From Cenococcum geophilum 1.58 (taxonomy: Eukaryota; Ascomycota; Dothideomycetes; Gloniales; Gloniaceae): DNA of 64,000 nt. The DNA lies in contig KV748220.1 in NCBI GenBank assembly GCA_001692895.1, positions 62,001 to 126,000 of the forward strand, in the 5' to 3' direction. Positions 1 to 64,000 of the stretch are shown here, in pieces; the first letter of the stretch is position 1, and every line of letters begins with the position of its first letter. Below the pieces are notes generated by a model. It saw only the letters and a program-made list of their open reading frames with translations, ran no database searches and was not told where the DNA came from. Made by a program: the position numbers and the translations under genes.

Positions 1-1460
1 GGCACCTTTTAAAGTTATATTAATAACGCCTTATAGGACTACCTTAATGACTTCTACTTTACGTACCTGGACGATATACTTATTTATAATAATAACCCTT
101 TTAAGTATACTAAATATATTTAAAAAGTCCTATAGCGCCTTAGGGACGTAGGACTTTATATTAATATAAAGAAATGCGAATTTTTAGTTATAGAAGTAAA
201 ATACCTTAAACTAATTATAACTACTAAGGGTGTCTATATAGACCCTAAGAAGGTATATATAATTACTAAATAGTAAGCCCCTAACTATATTAAGGACGTA
301 TAAGCCTTCTTTAGTTTCGCTAACTTCTACTAGAAATTTATATATAACTTCTTAGGCGTAGTAGCACTACTTATAGTAATAATGCGAATAAAGGGCCTTT
401 TTATAAAAGGAAGAAAAACGCACCTACGCTTTACCTAAACGCCTAAATACGAGAAGGCGTTCTAAGACCTTAAAAATACCTTTACTAAAGCACCTATTCT
501 AGCTTACTTTATACTAGGATAATAACTTTATCTTAAAATTAACTCCTTAGACTATATTAATATAGGCGTTCTTTCTTAAATAGGTAATAACAGTCTTTTT
601 TACCTAGTCGCATTCTACTTATCTAAGCTTATACTATAAAAGTATAATTATAAGATCTATAATAAAGAACTCCTTATAATTATATAAGTGTTTAAAGAAT
701 TCTAACTAGAACTCTTCTTAGTAGAGCCTAACTAACTAACTAAAGTCCTTACAGACCATCGTAACCTTAAGTACTTTATAATTATAAAGTAGCTAAACTA
801 ACGCCAAGTATATTAGAACGAGTTCCTCTCTAGTTTTAACTTTAAAATTATATATAGACTAGAAGTATAAGGTACTAAACCTAATAGCCTAATACGCCGC
901 TTGTAAGACCTTCCTTAGTCTAGGGGTAACCCTTATAATTAGTTCCAATAATAGACGATCCTAAAAGCACGAAATTTAGCCTTAGGTATACTACCTATAA
1001 TAGAGCTAATTATACCTTAGCTTTATACTACAGAACTAAAGTTACCTTTTAAAATTAATAAGCTTATTACTACGGTATATAACACCTCTATTAACCTATT
1101 ACTATATTAACTTATTACCGCAAAGACCGCTAGCGCCTATACGCTACCTACTAACATCTAAAGCTTAGGCTAGATTAATATAGCAGCCTTAGAAGTAAAA
1201 GAGAATAGGCTCTATTATAGAGGTCGCCTATTTATCCCTAACTTAGAAAATCTATAACGGCAACTAATCTAAATAGCCTACGACCTTTAATTAAGCGGCT
1301 ACTTAGGTAGAGGAGGAACCTATAAGCTTCTTAGCCGATACTACTTCTAGCTAAAAATAATAAACTTAGTTAAATGCTTTATAGGCGCCTGCTATAGTTA
1401 TAAGCAAACCTTTACTACATATACAACCTTACTAAAAGGTAGCACCACTCTCTAAAACTT
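1..1460 (+). pseudogene. Ty3/gypsy pol fragment (RT, RNase H, integrase zinc domain), RIP-decayed, 5' end outside window
   Basis: Reading frame 1 gives a chromovirus-like pol interrupted by many TAA/TAG codons. The reverse transcriptase catalytic box reads YLDDILIY at about 67-90. It is followed by the KKCEFLV and YLKLIITTKGVY blocks (about 170-240) and the thumb block FFSFANFY (about 306-330). The RNase H/connection end reads DHRNLKYF at about 748-771. An H2C2 integrase zinc region follows at about 1,285-1,400 (LSGYLGRGGTYKLLSRYYF). Stops sit where relatives carry Gln or Trp. Recognisable similarity fades after about 1,450, where LINE ORF1-like sequence starts. Gag, protease and the 5' LTR are outside the window. 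The fragment is clearly non-functional. Confidence 0.9.
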
Positions 1461-1474
1461 ACGCATACCCATCT

Positions 1475-2909
1475 TACCATTAAAAACAATCGATTTTCTA
1501 ACTTTTAAGACCTAATTCCTACTGCCTAGCGAGCTAGAGGTGGATTTATTTGTCATTTTACGCCCTTTTCCTAATAGAAAAATTTCTTTAGGGGTGGCCC
1601 TAGCTTATAAGCGAGGCACGGACAGGAATACTAAAACTACTACCACTACTACTAATACTAAAACTACAAAATAGGGGCTAGTTTCTCTACTACCTCTTAG
1701 CCTAATCTCTCCAGAAATCTTCTAGTAGGATTAGTAAGGAGAAAAGGGTATAAGGATAGTAAAAACTAGAAAAACCCCCCTATAAGACACAAAATGCCAA
1801 GGCCCAGTAGGCCAAAAAAAAACCTCCTATAGAAATAAGTGATAATAAGTCTATATCTACATTTACTTTCTCTAGCCTATTTAGGACAGGAGAAAAAAGA
1901 GGACATCCTTAGTCTTTTACTAAAAAAGAAAACCAAAAACCTGTAAAAAAGATAACTAAACTAATAACTTTTACGGCTGGTATACCTAGTATATCTTTCT
2001 CTCCCCTTTCTCCAGAACAATACCTATAAAAGGCTTTAGATAGCCTAACCCAGGCCTATAAAGGGCTAGAAGAAGAAAAAGAAAAAGTTAAAAAAGAATA
2101 AGTTAAACAGCTAGAGGACTATACACGTAGTGTCCTAGTAGGAGAAAACCCCTTTATAAAAGGAAAAGAAAAGACAAAAGATGTCCTAAAAGGACTAGTT
2201 AAAGAAGTAAGAGCTCTCTATAAGGAGGTAGCCTCTACTAAAAAAACCTACGCAGAGAGGCTAAAGAAGGACCTCCCTACTTCGTCCTCTCTACCCCTTT
2301 GTCACTACCATTTCCTACTCCTTCTACTTCTACTAAAAGTAAGAAAAAGCAGCTATAAGAAAGAAAGCCAGTCTTAATTATAGACTAAAAGGATTAACCT
2401 TTAAATACCTTCTCTATACGAAACAAAGTCAATNAACTATTTGCATNAANACTNNAAGTAGAAAAACCTNTTTTAGNATCNATANCTAGAACTAAAGGAA
2501 AANAAAATATTCTCCTTANAACTACGGAAGAGTATAATGCGGATTTCCTAGTTAAATATAAGGAAATCTAGCATAACTGCTTTACCTTTTAAAGAGAATA
2601 AAAACTAGAACTATGGGTTTAAATTATAGCCTATAGGGTTCCTACCCTACCTTTCCTAGGAAAAGGAGGCTCTAAGCTTCTAAAAGAAGAAATTAAGACC
2701 TTTAATCCTATAAGGATATAAGGACTACCTAGATAGATCTTATTTAGTATAAAAAGATATAATCGATAGACCAGATTTAGCTTTATAGTTTTTACTATAA
2801 AGAACAAAGAAAAAAGATAAGAAATCCTTAAGTAAAAAGATATCTTAATTACAGGTACAGCTACTAAGGTAGTAAAATACCTCGAAGTCTTTCCTACTAC
2901 GTAGGGTAC
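1475..2909 (+). pseudogene. LINE (Tad1-like) ORF1 remnant, first part, broken by the hAT element
   Basis: A degenerate frame runs through a Lys/Glu-rich, coiled-coil-like stretch at about 2,000-2,280. It then enters a globular block at about 2,515-2,905 (EEYNADFLVKYKEI, YRVPTLPFLGKGG, GLPR.ILFSIKRYNR, TGTATKVVKYLEVFPTT). This resembles the RNA-binding ORF1 protein of fungal Tad1-type non-LTR elements, just upstream of its zinc knuckles. The family assignment is from memory of such proteins and could not be searched. The knuckle part resumes at 6,118 on the far side of the hAT insertion. Several N bases (2,434-2,519) blur the middle. No LINE reverse transcriptase is seen nearby. The left boundary with the gypsy fragment is uncertain by some tens of bases. 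Confidence 0.6.
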
Positions 2910-2917
2910 GAGCTGCC
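2910..2917. repeat. hAT 8-bp target site duplication, left copy
   Basis: GAGCTGCC directly abuts the hAT left terminus. It matches GAGCTGCT at 6,118-6,125 except for one C/T transition, as expected if RIP acted after insertion. Confidence 0.9.
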
Positions 2918-5900
2918 CAGTATGGCTAATAGGCAGCGTTGCTAGCAGCTAGCTGCTTATATAAGCAGTCAGTTAGCGTATATAGTTATAATAGTTAGTT
3001 AGCAGTAAGACTGCAGCGAGCTGATAGCTCGCTGCATAGGTGGTAAGAAAGGATGGTGTTTTGAAGCTTTTAGTAGAGGTTAAAGATTTAAGGGTCTTCG
3101 GCTAAAATTCGGGCGGGAAACCCCTGGGATATTTATATAAAATAGTATAGTTTTCTCCAAATTCCCCGTCGCGTATATAAACGCGTTTACATTAACCTTT
3201 TTATTACTACGGAAAATGCAACGTACCTTACATTTTACTAGCTAGCTAACTAGTAGAGCTTCTTCCTCTACTCCTTCCTTATTAAGTTCACAATCTACGC
3301 GTTAATTAAGCTCTTTAGTATCCCACAGGCGTTACGGATCTACTGCTTCTACTCCCCTTGTAATTAAAGACACGCCCGAATTAAATAAGCAGAATAACTT
3401 TATATTACGAGATTCTCTATTAATTGGCCAGAACTATAGCTGTATCTTTCCTATTAACTAGGACAATTTTTACCTAGGTAAGTACGGTAAGCTTACTAGT
3501 AAATATAGATACTAAATTATTAACAAGCGGTCACTCTTAAAGAACTTTATTATATTAATAATATGGAAGTATAGAGCAGATCTATTCTGGGATAGGCTAG
3601 AAAGTAAGAAGAGACTCTAGTTGTGTAAAATCTGCCATCTAGCTTAAAGACCAGCTGTATTACTTATAATTAACGGCACGGATTATATCGTTGGCTATTT
3701 AAAATTAAAATATTGTCTTATTCTTAATTACAATAGCTATAGTAGTACTCTATAAGCACTATCCAAACTAAATGCTTAAGTCTCTCCTATACCCAGCGGC
3801 AGCGAACGCCAGCTGTTTTAGGTAGCTGGCTATATACAAGCCTATGTTAATTAGACGATCCTATAGGATATTATATTTCGGCAAGCTATAAGTACTTATA
3901 CCCGCGTATTGCTTATATTTAACCGTCCTTAAATACAAGAGTGTCTTATATATTCGCATATATTACTAAGTAACTAGATAAAATCTATCTTTAAGCACCA
4001 ACGCTTTAATATTAAAGACCTCCTCCTTACCTTATAAAGTAAAATCTATATTAGCTGCGATATCTAAACGTTAATAAATGGAATATTACTACTTAGTATA
4101 GTAGCCCACTTAGTTAATAAAGGTAGTAAGTTATAATTAATCCTTATAGGACTTCCGCGGATATAAGGATCGCATATAGCTAAGAACGTGGTAATAGCTT
4201 TAGCAACGGTTATTTAGAAGTATTAATTTAAACACAAGCTTAGCTATTTAATAGCTGATAACGCCACTAATAATAACGAGCTCTATGAACACCTTTTACA
4301 AAGCCTTATAGTGGCAAAAAGGGAACAACTCTAGTGTGTTGACTATATTATAAACCTCGTTGTTAAGGCCTTACTATATGGCAAAGGTGTTAGCAAGCTT
4401 AAACACTTGCTGATTAGTACCAGCGATTAAGCTAAATTTAACCTTATGCGGTAGAAAGGTGTTGTTAGAAAAGTTTATAATATTATTAAATATATTATAT
4501 AATCTATAGCTTACCGCTAGGACTTTACTAAGAATTAAGCTAAGGCTTATATAGAGGACGAGCTCTTTAATTAAGCCGAACTTATACTTATTAAAGACGG
4601 TAGCGTTTAGTGGAATTCTACCTACTTTATACTTCAACAGGCGCTACTTCTTAAGAAAGGGATTAATAAATATTTGCTAACTTAGAGGAAGCCTACTAAC
4701 GATAGCTACGACCTTACGCAAGACTTTCTTACTAAAGAAGATTAGGCGGAAGTTAAGTAGCTTATTAAAATCCTAAAGCCTTTTATATTAGCTACTAAAC
4801 GTATAAAAGGCGATGCTAATAGCTATAGTGTTAAGGGCTTATATAGAGCTTTATGGGAGTTAATTACAAATATAAAGCTTCTTTACTAGATCCTTATACA
4901 AACTTAGTAGAATCTTAAGAATATATACAACTGCTTCCTTAAATCTGGCGTTAATATGGCTCTATAGAAGCTTAATAAGTATTTTAATAAAATAAAAGCT
5001 GAGAGCCCATACTACTTTATTGCAGTTATCCTTTATCCCTCTTTTAAACGCGCCTACTTTCGCGATAAGTGGAAACAGTGGCCATAGTGGTAGAAGCATA
5101 CCGAGAGGTGCATGGAAATAGTATTTAATGACTATATTAATAAGCAAGTAGGCAAGGAAGATAAGGAGGTAGTTAAACCATAATATAGAAAGGTTCCTTA
5201 TATATCTAGCAACAATTCGGGTAATAAATATTTATAATCTCTACTAGTTAATAAAAACCTTACTTCCTTACGCTTGTAGAAGCGAATTAAGCTTACTACT
5301 AAACTTAATTACTACTATAACGCAGGCCTTAAGCTGATTAAGATCCGTAATAAAAACGGCAGTAAGGTGAGCAACGTTGTTCTAAATCCTCTTAACTAGT
5401 AGCTTATTATTGGTCGAATCCTTTATTTAACTCTTGCTAAGATTACTCTAGATCTATTCTCTATACTAGTAATAAGCTCTATATACGAGCGAGCTTTTAG
5501 CTAAGCTAAGAAGATTATTACCAATAAGCGCAATAGGCTCTTAGCCGATACAGTTAAAGCAGACCAATGTTAAAAATAGTGGCTACTTAAAGGCCTTCTG
5601 CCAAGCAGCTTAATTAACTGCATTAACTCCGACGGAGCCTTAGCTACGCCTTAGTTAACGAGTTTAAAAACCAATCTTACTGGCTATAGGTTAGATATAG
5701 TGGTAGAAATACTAGATAAGAGAGGTATATTTACTAGAGCTCTCTACCTAATAGAATCTAACTTTAAAATAGAGCTTATAGAGCTTACTTAACCACCTAA
5801 CCTAAGTCCCTACTACTGACGTCACTACGAACTTCTTCAAAGCCTGCGCGGCGCGGCGATATCTAAATACTATATAAGGTTGATTGAGGTAGATTTGAGA

Positions 5901-6117
5901 TCGGGCAATGTCAATATTTGTACATACAGAAGTACTGTTAAAAATCTAAAATTTGGCTCTATAACTCTATTAAATCTATACAAATTACCCGATTTGGATA
6001 AGCGCGCTATTAGCGGTGCAGTTAGCGTATATATTTACCCAGCGAGCGGACAGCAAGTGGTTTAATTGGTATAGTTAGTTAGCGAAGCTCGCTGGACGCT
6101 GACTGTTGGCCACACTA
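2918..6117 (+). mobile_element. Complete hAT-superfamily DNA transposon, 3,200 bp
   Basis: The left end CAGTATGGCTAATAGGCAGC and the right end (reverse complement TAGTGTGGCCAACAGTCAGC) are terminal inverted repeats that differ mainly by C/T and G/A transitions. The element is flanked by an 8-bp target duplication, GAGCTGCC at 2,910-2,917 and GAGCTGCT at 6,118-6,125, which is the size typical of hAT. It carries a hAT transposase relic (3,216-5,654) on the plus strand, with subterminal GCTAGC/AGCGAGC-rich repeats at both ends. It splits a LINE ORF1 reading frame. The copy is structurally full length but dead through RIP stops. Confidence 0.93.
3216..5654 (+). pseudogene. hAT transposase, RIP-inactivated
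   Basis: One continuous frame of 813 codons runs from ATG 3,216 to TAG 5,654 with numerous internal TAA/TAG codons and no obvious net frameshift. Near 3,600-3,690 a BED-finger-like stretch reads LCKICHL. At about 4,250-4,275 the motif IADNATNNNE resembles the hAT catalytic DNASNND block. The C-terminal dimerisation region is plain at about 5,395-5,615 (LTLAKITLDLFSI, SSIYERAFS.AKK, KRNRLLADT). Length is normal for the superfamily. The only ORFs on the minus strand here are shadows of this gene. Confidence 0.9.
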
Positions 6118-6125
6118 GAGCTGCT
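6118..6125. repeat. hAT 8-bp target site duplication, right copy
   Basis: GAGCTGCT directly follows the hAT right terminus and pairs with the left duplication at 2,910-2,917. Confidence 0.9.
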
Positions 6126-6640
6126 AAAAATTTGGCCATATAGGAGACAGGTGCTCTACTAGGGCCTATAGATACTATGCAGCTGTATATTTATTTAAAG
6201 ACTATTTCTGTTCTACCTGTATAACAATAGGCAAGCGTTGCTAGCATACCACCCCTCTTTATATTAATTGTAAAGAAAAACACTTTGCTAATAGTAAAGA
6301 CTGCGAGACTCTTAAAGCTGCTAAACTAGTATATAAAGAAGATTCTATAAAAGAATAAAACAGATAGGATTCTAGAAGGAGGTAACTCCTACTAGGCTCT
6401 TAAAAAGATATTAGAGAGTAAAAGGATAAAAATAAATTACAAAAGGATAGGGATAGGGGTTAGGATTTCTTATAGTTTTTCTTACCATTTTCTTATTCCC
6501 TAGTAGTTGTAGTATCTTAGTATTTTACTAGGAAACTATAAACTCCTAATTTAGGAGTTTATAAACTACTAGGATATAGCTACTAGTATATATTAAGCTG
6601 CCTAGAAAGGATTTATATATATAAAACTATAGCGCCATAG
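6126..6640 (+). pseudogene. LINE ORF1 remnant, second part (zinc-knuckle end)
   Basis: Immediately right of the hAT duplication the ORF1 reading continues. A region at about 6,265-6,360 gives C.NCKEKHFANSKDCETLK, a CCHC knuckle like those at the end of Tad1-type ORF1 proteins. It is followed by a Lys/Arg-rich tail. The tract at about 6,540-6,640 is AT-rich with a short inverted repeat (AAACTCCTAATTTAGGAGTTT at 6,540-6,560), and no ORF2 is seen. The tail at 6,355-6,560 has a diverged reverse-complement relative at about 54,330-54,560. Whether the LINE ends here by deletion or truncation cannot be told. Confidence 0.6.
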
Positions 6641-6704
6641 CCTAAGGCTGCATGCGTAGTATTATACGTAGTATAATACAATAGATGTAATAATAAATAA
6701 ATAA

Positions 6705-7960
6705 AAATTGTTATACGCGCACTAAGGCCTTTAATATAAAGTATTAAGGACTATTATACCCTTTACTAGTACCTATATAACGATAGGCAGATATTGTTAT
6801 AGATTTCGTTATTAACCTACTACCTTATAAACGATATGGCCGTACCTATAAGAATATCCTTATAATAATATACTAACTTATAAAAGAGCGCCACTATATC
6901 CTAACCGAAGGTGTAGCCGTTAGCGATATTACTAACACCTTTTTTCGCGAAGTTTACTAACTATATAGGTTACCTAACTTAATTACGTCCGACTAAGGTA
7001 TATAATTTAACTCTAATATATAGAGACGAATTTACTAACGCCTTAGCATCTCTGTTAAGATGTCTATATTCTTTTACTATAAAACTATTAGGTAACTAGA
7101 AAACGCTAATACTAGTATAAAAGCGTACCTATAACAGGTAGTTGCATATAGTTAAGATAACTAGGTAGATTACCTCCTACTAGGTAAATTTATAGTAAAT
7201 AACTACGTCTTAACCACTATAGGACTTACCCCGTTCTTTATAAACAAGGGTTATTACCCCTAATCTAGTATAAAGCTACTAGAACCTATTAATAAGAAAC
7301 TGCTATATAGAAAACGCCTTAAGATGCTACTTACTAACTAGTATATAGACTGTATAAAAAATCTACTTAACTACTATAAGGGAGAAATAGCCTAGGCTTA
7401 AGTAAAGTAGGCTTACTTTACTAACTATTATAAAATATCACCACCGGAGATATATATTGGCGACTAGGCATAGCTAAATATATATAATATCTCTATATAG
7501 AGGCCTATAAAGTTACTTAATTATAAAAACCTTAGCCCCTATTTAATTAAACGAGTTATTAATAGGGAAGCCGTATATAAGCTAGAACTCCCACCTACCC
7601 TAGCTACCTATAAGATATAGCCTATATTTTACCTATAGCTACTATACCTCTATTAGCCTAACCCCTTACTAGGGCAAATATAGCCTAAACCCCTACTAGT
7701 ACTAATCCGAGATAAAAACAAAGATAAGAACTATAAGGAGTGGACTATTAAATAAATTATTAACTCTAAATACTTTAGTAAAGGTAGAGGACAACGGCTT
7801 TACTACAGAGCTATATATATAGGATTTAATATAGATTAGCTAGAATAGCAACTATAGGAAGACTTTAAAAATGTAAAGGATTTAATTAATAACTTTTACT
7901 ATATAAACCTATAGAAACCGGGCCTAAGCAGAGATTTTATACCCAATCCTTTATAGGAGC
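6705..7960 (+). pseudogene. Ty3/gypsy integrase core and chromodomain fragment
   Basis: The fragment starts at the Cys end of the integrase zinc domain (CYTRTKAF). It continues through the catalytic core: IVIDFVINLLPYKRYGRT near 6,800, then the second catalytic block LITSD.GIQFNS at about 6,980-7,015, and a third block near E of LENANTSIKAY at about 7,095. A GPY/F-like stretch at about 7,490-7,620 precedes a chromodomain-like tail at about 7,735-7,915 (YKEWTIK.IINSKYF, LYYRAIYIGFN), the chromovirus signature. Stops again replace Gln and Trp. It overlaps the 1-1,460 fragment by only about ten codons. It is therefore either the other half of that element, split by the LINE and hAT insertions, or a second copy. 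Confidence 0.88.
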
Positions 7961-8268
7961 CCTTATAGAGTTAAACCGTTATACATTACTACGTAAGGGC
8001 AAATTACCGTTAAATCGCCGCTAAATTGCGGCAAAGTGCGATTATATAACTAGAATATTATTAAGATGTCTAAGAACTTTAACCGGCGGTTAAAGTTATC
8101 TAATTAGTTAGATTTTTAGATGCTAAGCCTTATTATATAATGTTATTTTAAACCTTTAGCAATACCCCCCTTTCTTTTTCTCTATACCTTAAGTGTCCCT
8201 TCTATATATATATAGTAACTATAGCATCGCCGGAGCTCCGCCTTTATAAGAGGGAGGGTAGTATTATA
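7961..8268 (+). other. Gypsy 3' noncoding tract with a perfect hairpin
   Basis: This sequence follows the chromodomain tail and has no gene. An inverted repeat AACTTTAACCG/CGGTTAAAGTT lies at 8,076-8,098 and is followed by TCTAATTAGTTAGATTT. The same block occurs at about 23,490-23,530 in another element. A purine-rich AAGAGGGAGGG at 8,257-8,267 would suit a polypurine tract just before an LTR. Confidence 0.5.
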
Positions 8269-8523
8269 AAACCCTACTATAGGGGCCTTTATAGGAGAGC
8301 CCCGTGCTCTTATATACACCTCGCGTATAGCTTATATCAGCTACACGTAGGTATATCACCTCCTTACGCCCTCAACCCTTATAATTAATCGCGTAACGTT
8401 TTATAGACTCCTTAAATATATACGCTCTATAGCTACTGCCCCCATTCTATAACAATATACTCCACCTAAGTATATCTACTAGTCTCTATATAAGCCAAGC
8501 AGTAAACATCCCTATTAAATAAC
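8269..8523 (+). repeat. Putative gypsy 3' LTR
   Basis: The polypurine-like tract ends at 8,268 and the next bases TATTATAAAACCC could be a RIP-altered TGTTATAAAACCC LTR start. The segment contains promoter-like TATATA runs and ends near TATTAAATAAC. No second LTR copy is in the window, so the boundaries and the call rest only on position and termini. Confidence 0.4.
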
Positions 8524-8529
8524 TTAATC

Positions 8530-10257
8530 AGCTCGTGCTGCGCTGTAGGGACCTATATTATATTGTTTATAGAGCGTTAAGGAGCATGTATTTGCGTACA
8601 GGCCTTCCGCTTACAAATTAAGCGTTTAAATAAGGTATTGCGGAGGTCAATTCGGAACTGTTTATGGCCGTTATAGCGGCCTTTATAGTAGTTAGTAGGA
8701 TAGTAAAAGGATAGTAGAAAGCAATTAATAATTACTATATTAAATAGGAAGTGCTATAGAGGCTTCTAGGTCTGCCTATAGGTTCTCTATATTAAAAAAT
8801 ATAAGCGCAGTTAATCTGTAATATCTACACCGTATATATAATAATTGTACTAGAATATAAAGGTAGAAATAGGTAATAGCTTTTTAAAATTATTACTAAA
8901 GACCTTCTGAGTCTATCTAGCGCTGCTAGCAGTAAGGGGAGGATGTTTCTATATAGTAATTCTGGTTTAGCGACCTGGTAATATATAACGTTATTAGATT
9001 TTAAGCCTTAAAGTTAAATTATAGAACTTACCGTTGTTAATAGTACTTACAAAAAGCATAATATTAGCGTCCTTTTAAGCAAACTCCATTACCTAGCCGT
9101 CTTTAGAAATGGCCCCATATAGTTCTCCCCATAGTATTTAAGCCGCATAGGTTAATTTAAGCTCTATAAGTGTCTAGTTAATTTACTTAGTAAATACCTT
9201 CTTCTTCTTCTTTCCTTACGTAGCTGTAACTACCTTAATATCGCCTTTAAGGTCCCCCTGCTCCTTATACTTTATTTTAGTTATTTAAACGGTTCCTACA
9301 CCCCCAATACTAAGGCATTGTAGTTTTGTAAAAAGCTTAACGCTTATAAATAGGTTATTAAGCCATATAACGTGCTTTCTGGGTAGGTAGAGGCGTTTCT
9401 CTATATTAGCGTCTTTTTAGAGGAGTAGATTAAGAACTACTGCCTACGTCTTTAAAAAGCTTTTATTATTAATAAATAACATATCTAAATTAACTAGGCC
9501 TTTCCTATTACCTTTAGCGTGCCATATAAAGTCTAAAATATAGCCCTTATTTACTAAAATCTATACTCTAAAGCCTTCTGGTGTAGGTTTTAATGGAATA
9601 TTAATAATCTCGCATACACGGCCCGTAAAGCGTTAAATTGTTTTGTTAACGGTAAGGTAGGTTTTAGGGTTATAAAGCCTTTTATAAGTAAGCCGAATAT
9701 ACTTAATAACCTTATAAACTCTATTAAATATAGATTTGGGTGATTTATCTAACTTTGGCCATAGTAGTAAGGCCTAGAAGTAACGAGTAAGCTGCTAAAA
9801 TCGAACGACTCCTATATACTTTTTAACAATATACTCGGCACTATATATATTTAAATTCTTCCAGTAGTCCTCAATACACGATTCTATAGTAATACCTATA
9901 TATATCTGCACTATAAAGTACGCGTAGAGTTCCTGCTTATATATTAGCTGCTATACGCGTACTTATTTTACATCCTTATTTAACAGATAGAGCTCCGCGT
10001 GCTTATTTGTCCACTATAAGCTTATCTATAATCTTATCTATAAAGAAGAGACTAAACAGCTTAAAAGGTTTGTATGTTTTAACGTTAAAAGGTAAATTTA
10101 GTAAGCTATAGTCGTCCCAATTATTAATATAGATAGGCTTAAATTTAGGGAGTGGCTAAGGCTTTAGGGGAGGTGTTTTCGCTATCTTATTTGGGGGAAC
10201 CTTATATTAAGTCTTCTAGATAAGATCTGCATCAATTCTAGCATAATTGGAAGGCAT
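8530..10257 (-). pseudogene. piggyBac-type (DDE_Tnp_1_7) transposase, RIP-inactivated
   Basis: On the minus strand a frame opens at ATG 10,257. It passes through WTNKHAELY, QELYAYFIVQIYIGITIES, CIEDYWKNLN, YLTVNKTI.RFTGRV (the first catalytic Asp region, relatives have VDE), GYILDFIWHAKG and KHVIWLNNLF (second Asp region, now Asn), interrupted by RIP stops. These blocks and their order are those of fungal piggyBac transposases. A candidate right terminus CCCGTTAGGGCGAGC abuts TTAA at 10,357-10,360, the piggyBac target. On the left, TTAA occurs at 8,524-8,527, but no matching inverted terminus is evident, so that end is uncertain. The C-terminal Cys-rich region is hard to follow below about 8,700. 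Confidence 0.85.
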
Positions 10258-10360
10258 GGTGGTGGTGTATTTAATGGTTAAATTCTATATAGACATACGC
10301 GTTATTCTGATTCTGGTGTTCGCGCACGGGCCTTCTCCTCTGCTCGCCCTAACGGGTTAA

Positions 10361-10625
10361 GGGATACGCTTTAGTTTTAATTCCAGGGGTATAGGTCTAG
10401 TCCTATCTGGCTTATAAAGTAGGATATTATTAAGGCCTTCCTAAGCAGCGTAGAGTTGTTTTAGTATCTAAGTATAGCGCGTTAACACGTCGTTACAGAC
10501 GAAGTTTCTTTTAGGGTGGGATATTATTAAAGCCTTCCTAGGCAGTATAGGGTGAGCTTAGTATAATATTACGGCTTATATAAATGCCTCTAAACCGAAG
10601 CTTATAGAATGCTGTATTATAAAGA
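10361..10625 (-). repeat. Fragment of gypsy family B LTR end plus leader, reverse orientation
   Basis: The reverse complement matches the end of the family B LTR and its untranslated leader at about 22,025-22,265. It shares the LTR-end TTTAGAGGCATTTATATAAG-type sequence, the CTGCCTAGGAAGG repeat motif twice, and the GATAGGACTAGACCTATACC stretch. It stops at TTAA next to the piggyBac terminus on one side and near the inverted-repeat element on the other. It carries no coding capacity. Confidence 0.75.
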
Positions 10626-10636
10626 TACTATAGGCA

Positions 10637-11453
10637 AAACTCCTTAGTACGATACCGGGTATATAACGATACCATTGGTATTACAATCTACACGCCCTAA
10701 TTAAGCCTTTTTTGGTATAATTAACGATAATCTGACTTTTGACGATATCGTTAGGTGCCTTTACCAAAATCAGTATAACCAGTTTTAATTCGTCGGATTT
10801 AGCCTTACCTTGCCGCAAGTTTAGCTATTAACTTTCATTAAAATCTGTTAAATTAAAGGTCTTACTCTCTATATTTAATTTTACCTAATTAATTATAACT
10901 AAAAACACCCTAGTCTACTACAATTGGAGGTTACTTGCTGGGCAAGCGACTACCTCCATTAAAAAATTAATTAATCCTTAATATTAGAAATACTAAGCGA
11001 TAAATTTAAGCAGCTTAATTTAGCTAAATTGCCTTACGGGCAAGGCCTATAAGAGCACGTAGCAGAGCTCTACGCTGGACCTAATCGCGATGCGGAAATA
11101 GATAAAAAGGACGCCTAATAACCTTAAATTAAGTTCAATAAGGCGCTAGAGGCCTTACGAACCCTTTAATTGTATAAGGAATAATAGGAAGCTAGTAATA
11201 GAGAGGTTATTGTAACTCTATTAAGGCACGATCGTTAAATTTAAGACTGACGGCTTCAAAACACTAAGCAAGTGGCGATCACCTCTTTCTTTTGGTGGAG
11301 CCAGTCGCCTAATTACGGCTTCGCGCATGTGGATACACAATACATACTATAATCTTGATTTTTGGTGCATCTTATATACAAAACCTAAATACAACGATAC
11401 CATTAGTATTACGATACGCTCGGCTGCAGAAGCCATATCGTACTAAGGAGTTT
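10637..11453. mobile_element. Unclassified inverted-repeat-bounded element, about 817 bp
   Basis: The left end AAACTCCTTAGTACGATA recurs inverted at 11,436-11,453. Just inside each end lies ACGATACCATTGGTATTAC (about 10,666-10,684) or its near copy (about 11,394-11,412). The interior has no convincing protein. It contains a hairpin at about 10,921-10,958 (GGAGGTTACTTGC paired with GCAAGCGACTACCTCC) and short degenerate coding-like stretches. No clear target duplication was found, so the superfamily is unknown. It is probably a non-autonomous DNA transposon. Confidence 0.55.
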
Positions 11454-11689
11454 AGCCTGTAAGCTAAAGAGAAGGAAAAGGGGTCGCTAGGACTAATGTA
11501 AACAAATATGTAGGGTAAGCCGCCAAGGCGCTAGCTTTGGGCGGGCTAATCGCAGGTCGGCAGAAGATAACGTGCGATAGCGCCGTTATAGCTTGTTTAA
11601 TTCCCCCACACTGCAAAGCTTACAGCAAAGCTATTATACGTAAAACTATTATATATAGAACTATATACTAAGCTATTATAAAGCCGTAT
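11454..11689. other. Spacer without a recognised feature
   Basis: A moderately GC-rich spacer (11,460-11,620) then grades into TATA-rich sequence that introduces the minisatellite. I see no gene. Confidence 0.5.
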
Positions 11690-12475
11690 AAAGGCTATAT
11701 ATACAGAGACTTAGTATATAGCTCTACGTATAATAGCTCTATATATAAAGGCTCTACGTATAAAGGCTTTATATATAAAGGTTTTACGTACGGAGGCTCT
11801 ATAATAGCTCTGTATATAACAGCTCTACGTACGGAGGCTCTATATATGGAGGCTCTGCGTATGGAGGCTCTGCACGAAGCTACGTACGCGGAGCCTCCGT
11901 ATGCAGAGACTTTATATATAGAGTGTCGTGCAGACCCTCCGTACGTAGAGCCTCTATACCCAGAGCCTTCGCACACAGAGTCTTCGATGCAGAGTCTTCG
12001 ATGCAGAGTCTTCGATGCAGAGCATCGTGTAGAGCGTTGTGCAGAGCATCGTGCAGGGCATCGTGCAGAGCGTCGTGCGGGGCGTCGTGCGGAGCGTCGT
12101 GCAGGGCGTTGTGCAGAGCGTCGTACAGAGCGTCGTGCAGAGTGTCGTACGGAGCTTCCGTACGTAGAGCCTCCATACGCAGAGCCTTCGTACGCAGAGT
12201 CTTCGTACGGAGGCTCTGCGCATGGCTCTGCGTACGGAGGCTCTGCATACAGAGGCTCTATATATAATAACGCTACGTACGACTCTGCATATGGGGGCTC
12301 TGCGCATGGCTTTACGTACGGCCCTATATGCAGAAGCTCTACGTACGGAGGCACTTTGTACGGAGGCTCTACGTATAGAAGCACTGCGTATAGAGGCTCT
12401 GCATACGATAACTCTGCGTATAGCTCTATATACGGAGGCTCTACGTACGGCTCTATATATAACTTCAGTTTGGTG
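11690..12475. repeat. Degenerate minisatellite with an inverted central segment
   Basis: About 780 bp consist of variants of a 15-bp unit related to GGAGGCTCTGCGTAC. On the plus strand the outer parts (11,790-11,880 and 12,205-12,460) read GGAGGCTCT, while the central part (about 11,885-12,200) reads the complement, AGAGCCTCC. Inside the central part are three copies of a 14-bp GAGTCTTCGATGCA unit (about 11,978-12,020) and about ten copies of a 12-bp CGTCGTGCAGAG unit (about 12,020-12,150). Open frames on both strands here are by-products of the repeat and are not called as genes. Confidence 0.88.
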
Positions 12476-13899
12476 TTTTTTTTGGCCCAGCGCGCCAAGG
12501 ATTCAATGTGTTAATGCATACGCCAGGTTCTATTTTAAAACTGGCTGCGCTTTCTCCGAGGTTCGGAGTCCTTCAGATCGGCAACCGCGTCAAATTTGCA
12601 AGCTAAACCGTGTCCAGTAGTTGAAATGAGGTTATTGGCGTTATATTAACAAGGAGCTCTAAGCTCCTGATTCAGAAATCAGATTAATCTGGAGCTCTCG
12701 TATACGCGCCCGATTAACGGCTTTTGGTGATATGGCGACTCTACCCACCCCGATCGCGATACTACTATCGCAATTGCATGCTCTCTATAACGTCATAATC
12801 TTTAACTTTCGTGCGTAGAAAACGTAGATTGAGTGGAGGATCTAGAGGGGTAGGAGACTCCATTACTACACTATATACCAAAGTCTCGGATCGCTCACCA
12901 AAATTAATTACTCATCACGATTTTAAAATTTGAGAGCCTCCCTTAGACAATGCGATGTATTCGTAAGTTTTAATAAAATATTCTTGTTCCGCAGAACTAG
13001 TAAACTACACGCGATCGTCGATCCACATCATGCAGGCGCGATTGGTCATGCAGACCAGCTAATCATGCTAACGATGATACGGAGGCTTTGTTGATACCAC
13101 GAACTTGATGATTTGGCTTTATTTCAATTGATTGAATTTAGACTCGGCATGTTGTCCATCTGAGGACTTCGATAATACGCTGAAATGTCTGTCCGCGCAC
13201 TTTTCAGTCCATGGCTCTTACCGCAATTCTTTATCCTTTGTCCTGGCGATTTGCAACTGAACGGTCAAACACTCACATCCCAGAAAGCCTTCTCGAATTC
13301 TTAGATTAATTATGGCTCCTGTGGATAGGGCACCGATTATGTAATACAACTAATCTCACGGCGGCAATGTAACGTGCAAACACGCCTAGCACGCCGACTT
13401 GTCCCCGTGAGCGTGCCACGCACGAATGGGAGTGAGACGAGCGAGACTCGCGCAGTGGTTGGTTCAAACTCTGCTGAGGCCAGGGCGGCACCACGCTTAC
13501 CGGTGCCTCCTTTTGCCTCGGATTTTGGGCGGCGCGCGACGAACCATTGACGACAAAAAGTCGAGCACCGTCTGACCTTTTTGGAAGCAGCCGTGGGGTC
13601 TCGATCGATTGAAGTTTTGCTGAGCACGGAAACATCATTGCCGGGACAGTGACTTGCCAAAGGTGCAGCTTTGCGCTGGTGCAGCTTGCGCTGGTGAGTG
13701 CATTCTGACACCCCGTAGACCCACGCTGCATATAATATTTTTGCCTCCTCGGCTGGGGAAGATCCGTACGATGTATCCGCGTGAGGGTTTTGGTGTTGTA
13801 TGGGCCACCGACCTGGCTGTTACCCATGTCAGGTACAGCTGTTCCGGGGCGGTGCCCCTCCCCCCACCCCTCGTCCGCCACCACAATGAAAGCTCACGC
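12476..13899. other. Left edge of the RIP-free island, no gene recognised
   Basis: Base composition turns balanced at about 12,480. Overlapping open frames occur on both strands at 13,300-14,000, but none resembles a known protein and none shows introns or a consistent start. A short tandem GCAGCTTTGCGCTGGT/GCAGCTTGCGCTGGT lies at about 13,662-13,694. The interval probably contains regulatory DNA for the gene at 14,308. Confidence 0.4.
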
Positions 13900-14307
13900 A
13901 TTACTCGGAGGGGAGGCCGTTTAAAAGCTTGCTGTCTCCGCAGCGACCATTCACTCAGCTGTTGCAAAGCCCATTCCTCAACAGACTGAAATTCTGGTAC
14001 TTGCCGAGTTGCTCTCATCTGTTCCATTCTGCTCCATTCACCAAACCCTTTTCGGCCTCGACGTAGCCGTTCGGCTCCAGGTATCTTGCCGTGGCTGATT
14101 CTTGCATACTTCCAGGAACCCTGACCACCAGCGGCACTGCATACTTTTATTCATCTCTCACTCGCGTCCACCTTTCTCACCTTTTCACCTTTCCACCTTC
14201 TTCACCTTCTTCACTCACCTTCACCAGGGCTCTTCATCTGCCCTGTTCTTAAGCTTCTTGCTCTCCTCTGATAGCCATCGACGATCCTTTGCCCAACTAA
14301 GGCCGCT
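13900..14307 (+). promoter_or_regulatory. Probable promoter/5' UTR with pyrimidine-rich tract
   Basis: A long CT-rich stretch (about 14,160-14,280, repeats of CACCTTTC/CTTCTTCAC) precedes the ATG at 14,308. Such pyrimidine tracts are common around transcription starts of filamentous ascomycete genes. No TATA box is evident. Confidence 0.4.
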
Positions 14308-15271
14308 ATGGATCCCAACGACTGTGTTGAAAAAATGGACGACCCAATTCTGCCGCTCAGCCCGCCGCACAGCCCGCCGCACAGCCCGCCGCAGAGTAAA
14401 TCAACTACGATTAACACTGTGGTACCACAGGCGACCATTGCAAATGCAAGAAATGTAAACAAGCTGTCGGATATGTACGAAAATAATCCCGGTATTGCTG
14501 CCCTTGCTCGTTCATACAGGCCAACCCGCAAGCGCATCTACCCCTTCTTCCCCCTCCGCAAGAAGATTATTAGCTATTTAATGTGTTGTCTTCCAGAAGA
14601 GGTACCGCGCATGAACTTCCTTTAGATGTAACCGAGAAAGCTAATGTGGAAGCAATAGCCGTCTTTCGATTGCATTGTTAAGTTCGCAATCATGAACAAC
14701 AGCCAAGAGATACTTATCCATCGCTTCGCTGGCGGTGTAAAGGATACAGGTCTTGATGTGACAGTTCTCTCCTGCGCGTATTTCGCCAAGTATTTAGAGC
14801 CGTACGGCGTGTGCGTTAGCAGACACCATGGCGGCGCGAAAACCATCTTCCGAACCGTAGATGGGTCAGAGATCAAGTCTACTGGCACTGTCTATATGCG
14901 ATTTCTTATTGAGGGAGAGACAAAGTTTATTGAGGCTCTCTTTGAGGTGTCAGAGGTCCCTATTGAAGGGTTTGAGGTCGTGATCGGTGCGGACATTATC
15001 GGGAAATATTATCGACTTATTCCCTTTGGATGCCCTGGCACTCGTGAACCACAACCTCCATCAGTATCCCGTAGGTATAATAATCCATTACTTATCATGT
15101 TCTACTACTAACAGAAATACCTTTCTAGAACAGGAACTAGCTGAAGCTGCACGAATAAAGCAGGAAACGTCGGCCGCAGATCTCGTTATCAAGAAGGACT
15201 TCAAATCCAAACAGCTTCAAAACGGAACCGCAACATCACCGTCACATCTAGCAACGCGCTCCCTGGCTTGA
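14308..15271 (+). CDS. Retropepsin-like aspartyl protease domain protein, three-exon model
   Basis: My model joins 14,308-14,601, 14,683-15,070 and 15,129-15,271 (274 residues). Exon 1 encodes a Pro/Ser-rich, probably disordered start (LPLSPPHSPPHSPPQS). Exon 2 carries a retropepsin fold pattern: DTG with hydrophobic flanks at residues 119-121, a flap-like TVDGSE stretch, and VIGAD at 198-202, which matches the conserved hydrophobic-Gly-x-Asp block. Exon 3 is charged and helical. Intron 2 has donor GTAGGT, branch point TACTAAC and acceptor TAG, and keeps frame. Intron 1 (donor GTACCG, acceptor AAG) is weaker. If it is wrong, translation may start at ATG 14,692. Such stand-alone retropepsin domains in fungi are usually retroelement-derived. 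Activity is unproven. Unlike its surroundings it shows no RIP stops. Confidence 0.6.
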
Positions 15272-16425
15272 AGGCCTTGATCACAACACATTATGTAGTC
15301 ACATCACGACTTTCTCCGACTTAAAGACTATTCCGATCTCTACGATGTTACGATGTTACGACGCTACGCTAGATACGCTCTCACTACTCTTACGCTTCAA
15401 CCACCCCTCGACCCTGCCGCCCACCTAGCCACCTCTACTACTGCCTGGCTACTCGGTCGCTCATTAATCTCGAGTCCCAAGCACCTCTAGTTACCGAAAC
15501 TGATCCAGAATCACGTGTATGGTAGCTTAGTAATAGCTTGGCGAGGGGTTTACCTCCCTGCCGAGCCTTTCGATAGAATAGATAATCTTCCTCTCAACTT
15601 GAACTTCTATCAGAAACCGAGGAGGCTTCTCGCCAATTACGGATTCCCTTCAATTTTCGTCATAACTGCCAGTATTTCTGAGTTAACTCTTCCAAGGCAG
15701 ATGCGCCGTTACTCTTAGTAGAAATATCCAATTTTCCCCCAGCTTCTATCTACACGGTTCTTTTATCCCTTCTTGGAAAAATTCTTGCGGCATCTTGCAC
15801 AGCGCTCTTTCCTATCTCCCTTATATTTTACAGCCCGGTCATAGTATTTTACTTCGTACATTCTCTAGTGTCTGACCGGATTAGTATCAAAGTGGATTCT
15901 TCTGGAGTTTTGGATATACCCCAACACATAGAAGCTTTTCTTTATTATTTCGAATTAACGAGCGGCCAACTTCCACTTCTGGTTTCCGTTTGAAGACATC
16001 GGCCATCGCATTACCCGACAGGGACCGCTTAGTAGTTTTAGCATATTTCTGCGGCTTTTGTTAACCATGGATGGCAGAATAGGTAAAAAGGCATGGACCA
16101 ACGAACAACATTTCTCTTTTGCCTTCAGCGAAGCGGCAAAAGTTGTCATGTATGACGAATTATATGCTGATGGGCTAAGCTGGGCTCTCCGGCTACTATT
16201 TTAAACTGGCTTTTCACTTATTTGCTCTCCAGTGTCTTTTTGTTCCCGGAAACCTTGATGTAGTATTCCTTATTCCTATTTTGTTCTCGTTGCCTACCGC
16301 ATTCTAGACTTGACTACAAAATCACCTCGGTACTACTTCTGCCATGTAGGAAACAATGACATTTACGATACTAGGGATTACTCTTCCCTACTCTGAAAGC
16401 AACGACTTCATGGGCGTGAATTGCG
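15272..16425. other. Intergenic region between convergent genes
   Basis: Balanced composition, probably the 3' flanks of the retropepsin-like gene and the DUF6594 gene. Short open frames (15,515-15,718 plus; 15,955-16,149 minus) resemble nothing I recognise and are not called. A small tandem ACGATGTTACGATGTTACGA lies near 15,340-15,360. Confidence 0.4.
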
Positions 16426-17467
16426 CTACCCATTTTTGCCGTTTGTTCCATTGGTTCCAACAAATACTACCTGGACAGCGGCAAACCTATAAAGAGTCAG
16501 AACTAAGACACAGTATCTCAAGGTCCCTTCCAGCATAGAAAATCAATCTAAGACGTACGCAGCAGTGACGGCGAAAACTTCGCTTCTCTTCGCGTTTGTG
16601 AAGCCGAGAAGGCAAAGCGAGACGATGATATTAAAGCCTGCAATGATGGCAAGCCGTGCAAGTATCGACCTGATGCAGTACAGGATGATGATTGAAGAGA
16701 CGGGCAGCAATGAGGCAAGGATGCTGGTGATCCAGTACGTGATGCGCAGCAGCTTACTATCTAAGTAGACGACCCTCCCGTCGACAGGCGACGGTTTGCG
16801 CCAGCGGTGGCCACCATATCGGAAGAATATCTTCATACCCGTGCCGGTTACCCACTTCGAGAATGGGTCCTCATTATGCCGGGCCTGTAAAGTGACTAGA
16901 TCCGGAACATGNAACTTTGGCTCTGCTACCGAGCCCCAAATATCCGCGTCCGGGCCGGTCATTATTAGGGGGCCCATATCGCGTGATTGCATATATCGCT
17001 GAATATATTCTAGGTCGTATTCAGAGGGTTCCGGCATACTAGTAAGGAAATATTGTAGCCTTAGAGCTTTATCTAGCGCCGTGAACGTTAGTAATAGGCC
17101 TTCTTTCTATACTAACTATTTACTTACTATACTCTTTTAATTTTGCCTTAATCTCCATCACCAGCCTTAGTTGCCTATTATCCCCAGGCGTCATTGGGTT
17201 AAGTAAAAAGAAACAGTCTCGAGAATATTTGCTCTTATACAGCTGATCGCTCCGGCTATCCTCCCGCTCTAATTCACGGAGGTCGTTCTCCAGATGGATG
17301 AGTTCAGACTGCATGTAAAGCAGCATCTGAGCATTCAGCGTTCCAAATCGGCGGAACATGGCCATCTCTGGAACCATACCCATTCTTTCGCCAAGTTTTG
17401 GATACCCGGGAATCAGATCGTGGAGAAAGTTTGCAGCGGCTGAGGTACCGGCACCCTTGTTCGCCAT
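16426..17467 (-). CDS. DUF6594 domain membrane protein, three exons
   Basis: Coding exons on the minus strand are 17,467-17,128, 17,072-16,559 and 16,486-16,426, giving 304 residues. Intron 1 (55 bp) has donor GTAAGT, branch point TACTAAC and acceptor TAG. Intron 2 (72 bp) has donor GTACGT and acceptor TAG. Both restore the family sequence (KEYN-KAL and VTAA-FAAVQ joins). The protein shows the DUF6594 order: PGYPKL (20-25), FRRFGTLN.Q, acidic LRELEREDS, MGPL.MTGPDADIWGS, then three membrane segments at about 224-247, 250-271 and 279-296. I start at ATG 17,467 because the open frame upstream has no ATG. One N at 16,912 leaves one residue undetermined. Function of DUF6594 proteins is unknown; they are common in Pezizomycotina. 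No RIP damage is seen, so this is the best candidate for a live gene here. Confidence 0.9.
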
Positions 17468-17601
17468 ATGCAGCGGCTTATTGGAGGCGACTGACGCTTC
17501 CCAACTGCTAGATTGTATCGAGTAGCTAGCGGTCAAAACAAATAAACGAACAAGCAACCAGATCTTCCAAGTCAAGGCGTTGGTTCCGAAAATGTGCAGA
17601 T

Positions 17602-17940
17602 ATGGCTCCCCAGCCCCGTAGGGAACCTTTAGAAGAGGTTATCATGGGTTATTCTACAACAGATCCATCCCTGGTCTTCGGTATTATTCGCAAGGCTGAG
17701 AAGCTGACAGGCATCTGCTACTTCAATGGGCTGCAGCTGACGGTTGGGGTTAACATGCAGCTGACCATTATGGAACAACTGAGTCTTATGGGCTGCAATT
17801 TGAATAGGCTTGTAGTGTCAGCGCCTTGCAGCACAATTACAGACCCTCCCCGCATTAGACAGTTTCGTCAGCCAATATGCAGGCAAGGCAAGGTAAAATA
17901 CGGTCGTAGGTCTACATTTGATTTGATCAAAACGTTCTGA
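17602..17940 (+). CDS. Possible small ORF of unknown function (112 codons), divergent from DUF6594
   Basis: An uninterrupted frame from ATG 17,602 to TGA 17,940 starts 134 bp upstream of the DUF6594 start, on the opposite strand. It encodes 112 residues with no motif I recognise and no signal peptide. Codon composition is unremarkable. It may be a chance ORF in the shared promoter region or an exon of a larger gene. Confidence 0.25.
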   Translation: MAPQPRREPLEEVIMGYSTTDPSLVFGIIRKAEKLTGICYFNGLQLTVGVNMQLTIMEQLSLMGCNLNRLVVSAPCSTITDPPRIRQFRQPICRQGKVKYGRRSTFDLIKTF

Positions 17941-19080
17941 AGCCACAAAGAATTTTTTTTTTAAACAAAAGCCTCCTGCAGACTAACCATATAATTTTGG
18001 GAGAGTCCGTATGCGCTATCCGTAGCCGGTGGAAGAGGCAACGAGGCAATATGTCACGTTACTCTCATTTTCCAGGTGAGTGTGACCCTCGCCCGGCGTC
18101 TACTCAATGCCTAACTTCACGGTCGCTCGTGGACCGGGCCGGGCCGTATATGACTGGCATTGTGCAATACTATATACAAGACAACCCTGTTCAAGCCAGA
18201 AAACCGGAAGTTTAGGGACTCTCATGAAAGTACGAAAAACTCAAAACGCATTCGGCTGCGGCCACATGTCCGGCTGCGGGAATTACGCATCCCAGGGATT
18301 ACAAATTATCTGTAAACAACCACCAACCACGCCTAAGAGCATCTTATCAATGCGGGACGGCTTTACTCTTCGGTCCGATGCAGCTATTTCTTCGATAGAT
18401 CTAATTATTCCTGACAGCCTTGCGGTTTGCGCGGACTAGAAAATAATAGCAGTGGCTTCTCGTGTCTTTCGTCCCAACAGATTCAGTCCGCCGACATAGG
18501 CTTGGCTGTGCGAATAATATCATGCATGTGCTCCTGCACAGGCCAGCTAGAGCTTTAGTGTGGGTCCACTTGGCGGGGGTCCCACTTGGCAGAGAGGAAG
18601 CCTTACTTAGGCAGAATTGTCTAGGGTTATGATCACAACAATCGAAATTCGCGACCAAATCATCTCCACAACCCTGGCGAAATACCCCAAACTAATACAA
18701 TGTTTCTGTCATGGTTACTATTCAACAGGCAAACTAGAGGCGTGCCGCAGTACGACAAAAGCAGGCAGGGCAGCGCGAAACCCGAGGGCGCAGCAGGAAG
18801 GGGTCAGCGCATTCGGCCAATTGGACCCCCGCGCCAGTACAAACGCTCATAAATGGGACGACCTGCACTTTTTCCGAGGCTGATTCTGAACAATTGAGTG
18901 AGCCTTTAGTGTGCCTCGTCGTAACAAGTTACCATTTACAAGATCACATACGCCCATACATGTGTCCCTATCATGCAGCAATGGATATTATCCCTATGCT
19001 CTTGTCTTTCCCGGCCACGTCCAAAGGTATTTCTTTAATTCCAGCCGAGATGGCCCAAAATTTGCTTATCTGTTTCTCAG
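17941..19080. other. Unassigned RIP-free sequence, possible upstream exons
   Basis: Several short open frames (18,107-18,439; 18,617-18,883; 18,894-19,088 plus) show no family resemblance. One may hold upstream exons of the retropepsin-like gene at 19,081, whose reading frame is closed by TAA at 19,036-19,038 while an AG acceptor precedes 19,081. I could not settle a gene model. Confidence 0.3.
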
Positions 19081-19458
19081 GGCAATGATCACAACCACCT
19101 CCATCGTACCATTGACATCTACACCAACCTTGACACCGATCCACTTTCCTCAAGATTAGCAACCCTATCTCTCAACGCTGATTCCGATTTGAATCTTATT
19201 TCCAAAAAACTCGTTAACGAAGTATTGAGCATCGAAACTCGCCCACATGACAAAGGAGTAGTTAGTGTTGATGGGCAGCAGGTGCGTTTACAAGGCTATG
19301 TAGACATACGTTGGAGCATAAATAGTGCGCCTCGAAAGATATATAGCACAAGATTCTACGTACCAGAGATAGATGATCCATCCTTCGATGTCAGACTAGC
19401 AAAACAAACCATCCAAGAATACGGGCTGCTGAAATCAAAATCTACAAGATACTGGTAG
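19081..19458 (+). CDS. Second retropepsin-like domain, terminal exon or partial gene
   Basis: Following the acceptor-like TTTCTCAG at 19,073-19,080, an open frame of 125 codons ends at TAG 19,456-19,458. It contains LNADSDFNLISKKLV (a degenerate active-site region, Asp-Ser-Asp instead of Asp-Thr/Ser-Gly), VSVDGQQVRLQGYVDIRW (flap-like strand pair), TRFYVPE and FDVRLAKQTI (position of the usual FDVILG.D/E block, here Leu-Ala-Lys). The fold pattern is retropepsin-like but key Gly residues are lost, so proteolysis is doubtful. The 5' part of the gene is not resolved. Confidence 0.5.
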   Translation, partial: GNDHNHLHRTIDIYTNLDTDPLSSRLATLSLNADSDLNLISKKLVNEVLSIETRPHDKGVVSVDGQQVRLQGYVDIRWSINSAPRKIYSTRFYVPEIDDPSFDVRLAKQTIQEYGLLKSKSTRYW

Positions 19459-20603
19459 CCCTTGGATTGTAATCTCTCTCTACAACCTTTTTCTGTTGAA
19501 TCGTAGCACTAATGCGTCTCCAACACAGCTCACCAAATAAATTTGTTTTCTCGTCTGTTTCGATTCCTTCCAGCTAGTTTTGATACGTCCGAGCCGCTTG
19601 CAGTGAGCCTAATTTTGGTTTCATCATACGCGTCATCTCTTCTCAGAACGACCCTATAATATTCCACGATGACACAAGGATTAACCCCTTTTCTGATGTT
19701 GCATTACGGCTGCTTTCCTCCTTGGAGCGAATCATGGACAATCACACTGTTGCATAGTTCAACTATCCAGACACTCCGTAGACAACGAAATTACAACGGT
19801 TGCGAGTGACCCTGGCGGTTGGTTTTGGCGCTGGTTGTCAATTTTAGGTTTCGAAATTTTGAGGATCAAAGTTAAAGTGCTTTTGGGAGCATGAATTCGA
19901 GAGATTACGATCATAGTGCTGATAATACTACGGCTGTACATGTGCTATCATACAACGAGTTGGTGTCTTAAGTTTCTTAATGAGGCTTCGCGTAGGATTT
20001 GGTAGAGCTCTCGCGGGGCGTTTGGTAGAGATTTTATAGGGCTCCGTGCAGAGCCCCGTATACAGCTTATTCCCTAAGCTTTCTTACAAAGCTCCTCCCA
20101 AAGTTCCACACCTCCATACCTTTACAGAAGCTTGTAATCGTTGCTCCTCCACCATAATAGCTTGTGGGGTGGTGCAGATTAGATGCATTACATGAGAAGG
20201 GAGATATCTATAAAGTTATAGAGCGAATTTACGACATCTGCAGTAGAAAAATTATTACTATATAAGCAGGGCATAGATGTGGTTCTTTTTACGTGACTCC
20301 CCAATTATATATAGTATATTCTTGGCAGTATAAAATTAACTGCTAAGCCCCTAAATAGATTAATTAACGCTTAATATAATATCTAGTAGTTAAAAAGAGG
20401 GGTTTTAAAGTCTTTAGACCTTACATATAGGCCACTACTAGTCGCACACTCCCTAATTACTGCGCGCACCCCTCCCCCCCTCCCCGGAACAGGCTTAGAT
20501 CCTATTTCCTTATCTAAATATCTTTATATTAACTACGTATAGTTACGCGTACATAGCCTTCTTAATTACCGCCCCGTTTAGTATATTATATTCTAGTTTA
20601 TGC
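19459..20603. other. Right edge of the RIP-free island and transition to AT-rich repeats
   Basis: Composition remains balanced to about 20,050 and then becomes TpA-rich. No gene is recognised; the minus-strand frame at 19,759-19,941 is short and featureless. A small direct repeat GTTTGGTAGAG/GATTTGGTAGAG lies near 19,995-20,030. Confidence 0.4.
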
Positions 20604-20819
20604 TATTAAGTGAAACCTAAGTAGATAGTTATATAGGTATAAGGTATGGGGCGACCTAGGGGTGACTTGCCCGTAAGGCACGTGCAAAGCACGTGCCTAG
20701 GGAAAACCCCTCCTACCTCGCACACAGACTCCTCCTTTTCCCTTAAGGATTCGTCTCTGTCTATACAATATACCCTATTATTCTATTATTAGACTCCCTA
20801 TCTATATCCTTACCTTATA
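20604..20819 (+). repeat. Gypsy family A 5' LTR, outer copy
   Basis: These 216 bp match the two LTRs of the minus-strand family A copy (23,100-23,325 and 29,969-30,193). Shared segments include AACCTAAGTAGATAGTTATA, GGGTGACTTGCCCGTAAGG and GGGAAAACCCCTCCTACCT. The terminal TG appears to have been mutated to TA. Confidence 0.85.
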
Positions 20820-20871
20820 TTTAAATCCTTACCAATCCCCTTAGGAGGAGAGCTGGTTTAATTTTTCTATA

Positions 20872-21828
20872 ATGCCTCTAAAAAGAAAACCAATGCCTAT
20901 ACCCAACGGTAATACGCTAGCGATGTAACCGCAGAACGCCTTAGGATCTAGTATAGACGAAACCGCTAAAAGTATACTAGTAGCATCTAAGCCACCTTAT
21001 AAACCTTAAAACGATTAAATATCTATAAACGTTAGAAATTAGTTTAATTTATATACCTAGACTTAATAGGAGCTTAGTAAGGTTACTAGCGTTCTGCCTA
21101 ATACCGCTAATATAAAGGAGCTAGATAAGCTAGCTAAGAAAATAGTCAACTTATAGAGTATTATTAATTTAATAAAGCCCTCCTATGGCCTCTTTAGTAA
21201 AAAGTATAAGTTATATAGTAAACGCATACGCTAAATAAATCTTAACGCCCTAGTTAAGAAGTTACTACTTAATATTAACGGTATTACTTAATAGTATTTT
21301 AACTGGTGGATTACTGCAGTTAAGAACCGATTTAAGGTTAATAATACTAACTATAACTATAAGCGATGTACGCGCTAGGCTATTAAAGGTCTTATAAAAG
21401 AAAAGATAATTACCTAACTAGTTTATTACCGGTTAGGTACTAAGAATAAGGGTCCTTTACTATAGGATAAGTTTAAGACTATAGTCTAAGACCAAATTAG
21501 AAACCCTATAGTAAGACGCTTTAATAACGCTATAATATACTATATAGCTATTATAAAGGAGAACTAGAGGTTTAATGTCTTCCTAGACTATATATATAGC
21601 TTAGAGGACCTCTTTTTATATACCCCTTTTATTAATCCTAAATAATAGGTAGACTTTTAGTTCTTATATTTTTTAGCCTACCTATAAGCAGAGCTCTTTT
21701 AATAGAATTTTACCTAATGGGTAAGAATAGCTAAGGACCTTTTTAATAAAATCCGCTGTATAGAGTAATTACTTAATACTATAAAGCTTACAGAAAATCA
21801 CGTAAGGGGTAGCGGTAAATTATTGCGT
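20872..21828 (+). pseudogene. Gypsy family A gag, outer copy, truncated by gypsy B insertion
   Basis: A frame from ATG 20,872 contains RIP stops and reads MPLKRKPMPIPNG, then LDKLAKKIVNL, KALVKK-like and RFNNAIIYYIAIIKEN segments. It is colinear with the minus-strand copy at 29,915-28,960. A capsid-like retrotransposon gag is inferred from its position between the LTR and pol. The frame is cut at 21,833, where the family B LTR begins, and continues at 34,875. Confidence 0.8.
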
Positions 21829-21833
21829 ATAAA

Positions 21834-22065
21834 TATGACGGTGCTAGTGCGCGTTACCTGCCACATTTAACTAATTAGGATTTTCCATGCCCGGTATAGA
21901 AAATCGCTATTGGCTCGCTTACCACTAGCGCCTTGGCGGCCCTCGCGATATATCTACCTACTACCCCTAAACGATTCTCCTTCTTCTTCTTTTCCTTAGC
22001 TTAGTATCTTTACTAGATAGTAATCCACAAGCTTTAGTTTAGAGGTATTTGTGTAAGCCGTTACA
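21834..22065 (+). repeat. Gypsy family B 5' LTR
   Basis: 232 bp, TATGACGGTGCTAGTGCGCG to GTAAGCCGTTACA. It is equal in length to the 3' LTR and differs mostly by transitions. It contains the palindromic CCATGCCCGGTATAGAAAA segment also found elsewhere in the window. Confidence 0.92.
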
Positions 22066-22304
22066 TTATACTAAGCTCTCCTTACACTGCCTAAGAAGGC
22101 CTTAATAATATCCCACCCCTAAAAAAGAGAAGATCTTCGTCTATAACGACGCGTCAACGCGCTATACTTAGACATTAAAATAACTCTACACTGCCTATAA
22201 AGACCTTAATAATACCTTATTTTGTAAGCTAGATAGGACTAGACCTATACCCCCTAGAATTAAAACCGAATTATATAATTCTAATAAACCTTAGGAAGCT
22301 AACA
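22066..22304 (+). repeat. Gypsy family B leader with internal direct repeat
   Basis: The untranslated leader between LTR and gag contains CTGCCTAAGAAGGCCTTAAT near 22,087 and a diverged second copy near 22,191 (period about 104 bp). The same leader occurs reversed at 10,361-10,625. Confidence 0.75.
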
Positions 22305-23099
22305 ATGGCACCTAAAGCGAGCTTATTTAAAAGAGCTGCCCTAACCTAAGAAGAATACGAGATTTAATTAGGATCCGAAATTAAAGATAATAATAATATT
22401 ATGGATGTATATAAGCAGATTCGTGCCCTAACGGCTAATTAAGAAGCTAACTGTCTCTAAGCTTAAAGCATATAGGAGACCCTATAAGAGATCCTAGACA
22501 GCCTTATAGCTCTTTAAAGTAGCTTAGCTCCCCCTTTTAGAAGTCCTAGTTAATCTATCTATTTAACTAAGGATGATATACTAGGGAGTACGGAAACGAT
22601 AATAAAGCAATTGAAGTCCGTTAAGCTCTTTAACCCCTAACCACTATCTAATGGGATAGACCCTACCTTTAAGAATTAGAGGATTTAAATACGAGGAAAG
22701 CTCTATATTAACTACAACTATTTCCTTTCTAAAGAAGCTAAGATGCTTTACCTCTTTGGTCAAACTACTAGGGACGCCTAAAAGTACCTCTAAGCCAAGT
22801 TTAAGAACAAGTTACCTATTTAGTTTACATCCGTTAATAAGATACTATAGCACCTAGTAGCTATCTACGTAAACCCAAATAAAGTATACAACGCTAGGTA
22901 TGATTATAATCGCCTAATAATAAGACTAAATTAATCCTTTACCGAGTTTTAGACCTAATTTCTATACCTAGCAGGCGAAGGCCAGGTCCTCCTTAAAAAC
23001 TACTAATTAGACCTATACAATAAACTAATGGTTTAATTATAAGAGAAGATCGTAGTAGCCTTAGATAACCTACTAACCTACTAAAGACTTACAGCCTAA
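22305..23099 (+). pseudogene. Gypsy family B gag, N-terminal part
   Basis: The frame opens at ATG 22,305 in a good context (AACAATGGC). With RIP stops it shows the usual gag capsid pattern: VKLFNP.PLSNGIDPTFKN, IRGKLYINYNYF, YLFGQTTRDA, SFTEF.T.FLYLAGEGQVL. It ends at the CTAAT duplication (23,095-23,099) where the antisense family A element begins. Its C-terminal zinc-knuckle part resumes at 30,194. Confidence 0.88.
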
Positions 23100-23325
23100 T
23101 TATAAGGTAAGGATGTGGATAGGGAGTCTAATAATAGAATAATAGGTATATTGTATAGACAGAGACGAATCTTTAAGGGAAAAAGAGGAGTCTATATGCG
23201 AGGTAGGAAGGGTTTTCCCTAGGTATATATAGAGCACGTGCTTTACAGGCGAGTTACCCTTAGGTTACCCTATAGTCGCCTATACTTTACAGCTATATAA
23301 CTATCTACTTAGGTTTTACCTAACA
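23100..23325 (-). repeat. Gypsy family A' 3' LTR
   Basis: 226 bp; on the plus strand it ends ...GGTTTTACCTAACA, i.e. the LTR begins TGTTAGGTAAAACC in element orientation. It matches 29,969-30,193 with mainly transition differences. Confidence 0.92.
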
Positions 23326-24150
23326 ATGCCCCCCCCTTTAAAAAGGGTCATCCTTAATCCTTTATATGCTTAAGCCTTAATAAAACCCCATAAAAAACCT
23401 TAGTAAGGAAAAAATTTAAAGGGGAAAGAGCGTCTTAATTTTGCGTATAGAGAGACAGGTAGTACATATACGTAGCGCGAAGATATTAAGGAACTTCGAC
23501 TGGCGGTTAAAGTTGTCTAATTAGTTAGATTTGCCTTGCTAAGACTCCCCCGCATTTAACCGAGCTAGTAGCGATTTTATATACCCGGTATAGAAAATCC
23601 TAATTAGTCCATTTAATAGGTAGAGCCAGTAGAGCTTAATACCGTCGCTTAAATTTAGTAGACTAGAAATATTCTAAAGCTCGCTTATATAGGCAGGTCG
23701 CTAGTACCTCGTGGGTAGGTTATAGGTTATTTATATACAGCCAGATTCGTAAACGGTAAAGCTATATACCTATTAAATCCGCCGCTAACCCTACTTTAGC
23801 CTTACGCTATACTGGCGTAGCGCCGTATATACTTCGCGGGTAGGTTATAGGTTATTTATATACAGCCAGATTAGGACGGTAAGGCTATATACCTATTAGA
23901 CCCGCCGCTAACCTATATTTTAGCCTTATACGTTATCTATATAGTATATACGTAGAATAGTATAAGTTATTAGTATAGGTTACCACTAGCGGGTTACTAG
24001 TAGGTTGTGGACCCTAGTTAAATAAACCCTAGTTATAAACGGGCCTATTCTCTAATATATAAATAATTTACTTAGCTAGTATAGAGTAACGGACTAGGTC
24101 TAGGAAGGGTGCTTTCTAAATTAAGCTTCGTTGCTAGTATACGCCATGGC
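23326..24150 (-). repeat. Family A' 3' noncoding region with 125-bp tandem repeat
   Basis: Two direct copies, 23,706-23,806 and 23,831-23,932, share GGGTAGGTTATAGGTTATTT and CCGCCGCTAACC at a 125-bp period. A CCCGGTATAGAAAATCC block at about 23,584-23,600 matches the family B LTR and copia 3' region. A GGCGGTTAAAGTT block at 23,502-23,514 matches 8,087-8,099. No protein is recognised. The plus frame at 24,131-24,316 is a chance ORF. Confidence 0.7.
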
Positions 24151-27100
24151 CTCGCCTATAAGTCATAGCAATTATTACTTATTCTTTAATCCCTTTAAAC
24201 GTCCTCTATTCCGCTTTAATATAGGTTATATTTTAATAGCGGCGCTTACTTTTCGCCTACGCTTTAGCTATAAGGCTAGGGTATCCCGCTTACGGTACTT
24301 ATCTAATAGTTATTAATAATTCTTAAGTTCTGTCTTATATTTCCATTTATTATACTTATTTAGCCATCCTAGCCATTTAATAAAGTACTATTGTGGTGGG
24401 GTAAAATGGGCCACTACTTAGTGCCTTGGCATTTTCCTATATATATTGAGCCTTCGGCTTCTCTCCTTCTCCCTATCACGACCTACCAGCAATACATTCT
24501 TTCCTTTCTTCTTACTGACTGCTTTCCTACTAATTGACTACGACTGACGACCGACCGACCGACCGACCGACCGACCGACCGACAGACAGACAGACAGCAT
24601 TGTGACTTCCTATCTAAGAGGGACCGCGTCCACCACCACACTATGGTTATCTAGCATAATCCTAGTAGGTAATAATTACTTCTACTTCCTAGCTGCCTTC
24701 CTTAAGCTCTTTTACTACTAGGGGTTAAAACCTAGGGCGTAACCTATAAGGCTCTAGTAGGGAGATATAGAAGACTAGGTGGAGCCGTGCTATAGTAGGT
24801 AGAAGCTCTAGCTTATATACTTACTATCCTACGCGCTCTAGGATCTAAAACGGTCCTATAAACTTATAGTTAAGCTTTTTATAGGGACGTTTTATGCGGA
24901 TATTTTTAGAGGAAAGTAGGACTTATTTACCAACGGCGAAATGCTTGGCCAGATAGTAACGATTATAGTATTTTACCTAAAGCTATTAGGCGTACATTAT
25001 TAACGCCACCGCTACTTTATATATAAGGCGTAGGCGTTATAGGTACGTCTTTACAAGTTTAACATTTATTAACTTAGACCCCTCCCCACCTTATTAGGCG
25101 TCTTAAACACCGTCCAAGACTCTATCTAGGACGTTTAGTAGCTAGCTATAGGCAAGCTTAATAGGGGAATGCTTTATTATAGTATAGACCTTAGAGTTAT
25201 AAGTAAAGGCTACTTCTTTAAGTAGGGAGGCCTAATTAAACTATTTCTAGTTTATAAATATACGTAGGTATACCTTAAGCTCCTAGTTCTAACGCTCTGT
25301 CTAACTATCTATCTATAGGTAGAATATAGTGCTAAGTTTACGTTAAACGTGGAGATGGTAGTATATAGTGCTTTAGTACTCGCTTATAAATATACTACCC
25401 CTATTAAAGATAATATTATCTAAAGGCCCTATTTATATAAAGACTCTAAATAAGAGTTCTGCGAGTTACGTAGCATTAATTATCTTACGTACTAGATAAT
25501 AGCGTACTAGCTTTATAAAACGGTTTACAAAAATAAGGACGGAGTTATACTCTACGTTAATAGAAGTCTTAGACTCTAGAAAATCCGTAATAAAGTTAAG
25601 TAAATAATGCCGCTAGGCTTAGGTGGGAGCCTAAAGAGGCTACAGCTTACTATAGGGTTTATAGCGGCGCGATTTAGAGCGTTAGTAGGTATTATAATTA
25701 TCTAGGTATTTACAGAGGTCCTAGGTAAGGCCGTTCTAAATATACTTCTATACAATTACCTTAAAGGTATAGTTAAAACTATAATAGCCGCCTATAGGAT
25801 TATTATAATTTTGCTTAAGGATCTCCTATTATAATAGTATACAATCCGGCACCTAGACTTTATTATTTTGCCTTAGGAGTCCTTAATTATTAAGGGTATA
25901 GTCCTTATTACTAGTAGGAACTTATTCTTAGGTTAACTAATTATATATAAAGCGTATAAAGGCGTCCCTTTTTTATACTCCATAAATAAAATTAACTAGT
26001 AACTTAGGGGGGTATTCCATAAACGCCGTTTTAGCTAAAGCAGCTACTACTACCTCTTACTATGGCACGAGACTTTGCGTAAAGTTGGTGCTAGTAAAGT
26101 AATATATAATACGTAGGTAACTCACTAGGTTATTATAGGGGACCATAGCCTAGGCTAAAGGGTCTTCCCTAGGGTTAAGCACTATTAGGCTAGTTAAGGT
26201 AGTCTTAAAGAGAATAGTAGGATACTCTAGTCCGCCAGCGCTAAGTTTATAAGGGTCGCTCGTATACTACACGTATACTACTTACTAGTTTAGTATAGTA
26301 GCACTAGGGCCGCCTATAAGGTCTATAACCTATAACTTTTGCTACAATATAGGCAGCATAGCATTAAGGATTGTCCTCTTACTGCTATTTTTAAAGCCTT
26401 TAGTATAATCCGGGCGCCAGGATAGTATATTAGTAGGATTTATCTTACCTAGCTTATATTTAATCTTAAAATTAAACTTAGCTAGTTNCTTAGCGTACTA
26501 GGCCTAGNNAGTANATAAGCTNTTAGTGGTTATAAAGTACNTAANATTNTTATAATTATAGAGNACGCGCGTTATATACGCGGCGTATTTAAGGTAATAG
26601 CGCTATATCTTAAAGCATTATACTATAGCGAGTAGTTCTTTGTTATATGTATTATACTATACTTTTAGGCTAGTAAGCTTTTAACTATAATAAGTAATTA
26701 GGTACTAGTGAAGTTAATCTCCTTACCCTAAAGGCTGCAGAAGTATACCGCTATAGGCATAGTTAGAAGCGTTAGTAATCACTATTAAAGGTAGATTAGG
26801 GTTAAAGTGGTAAAGTAGAGGAGCCTATATAAACGTAGCGCGTAGCTTATAAAACGCCTACTATGCGTTATTAGGCTAGGACTAGGGTTAATATTATTTA
26901 GTAGGCCCTTTTAACTTACGCTTCTTCTTCTTCTCCCTATCTAATATTGGGTCGCGATATACCTATATAAGATATATATATAGGGGGTATACAGTATCCG
27001 AGTAGTTCCAAATAAATCGCCTATAAAAGTTGGTAAAGCTAAGAAAGACCTAGATATATCTATAGGACTTAGGCTTAGGCTATTCCTTAATAGCTTTTAC

Positions 27101-28900
27101 GCGGTTAGGGTCTATTATAATACCCTTAAGGGTAATAATAAAGCCTAGGAACTTAACGTTCTTAGTATAAAAGATATATTTTAATAGTTTAGCGTATAGG
27201 CCCTAAGCGCAGAGCTGTTATAGTACCTACTTAACGTGCTTAACGTGCTTAACCTTATTATTTAAGTAGATAAGAATATTATCTAGGTAAACTACGTAGA
27301 TAGTATCTACTAGGGTTTCTAGAGCTTTATAAATATAGCTCTANAANGTTATAGGGGNNTTAGTAAGACTAAAGGGCATTACTAGGTACTTAAAGTAACT
27401 ATAGCGTATCTTAAATACGGTCTTCTATTTATCTCCCTTTTTAATATAAATCCTATAGTACGCATTATAAAGATCTAGCTTTATAAATATCTTTATATAG
27501 CTAAGCCTATTAAAGAGCTCGCCGACTAGTAATAGGGGGTACCAATTTTTAATCGTGATCTTATTTAGACGTCTATAGTCGACGTATAGCCATATTATAC
27601 CGTCTACTTTTAGCATAAAGAGGATAGGCGCTCTAGTAGGCGACTTACTAGGCCTAATCTAGTCCTTTTTAAGAGTACTGTCTAGGTACTTTTATAAGAT
27701 CTATAACTCTTTCTATAAGAGGTTATAAAGGGGCATTTATAGTGGCGTTTTGCCTTCTTCTAAGTCGATCATATAGTTATACTTAGAGTTCTACGGTAGT
27801 ATGCTTACTAGCTTATTAGAGAAGACATTAATTTCCTCCTTATATACCTCTAATAGGCTAGGGGCTACGGAGGTTAAAGCAACTATTATATAGTAGTATA
27901 CTTCTGAAAGCCAGTAAAGAAAAGGGTGCGGCCAATATATATTTCGCAGGTGTACTTATATAGAGAGTGTATACAGCTCTGCTACAGTATACTTAATAGT
28001 TTTAGGGTTTTAATCACCTCCCCCTTACGTATAGGTAATCTGCGCCAACACTAGAGGGTCTCTATAGGTACTCACTGCTAGTAACAACAGGTCCTCTACT
28101 ATATTTATAACCGGTATCTCTATATCCGGAGGGTCTATACAGGTACTCGCTACCAGTAATAATAGGTCCTCTATTATATTTATAACTGGCGTAAAAAAGG
28201 AGTCTTCTAGCTATAGCAAATAGACTATTTTACTAGCCTTAATATCTGCCAGAAGAGCGTTAAGGGTGACTATTTAGAGGCGTTTAGGGTCCGAAGTACC
28301 CTAGATAAACTATCTAGAATAAAAGCTAATTAATAGATTTACTTCCGCAAGCCAATCCTATTTAAGAACTATATTATAACTATTAAATAAGCCGCCCTAA
28401 AAGGTCTGCGGGCTAATAGTGCGAGAGGTACCCTAGAAGTTGCTAGTAGTAACCGTTAAATTATAAGCATCCTAAATTATTATCTGGTTACTATTAAGGA
28501 AATATACAATAAGTTTACGTAAACGTAGCGTATAGCGTATAGGCAGGTTAAACCTATAGACGATATCTTAATTAATAAGGTTAATTTGGCACCTATTATT
28601 ATATAAAGCATATAGGCGGACTTTGCCCTAGGGCGTATCTATCGCGACATATACTACAATACATTTCTTCTTTCCCTCTATATTAGGCCCTAGTTACAGT
28701 TAAAAGAGATACGCTATTAGGGCTTTAGGTTTTCCAAAGCCTAAGCTAACTTCTCTTTATTAGCCTACTTCTAGTGTTCCTTATAGTAGCCACTTACGGT
28801 CCTTTAACTCGCCTGCGTAGCACTAGCGTTTAAGGGGTCCCCTAAGCCATCTAGCTTTTAGATAGTCTCCCTAGGAGTTTACTTAGAAAAGTGTCGCCCT
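24150..28900 (-). pseudogene. Gypsy family A' pol (protease, RT, RNase H, integrase)
   Basis: On the minus strand a RIP-stopped pol runs from about 28,900 down. RT is clear: WLYVDYRRLNKITIKNWYP at about 27,600-27,540, KLDLYNAYYRIYIKKGDK to 27,425, the catalytic box VYLDNILIYLNN near 27,300-27,265 (relatives YLDDILI), and FLSFTNFYRRF near 27,060-27,030. The downstream RNase H and integrase parts extend to about 24,400 and are colinear with the plus-strand copy at 35,000-39,540. N bases at 26,487-26,563 and 27,344-27,358 obscure details. The 63-codon frame at 27,425-27,616 is simply the longest piece without a stop. Confidence 0.9.
24392..24640. mobile_element. Solo-LTR-like insertion, 249 bp, weakly RIPped
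   Basis: It starts TGTGGTGGGG and ends CACCACCACA, is flanked by CTAT (24,388-24,391 and 24,641-24,644), and is absent from the homologous site in the other family A copy (about 39,325-39,335). It contains TATATATA near 24,441 followed by a CT-rich tract, as an LTR promoter would, and a GACC/GACA microsatellite at 24,548-24,597. Its composition is much less AT-rich than its host, suggesting a recent arrival. A 4-bp duplication is unusual for LTR elements, so a small inverted-repeat transposon is the alternative. Confidence 0.8.
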
Positions 28901-28959
28901 TTTTAGGTTCTATTTCCTAAGCCTAACTTTATAAAGCCTATGCTGCGACCGCGCTTTAT

Positions 28960-29915
28960 ACGCGATAATTTGCCGCTACCACTTACGCAATCTTCCGCGA
29001 GCTTTGTGGTATTAAGCAATTACTCTATATAGCGGATTTTGTTAAAGAGGTCTTTAGCAGTTCTTACCTATTAGGCAAAGTTCTGGCGGAAGAGCTCTGC
29101 TTATAGGTAGGCTGGGAGATATAAGAACTAAAAGTCTACCTATTATTTAGGATTAATAAAAGGGGTATATAAGAAGAGGTCCTCTAAGCTATATATATAG
29201 GCTAGAAAGACGTCAAACCTCTAGTTCTCCTTTATAATAGCCGTATAGTATATTATAGCGTTATTAAAGCGTCTTACTATAGGGTTCCTAATCTAGTCTT
29301 AGACTATAGTCTTAAATTTATCCTATAGTAAAGGGCCCTTATCCTTAGTACCTAACCAGCAATAAACTAGTTAGGTAATTGTCTTCTCTTTTATAAGACC
29401 TTTAATAGCCTAGCGCGTGCGTTGCTTATAGTCATAGTTAGCGTTATTAACCTTAAATCGGTTCTTAACTACGGCAATCCACCAGTTAAAATGCTGTTAA
29501 GTAGTACCGCTAATATTAGGTAGTGACTTCTTAACTAGGGCGTTAAGATTTGTTTAGCGTATGCGTTCGCTATATAACTTATACTTTTTACTAAAAAGGC
29601 AATAGGAGGGCTTTATTAAATCGATAATACTCTATAAGTTGGCTATTTTCTTAGCTAGCTTATCTAGCTCCTTTATATTAGCGGTATTAGGTAGAACGCT
29701 AGTAACCTTACTAAGCTCCTATTAAGCCTAGGTATATAAGTTAAACTAGTCTCTAGCGTTTATAGATATTTAATTATTTTAAGATTTAGAAAATGGCTTA
29801 AATACTACTAGTATACTTTTAGCGGTTTCGTCTGCACTAGATCCTAAGGCGTTTTATAGTTATATCGCTAGTGTATTACCGTCGGGTATAGGCGTCGGTT
29901 TTCTTTTCGGAGGTA
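28960..29915 (-). pseudogene. Gypsy family A' gag
   Basis: Colinear with the plus-strand gag at 20,872-21,828 (about 950 bp, same order of segments). The start codon equivalent reads ATA on the minus strand near 29,915, so initiation is lost. It has several RIP stops. Confidence 0.82.
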
Positions 29916-29968
29916 TTATAGAAAAATTAAACCGGCTATCCTCCTAAGGGGATTAGTAAGGATTTAAA

Positions 29969-30193
29969 TATAAGGTAAGAATATAGATAGGGAGTCTAAT
30001 AATAGAATAATAGGTATATTATACAGACAGAGACAAATCCTTAAGGGAAAAGAAGGAGTTTATGTGTAAGGTAGAAAGGGTTTTCCCTAAGTATATATAG
30101 AGTACGTACCTTACGGGCAAGTCACCCTTAGGTTGCCCTATAGTCGCCTATACTTTACGGCTATATAACTATCTACTTAGGTTTTACCTAACA
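29969..30193 (-). repeat. Gypsy family A' 5' LTR
   Basis: 225 bp matching the LTR at 23,100-23,325. Its outer edge abuts CTAAT at 30,194-30,198. Confidence 0.92.
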
Positions 30194-30198
30194 CTAAT

Positions 30199-33100
30199 AT
30201 CTATTATTGGATTTAGAACTATAGCAAATTAATGCCCACACTAATTGGCAGAAGAAATCTTATAGCGATTAAAAACTAACAATTACACCCGCTAGGGCTG
30301 GTACTAAAAAACTAGTAGAAAGTACCCTTATACCTAAGATAGGTATAACTGCCCTTTAGCGGGCCTCTCCTAATTAACTATGTGCTACGCCCCTAACTAA
30401 TACCTACCGTAACACCCCAATTAACCCTACTATAGCTATATACTTTAACTGCGGAAAAGATAGACACTTTACCTTATCTTACCCGGAGCTAAAAGATATA
30501 GGCGATATTAAGGAGATAGAGGAAGGAGAAACGTCCGACAAGTTAAGAAAAAAAGAACCCTAGGGAAAGACTCCCCCCTAGGGTACCCTATTAACTTTAA
30601 AGAGATTAATCTAAGTTAGTTAATAGGTAGAAAACACTTTATAGTTCTATATATAGTATCTCAAAATGTATATAGAGTTAATATAACCGCCCTTATTAAC
30701 ACTAGAGCAAATAGCTTTACCTTTATAGATATTACCTATATAACTAATATTACTAGGTTCCTAAATATAAAAGCCACCCAGCTAGAGAAGCCTATTTAAG
30801 TAAAAGGCTATAACGGCTAAGCTGGTAAGCCGGTTACCTACATATTAAAGTTATATATTTCTCTTAATAGACGACGCCTATATAGTATACCCTTCTATAT
30901 CCTAGACCTAGGTTNCTATAANATAATNCTTAGTNNNAAGTAGATGTCCTATTTTNATATCTGGCTAAANNTATAATAAAGGCAGCTTATTTAGCCGAAG
31001 GATAGACTAAAATTACCCTCCTTTATTAAAGAGATCCAAACTAACCGTAGGATATTAGCCGTAAAGGCGGATCCTACCTATAAGTAGGATATTAGGGACT
31101 AAGACCTAGCCTTTATATAGGAAGACGCCCGTTACAAAGCTAGTAAGAACCCTATACTAACAAAGATACTCTCCCGTAGTGCTATAGTTAAAAAGGACTC
31201 TATATACGGAAGCGGAATAGATAGTAATATAGAAGTTACCTAAGTTACGGAGATTTAACCTATATGGAAGAGGACCTACTAATAGGATACAAGAGATAGT
31301 AGGAGCTAAAGGGAGGAACAAGAAGGTTAATACCCTAGAAGCCTTAGAAATTATATACACCCCTATTATTATATAACCCCCCTATATTAGATATCGCGGC
31401 TATTAGTACTATAGGGTTCCACTTTAATATATACCAAAAGGATAATAAGGTTTTTATAACTAGCTTATACGAAATTAACCGGATTATTAACGAGAAGGAA
31501 GAAGGGCTAGCTAAGGAAAGTAATAAGAAGCTGGTTAAGCGCCTCCTTTTTACCTACCTCTTAAGCTATAGAGACGCGTTCTTAAAAGCAGCTTTAGATA
31601 TACTACCCCCCTACTAAACATATAATTATAAGATTCAATTAAAAGCTAATAACTAGCTAGGATATAGCCCCCTCTACTAATAATTAATAGATAAGCTAAA
31701 GGCAATAAAGTAGTACTTAATTAATAACCTTAATAAAGGGTTTATCGAGCCAAGCTAAGCCCCTTTTACTTCCCCTATCCTATTTATAAAAAAGCCTAGT
31801 AGAGGCCTTTATTTTTATATTAACTATTAAAAGCTAAACGCTATTACTTAAAAGAATTAGTATCCTATTCCTTTAATTAATAAGACCCTTATACGTCTAA
31901 GCTAGGTAAAGATCTTTACTAAACTTAATATCCGCTAAGCTTTTTACCGAATTAGGATAGACCCTATATCTAAAGATTTAATAACGTTCCGTACCCGTTA
32001 TAGGTCCTATAAATATAAAGTCCTTCCTTTTAGGTTAATAAATGGGCTGGCTATATACCAAAGGTATATAAATAATATCCTTTTTAACTACCTTAATAAG
32101 TTCTGCATGGTATACCTAGATAACATCCTTATATACTTAAATAACAAACTTAAGTATAAAGTTTATATTAAGAAGGTCCTAGAGAGATTACGGAACGCGG
32201 GCTTATAAGTTAATATTAAGAAATGTAAATTTGGGGTAAAATGTATAAAGTACTTTAGGTTTATTATAAGTATAAATGGGATTAAAGTTAACCCTAAGAA
32301 GGTTAAAGCAATCCGCAGCTAGAAGCCCCCTTATACTATAAAGGGGATCTAGTCCTTCCTTAGTTTTTGTAATTTCTATCGCTAGTTTATCCATAACTAT
32401 AGAGTTATAGTAAAGCCTCTTATACGACTTACCCGGAAAGATACGCCTTTTATATTTAATAATAACTATATAAAGGCCTTTAGAGAGTTAAAGGATCGGC
32501 TTATTTCTTCTCTAATCCTACGTTATTATAACCTAGATTTTAAATTAATGCTAAAAATGGATACTTCTAATAGAGTCGTAATAGGAGTCCTATTATAGTT
32601 ATATCCGGACGCCGAATAGTACCCTATTGCTTTCTTCTTAAAGATAATAAACCCGGTTAAGTATAATTATAAAGTACACAACAAAGAAATGCTGGCTATT
32701 ATTTAATTATTGTCCTAATAGCGCGCAGAGCTTAAAGGCATAAATTCTTAGATTAAGGTCTATACTAATTATAAAGCCTTAGAGTATTTTATAATAATAA
32801 AGCAGCTTACCAACCAATAGGCTTAATAGGCTAAAATACTCTCTTAATTTTTCTTTACAATTATATACCACCTGGGTATATAAAACTCTAAGGCTAATAC
32901 TTTAACCTAAAGAGAACAAAATATAGGCCCCTAGGATAAGCTAAAGGCGTAATATTAGATACGCGCCCTCCTCTGTCCTAAATAGCTCGACCTACGCATC
33001 CTTAAGAAACTAAGCTCTAAAGAGAATAAGCTAGCACCTATAGAAGGAGAGTTCTTAGACGAGCTAATGGGATTGGTTAACCGTATTTTAACCATAAACC

Positions 33101-34630
33101 GTACAGCCAAATCCCTAAAGGCCCTCCGCGATTAGGCCTTAAAAGGTAACCCTAATTTAGAAATAAAAGAAAGACTACTTTTATATTAAGAACGGCTTAT
33201 AGTTCTAGATATTAATAACCTATAGATAGAGCTAATCCGTAAGGCATACTGTTAAGTCTTAATAGTATACCCTAGTTAGGATAAGACCTACTAACTACTA
33301 GCGCCCCGTTACTATTAGTAAGGACATTTATCTAATATAAAACGATTTATTAGAAACTGCCACGCCTATAAACGCGCGGATGCCCCTAGGGATTAAACTC
33401 CTAGGTAGTTACGTCTATTGCCAGTTCTAGAACGCCCTTAGCAATATATTATAATGGACTTTAAGTTGTTTCTAAAGGACGCCTACGGCTATAACGCGGC
33501 CTTTATAGTAATCGACTAACTATATAAGCAATCCGTCTCCCTCCCTTGCTTTAAGACTATAACTGCGAAGGATATAGCTCGCCTTTACGTTAACAATATC
33601 TATTAATTCTACGGCGCTCCTAAATTAATTATCTCTAACTATAGTCCCTAGTTTATATTAGACTTCTAGAATAAATTCTGCCGTATCCTTAGAATTAAGA
33701 TTAAGCCCTCTACCGTATTCTACCCTTAGACTAACGGCTAAACCGAGATTATAAACTAGTACCTAGACTAGCGACTACGTCCCTTTATAAACTACTATTA
33801 GGACAACTAGTTAGAATTACTACCTATAATAGACTACGCGCAGCTTATGCTCCCCTATAATAGTATAGGGATATCGCTATTTAAACTGTTTAACGGGTAC
33901 GTACTACAAACGTCCTTTAATTGGGATAGGCCTATTAAACCCACTATGGCTCGCGAACGCCTTAGCTATAAAGAAGCCTAGGCATTTACTAAGAGAATAC
34001 ACGGGGCCTAGGAGACTGCTTAAATAATTATAAAAAAGGCGCAAGAGAAGAAAGAGGCCAACGTGAATTAGTATTGTCGCGAAGTAGACTTTTAAGTAGG
34101 AGATAAGGTATAGGTGTTAATAAAGAACTAGAAAACCCAGAGGCTAAGCTATAAGTTAGACCACTAAATAGCTAATCTATATAAGATTTTAGAGAAGGTA
34201 GGATACTCCTTTAGTGTTAAACTACCAGATTTAATAAAGATTTACCCTATTTTCTCCCTAGACTAATTATAAAAGGCTGCGAATAACCTACTGCCTAGAC
34301 AGTATAACGACCCTCCGCCGCTAATTTAGATTATAGAGGATAAGGAATGGGAAGTTAAAGAGATTCTAGCAGTTAAGAAGGTCTGTAGTGTCTTAAAATA
34401 CTATATAAGCTAGGTTGGCCACGATAAGGACCTAGAATAGTATCCTGTATCTAATTTTAAGTACTCCCCCTATAAACTATAAAACTTCTACCTAGCTTAC
34501 TTAGACCTCCCTAGACCACTAAGCAAGTTAAATAGCTGGATTAAATGCTAGGAAGAAGGGTTAGATAATTATAATAATCTAAATAATAATAAGGAACTTG
34601 GATAACGCCTAAGGGCAGGCTTCTTTAAAA
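30199..34630 (+). pseudogene. Gypsy family B gag end and pol (protease, RT, RNase H, integrase, chromodomain)
   Basis: This continues the gag begun at 22,305. A CCHC-type knuckle YFNCGKDRHFTLSYPE lies at about 30,439-30,486 (the first Cys now Tyr). Protease follows at about 30,660-30,910, with the active-site DTGA altered to NTRA. RT spans about 31,760-32,130, with box VYLDNILIYLN at about 32,108-32,140. RNase H (MLKMDTSNRVVIGVLL) is near 32,550-32,600. The integrase zinc region HLSNIKRFIRNCHAYK is at about 33,326-33,373, and the core MDFKLFL ... AFIVID is near 33,455-33,520. A chromodomain tail (WEVKEILAVKKV, HDKDLE.YPVSNFKYS) is at about 34,345-34,480. This is the canonical chromovirus order. 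RIP stops are abundant. Confidence 0.93.
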
Positions 34631-34642
34631 GGGGGGAGGTGA

Positions 34643-34874
34643 TATAACGGTGCTGGTGCGCGTTACCTGCTATATTTAACCAATTAGGATTTTCCATGCC
34701 CGGTATAGAAAATCGCTATTAGCTCGCTTACTACTAGCGCCTTAGTAGCCCTCGCGACATATCTACCTACTGCCCCTAAACGATTTTCCTTCTTCTTCTT
34801 CTCCTTAGCTTAGTATCTTTACTAGATAGTAATCTACAAGCTTTGGTTTAGAGGCATTTATGTAAGCCGTTATA
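34643..34874 (+). repeat. Gypsy family B 3' LTR
   Basis: 232 bp, TATAACGGTGCTGGTGCGCG to AGCCGTTATA, matching the 5' LTR. It is followed by the target duplication ATAAA. Confidence 0.92.
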
Positions 34875-37800
34875 ATAAAGCGTAGTCGTAGTATAGGCTT
34901 TATAGAGTTAGGTTTAGGAAATAAAACCTAAAAAGGGTAACACTTTAAGTAAACTTCTAGGGAGATTACCTAAAAGCTAGACGGCTTAGGGGACCCCCTA
35001 GATGCTAGTACTACGTATATAAGTTAAAGGGCCGTAAGTAGCTACTGTAAGAAATACTAGAAGTAAGCTAATAAAGAGAAGCTAGCTTAGCCTTTAGAAA
35101 ACCTAAAGCCTTAGTAGCGTATCTTTTTTAATTATAACTAGGGCCTAATATAGAGGGAAAGAAGAAATATATTATGGTATATATTGTAATAAATACGCCC
35201 TAGGGCGAAGTCCGACTATATACTTTATACAATAATAGGTACTAAATTAACCTTATTAATTAAGATGTCGTCTATAGGTTTAATCTACCTATACGTTACG
35301 CGTTATATTTATATAAACCTATTATATGTTTCCTTAATAGTAACCAGATAACAATCTAGAATACTTATAATTTAATAGTTACTACTAGCGACTTTTAGGG
35401 TACCCCTTATACTATTAACCCGCAGACCTTTTAGGGCGGCTTATTTAATAGTTATAATATAATTCTTAAATAGGATTAGCTTGCGAAAGTAGATTTATTA
35501 ATTAGCTTCCATTCTAAACGGTTTATCTAAGGTACTTCAGACCCTAAACACCTTTAGATAATTACCCTTAACACTTTCCTAGTAGACATTAAGGCTAGTA
35601 AAATAGTCTATTTGCTATAGCTAGAAAACTCCTTCTTTACGCTAGTTATAAATATAATAAAGGACCTATTATTACTGGCAGCGAGTACCTATATAGACCC
35701 TCTAGACGTAAAGATACCGGTTATAAATATAATAGAGTGTCACAGTACGTGCCGACTGTCAGGGTACAATGTACGAGGTGACTGTATATAATTGATAAAC
35801 GATGTCGTGTAAGGATCTATGTAGGAGGTAAGGCGGTATATATACACGTCGCTTAGGGGATAGGTCTGTGCTCGTGTCATAACAACACTAAGTTATAACA
35901 ACGTATTAGGTCAGTGCCGTGACATAAAGGACCTGCTATTACTAATAGTAAGTACTTATAAAGACTCTCCGGTACTAGCGTAGATTACCTATATATAAGG
36001 GGGAGGTAATTAAAACCCTAAAACTATTAAGTATACTATAGCAGAGCTATATATACTTTTAGTATAAGTATATTTACGAAATGTATATTAGCTATACCCT
36101 TTTCTCTACTAGCTCCTAGAAGCACACTACTATATAATAATTACTTTAACCTCCGTAGCCCCTGGCCTACTAGATATATATAAAAAGGAAATTAATATCT
36201 TTTCTAATAAGCTAGTAAGCATACTACTATAGAACTCTAAGTACAACTATATAATTAACTTAGAAAAAGGCAAAACGCTACTGTAAATGCCCCTCTATAA
36301 CCTCTTATAGAAAGAGTTATAGATTTTATAAGAGTACCTAAACAGTGCTCTTAAAAAGGGCTAGATTAGGCCTAATAAGTTACCTACTAAAGCGCCTATC
36401 CTCTTTATACTAAAAGTAGACAGTATAATACGGCTATACGTTAACTATAGACACCTAAACAAGATTATAATTAAGAATTATACCCCCTATTACTAGTTAG
36501 CAAACTCTTTAATAGGTTTAGCTATATAAAGATATTTATAAAGCTAGATCTTTATAATGCGTACTATAGGATTTATATTAAAAAGGGAGATAAATAGAAG
36601 ACCGTATTTAAGATATACTATAGTTACTTTAAGTACCTAGTAATACCCTTTAGTCTTACTAACGCCTCTATAACGTTTTAGAGCTATATTTATAAAGCTC
36701 TAGAACCCCTAATAGATACTATCTATATAGTTTACCTAGATAATATTTTTATCTACTTAAATAATAAAGATAAGTACATTAAGCACGTTAAGTAGGTACT
36801 AGAATAGCTCCGCGCTTAAGGTCTATACGCTAAACTATTAAAATATATCTTTTATACTAAAAACGTTAAGTTCCTAGGCTTTATTATTACCCCTAGGGGT
36901 ATTATAATGGACCCTAACCGCGTAAAGGCTATTAAGGAATAGCTTAAGCCTAAGTCCTATAGGGATATCTAGGTCTTTCTTAGCTTTACTACCTTTTATA
37001 GGCAATTTATCTGGAACTATTTAGATACTATATACCCCCTATACGTATATCTTATATAGGCATATTATAACCTAATATTAGATAGGGAGAAGAAGTAAAA
37101 GCGTAAGTTAAAAGGGCCTACTAAATAGTATTAACCTTAGTCCTAGCCTAATAACGCTTAGTAGGCGTTCTGTAAGCCACGCACTATATTTATATAAGCT
37201 CTGCTACTTCGCTACTTTAACCCTAATCTACCCTTAATAGTAATTACTAACGCTTTTAACTATACCTATAGCGGTATACTTCTACAGCCCTTAGAATAGG
37301 GATATTAACTCTACTAGTACTTAATTGCCTATTATAGTTAGAAGCTTACTAGCCTAGAAGTACTATATAATACGTATAATAAGGAACTACTCGCTATAGT
37401 ATAATATTTTAAAATATAGCGCTACTATCTTAAATACGCCACGTATATAACGCGTATGCTCTATAATTATAATAATCTTAGGTATTTTATAACTACTAAA
37501 AGCTTATCTACTTGCTAGGCCTAGTACGCTAAAAAAAACTAGCTAAGTTTAATTTTAAGATTAAATATAAGCTAGGTAAAGTAAATCCTACTAATATACT
37601 ATTTTAGTGCCCGGATTATACTAAAGGCTTTAAAAACAGTAATAAGAGAATAGTCCTTAATACTATACTACCTATATTATAGTAAAAGTTGCGGGTTATA
37701 GGCCTTATAGGCAGCCCTAGTACTACTATACTATACTAGCGAGTAGTATATATATAGTATACGAGCAACCCTTATAAACTTAGCGCCGGCGGGCTAGAGT

Positions 37801-39540
37801 GTCCTACTATTCTCTTTAAGACTACTTTAACTAGCCTAATAGCGCTTAACCTTAGGAAAGACCCCTTAGCCTAGGCTACGGTCCCCTATAATAACTTAGC
37901 GAGTTACCTATATATTATATATTACTTCGCTAGCACTAACTTTACGCAAAGTCTTATACTGCGGCAAGAGGTAGTAGTAGCTACTTTAGCCGAAACGGCG
38001 TTTACAAAATACCCCCCTAAGTTACTAGTTAATTTTATTTATAGAGAATAAAAAAGGGACGCCTTTATACACTTTATATATAATTAGTTAGTATAGAAAT
38101 GAGTTCCTACTAGTAATAAGGACTATGCCCTTAATAGTTAAGGACTTTTAAGCCAAAATAATAAGATCTAGGTGCTAAATTATATACTACTATAATAGGA
38201 GATCCTTAAGCGGAATTATAACAATCCTATAGGCGGCTATTATGGTTTTAACCGTACTTTTAAGGTAATTATATAGAAGTATACTTAGAACGGCCTTACT
38301 TAGGATCTTTATAAATACCTAGATAATTATAATGCCTACTAACGCTTTAAATCGCGCCGCTATAAACCCTATAGTAAGCTATGGCCTCTTTAAGTCCCAC
38401 CTAAGCCTAGTAGTATTATTTACTTAACTTTATTATATATCTCTTAGAGTCTAAGATTCCTAATAGCGTAGAGTATAACTCCGTCCTTATCCTTATAAAC
38501 TATTTTATAAAGCTAGTACGCTACTATCTAGTATATAAGATAATTAATGCTATATAACTTGTAAAACTCTTATTTAGAGTCTTTATGTAAATAGGGCCTC
38601 TAAATAATATTATCTCTAATAGGGGTAGTATATTTATAAGCGAGTACTAAAGTACTATAGATAGATAGTTAGACAGAGCGTTAGAACTAGGAGCTTAAGG
38701 TATACCTATATATATTTACAAACTAGGAACAGTCTAATTAGGCCTCCCTACTTAAAGAAGTAGCCTTTACCTATAACTTTAAGGTCTATCCTATAATAAA
38801 GCGTTCCCCTATTAAGCTCGCCTATAGCTAGCTATTAAATATCCTAAATAGAGTTCTAAATAGCATCTAAGACGCCTAGTAAGGTAGGGAGGGATCTAAG
38901 TTAATAAATATCTAACTTGTAGAGATATATTTATAACACCTACGCCTTATATATAAGGTAGCGGCGGCGTCAATAATATATGCCTAAAAGCTTTAGGTAA
39001 AATACTATAATCGTTACTATCTAGCTAAGCATTTTGCCGTTAGTAAATAAGTCCTACTTTCTTCTAAGAATATCTATATAAAACGTCCTTATAAGAAGCT
39101 TAATAGTAAGTTTATAGGACCGTTTTAAATCCTAAAGTATATAGGGTAGTAAGTATATAAGCTAGAGCTTCTACTTACTATAGTATAGCTCTACCTAGTC
39201 TTTTATATCTTCCTACTAAAGCCTTATAGGTTACGTCCTAGGTTTTAACCCCTAGTAGTAAAAGGGCTTAAGAAAGGCAGCTAGGAAGTAGAAGTAATTA
39301 TCGCCTACTAAAATCGTGCTAGATAACTATAGTACCTTATTAAATAGCTAAGATAGCTAAATAAGTATAATAAATAGAAATATAATATAGAACTTAAGAA
39401 TTATTAATAATTACTAGACGAGTACTATAAGCGGATATTAGGACGCTAAGGCTCTAAGGGTATATAGTAATATAATAATAATAGTGGGATATAAGGAGTA
39501 TCTGGTTCTTAATAAAGTAGAACTATAGAACTAAATTCTG
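34875..39540 (+). pseudogene. Gypsy family A pol, outer copy (continuation after gypsy B)
   Basis: It starts in the gag-pol region exactly where the outer gag was cut at 21,833 and is colinear with the reverse complement of 28,985-24,370. RT blocks are recognisable at about 36,410-36,760 (VYLDNIFIYLNN near 36,730-36,765). The C-terminal pol tail (PYKKLNSKFIGPF near 39,090, then KLELLLT) lies at 39,000-39,440. A GYKEYLVLNKVEL-type end is near 39,488-39,530. It carries many RIP stops and a 187-bp solo LTR at 35,738-35,924. Confidence 0.87.
35738..35924. mobile_element. Solo LTR, 187 bp, weakly RIPped
   Basis: It begins TGTCACAGTACGTGCC and ends GGTCAGTGCCGTGACA (inverted TGTCAC/GTGACA termini). 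It is flanked by TAGAG (35,733-35,737) and TAAAG (35,925-35,929), a 5-bp duplication with one transition. The antisense family A copy lacks it at the homologous site. Its composition is balanced compared with its host, so it looks young. Confidence 0.85.
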
Positions 39541-40089
39541 CTATTCTCTAATGTGGGGTAAGTATGTTTTATAGGCGCCTCACCTGCGCCTTGCCTGCGC
39601 TAAGCCAGTTACGGCTAGTACGTCTTTATAGCCTAATAATTGCCCCCCCCCCTTCTTAAGCAGCTGTTTTTAGCCGATGCTATTATATAATAGGAGTGCT
39701 ATTATTATCTTTTACTCTATTAAAAAAGAAAATGGAGATCTGACTACCGGTTTTAGAGGGTTCTATCGCCGTTTTTAGAGGTCACGTCGCCAAAACTCCC
39801 CGCCGCCCTAAGCCTCTTACTTACCGCCCTATACCCTTACTTTTTAACAGGTAGACTATAATCTTCTATACGCCTAGCGCTAAAGCTATATAACTCTATA
39901 GCTCCCACCTCTAATCCGTTTAATCTAGGCCCCGTTTCTCTTATTCTCTACCCCCCTATCTCCTTAACCCTATATTGCTCTTTAGATCCTTCCCACCGTT
40001 ATTACCCTCTAGGTCCCTTCCGTTGCTACTACCCTAAGTTCTCTTCTAGCTCCCTAGAATACGGCGCGCTTAATTATTAAATTGTAGCT
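39541..40089. other. Upstream region of the DUF3435 relic; left edge of the degraded gene block
   Basis: No protein is recognised. Family A sequence ends near 39,540 and a CCTGCGCCTTGCCTGCGC stretch at about 39,590, a poly-C run near 39,645 and a CT-rich tract to about 40,030 follow. This may be the 5' terminal region and promoter of a large element whose first gene is the DUF3435 recombinase. Confidence 0.4.
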
Positions 40090-42655
40090 TATTATCTAGT
40101 GTTACTAATAATAAGTATATAGACACGGATAGCGACGGTAATAGCTACGGGATAGAACCAACCGTCTTTAACAGTAATGCCGATAGTAATGCCGATAGTA
40201 ACGCCGACTATAACGCCGATAGTAGTATTAACTATAACGCTAATAGCATTGCTAAATCTAACAATGCTTATAAAGCGCCTACTTAAGTATAGCTTTATAA
40301 GGATTAAGATTATCTACTAAAATACTACCTTAAACAGTTAAAAGAGTTTAAGGAATCCGATTTTATAATATAGAACTACGCCAATAGTAGTACGAATCTC
40401 CTTAACCGTATTAAAGATTAATAGTATTAGTAAGTAATAACCTATTCTACGGCTTTCTCTTAGGCTTAACCTAGAGCTGACTATTTCTAGATACTGCACC
40501 TATATAAGGAAAGACCCTAAGAAAACGTACTAAGTCCTCTCGCTTTAGCTACTTTATAGCTTTTTTAACTAGCTCCTAAATTAGAAACGAGGGAAGGGGG
40601 GTAGGAAATAGTGTGGGATAAAGCTTTCTAGCTTGCTTAGTGTATACTAGAAGTACTATTGCCTTATATATAAGAGAGCAACTAGTAGGAAAATTGCTAG
40701 TAAATTAACCCGCTAGATATATAAGGTAATTACGTTCCTAGTTAACCCTTTAGCCTAGTAAAATAAGGCGGAGCTAAAATATCTTTTTTAGGTACTTCGG
40801 AAACTGGTAAAAAAATATAGCTTAAGTAATAAGAAGCGAGAAAAGCCCGTTATAGATATAGAGGATCTCGCCCTAGTTCTTAAAACTAACTTAGTTATAA
40901 CAAGAAAAAGATATATAGTTAGGCGACATTAGATACAAGTCCATTTCTTACTATAGCTAGGCTTTTACACTATAAGCCGACCTAAAGCTCTTCTTAATCT
41001 ATGCTACTAATATATAATAGTTACACTTATTTATAACCTAGAAGGCGGGCCTTATAAAATTATGCTTAAGTTTATATTCAAATTCACTAAGGAATATCTT
41101 AGTATAAAAGAAGCATACGTTCTCTTTCTACCCTATTCCTCTTACCTTATACTTATAGAGAACTAGTAATACTTTCCTAATTCCTAAGATTATCTTTAAC
41201 CCTTTACTTATTCTTAGCCCTTATATCTTTCTCCTAGGCCTTCTCTTTACTAACTAAGCTTTTATACCCCCTAATCTAATATCCGCAAAGCAGCTTAGTA
41301 AGCTATATATTAAGCCTAGGCGTAATAAGTTGCCGCTACCACTCCGTTCAGACCTAGATAATATCCCCGTATTTTAGCAATTAATTAAAAACCCCTATAG
41401 CCACAAGGTCTTACTTAACGAGCCTTTACTATACTTAACTCTTTTGCCCTAGATTAAGGACCTTAGCGTAATTATGGGATTTCGGCAGGTTACGCGCCTA
41501 TATAGTCTCTATTACGGCGTAGGCAAGGCATTTAATAAAAATAGTAAGTTCTATTATATAGAGCTAGTTCTACTAAAACCTTTCTAACGCCTATACTACC
41601 TAGATAACGTAAGTGACGCCCTCTAGAACCTAATAATGTAGCATACTAACGCTTAAACATTCCTAAAGCACTACCTTCCGTAACGTGTTGGCGTAGATAT
41701 ACAGGCAATTATTTAAGGCTTAAAGCCTTAAGAAAAGTTAATAAAAGCAGTATACTGAATAAGCCGATTAATTAACTTACGGCGGCTATAGCACCTAATA
41801 ACAGAACAATCCTTATCGGTAAACGAGAACCTGCATATTTATTCCTTAATTAAAGTTCAAAATAAGCTAAAGCTTAGCCTTAAGCGTAAAACCATAGGAA
41901 GTATAGAATACTAAAAGCTTAGCCGAGAAATTACAAATAAAAGGCAACATTAGAGAAATGCGCTATTAGAAAATATTAAGAAGAATTAGGATAATAAATA
42001 AGCTATAATTAATATTAAGCGGCAACTTTCTGGGGTTATATTTAGCGAGGATATTAAAGCAACCTTAAAATCTAGTAATAATAGATCGGTCAAACATAAA
42101 CGCCTTATTAAAGTAATTATAACGCTACCTAGCACGTTACTAGAAGATAAGATACGTAGATATAATAATGCTATTAATACGGTCGTAGATTACTGTAATA
42201 TTAAGGAGGGTAGAGTATACCGGTTAAGTTATTACTAGAGATAGTTTAGGATAGATATCGCCCTTAGCCAAATTAAGATTAAAGAAGATACTAAGATTTT
42301 AGAAGCGGCTAAAGCGCTAAAGAGGGTAAGGTTATCCTTATATAAGGAGAAAAGACCAAAAATATACTTTATCTGCCTTAGGAATAAAAAGCTTATAATT
42401 AGTAAGCGTATATATAAGTTCTATACTCCAGCTGCTATTATAAAACATTTCTAAGGCAGTTATCTCTCTAAACTCCTATAGTAGGGTAAGATTAAATATA
42501 ACGTTTATAAAGTAACCCTTAAGCATAAAATGTATCTTTAAAACTATGTGCTTAGTATATATAGGACCTTTTCCTAGTTATTACGCGCTTATCTTATTAT
42601 TCTTTACCACTTTTTATTTTACTTTAGTCTGTTATTATCTAATCCTATTATAGTA
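40090..42655 (+). pseudogene. DUF3435 tyrosine recombinase (Starship captain / Crypton-type), RIP-inactivated
   Basis: An acidic Asn/Asp-rich N-terminus (SNADSNADSNADYN, about 40,170-40,210) is followed by a long degenerate frame. Landmark blocks are LIYNLEGGPYKIMLKFIFKF (about 41,030-41,090), EYLSIKEAYVLFLP, then GFRQVTRLYSL.YG.GKAFN (about 41,480-41,545, the Arg of the recombinase R box read as Tyr). VSDAL.NLIM.HTNA.TFLKHYL (about 41,610-41,680) is followed by the charged LKRKTIGSIEYQKLSREI, RQHQRNALLENIK stretch. A C-terminal zinc-finger-like end (YFICL, KFYTPAAIIKHF, KYNVYKVTLKHKM) lies at about 42,360-42,545. These blocks and their order are those of DUF3435 proteins, which include Starship captains. 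Gln codons are mostly TAA/TAG. The gene points into the block to its right. Confidence 0.85.
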
Positions 42656-43129
42656 TTTAATAGAATAGATATAATAACTAGGATTTTATAATTCGTCTAG
42701 AAGGGGTAATAGGTAGGGTAAGAGATAAGGGCTCCTCTTTAGCCTCGCTATATAAGCCTTACGCGTTATAAAATAAACTAAAACTAATAATTATAGACTA
42801 GAAAACGCTGCCTCCTTATATTATAGCTTAGTATTTTAACTAAGCCCTATAAAGCCTTAATCTAAGCTATATTAGGTTAGCTTAACTTTTCCATACCTAA
42901 TCTTTAATCCTCGCGTTCGCTTATATCTTACTTTCTTTCTTATACTTTTCTCCCTAGTTATTTCCTTATTATAAGACGCGCCCGACATATTCTTAACCTC
43001 CCTATATTTATTTGCTATTATACCGTCCTTATATACTAGCCTCTTTAACCTCCTTTCCCCGCCTACCTACCCACCCTTCCAACGTAGCTTTTAGCGCGTT
43101 TGCTTACAATAGCGAATCTCTCTAAATTA

Positions 43130-45514
43130 GAGATAATTAAAATAAACCCTATTAGGGAAGGACTAAATAGCTTTCTTAATTTATTTAACTTAACTTATTA
43201 GGATCTAGGTATCCCTAGCTCTCTAAACTCGTTACGCCAAATAGGCAATAAAGGTAATTATTAATTTATCCGTTATAGGTTCTCTCTAACATATATAGGG
43301 CTTAAAAATCTTATAGTTAACCTTATCCTGGCATTATAGAACCTTCTTGCTACTTAACTACTTCCGTCTAGCGCTAGCTGCGGCACTTTTTATAGTAACC
43401 TTCTCTAACTCCTCCCTTTAGTTAATTCTAACGACTTTAATATTAAACGGTTTACCCCTCTCCTAAAAATAGTTATTAATTGCGAATTAGATAAGGACGT
43501 TTGGAGTAATACTATCACTACTATAACAGAGTCCACGCCTCCCCCCTAACCACTACCACTCCACATTTAATAAACCCCACATTTACGCAATATAAATAGC
43601 TTTACTAACTCGTCCAAATATAGGGAATACGTAAATTATGTTCTAAAGAAGGAGCTAGGCCCTTTTTACGTAGGGATTCCTAGCTTTTATAAAGTATTCT
43701 TTAAGGGAGTAGAAGGTCTTAAAGAGGTAAGCGCCGCCGTTTTTAAGAAATGTAAGGAAGGGAACAATCCACTATACGCTAAGGGCGGCTAGCGTAACTG
43801 GCCTAAAAGCGTAGAGCAAGATAATATCCTAGAGTGGTTTAGTAGCCTAATTAAATTAATTTTAGGCTTTATAGAGGAGCACGGGTCTGCCCTAAAGACA
43901 CGATAAACGCTTATTATATACACTAAGCAGCCCTTATAAGGGTTTACAGTAAAGCAAAAACTAAATATTAGTTTTATAGATAATCTAATAGCTAGCAAAA
44001 GCTCTTAATACTATTAGTCGTATATACTTATACTAGGAGAGCTAAAGAGTAATCTAAACTCCGATATACCCTTATAGGCATAGTTTAATTTAGGGAAATA
44101 TATAAGAGAAGTCTTCGCCGCTTAAGACACTTATCGCTTTATCTTAGGCTTTACCCTCTATAGATCTATTATATGGCTATAGGAGTATAACCGGGTAGGA
44201 GGCATCGCATTATTACTATTTAATATTAATAAAGACGGACTATAATTTACCTCGGCAATGTTAGGATTTCTCTAAATAAATAAGGAGCAGCTTAGGTTTA
44301 ACCCTACTATTCTAATATTAGACGGCAAATAATATATTAAGGTTATGCGCAATAATCAGACCGAGCGTCTTATCCTTAATAAATCTATAAAGCAGGCACG
44401 CTGTATTACTAGTTAAGCAACTACTTACTAAAAAGCACACTATAAGGGGGATACCTCTAAGATACCCCTCGTTATTAAAGACTTATAGCAGTACCCGTAG
44501 CGCGAAAAAGAAGGTAAACTGCTACGTAAGGTAATAGAGAAAGAAGTAGTTAATATAGCCAGGTACTATTACCACAAGACAGTTTATATAGGCGGTAAAG
44601 AAAATAATATTTATAATAATGTCCGTAAGGGGCTGGATATTATAAGAGCGATAAACTATAAGCTAGAAAACTTAATAATGCCTTTAAAACCGGCTAGAGT
44701 AAAAATTAGAAAAGGCCGAAGTTTTAGTAGAAAGAGGTCGTCCAGCTATACTAACGCCCTATTACCGCCTAGTAAGCGTATATATTTAAGCTCTCCGCCT
44801 AAAGGCGGAAGGCACCCTATAACCCTAAATTGAGTATATTAACGCGTTATTACTAGGGACTATAGAAAGCCTCTTTATAAGGTAAGCTCTTAGGCTGCAA
44901 TACTTGCTATACTAAAGGGTAGCATTAAAGGATACGAGTCTTTATATACGCGGGCCGGCATTATTTAATATAACATTTTAATAGGCAACCTTATAATAAA
45001 CAAGGAAGACAATAATCCTTCTTAGCCGGCATTCTTAATCGACTTAAATCTTGCGATTAAGGAGTAGCGAGAAGGGCCTTTAGGAGCGCGGGGCAAGACT
45101 AGTATAAAAGCGTTTATAGCGATTAGAGTACTCCTAGACAAGATATACTTAGCTTAGCATAATCTTAAGTTGTTTTTTTAGGTGCTATTCTAGATATATA
45201 TTCACTATAATAGACCTAATAAGAAAGGCAATGTTGTTAATAGGTTTAATAAGTGGAATTTTATAAATACGGAAGAGCTAGCTAAGATAAAGAAAGGAAA
45301 AATAGATAATAAAGGGGATTTTCTTAAGAGTGCAGACAATAACTTTTCACCGTACTATTAGCCACTAATCCCTTAGGTTAATAGATTGCGGAAGGTAGTA
45401 TTTCTAGGCAGTAGGAGGCGAAAGGAAAAGGATAAAAAACTTTCTTCTTAAATAAAGGAGGTGCTTTAGGAAGTAAGGAAGGATCTAAAGGTACTAGTAG
45501 AGTAGATAAAATAA
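43130..45514 (+). pseudogene. FunK1 fungal-type protein kinase, RIP-inactivated
   Basis: The plus-strand frame matches the FunK1 family order. VWSNTITTITESTPPP (about 43,500) is followed by KKELGPFYVGIPSFY, VSAAVFKKCKEGNNPLY and RRNWPKS-like segments. Next come LGELKSNLNSD, RFILGFTLYRSII, GGIALLLFNINKDGL, IEKEVVNIARYYHHKTV (about 44,540-44,590), and a Ser/Arg-rich insert (KGRSFSRKRSSSYTN). The catalytic region at about 44,960-45,000 reads AGII.YNILIGNLIINKED, where relatives have a catalytic Asp and this copy has Asn. LIDLNLAIKE replaces the Mg-binding Asp region. RIP stops are frequent. FunK1 kinases are widespread in fungi and often multi-copy. Confidence 0.9.
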
Positions 45515-46435
45515 TATTTTATTATCTTATACTCTTCCACATATAAGTAAAGTTTTATAAAGATTTAGGTAGTAAAGGCTAGGTAGCAGCCTTAGTCAAA
45601 ACGTATGTAAAATAGCGTAGGGCGAGCAAACTGTTCCGTGGTTAATATATTATTCCTACTTATTTATACGCCACTAAATATGCGATTATACCTAAGTTTA
45701 CTATAAGTGCACTAATCTCCAATATATGGTGAAAGCTTAGTATATAAAATACTATAAGACCTAAAAAAGATGCCCAATAAATGTGGCTAATAGATGGTTT
45801 CTTTTAGGTAATTGTAAAGAAATATAGTAAAGATACTAGTAAAAACTATAGCAAAAGCCTGGCCAGTTATTGAGATTACTGTATAGTCTTACGTAGCTTA
45901 AATTTAAACGGGTCAAGTACGGCGTAATATTTAAAAACATTAGGCAGAAAATATAAGAGGGAGGCTTTTTAAAATGGCTTTAGAATCTAGTTTCCTTATA
46001 TAGGCATAGGCCTACTCTAGGAATATTTAATACCTTTTATAAGCTTTATTTTTCTATAAGTAGATAAAACATAGCCCTATATAAATCGGGGATATAGTAA
46101 TTCATTAAGCCCTTTTTAATAGAAATTGTGTTATGTCAGGACTACTAGTTATTAAAACCCTAGGTTAAAAGTAATATTTTTTTTAAATATTTGCCCCTAA
46201 GCAAATAAGAACTATAGATTTATAGGCGAACACCGCCGCTTTTAAAGGCCTATGCGTTAACGTCGCCTATAAAAGCATAGTTCCTATCGCCGTTTTATTT
46301 CCAGCTTTAACCACCATTTCTCTCCCACAGCTTTATACCGTCTATACCACCTATACCACTAGTTCTTTTTTATTCCTTCTATAGTTTTAGATATCCTTTA
46401 ATAGTAAAACTACGTATAAACCACACCCCTTTATT
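45515..46435. other. Intergenic, with an imperfect hairpin
   Basis: No protein is recognised. An imperfect inverted repeat pairs 46,208-46,229 (ending TTTATAGGCGA) with 46,263-46,284 (starting TCGCCTATAAA). It could be a terminator-like or MITE remnant. Confidence 0.4.
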
Positions 46436-48950
46436 TTAATTTAAATACTACTGCTAATAATATAAAAGATATTACCACGCCTTTAACTATAGCAAGCTTA
46501 AACATTCCTTCCTTATAGCAACGTATAATGCTTAAAGGGCTTTACTAAAATCCTTTATGTTAGGTAAGATAGAGCCCTAACTAGCAATATAAATTGCCTT
46601 ATACCTTTTAGCTTAGTATATATTAGTAAGTTAGTCCTTTACAACTAACAGGATTAGGCAATTATATTTTAGGCTACTATAGCTAATTAAGCCGCCGTTT
46701 AACAATCTATAAGGATTAACTTACAGGATCCTTATTACGGTAAGCAACTCTAGCGTTTAGCTCTACGCACCACTATTACGCCAACGCTTTCCCTACTTAA
46801 GATAGTTATGCAGTAAAAAACCTAGGTTAGTAGCGCGATTTAACTCCTAAATTGGACAGCATTATCTTCTAATTACTTTAGCGTCTTAAGTTATATACCT
46901 ATATTAGCGAGCGGAGCTACCTAATATATTATAAGCTATAAGGATAAAGCCTAAGTAAAGTCTCCCTATGGGTATAGCAATTATATAATCTAGACCTCTT
47001 AATAGTAGCACCACTATATAGTATAGGGAGTATTAGGGAGTAAGTATGGACAACCTATTTCCACTATAGACTATAAAATAAAACAGTAAAGTTTAAGCAA
47101 CCCCTTAAAGCCATCCTATGCCTAAGGCCGTTGGCTAAATCGCCATAATAGTGCTATAAGGCGCCGAGATAAGAATTTTCTCTTAGGTTGCGGCAGATCC
47201 TATATCTTATTATATTAAGGTAAGCGGGGTTAATAGCTAGTATATTAAGGCTAGAATCTAAACTAGTCTATAAGCTAATAAGCTATAAGATAGCCAAGTT
47301 CCGGTATAATAAAGTCTCTTTAATAGTAGAGTAAGTCCTTAAAGAATCCCAAGGTAGTAGGCTCGATTAGGCAATAATAATTAAGTAGGTAATAGACGTA
47401 TTAGTAATATAGTAATTATACTAGAGAGCTCCGCTTAATACCACTAGGCCTAACTATACAATAATAAAGTGGGCAGTAGGCGCGTTGGTTGCATAGCGAT
47501 CTTTAAAGAGCCCTACCTGCTACCATTAAGTCTAATTATGCGATAATAAAGTGGGCGGTAGGCGAGTTAATCCTATAGCGGTTATACTAGAGAGCTCCGC
47601 TTACTACTACGGATACGGCATCCTTTATTTATATATCGCTAACTTTTAGGTATATAGGCGACCTAATATATAAAGCTAGAAGTATCTATATAACTCCAGT
47701 TGCTACCTATCTACTACTAGCGCATACCGCACGAATATTAACTTAATAGTAGATCTATAAGCTAGAGCGCTAGGTTTAAGGAATACTTAAGCTATATAAC
47801 AGACTATAGTATATAGGATCGAATTTAAACCCAGTATATAGCGCCTTTACCTCTATAATATTTCACTTAGATAACAAATATCGCCACTAATATACTTATC
47901 TCTAAAGTATAAGTGTTAGTGGCTAGAGGCTATATATAGTATCTAGTAAGTCTATCTACATTAGCAAGCCCTAAAAAGGCGATTTTAAACTGTTACCCTA
48001 AACTATAAGATATAAAGCTTCTACTTTCGCTAGCAGTTTTTAAACATTACCCCCTTGCAGTATATATCTTTTATTTACTAAAATGCACTCTATACCAGAG
48101 TCTAGGACTATAAGCCCTAATTATATATTTAATACTATAGGTTAGGCCTAAGAACCCTAACCCCTACCCTAACCTATAAACTATATATTAACAACTTTAT
48201 AAAGGCCCTTACGAATATATAAAGCAAAAGTCTTAATTATCCCGCCTTTAATCCCAATAGTAAGACTAATAGTCTTAATTTACCAGAATACAGTAGCCTA
48301 GGGACTATAGTCGGATTTAATAATAACGATCCTCCTAAAATAAAGCGAGAACTATAGTTAAAGAAGTTCGCTAAGCTCAACCCTTTAATCTATCCTAAGA
48401 AGACAACTTTACAATACCCAATAAATGCTAAGCTTTATTTATTACCCAATACTCTATCTCCTTAATCTTTAGTAGAGCCAATAATTATATAAGGATATTT
48501 AACTTAGGCCGGAACTATTACCGTTAGGAATTAAATATATAACTAGTACCTCTTACCTATAGAAAACTATCTAACCTTATTACACGGAAGCCTTTTACCC
48601 ATATTATCCCAAAAACCGATTTCCTATTTACGCGCATTATCGGGTTCCCATTTACCCGCATCTTCTTAATTATTAGGTTTACCCTAATAAATAAAATAAG
48701 CGTTTATAAAAAAGGATAACAACAAGCTAATTCTATTAAGGAGCAATAATGTCCGGTAAAAGGATATTACAAAGGAATTCCCAGATTAAACCTAGGCAAG
48801 TTTATAGGTCCACTATTATACTTAATTAACGGAGAAAGTAAAGAAGACTAAGGATACTAAGGGGCCTAATATATCTAATATTAAAGAGGCAATACAGTAG
48901 TAACCGTTTACAGTTATACCCTAGTATCCGCGAAATAAAATATACCTTTT
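46436..48950 (+). pseudogene. Degenerate Pro/Ser/Arg-rich protein gene of unknown function
   Basis: A plus-strand frame from about 46,440 to 47,410 has stops almost only at TAA/TAG positions compatible with former Gln codons, which supports real former coding. Reversing typical RIP changes would give a low-complexity, probably disordered protein. A second coding-like stretch at about 48,160-48,480 reads ALTNI.SKSLNYPAFNPNSK, TIVGFNNNDPPKIKREL and YPINAKLYLLPNTLSP. The two may belong to one gene. I recognise no domain. Two 84-bp repeats (47,427-47,593) lie in the middle. Confidence 0.45.
47427..47620 (+). repeat. About 84-bp tandem repeat, two and a part copies
   Basis: Copies beginning at about 47,427 and 47,511 share AATAATAAAGTGGGC and GTAGGCG segments. 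A third start (GAGAGCTCCGCTTA) lies at about 47,594. Confidence 0.6.
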
Positions 48951-49059
48951 TTTAACCAACTAATGCTATATCTTAATAACTTGGCTCTATTTAGTCGCAG
49001 GCCTTTAGTAGAGTTATATCTCTTAGCGCTATCTAATTCCTAGCTAAAGTATTTAACTA

Positions 49060-50275
49060 AAGTACTCTACAAACGATAGAATACTTTAGCGGTAACTCTA
49101 CCCGCACTAGCATATTATCCTCTTTTATATTACTGTATATTTAACCGTCCAATCCCTTATATACTATATTAATAGCATTATAAATTAATTACTGGCTAAT
49201 AAAGCACCTCTTTTTAAGTGTAGGTGTGTAGTACTAATATTCGCGGATATGTTCTTTAAGTAGGTCTAGTATCAACGTCTCTAATATAGAGAGTTGCCGA
49301 CAATAAGACGTCGTAGGTAAGATAGGGAAGTGTATAGATCTTAGTGAAGTTATTTCTTATATAGAACTTTTAAAAGTTCCTAAGCTATACAGTAAAAAAA
49401 GGACTGGGGCATAGGCTATTTTAAAGGCTACTAGGCAACTTAAGGTGTCTAGTATAAGCTAGGTAAGCGCCTAGGGTAAGCTAAATAAGCGCCTAGGGTA
49501 AGCGCCTAAGGTAAGCTAGGTAAGTATCTAGCGTAAATAAGTAAACTACTAGCTAAGTAAAAGGCAAGCTACGGCTTTATCTAGATTAAACCCAAGGCGT
49601 GTTTCTATAAGTTGTACTTTTAGCTATTTAACACATCTTTAATTAAGTTTATTGTTTGCTTTAGAGATTATATTCCTACTAACTATACTCTATTTTATTA
49701 AAGCACCCAATAACTAGTTAACCTATTTATCTATATTATTCAGTCTCTCCTTAATCTTAAGGACCTTCTTTATTACTACCTCTATCCTACAATTATATCG
49801 CCTAGCCGTCCACTTAAATATTTCGTGATTAAAATTAAGAATTAATATATTGTAATCTAAATCGCTAACGCTAGTTTTAATATCCTATAGTTAATACGCG
49901 AAATTTTCTAGCTCCTCTTATTATTTATTAATTACCTTATAATAATTAGAATGGATACACCTACTTTACTATTACTCGGCTCTAAGTTGTTAGACCTGTT
50001 TTTTAAGGTCTTCTAAGGTCTTTACTAATGTCTTTTATTGCTGCGCAAATGCTTCCAGCCGCGCCTTATATATATATTGCCACTTCATAAAACAATCAGC
50101 TAAAGTAGCCCTAGCACCCCTCTTTAGGTACTATTATACGGCTTATATTATATTATAAAGAGGTTTAGAGACTTTTCTAACTTTTCTACCTTGCTTTATA
50201 GGATACAGCTATAACGGCTAGTTAGTTAAGTAGATTTATTAAGATTAGACGCTAGCTTATATAGTAATATACAAC
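49060..50275 (-). pseudogene. Coiled-coil protein of unknown function, RIP-inactivated
   Basis: The minus strand from about 50,275 downward reads ITI.ASV (start region), GARATLADCFMKWQYIYKA and RLEAFAQQ, then a heptad-rich stretch (KTLVKTLEDLKKQV, EELENFAY.L.DIKTSV). It continues through LILNFNHEIFKWTARRYN, VLKIKERLNNID and GFNLDKAVACLLL. Stops are at expected Gln codons. The central part is strongly helical and charged. It starts just downstream of the kinase relic on the same strand, so the two may have been neighbouring genes in one module. I do not recognise the family. The 3' limit is uncertain (49,060-49,450). Confidence 0.6.
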
Positions 50276-50329
50276 ATAACTAGTAGAAGGATTATAAAAG
50301 TTCTTAATTAATATATAGCTATTAATAAT

Positions 50330-51620
50330 AGGGCTTAGCTATTAAAAAGTGGGAAGAGTGAAAACTTATATATCTTATGCATTAGCAGCTCTAATACCCC
50401 CTATAACATTTTAGGTACGCTAAGTTATATCTTAACTAATTCTAGCGTCTATACGCGTTATACTATAACTAACTAATTTAGCGCTGTATCTAAAGTTAGA
50501 ATAAGGCTGGAAATATCTTCCACTTCTGCCTTGTTGTCCTTTTAGCTACCTAAACATATAGGATTAGGCACAACGGGCCCGGTAATTTAAGTAAAAACTC
50601 GTCCTACTATACCGTTAAACCTATAATAAGGAATAAAACCCAGAAACTGTACTTCACTAAGAGAAAATAGCGGCTGCGAAGAGGTTCTATTAAGGAAGTC
50701 CTAAGCTATATCTAACTAGCGTTCTGGGTTTTATAGAGTAAGGCTAATTAATTACTACAAAACCATTCTAGGCTCTATTAATTACATTATAATACGGCTA
50801 ATAGCCTTTATATTAACATCCTCCAAATAAAAAGCCGCTTAAAGTATACTTTCACCTATATTTACTACTTAACCGTTAGCTTTTTATTTTAAGATAACTA
50901 TTAGATACTTACCAATCTTAATTTCCCCACTCCTTAAAATTAGGAGATTTTAGCAATTTAATAAGCCATAAATAATATAAATGCTATAGATAAATAGAAG
51001 TCCTTAGATTACCTATATTTAAAATTAGAGGCTGGTTTTAAATAGAATAGCTATATTACCTCCTTGCAGACTATAGCAATTTTAAACTCTGCTAATATTC
51101 TAAAAGGGCTGGCCTAAATATCTACTAACAATACGGATAGGCACTCGTATATTAGATATACCATTTCGCCCTCTTTAAATACTTCTAAAATATTAACAAT
51201 ATTAGGGTAAGGTAACTTTAAGCATTCTAAACCGTTTACTATCTTATTCGTTACTCTTATCTTAATAACCACAATAGGGAAAGTTGGCTCTATTTTAAAG
51301 GCAATAACCACAGATCCTACCTAATCTTCTTTAAGCAATTTACGGTAGTAGTTCTACGGACTTCTTAAAACTATAAGGGTCTCTAGTTCCTTTAATAGTA
51401 GAGCGGTTTTTTTACTATTAGCGGTAGATAATAATAAGAAGAGCCCTAAATCTCTATTAACTTTAAGCGGAACATAGAACGGTATACGCTTACGCTTATA
51501 AATATACTTTCATTTTATAAGTATATTAGGCCAATCCTAATCCTCGTTTATAGTAGGTTTAATCATTTTAGCGTTTTTTTTATATACTAGGAATTTAGTA
51601 ACCCGTCTTTACAAAGACAT
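50330..51620 (-). pseudogene. Protein kinase domain gene, RIP-inactivated
   Basis: Starting at ATG 51,620 on the minus strand, the frame passes RIPFYVPLKVNRDLGLFLLL, KELETLIVLRSP and NYYRKLLKED. It then enters a kinase N-lobe: VVIAFKIEP...VVIKIRVTNKI (51,311-51,240) and LPYPNIVNILEVFKEGEMVY LIYECL (51,215-51,130), the usual HxNIVxLLExF and hinge pattern. The catalytic loop is badly damaged. A C-lobe stretch (EDISSLILTLDTALN, VPKMLQGVLELL) follows to about 50,380. The 65-codon stop-free piece 51,114-51,311 is the best preserved part. Stops elsewhere are RIP-type. Confidence 0.8.
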
Positions 51621-51959
51621 TTTTCTCTTTATTAAAAAATTATACTTTACTATAATGTATATATATGCTTCTTCTAAAAAAAGAATTCTTAAAATAAAAC
51701 AAATATTAGAATATTATATAAATTTAAAACAGCTCTTTTAATACTATATATAAGATATCTAAAAATATATTTATTTATTTAGGGATCCAGTTAAAAGGCC
51801 ATTAACGTAGTAGAGTATCTATATTATCTCCACTTTAAACAAAATAAGAGATTCGGCGTATCTTATAGGCTATTTTGTTGGGAATTGGATTTAAGGACTA
51901 AGTATTTCCCCCTAGCCTATTTATATCCCCCATAAAGACCAACCCTTTTTTTATCTCCC

Positions 51960-54350
51960 CTATACCTCCTATACCTATCTACTCAAAACGCTCTCTATTA
52001 GCAATAAAAAAATTATACCTAGTATTTACTAAATCCACTAAAGTGGATTTAAATCTTAGAGATAACGCTAAGAATATATAAAGCCTATAATTCGTATAAA
52101 GATATAGAATAATTAACTTTTCCTAAATCATTTCTAAGAACGTAGAGTTATTAGGTAAGGGTATTAGGTTATTCTCGCTTAAGGGTATATTAGTAGTTAG
52201 CCTTTAACTAGCTTTTAACTTAGGGTTCGTTATATTCTCTATATTATAACCTAAGGGGTTCCCTATACTAGGGCCTAAGGCTCCTAAGTTAGAGCTTAAG
52301 GGAGGCTCTAAGTTAGGGTTTAAGAGAGTGCCTAGTGGCCTACTACTTAGTCTTTAGACAAGCGGCTTTAAAGGTTTATTAGGAACCCTAAAAACAGTAT
52401 AGAATATATCTCACTTAATATAAAACGTTAAGGTATATTACTTTACCTAAATAGGCTACTAACTATTTATATTTTTAATAAATAAATATTTCCTATTAGC
52501 AATATGGGATTGTTTAAACGGTCGACTATATTAGTATATTTTTGGCTAACGAATGAAGTTATTTATAAGAAATGGGAAACTTATATAAGGATAGCGACTT
52601 AGTATATCTCTAATTATTTAACAAATCCGCTGTACTTGCTAAAGTATAAGACTCGGCTTAAGCTTAGAGAGAGTTCTAAGGTAAGTTATACTAAGGAAGT
52701 CTTCTACTATATTCTCTATATAATTCGTATATATTAACTAAGTGATCTTATTAGAGCTAAAGCCTAGTCTTCGTGTAAGGAATCCTAGCTATTCCTATAA
52801 TATATCGCATAGCTTAACCTTTAGTTTAGGCTTACCGAGGTCCTTTTGGAGTATTATACTAGTAAGTTAAGGAAAGTATTATATAGCAAAAAGCTAAATT
52901 TATAGGTAGCCAAGCCTAAAGTTTAATTCCTTTAAATTACTTTCTTCTATAGTGTAAACGCTTTCTGCTGTTTATATACTTATTTAGCCTTAATTTAATC
53001 CCAGGTAGGCTTGTCCCATAGCTATTTATACTATACCTTTAAATTTATTTAGCAGAAGTCTTTTAACCACCTTAAAGCACGGTTTAAAACATTTTATATC
53101 CTTAAAAAATGTATATAGAGAAGGAATTCGTCCTAGGAAATTCTTTAGGCGCTTTAAGATTCCGCTTCGTACTTAGTAAGAAATAACAGCTAGGAAGAGT
53201 TAACCATCCTTTATAAGATTTTCAATCTCTAATCTATTATATAATAAACCTTAAGGAATAAGAAGCTTAATAAGAAAAACTATACGAGAATCTAAGAGAG
53301 GCATAAGGGCTTTGTTATTGTTAAGTATATATAACCATAAACTATAAATATAGTTAAAATAGTAAATAAGCTCCTATACAATATTAGTTATAAATTTTAG
53401 CCGGCTTTAATTATTATAATTACCTTATTGCATTTTAAAGTAAAAATATAATATAAAGTGCCTAGCTAAAGTGCCGGCTAAAGCCCAATAAGTAAAAAAA
53501 GGTTATTAAATGCATCGCGGAGACGCGGCATTTTTTTAAGCAGTTTTTTAATATCCTTTTTTTTACTTTTAGAAAGCCTAGAAAGCTATTTGTTTTCTTA
53601 TATAAGATCTACGTAACGCTAGAAATATTAAAGGTGTTGAAATATATCGCCGTCGCAGAATAGGCGTTTATTTAAATATTCCGTTCAAAGTTCTAAGATA
53701 TAACTTAATAAAAGGCCTTTATAGATTAGTTTTAGATTACGTTATTCTATACCTTAGGTTAACTTACTATTAAGATACAACCTTATAACCTACTACTTTT
53801 CCCTTAGGGTAAGGTAAGCTTTACCTATTTTAATATAATGTTAACTATATAAGCAAACTACTATAGAGTTATTATTAAGCAGTAGTTCTAGCGGCTCGCT
53901 TTAATAGTCTAAAAGATCTACCTATATTAAGTTAGACTTACGTAGACCTTTATTAAGGGTTTTTTAACTAATTAGAGCTAATATATAGTGTTCTAGCTCT
54001 AAGCGGTAGCAGCCTTTTATCTTAAAGATATTAATAAGTCGGAGAACTTTTTCCTAATTAAGGGTCTGAGCTCCTTTAACCTTCTAATACTCAAACTTTA
54101 AAAATAATAAGCGGATCTTTATATCCCTATAAAAATAACTCTATTTCTTATTAAAAAGAGATAAGTTACACTCTAACTTAGAATCTATTGCCTTTAACTT
54201 TAGCCTTTCTAGGTATATTAAAGCATTTTCTAGTTAAAATAGGTTTATTTTATTTTTATTATAATATATAAATAGCTTTTTTATTTTTTTATATCTGTTA
54301 TATTATACTATATATAATAATATATACCTTTAGATTAGGGGTTTACCAGT
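51960..54350 (-). pseudogene. DUF3723 family protein, RIP-inactivated
   Basis: The minus-strand frame contains LFNKK.SYFYRDIKIRLLF and KVLRLINIFKIKGCYRLELE (about 54,090-54,030), then HYILALIS.KTLNKGLRKSN. The family hallmark CLHGRHRI appears as CLYS.HYIKIGKAYLTLRE (about 53,845-53,790), consistent with RIP on both strands. It is followed by LFCDGDIF.HL.YF.RYVDL (about 53,670-53,610) and LSKSKKKDIKKLLKKMPRLR (about 53,575-53,520). Long C-terminal blocks (RMVNSSQLLFLTKYEAES, RALRWLKDFC.INLKVQ, then a poorly conserved tail) run to about 51,970. DUF3723 genes are of unknown function but are frequent passengers of Starship elements. Plus-strand readings of this region are artefacts. Confidence 0.8.
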
Positions 54351-54354
54351 CTCT

Positions 54355-54600
54355 AGTAAAATATTAGGTTACTAATAACTAATAGGTGGTTTAAAAATAG
54401 TAGAAAAGATTATAAGAAATTAAGAGATCCTAACGCCTATCTATGTCCTATTTATAGCTTATTTCTATCCTTTTACTCTATAATATCTATCTACTAGAAG
54501 CTTAGTAGAAGTTACCTCCTTCTAAGGATCCTGCTGTTATTAGCCACTTTCTTATAGCTATTCCTGTCCTATCTAGAAATAGAAAAAACGCCTCTCTTTC
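54355..54600 (-). repeat. Short stretch homologous to the LINE ORF1 tail
   Basis: The reverse complement shares AGAAGGAGGTAAC, AGAGTAAAAGGATA.AAATAA and ATTTTACTAG with 6,365-6,545. It may be a LINE scrap upstream of the DUF3723 relic, or both may descend from another shared repeat. Divergence is high. Confidence 0.4.
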
Positions 54601-54612
54601 TTTCTTTATATA

Positions 54613-54687
54613 AAATAGTTTTTATAGAGAGAGAGAGGGTCCTAGTTGCCTTTATATCTTCTCTCTCTCTATAAATAGCTTTTTTTG
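54613..54687. repeat. GA/CT hairpin
   Basis: TTTTTATAGAGAGAGAGAGGG pairs with CTTCTCTCTCTCTATAAATAG across a loop of about 25 bases. Confidence 0.65.
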
Positions 54688-55430
54688 CCTTAAATACTAA
54701 TATTATTAAAACTATTCTGTTATAAAGCTAATATAAAGATTCCTATAAGAGTATAACGCCTAAACTTAGCTATATTTAAGTACTCTTATATACTTACTAA
54801 ATAAAGTAATAAATTCTTTTCTACTTAATAATTATATCTTATAAAAACCACGCTACGTAGCTATAAGTGGCTAGATCTACTAGCTTTATAATTAATAACA
54901 CTTTTTAGCTAGGCTATATTATTTAAGCCTTACTAAACCCTACTTTATAGACGCTGAGTTTACTTCTATTCCTAAATAAAAGGAGTAAAAATATTGCTTT
55001 ACGGCAGCTATTTCTATATAATAACTTTAAGAGGCACAGCTCTAAGGGAGTTTTAAATATCTAAATTAATATATTTTTGACAGCGTATAATAACCCAATT
55101 ATCTTTATAAATGGTAATTTTACTAGCGCTGTCCTATCTTACCTAGCGCCTATATCCTACTATAAGAGCACCACTTATATAGTGGCTTGGCAGCCCCCTA
55201 GCGGACAGTTAGTTATTAACGCTATATTTACTTATATTATACTACCTTTTATTACAGTTCTTACCGTATTTATTAATAACTTTAATTCTATTAAATAAAT
55301 TCTTACCTTTTTTAAATAATGGGCTAATATTAGTAGTTACGCAGGTGTCCTCCTAAGGACTAGCCTTAGTTTAATTGTTATTTCTTTATAAAAGAATATA
55401 ACGAAAGCTAGAGCCGTTTACACAAGTGCT
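54688..55430. other. AT-rich interval, no recognised gene
   Basis: A plus frame of 73 codons (55,077-55,298) lacks similarity to anything I know and has a hydrophobic C-terminus. It could be chance or a degraded gene piece. Nothing else is seen. Confidence 0.35.
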
Positions 55431-56465
55431 TACACTATAAAGATTTTCTTATAAATTGCCGTGTTTAAGATAGACGGCTTTTTATCTCCTCTAGCAGGCC
55501 ATAGGCCTTTAAAGAAGGAAATACTAAGATAAGTTAACGAGATTAGATATCATTTACGGCTTAAATACCAATTATTTACTACGCATTACCTTAATACGCT
55601 CTATTAGGCAGCGCTACTATATATAGCTATAACCGCTATAGAGCCCTTTAATATTATTTAAGTAACTTAAAAGTATTATATATATAAGGATCTTAGTAGT
55701 TATATAAAAACCATTATAAAGCTTAGGAGGGAGGGGAAGATCCTTTATAAAGACGTTACTAAGTTTATCGCATTAAGTATTTTAATAGATGTATATCCTC
55801 CATAAGTATATAGTAAAGTCACCTTCTTTATACTATTTCTTTTAACTAACTATTTTACTAGATTTTGTACTAAGGCAAATTTACCGTTTACTATATCGAT
55901 CTGCATTTATTTATATATTATTAAAAGTCTTTAACGAAAGTATAGGAGAGTATTAGAGCCGCTAAGCTAAAAAGCATATCTATAGTCTTTTTAAATTATT
56001 ATAAAATATACCTTTTATAAAAGCCTAAGCTCTAGATATTCGTTTATATTAGGCCTATATTAAAACAAATAAGATATACCTATTCTATTACTTTTAAACT
56101 CCTTAGTATATGCTTAGTTATGGCCACACTATTTATAACATCTACGTTTAAATATTTAGCGATATAGTAATAGGAGTAGAGTATAAATATACTATTAATG
56201 CCTATATTCTCTGTAAAGCAGTTTTATCTATAGGCTCTCTAACTATAAAGCTAAAGCCGCCTACTTATAGTATCCGTATCCTTAGAATTAATAGTAGTAG
56301 TATAAGAGGCGTAATACCTCTAGAGTTCCTTTTACAAACCTAAAATTTATTTAGGTCCTGTATTATCTAGGACTTCTTTAATATAGTTATTGGTATAAGC
56401 TCCGGTAAGTAATCTATCTATTATTTAATACGGCGCTTATAAAAATAGGCGACCTAAAAGCCTTA
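55431..56465 (+). pseudogene. Patatin-like phospholipase, N-terminal part (split by copia insertion)
   Basis: A RIP-stopped frame starts near VFKIDGFLSPLAGHRPLKKE (about 55,460-55,520). It runs through an N-terminal extension and reaches the patatin core at about 56,265-56,400. The oxyanion loop is read as INSSSIRGVIPLEFLL, where families have DGGGIRG, and the nucleophile motif as DFFNIVIGISSG (GxSxG kept, Ser present). Glycine to serine/asparagine changes fit RIP G-to-A transitions. The gene is cut at the CTTAT duplication (56,466-56,470) and continues at 62,846. Confidence 0.88.
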
Positions 56466-56470
56466 CTTAT

Positions 56471-56644
56471 TGTCGGAACGTTAATCATATAACGTGGTCA
56501 CGGGACCACGTAGCGAGGTTAGCTAACCTAACCTTGGAGCAACCCCTTACTTCTAGTAAAAACAAAACAACTACTAACTTCAACACCGCATACGTACCAC
56601 TACAAGTAATATTTATGCACGTTGATAAAGCGAGTATACCGACA
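56471..56644 (+). repeat. Copia 5' LTR
   Basis: 174 bp. It contains the perfect palindrome-like CGTGGTCACGGGACCACG (56,501-56,518) and TTAGCTAACCTAA. Confidence 0.93.
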
Positions 56645-57180
56645 CTAATTAGTAGACGTACAGATTAGGAAATACGCAATAGCAAAGCTTAAAACTACGC
56701 ATTAGCTTAACTGCTAACGCGTTAGATTGTAGAGCTATCGCCCTATTTTAGTTAAAGGAGAAAGCTACGTTACCCTTAAAGCTCGAGACCACGTATTAGC
56801 TTGCTAATACGTTAAATCGCCTAGAGGACCCTTAAAGCTCGAGACTACATATTAGCTTAATTGCTAACGCGTAAAATCGCCTAAAGAATTATATCTTTAC
56901 TTAGAGAGAGCTACGTTACCCTTAAAGCTTAAGACTATGTATTAACTTAACTGTTAACGCGTTAGATCGCCTAGAGGACCTTAAAGCTTAAGACCACGTA
57001 TTAACTTAACTGCTAACGCGTAAGATCGCCTAGAGGACCATATCTTTGCTAAGAATCGTCTTTAGTCTTTAGTCTTTAAAAACTATAGATTTATTAAGGG
57101 GACACGCACACACCCTTATACCCTTACCTTTATACCCCTAACCTTAACCTTAACCTTAACCTTAACTTTTAAACGACAAC
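56645..57180 (+). repeat. Copia leader: reiterated AACGCG segments and telomere-like tract
   Basis: Repeats of a unit with TTAGCTTAACTGCTAACGCGT and CGCCTAGAGGACC occur about five times between 56,700 and 57,050 (period about 70-110 bp). At 57,115-57,170 lies ACCCTTATACCCTTACC followed by four to five AACCTT hexamers, which resembles but does not equal the AACCCT telomere repeat. Confidence 0.6.
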
Positions 57181-57184
57181 TACC

Positions 57185-58010
57185 CTTATATATAAAGACA
57201 CGATAATATAGAAATTGACTAAAAGGAAAGAATTGCTAAATACGGCTACGGAATCGACTTAGAGACGGCTATAGATAACAATCTAGCGGAGTATATAGAG
57301 ACTAAGATGCACTTATATACACGGTATAACCTTATAAACTTTTTACTATGGACAGTATATTAGAAAGACTTTAAAGACTTTACACCAGAGCTCTTTAAAT
57401 AAGTACGATCCAAAACTAGAGCGGGAATCTATAACTACCTAGTTAAGAGAGGAGTATACGTTGTTAAGCAAGATAAGAGGCATACCCTTAGCAAGGTACT
57501 AACGGACATCGCTAATAAAAAAGAGTTTCATAAATAAATAAACAAGGAGCTTATCGCGGCCCTTATAGAGGTAAAGCTAATAATTACAACAACTCTATAA
57601 GACCAACTTAATTCGACCTTAAATAAGCTTGCTATACCTCCAGCCCTACCACTAAGTACTCCACCAACTCCACCAGCTATTCCAGCCGCTGTACCACCAG
57701 CTATTCCAGCCGCTGTACTACTAGCTACTCCGATTGCTGCACCACCAGCTACCCCAATCGCAGCACCGCCAGCTACCCCGGTCGCTACCCCCACTACCCC
57801 TACTACCCCCCCCAGATCTACTCCGATTACTACACCGCCAGCTACTCTAATCACTACCCCTACTACCCCCGCTACCCCTCCTAATCCTTAATCCTCTAAT
57901 TACAACCAAATCTACGCTCTTATTAACCAACTGCTATAGCTAAAAGAGCAGCAACTGTAGCAGCTATAGCAACCGCAGTAGCCATATATACATATACTAC
58001 CCAAACTAGC
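57185..58010 (+). pseudogene. Copia N-terminal gag-like region with Pro/Ala/Thr-rich linker
   Basis: A degenerate frame with GYGIDLETAIDNNLAEYIET and GIYNYLVKRGVYVVK opens the internal region. It is followed at 57,630-57,890 by a low-complexity tract of CCACCAGCTAYYCC units encoding Pro/Ala/Thr/Ile repeats. The 108-codon frame on the opposite strand is its shadow. A Gln-rich stretch follows to 58,000. Confidence 0.6.
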
Positions 58011-61000
58011 TATGCCTAGCGTAGAGCAAGGACCTAAGCAAGAATCTAGATATAATAAGGAGGTAGCTATAATTACAAAGATCTATATAAACAACCAAAA
58101 GTACAATAAAGTTAATAACAGCTTTAACTTTAAGCTAACTATCTTCTATAACATCTATAAGAGATCTAGCTTACCACTAGAAGGCTATATAGTGGCATTC
58201 CCTAGCATACTAAAAGGGCTTGCTTAGGACCACTACTATAACAGCAACCTTAAGTTAAAACCTTTTACTAAAGCCTGTAACCATATACGACAGTTCTTTA
58301 AAGGGCCAGAATACTACTATAAGAATCTTATAGAGTGGAACAGTATAACCCTCTAAGAAGTTATAGATGAGAACCCTAACAAGTTAATCTATTAGAACTT
58401 CCAACTACTTATAGATAAGCTGCTAAAGTAACACTACGGACTACACCTAGACTTCCGTATAAACCGCATTCTTATAAATAAGCTAGTTACTGCTTGCTAG
58501 GGAGTACTAGTATACCGTATTACTATTTCCAACCCTTTAAAAGACCTCTCTTAGTTAATTAGTAAGCTATAATCCTCTATTATTACGTAGGAAAAAGAAC
58601 ACCCCCTATAGGCCTTAATAAGATCGTCTCATTAAGCCTTCTTTACGGATTAACGCTATTACTAAAATAACTAGAATTAAGACTAAAACACTAATCACTA
58701 TAGTAGCAATTGCCCCTATAGAACTAACGGTAGACTAAAGGCCAAGTACTACGTCTGCAAGAAGGAGGACTGCTATTTATAAAAATATATAGAGGAGGAG
58801 CGTAATCGGTCCAGAGATGACTATAAGAGACGTTTTATTGATATTAAGGGCCGTAATAAGGGCAACTTTGACAACCACTTTAAATAATACGTCGCCATCT
58901 GCGAAAGAGATAAAGAGGATAACTTAGACTTTAAAGCCTACACATACGACGCTAATAACTCTAGAAGCAATGCCGGAGAACCTAACAATAGTTCTACCTA
59001 TATTACTACCTTTAGAACACTTACTACAGAGAAAGCAACCTCTATAAGCGTAAAACTAGCCAATAAGGCTTATACACACCTGCTTATGGTTTTAGAACTT
59101 ACCACGAAGTTCACCACGGAACCTTATACGGAGACCAACCCATTTGCCTATAATACGGCTATAGCCACAGCGTTATAATATACCTTAACGGTCTTTATAG
59201 GAATTATAATTAATATAGGTGCTTCGCGTAAGTCTATAGCTGGCTACGGTCAATTCTAAGCTTTATAGGCCGTAGATAAGTCCGTAAGTCTTAATACGTT
59301 AACTAAGAGCTAAGTAACTATCTAATTCGGGATTAGAGCCTCTACATCTATCGGAACCATAGACGTTAACAGCCCTATAGGCAAGGTATAATTCCATATC
59401 ATTAAAGCAAATACTCCCTTCCTACTTTGCTTAGCAGATATAAATAGACTCTATATTAAATACGATAACCTAAAGGACGTTATTATTACTCGCACTAAAA
59501 GGGTGCTAGTAGTTAGACGATTTAGCTACCCATTTCTCTTATAGAGCTTCTCCTTATAGTCTTATTTAGTCGAGTCTTTTAATATAAACCCTTGCTACTT
59601 AACTAACGTAGAACTACAACGTCTACACCATTAATTTAGTTACCCGTCAGTTAATAAACTGCAAAAGCTTCTTAATAAGGCTGGCTACGGCTATAACACT
59701 AATAGATCCGCTATTAAAGAGCTAACTAGACTCTACTACTATTGCTAGAAGTATAGCAGATCTCTAGGTAAATTTCGCTTCACCCTATAAGACGACATTA
59801 ATTTTAATTATAATATCATCGTCGACATTATATATATTAGCGGCTCCCCCCTACTATACGTAGTTAACGAAGCAACTCAATTTTAAGCTAGTAGATAGCT
59901 ATAAGATATCAGCGCCAAGCACACTTAGGACACTCTACGGATGTACTAGATTAATAGCTACTTAAGACCACTAGACCTAATCACCACAAACGCCAAGAAG
60001 AACTTTATTAGTAAGGAGTTTAAGCACTACGCTACTACTATAGGAGTAACTACAAAGTCAGTTCTAGTCAAATTACACAATTCTATTAGAATGGTAGAGC
60101 GCTACTATGGTCCGCTATGACGAGCCTACTAAATCATTACGACTAAAATCCCTAAAATTAGTAAGGAGATAGCCCTATAAATGGCCTTTAAAGCTATTAA
60201 TAACACGGCTAGCCTAGAAGGCCTAGTCCCTATACTCCTAGTCTTCGGAGCCTACCCCCAAATGGTTAAATTAGATACGCCATCACCTTCAGTTATATAG
60301 CGAGCTGCGGCTATTAAGAAAGCAATAGTGGAAATCCAGAAGCTATAAGCTAAACGACAGATTACTAATGCTCTTAATATGCAAAACGGACCACAAACTA
60401 ACGCCATTTATGGCCTCCCACCCAGTTCGCCTATCTTAGTCTAGAGAGAAGGCAATACTAGCCAGAGTGGTTATTAGGATAGGCCACACACGCTACTTGC
60501 CGTCGACGGTAAGACCTATACCGTAAAGCTACCAAATAAGCCTATAACCTTTCGCTCTACGGTCGTAAAACCTTACCTACTAGACCTATAAGACCTAGTT
60601 AAACCACAAGAGCCTGTTAAATTAGCTAAACCAGTACCTTTATTAGCTAAACCTCAATCGTTACCTAAAGCCAAACCACAGCTACCGCTAAAGCGAGGCA
60701 GAGGTCGCCCCCATAAATACCTATTGCTTACGGCCATCGCAGACACAGCTACTATAGACGCTACGATAGATACAGGTGCTTTTACGGGTGATATTATAGA
60801 TATTACTAATATCGCTATCTACTTACAGAATAATGATAACACCTAATTTAGCGCTTTATAACAAAAGGAGGTCACAGGCCTACTTAAGAAAGGCGTCTTT
60901 AAGATCATTAAGCTACGCGATATACCAAAGGGGGTCAAACTCTTTAACTTACGGTTTATTAATAAGATCAAGAATAAGGGAACCGATAAAGCCTTTAAGA

Positions 61001-62396
61001 AATCACGACTTATTATACAGGCCTATAATAATTTAGAGAAAAAGCTAGTCCTTACTTAGTTACTAATAATTTAACGGGTTAGCCAGCGGCTAATTCTCTG
61101 TATCGCTGCTATGCTACCATAGACACAACTCTACCTCCGAGACATCTCACAAGCCTATATCTAGTCCACTACGAACCTAAACCGCGAGTTCTACGTATAA
61201 CCACTATATAAGCTAAATAAACAATTAGGAATTAATACGGACTCCATTCTAAAGGTTATAAAGCCACTTTATAGAGTACCTAAAGCTAGAAACCACTAGT
61301 TTAAGACCTACCATTTACACTACGTTAATTAGCTATAAATAAACCAGTCTACGTACGACCCTTACTTACTCTACAGCAATAAGCCTTTTAGAATTATTGG
61401 CCTATAGACTAACGATATACTGTTCCTTACAGATAATACCTTTATAGAGGCTAAATAAAGCAAACTATATAAGGCCAAATTTATGGCTAAGGAGCGAGAG
61501 TAATTAACTACTAATATACCAATTAAGTTTAATGGAGGACTTATTTAATTAATATAAGATGGGAGTATTACGCTAACGCAAAAGCGCCAGTGTAAGAACC
61601 TTAGTGTGGTTAACACTACGCTAGTAGACAGCACTAGCTCTAGAGGAGTTACGCGTAGCCTGCTTATGTTAAAGGACTAGTATATTGCTTAACGCGCCAG
61701 AGGAGCCTATATTGCCTTAGTCTGCTAGCTAGAGGCCTTATTTAACCTATCCTTTACTACCTAGGTAATTAACCTAGTTAAAGACAATATAAAGAGTCTT
61801 AATAAGCAATTAAGCTAGTAGATTAAGAACGCAAATAGAGGCCTAAAGTTTGTTAAGCTAGACGTTAATACTTTATAACTCCTGGTATTTACGGACGCTT
61901 CCTTCGCCAATAATAAGGACTTATCTTCGCAAATTGGCTACATACTTATACTAGCAGACGCCTTAAATAAGGCAAATATCGTTTACTAGTCCTTAATTAA
62001 GTGCAAAAGAGTCACTAGGAGTATATTAGCCTTAGAGTTATACAGCATAGCGCATAGTTTTAATATAGGCGCTATAATTAAATCTATGCTAGATAAGGTC
62101 TTATAGGTTAACTTACCACTCGTTTTCTGTACTAATTTAAAGTCTTTATATAACTGTCTTATCCGACTAGGAACTACGCAAGAGAAACGCTTAATAATTA
62201 ATATAATATGCCTTTGTTAAGCTTATAAACGAAGACAGATTACTAAAGTTAAGTAGATTAATGGAGATACTAACCCTACGGACGCTATAACAAAGGGTAA
62301 GCCCTATACGGCACTATTATAGCTTATTAACACAAATTAAGTTAAATTATAGGCTGTAGGGTGGGTTAAGCAAACGGATTCGACTTTAGTTTAGCG
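58011..62396 (+). pseudogene. Copia gag-pol: gag, integrase, reverse transcriptase, RNase H
   Basis: From ATG 58,012 (MPSVEQGPKQESRYNK) a long frame shows gag (FTKACNHIRQFFKG, LIEWNSITL) and a Cys-rich segment (YYVCKKEDCYL). A protease-like region lies at about 59,190-59,420. The integrase zinc region LHHQFSYPSVNKLQKLLNKA is at about 59,619-59,680, and the integrase core VDIIYISGSPLLYVVNEATQ is near 59,822-59,880, with its later Asp read as Asn. RT covers about 60,870-61,480 (KAFKKSRLIIQAYN, YLRDISQAYIQSTTNLNREF, TNDILFLTDNTF), and RNase H (LVFTDASFANNKDLSSQIGY) is at about 61,882-61,940. This is copia domain order. Stops are mainly former Gln codons. Confidence 0.92.
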
Positions 62397-62410
62397 TTAG
62401 CGCTAGTACT

Positions 62411-62460
62411 AAGCGAGCCAATAGCGATTTTCCATCCCGGGGATGGAAAATCCTAATTAG
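62411..62460. repeat. 12-bp-arm palindrome shared with gypsy B LTRs
   Basis: GATTTTCCATCC (62,426-62,437) and GGATGGAAAATC (62,441-62,452) are perfect inverted arms around CGG. With flanks AAGCGAGCCAATAGC and CTAATTAG the block equals the reverse complement of about 21,868-21,925 in the family B LTR. Confidence 0.8.
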
Positions 62461-62474
62461 TTAGCAGAAGTTAG

Positions 62475-62582
62475 GTTCGGTAGAATTTGGCAGAATTCGG
62501 TATTATGGCAGAATTCGGCAGAATTTGGTAACATGTCAGAATTTGGCAGAATTTGGTAATATGGCAGAATTTGGCAGAAAGT
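62475..62582 (+). repeat. Tandem GGCAGAATTTGGTAATAT-type repeat before the copia 3' LTR
   Basis: About three to four copies of a 28-30-bp unit built from GGCAGAATTYGG and TAATATGGCAGAA lie between pol and the 3' LTR. Confidence 0.8.
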
Positions 62583-62666
62583 TGCTATTGCGTATATACT
62601 ACAAATAGCCTAGAAGTAGACTTAACTTTAAAGTATAGATTAGTCTTCTTTTTAGAGTTGCTCTAG

Positions 62667-62840
62667 TATTGGAACGTTAATTATGTAACGTGGTCACGGG
62701 ACCACGTAGCGAGGTTAGCTAACCTAACCTTAGAGCAACCCCTTACTTCTAGTAAAAACAAAACAACTACCAACTTTAACACCGCATACGTACCACTATA
62801 AGTGATATTCGTGCACGTTGATAAAGCGAGTATACCGACA
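62667..62840 (+). repeat. Copia 3' LTR
   Basis: 174 bp, nearly identical to the 5' LTR with a small number of differences, mostly transitions. It is followed by CTTAT. Confidence 0.93.
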
Positions 62841-62845
62841 CTTAT

Positions 62846-64000
62846 ATTTCTTTATGGATAGGACGTTACCTAATACAGCGAAACATTTAACTAAACCCTT
62901 ACGCAATTTTTTAAAAGCCAAAGGCCTATATCTAAGTCATTCCTCTTACGTTTACGCGGTTATCTCTATATATAGCTTTTAGACGGTTAGTATAACGCTA
63001 TAGCTTTAGAAAAATACTTTAAAAATATCTTTAGGCTAATAAGACGCTTAATAAATCCGATAGCTTCGGCTTACTTAGGTATAAAGGTAGCCGTAACAGC
63101 TACCAATATTTTAGACGTGGTACCTTTTTTATTTTCTAATTACAACCCTTCCGCAGAAAAGACGAGTGGTTTATTTAATAATAATATTAGTAAAGTAAAT
63201 AATATAACTAAGGCTTTTAGTAGGCTATAAGTATACTAAACCAAAAGAGAATAGTATTAAAGAGATTCTATATATCTGGTAAGCGTAAGTTAACCTTTAA
63301 TAAACTAGGCTTCTTGCGCTAATTACTAAATAGTACTAGGGCTACCTCTACCGCCCTAGTATATATATTTAAAGCCCTTTAATCTTCTCTTTTACTACCT
63401 ACTAATTAATTAATAAGGTTATTCCGGGCTGTAAAACTAAAATTATTTAGCGCCTTTTAAAATAGGAGATTAAAGCACAATAATTTAATAAGCCTTAGAC
63501 TTTGCGAGAGTTGTTATATTTAGTCTAAAGACTATAGGGCTAATATAGTCCTATTTCTTAGAACTGGCACTATAGAGAGCTAGTCGCCTTAAGCTCCACA
63601 TTTTAGGCATATCTTTAATAATAGGTTTATTCTAAGACTCTATCAATTATAGCTTTCTTTTTTTAATGGCGAAAGAATATAGAGGGATTTTACTGTATAC
63701 TTAGACGACAATTTAAAAGTGAACTACTTTCGTTTTAATATAAAGCTAGAGGAATCGATGGCCATTAATAATACTTTAATTATGGCTAAGTTACGGGAGA
63801 TAGTATAGATACAGCCTTACGGAGCTGCGGAGCGTCAAAGATTAGTCCTATTACTCTTAGCTTTATCCTTTTTTTTTAAGCTGGACTACACCCTAAAATT
63901 TAATATAGGATTTTATAGATATAAGGGATCAATTTGCTACCAAAACCAAATTAGCGCAATTACCGACATGATTAGTCGCATATTCCCTTTAGCAATAGAA
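62846..64000 (+). pseudogene. Patatin-like phospholipase, C-terminal part, runs off the window
   Basis: The frame resumes the patatin domain after the copia element. Segments are FKSQRPISKSFLLRLRGY-like (about 62,910-62,960), ALEKYFKNIF, KVAVTATNILDVVPFLFSNY (about 63,083-63,145) and ATS..VYFKPFNL-like (about 63,340-63,375). The D-G-G/H-N-N region is degraded near 63,425-63,490. It continues with LISLRLCESCYI and ANIVLFLRTGT (about 63,540-63,575, relatives LSLGTG), FRHIFNNRFILRLY, FNGERIQRDFTVYLDDNLK, YFRFNIKLEESMAINNTL and QPYGAAERQRLVLLLLALSF. The last 250 bases have few stops. The gene continues beyond 64,000. Confidence 0.88.

What the first reader, a model, noticed from the sequence alone, without database searches (positions are those of the whole stretch)
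39541..64000. Probable RIP-killed Starship-like giant element: DUF3435 captain, DUF3723 and patatin-like phospholipase in one block
Seen: a DUF3435 recombinase relic at the left edge transcribed inward (40.1-42.7 kb), then FunK1 (+), a Pro-rich gene (+), coiled-coil (-), protein kinase (-), DUF3723 (-) and patatin-like phospholipase (+). Established: Starships are large fungal transposons moved by a DUF3435 tyrosine recombinase located near one end and often carrying DUF3723 and patatin-like phospholipase genes. Inference: the block is a degraded Starship or relative, and the linked kinase/coiled-coil/Pro-rich/FunK1 genes are its cargo. Such an element would be hidden from gene predictors because every ORF is broken by RIP.
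Basis: partly seen in the sequence, partly recalled or inferred. Interest (0 to 1): 0.9.

Follow-up and report, generated by a model that had tools for sequence, protein, structure and literature searches.

The report
RIP-killed Starship giant transposon copy
The right part of this fungal DNA window is one end of a dead, roughly 64-kb jumping element of the Starship kind that once spread to several places in the same genome and was then ruined by the fungus's own mutation defence.

Summary
Stop-tolerant profile scans find the DUF3435 captain (+), FunK1 (+) and DUF3723 (-). A second kinase has weak support; the Pro-rich and coiled-coil genes were not established.

The window is C45:62001-126000 of a 177-Mb genome, probably Cenococcum geophilum. 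The left end is window 39711: 39 of 39 other scored copies start there. The right end lies ~45 kb beyond the window. Four copies with both ends measure 63.7, 63.7, 69.8 and 72.9 kb at unrelated sites. TTTACT stands at both termini. The window's own copy has lost its last ~180 bp.

Copies differ almost only by transitions (2048:24 over 21 pairs in 1.1 kb), concentrated at CpA: nearly identical when RIP struck, so a burst and then a kill. At least 95 DUF3435 loci lie in this genome. A sister captain lineage carries different DNA directly after the captain.

RIP-killed Starships are described already; this is a new member of a known kind. The copy number and clean burst-and-kill record are unusual.

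The parts
39711..64000 (+). Part of the RIP-degraded Starship that lies in the window; continues to C45:171225 (109225 in window numbering), where it is cut ~180 bp short of the true end
   Evidence: 39 of 39 other scored copies begin at window 39679-39714; first base from 9 left ends; right end
39711..39716 (+). Left terminus TTTACT (candidate direct repeat; the same 6 bases stand at the right terminus)
   Evidence: TTTACT in 8 of 9 left ends (C5b TTTCCT) and 5 of 5 right ends; exact crossover point not proven
39718..39738 (+). Imperfect terminal inverted repeat, 17 of 21 matching the right end
   Evidence: 23 of 3000 random pairs from the element score as high; suggestive only
40113..42574 (+). 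Captain: DUF3435 tyrosine recombinase relic, transcribed inward
   Evidence: Pfam; tblastn P0002 residues 51-734 onto 40293-42574, P0019 from 40113; conserved H and Y kept
43997..45196 (+). FunK1 / Pkinase_fungal relic; with its flanks (about 42741-45626) it is also a dispersed repeat of its own
   Evidence: E 1.7e-70; 31 other places; 39 of 394 candidates scored
49560..50100 (-). Possible coiled-coil gene relic, read by eye only
   Evidence: translation; no profile hit
51003..51395 (-). Possible STE20/PAK-like protein kinase relic
   Evidence: E 0.0076; E 0.21 and 0.11 in two other copies; weak
52390..54011 (-). DUF3723 relic, nearly whole profile in two frames
   Evidence: E 1.3e-42 and 3e-25
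54283..54669 (.). Short dispersed repeat inserted in the element; absent from copy C17, where the two flanks overlap by 16 nt
56275..56470 (+). Patatin-like phospholipase relic, 5' part (nucleophile-elbow region), ending at the copia insertion
56471..62840 (+). Nested Ty1/copia LTR retrotransposon (174-bp LTRs, TSD CTTAT at 56466-56470 and 62841-62845); not Starship cargo
   Evidence: RVT_2 E 8.6e-4, below the cut-off; absent in 6 of 6 other copies read
62846..63480 (+). Patatin-like phospholipase relic, 3' part (LKHNN region)
   Evidence: no patatin among PDB matches of this half

Best explanation
39711 onward is the 5' third of a ~64-kb Starship: a fungal giant transposon moved by a DUF3435 tyrosine recombinase (captain) that sits at the 5' end and reads inward. 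Shown: captain family, inward orientation, shared left and right ends, four copies with both ends at unrelated sites, DUF3723 and patatin-like auxiliary genes, and RIP-type differences in every copy compared. Inferred: the captain joined the element's ends to a TTTACT/TACT-type target; the element multiplied in a short burst while copies were near-identical; later sexual cycles recognised the repeats and RIP turned CpA into TpA in them, killing captain and cargo. The copia insertion in the patatin gene was found only in this copy.
For: DUF3435, FunK1 and DUF3723 profiles; sharp left edge in 39 of 39 other scored copies with unrelated flanks in 9 aligned ends; collinear body in C52, C5a, C5b, C9a, C6 and C31, and in C17 from DUF3723 on; shared right end in 5 of 5 copies; four copies with both ends, 63,724, 63,661, 69,783 and 72,929 bp; Ts:Tv 2048:24 over 21 pairs and 65 of 68 columns with C before A variable, same pattern at both ends and in a third stretch; one-sided paralogous empty site for the left junction of copy C15; conserved captain residues.
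Against: No strain comparison, so no presence/absence polymorphism. The direct repeat is not proven at a two-sided empty site. The inverted repeat is weak. The window's own copy lacks the last ~180 bp, and another repeat (starting TGTTAG) begins at the cut. Patatin and the second kinase fail Pfam's thresholds. Right ends were not located for C9a, C15, C17 and C31, nor left ends for C9b and C17.
Confidence: 0.93

Rival explanations
1. A small DUF3435 (Crypton-like) element at the left, next to unrelated RIPped repeats; the other genes are not its cargo.
For: At 10 of 12 further captain loci similarity stops at window 42722-42731, just after the captain, and the FunK1 stretch is a dispersed repeat by itself.
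Against: Seven loci (window included) carry captain, FunK1, DUF3723 and the patatin region in the same order, with the window's spacing in C9a, C5b and C52 and insertions in C5a, C6 and C31; four reach the same right end. The 10 diverging captains belong to a sister lineage (8-12 transversions in about 500 bases).
Confidence: 0.03
2. Segmental duplication of a repeat-rich region rather than transposition.
For: Copies are large and near-identical apart from RIP.
Against: Left ends coincide to the base in 9 aligned copies and right ends in 5; the sequences directly outside are unrelated, except that C52 and C9b are broken at the same base of one repeat family on the right. The ends carry TTTACT and the captain is the first gene.
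Confidence: 0.02
3. A giant captain-driven element outside the recognised Starship families, a sister group with the same logic.
For: The captain is only 44-50% identical, piece by piece, to its best database match, no captain of a named Starship family was compared, and FunK1 is not among the genes named as typical in the passages read of PMC12134995.
Against: Captain position, auxiliary genes, size and a TTAC-containing terminus all fit Starships as described (PMC12153272 and PMC12134995 passages).
Confidence: 0.05

Closest known systems
Derelict RIPped Starships: the Pi-rho elements of Paecilomyces variotii and Spiromastigoides (PMC11623301, passages) and the GtA element of Gaeumannomyces (PMC11905480, passages)
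   Same: Captain-led giant element with RIP over it; size within the 15-700 kb range given for Starships (PMC12134995 passage)
   Different: Here four complete and several partial near-identical copies lie in one genome, RIPped in every copy compared, besides 39 other scored left ends of the wider captain family. Gene content was not compared with those elements
Aspergillus fumigatus Janus (Phoenix family), target A(N3)TTACTA(N2)A(N15)CT (PMC12153272, table passage)
   Same: A TTACTA core also stands at the right end here (TTTTTTACTAARTA)
   Different: Neighbouring target positions do not match; captains were not compared, so family membership is not claimed
Hephaestus family, target TTAC(N7)A (PMC12153272 passage)
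   Same: TTAC at both termini; 4 of 5 right ends read on as TTAC(N7)A (my reading)
   Different: C6 does not fit; captains were not compared

Membership tests
Starship | DUF3435 tyrosine recombinase as first gene at the 5' end, reading inward | tested here: met
   left end 39711, captain from ~40.1 kb on + strand
Starship | Tyrosine recombinase catalytic residues in the captain | tested here: inconclusive
   H and Y invariant in 14 of 14 relatives are kept in the window; a conserved upstream R is readable. That these are the catalytic ones is recalled, not tested
Starship | Defined left and right boundaries, large size (15-700 kb) | tested here: met
   four copies of 63.7-72.9 kb with both ends; in the window's own copy the right end is lost
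Starship | Short direct repeats flanking the element | tested here: inconclusive
   TTTACT at both termini (8 of 9 left, 5 of 5 right); one-sided empty site for C15 reads TTATT|CTACTA; no two-sided empty site
Starship | Terminal inverted repeats (frequent, not universal) | tested here: inconclusive
   17 of 21, reached by 23 of 3000 random pairs
Starship | Auxiliary genes such as DUF3723 and patatin-like, plus cargo | tested here: met
   DUF3723; patatin by motif; further relics JmjC (E 7.5e-5) and MADS/SRF (E 1.4e-5), both just under Pfam's cut-off
Starship | Same element at different sites (transposition) | tested here: met
Starship | Presence/absence polymorphism between strains | not testable with these tools
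   only one genome of this fungus is held; one search says it has no relatives here
Ty1/copia (nested element) | LTRs, 5-bp TSD, copia reverse transcriptase | tested here: met
   LTRs and TSD firm; RVT_2 E 8.6e-4 but below the curated cut-off

The most novel reading that the evidence does not exclude
In this fungus a Starship family behaved like an ordinary high-copy transposon: a fast burst put many near-identical 64-kb copies into one genome, RIP then killed them together, and captain modules were combined with at least two different cargo sets. Starship bursts would then be a cause of the genome's swelling, not rare passengers.
Probability: 0.5. Interest if true: 0.72.

Novelty: new member of a known kind. 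Interest (0 to 1): 0.6.

Why it matters
In the papers whose passages were read, Starships are mostly delimited by comparing strains. Here one genome holds a time-stamped set: RIP fixed the copies at near identity, so transversions and private insertions (the copia, the short repeat missing in C17) can order events, and both ends of a giant element come out without a second strain. If true more widely, annotation from gene models would undercount Starships in RIP-active, repeat-rich fungi (inference).

Tried and rejected
Rejected: patatin absent. Pfam gave no hit and none of 131 candidates, but motifs in other copies and PDB matches of the 5' half overrule this. Rejected: true right end at C45:171225. 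In the 5 other copies aligned the sequence goes on ~180 bp to TTTACTAARTA; in C45 another repeat begins there, and the missing tail was not found in C45:42001-246000. Rejected: missing rows as absence. Searches did not list C52, C5a or C5b, yet these have 30.1 kb between matched ends where C45 has 30.0; only the best candidates are scored. Rejected for want of evidence: sister-lineage elements ending like this one; 4 of 4 stretches fetched at predicted ends (C29, C9, C11, C50) show no match, so those right ends are unknown. No result: Rfam, DUF3435 with PF17667 in papers (0 papers), kinase homologues. The ten paper searches (open-licence PMC only, listings) showed no title or abstract on this element; the one paper holding both Cenococcum geophilum and Starship was not opened.
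Full report
What was checked. The finding names a RIPped block, 39541-64000, with a DUF3435 recombinase at its left edge and six further genes. All six frames of the block were scanned against Pfam with X at stops. DUF3435 (+), FunK1 (+) and DUF3723 (-) are beyond doubt (E 1.6e-66, 1.7e-70, 1.3e-42 for the best pieces). The DUF3435 gene aligns over nearly its whole length to fungal proteins found (41 proteins at E <= 0.001 among 7994 candidates scored); the best, from Coniosporium apollinis, matches residues 51-734 of 734 onto window 40293-42574. The RIP index is 1.04-1.48 in every 2-kb bin of 40-64 kb.

The patatin gene and the hidden copia. Pfam missed patatin. A direct repeat pair proved to be the LTRs of a 6,370-bp Ty1/copia element at 56471-62840 with CTTAT on both sides and a copia reverse transcriptase trace (RVT_2, E 8.6e-4, under the cut-off). 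The same place was then read in six other copies: 6 of 6 lack the copia and run straight across. Copy C52 keeps DGGGIRG followed by GISSG; 5 of 5 PDB matches of that piece at E <= 10 are patatin-like phospholipases (E 0.006-0.45; that the CapV-type enzymes are patatin-like is recalled). The strict motif pair occurs 0 times in 600 kb of simulated sequence and 0 times in the 204 kb of C45 itself, where RIP has gone further. The second half has only the LKHNN/LKYNN motif (6 of 6 copies) and no patatin among its PDB matches. The copia's LTRs differ by 11 transitions and no transversion in 174 bases, so it was RIPped too.

Ends of the element. The window is C45:62001-126000 of a 177,193,698-base genome in 162 contigs. 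With 39001-41300 as query, 40 of 677 candidates were scored: the window itself and 39 others, and 39 of 39 start at window 39679-39714. Alignment of 9 left ends gives the first base as 39711, with unrelated sequence outside. Successive queries to the right follow the same loci to C45:171225, where 5 of 6 listed copies stop together (C31 stops earlier). There C45 itself is cut by another repeat that starts TGTTAG; the 5 other copies go on ~180 bp to TTTTTTACTAARTA and then diverge. Copies with both ends measure 63,724 (C52), 63,661 (C5, minus strand), 69,783 (C5, plus strand) and 72,929 bp (C6) (from coordinates taken by hand). In C52 and the two C5 copies the spacing from window-equivalent 74000 to 104001 is 30.1 kb against 30.0 kb in C45. 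TTTACT stands at both termini (8 of 9 left ends, 5 of 5 right ends). The termini also carry a weak inverted repeat (17 of 21; 23 of 3000 random pairs as good). One paralogous empty site was seen, for the left side only: the left flank of copy C15 recurs uninterrupted inside the flank of copy C9a, and the break falls at TTATT|CTACTA. Right flanks of C52 and C9b belong to one repeat family and are broken at the same base (80% over 155).

Burst, then RIP. In 1.1 kb beside the copia, 7 copies (21 pairs) differ by 2048 transitions and 24 transversions; 65 of 68 alignment columns with C before A are C/T variable. At the left end (9 copies) pairs differ by 55-105 transitions and 0-3 transversions; at the right end (6 copies) by 38-65 and none; in the kinase stretch (4 copies) by 83-116 and 0-1. 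The copies were therefore nearly identical when RIP began. C17 looks older: it has 3-4 transversions against each other copy and lacks the short repeat at 54283-54669.

Sister lineage. At 12 further captain loci the sequence after the captain was fetched (12 of the captain loci). In 10 of 12 similarity to this element stops at window 42722-42731; C60 goes on to 42921 and has only 2 transversions in 520 bases; C80 shows no captain end in that stretch but a 65% match to the copia. The 10 differ from the window's captain by 8-12 transversions in about 500 bases, and 8 of the 10 share at least 1.4 kb of their own downstream DNA. So one captain clade leads at least two cargo sets. Where the sister elements end is unknown (no match in 4 of 4 stretches). 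The 39 left ends therefore include both lineages and do not count copies of the 64-kb unit.

Genome scale. The DUF3435 profile gave 165 matches with 100 of 346 candidates scored; the 150 listed rows merge to 95 loci on 51 contigs, a lower bound; 0 of 14 control genomes match. One captain, at C49, is not RIPped (index down to -0.55) and its element is 83% identical in DNA to a second captain element that lies just right of this one on C45 (115478-118535 in window numbering).

Host. Genome size (177 Mb against 178 Mb for Cenococcum geophilum, PMC5816826, passages read) and a C. geophilum gene model 75-77% identical to the RIPped captain outside gaps suggest that fungus. This is inference.

Known or new. 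Starships with a 5' DUF3435 captain, short direct repeats, and often DUF3723 and patatin-like genes are established, and RIPped derelict ones have been reported (PMC12134995, PMC11623301, PMC12153272, PMC11905480: passages found by term search; none read whole). This is a new member. The number of near-identical dead copies in one genome is what a specialist would notice. In one Verticillium strain most repeats in Starship regions lack RIP (PMC12289983 passage), the opposite of what is seen here.

Noticed in passing
C45:177478-180535 (window numbering 115478-118535; L008): A second DUF3435 captain element starts ~6 kb right of the dead Starship's cut end; it is of another captain lineage and 83% identical to the C49 one.
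   Followed up: partly
L029 and L042 (C49:751000-764500): An un-RIPped captain, GC ~0.5, with one in-frame stop in the domain reading; may belong to a younger Starship.
   Followed up: partly
window 42741-45626; also 152965-155773 in window numbering: The FunK1 gene with its flanks is a dispersed repeat in 31 other places (39 of 394 candidates scored), beginning close to where the captain module ends.
   Followed up: partly
L043-L054: A sister captain lineage has a G-rich tract of GGGTAAGG type right after the captain and then different DNA; the segment 95.2-104 kb (window numbering) recurs 7-16 kb behind three other captains, C29, C11 and C9:705502.
   Followed up: partly
window 54283-54669: Short repeat with many relatives in the genome (709 first-look candidates for the whole query), absent from copy C17 with a 16-nt overlap of flanks; SINE-like by its habit.
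   Followed up: partly
window 20606-39434: Large inverted and direct repeat pairs (arms up to 1.06 kb, mostly 85-90% alike) directly left of the Starship, probably copies of another transposon.
   Followed up: no
window 12001-20000: The only 2-kb bins with a negative RIP index in 204 kb of C45; dense 12- and 15-base tandem repeats lie at 11.7-12.5 kb by its left edge.
   Followed up: no
L004 3471-3827 (+); L005 4911-5009 (-): Further cargo relics right of the window: JmjC (E 7.5e-5) and MADS/SRF (E 1.4e-5), each just below Pfam's cut-off (20 chosen frame stretches, not all frames).
   Followed up: partly
C9:1330679-1331395: A DUF3435 match lies about where the right end of copy C9a would be expected, as a second captain follows this element on C45; the right end of C9a was not located.
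   Followed up: no
P0023: A Pseudogymnoascus gene model carries a protein kinase domain and DUF3435, so a kinase next to a captain may recur elsewhere.
   Followed up: no
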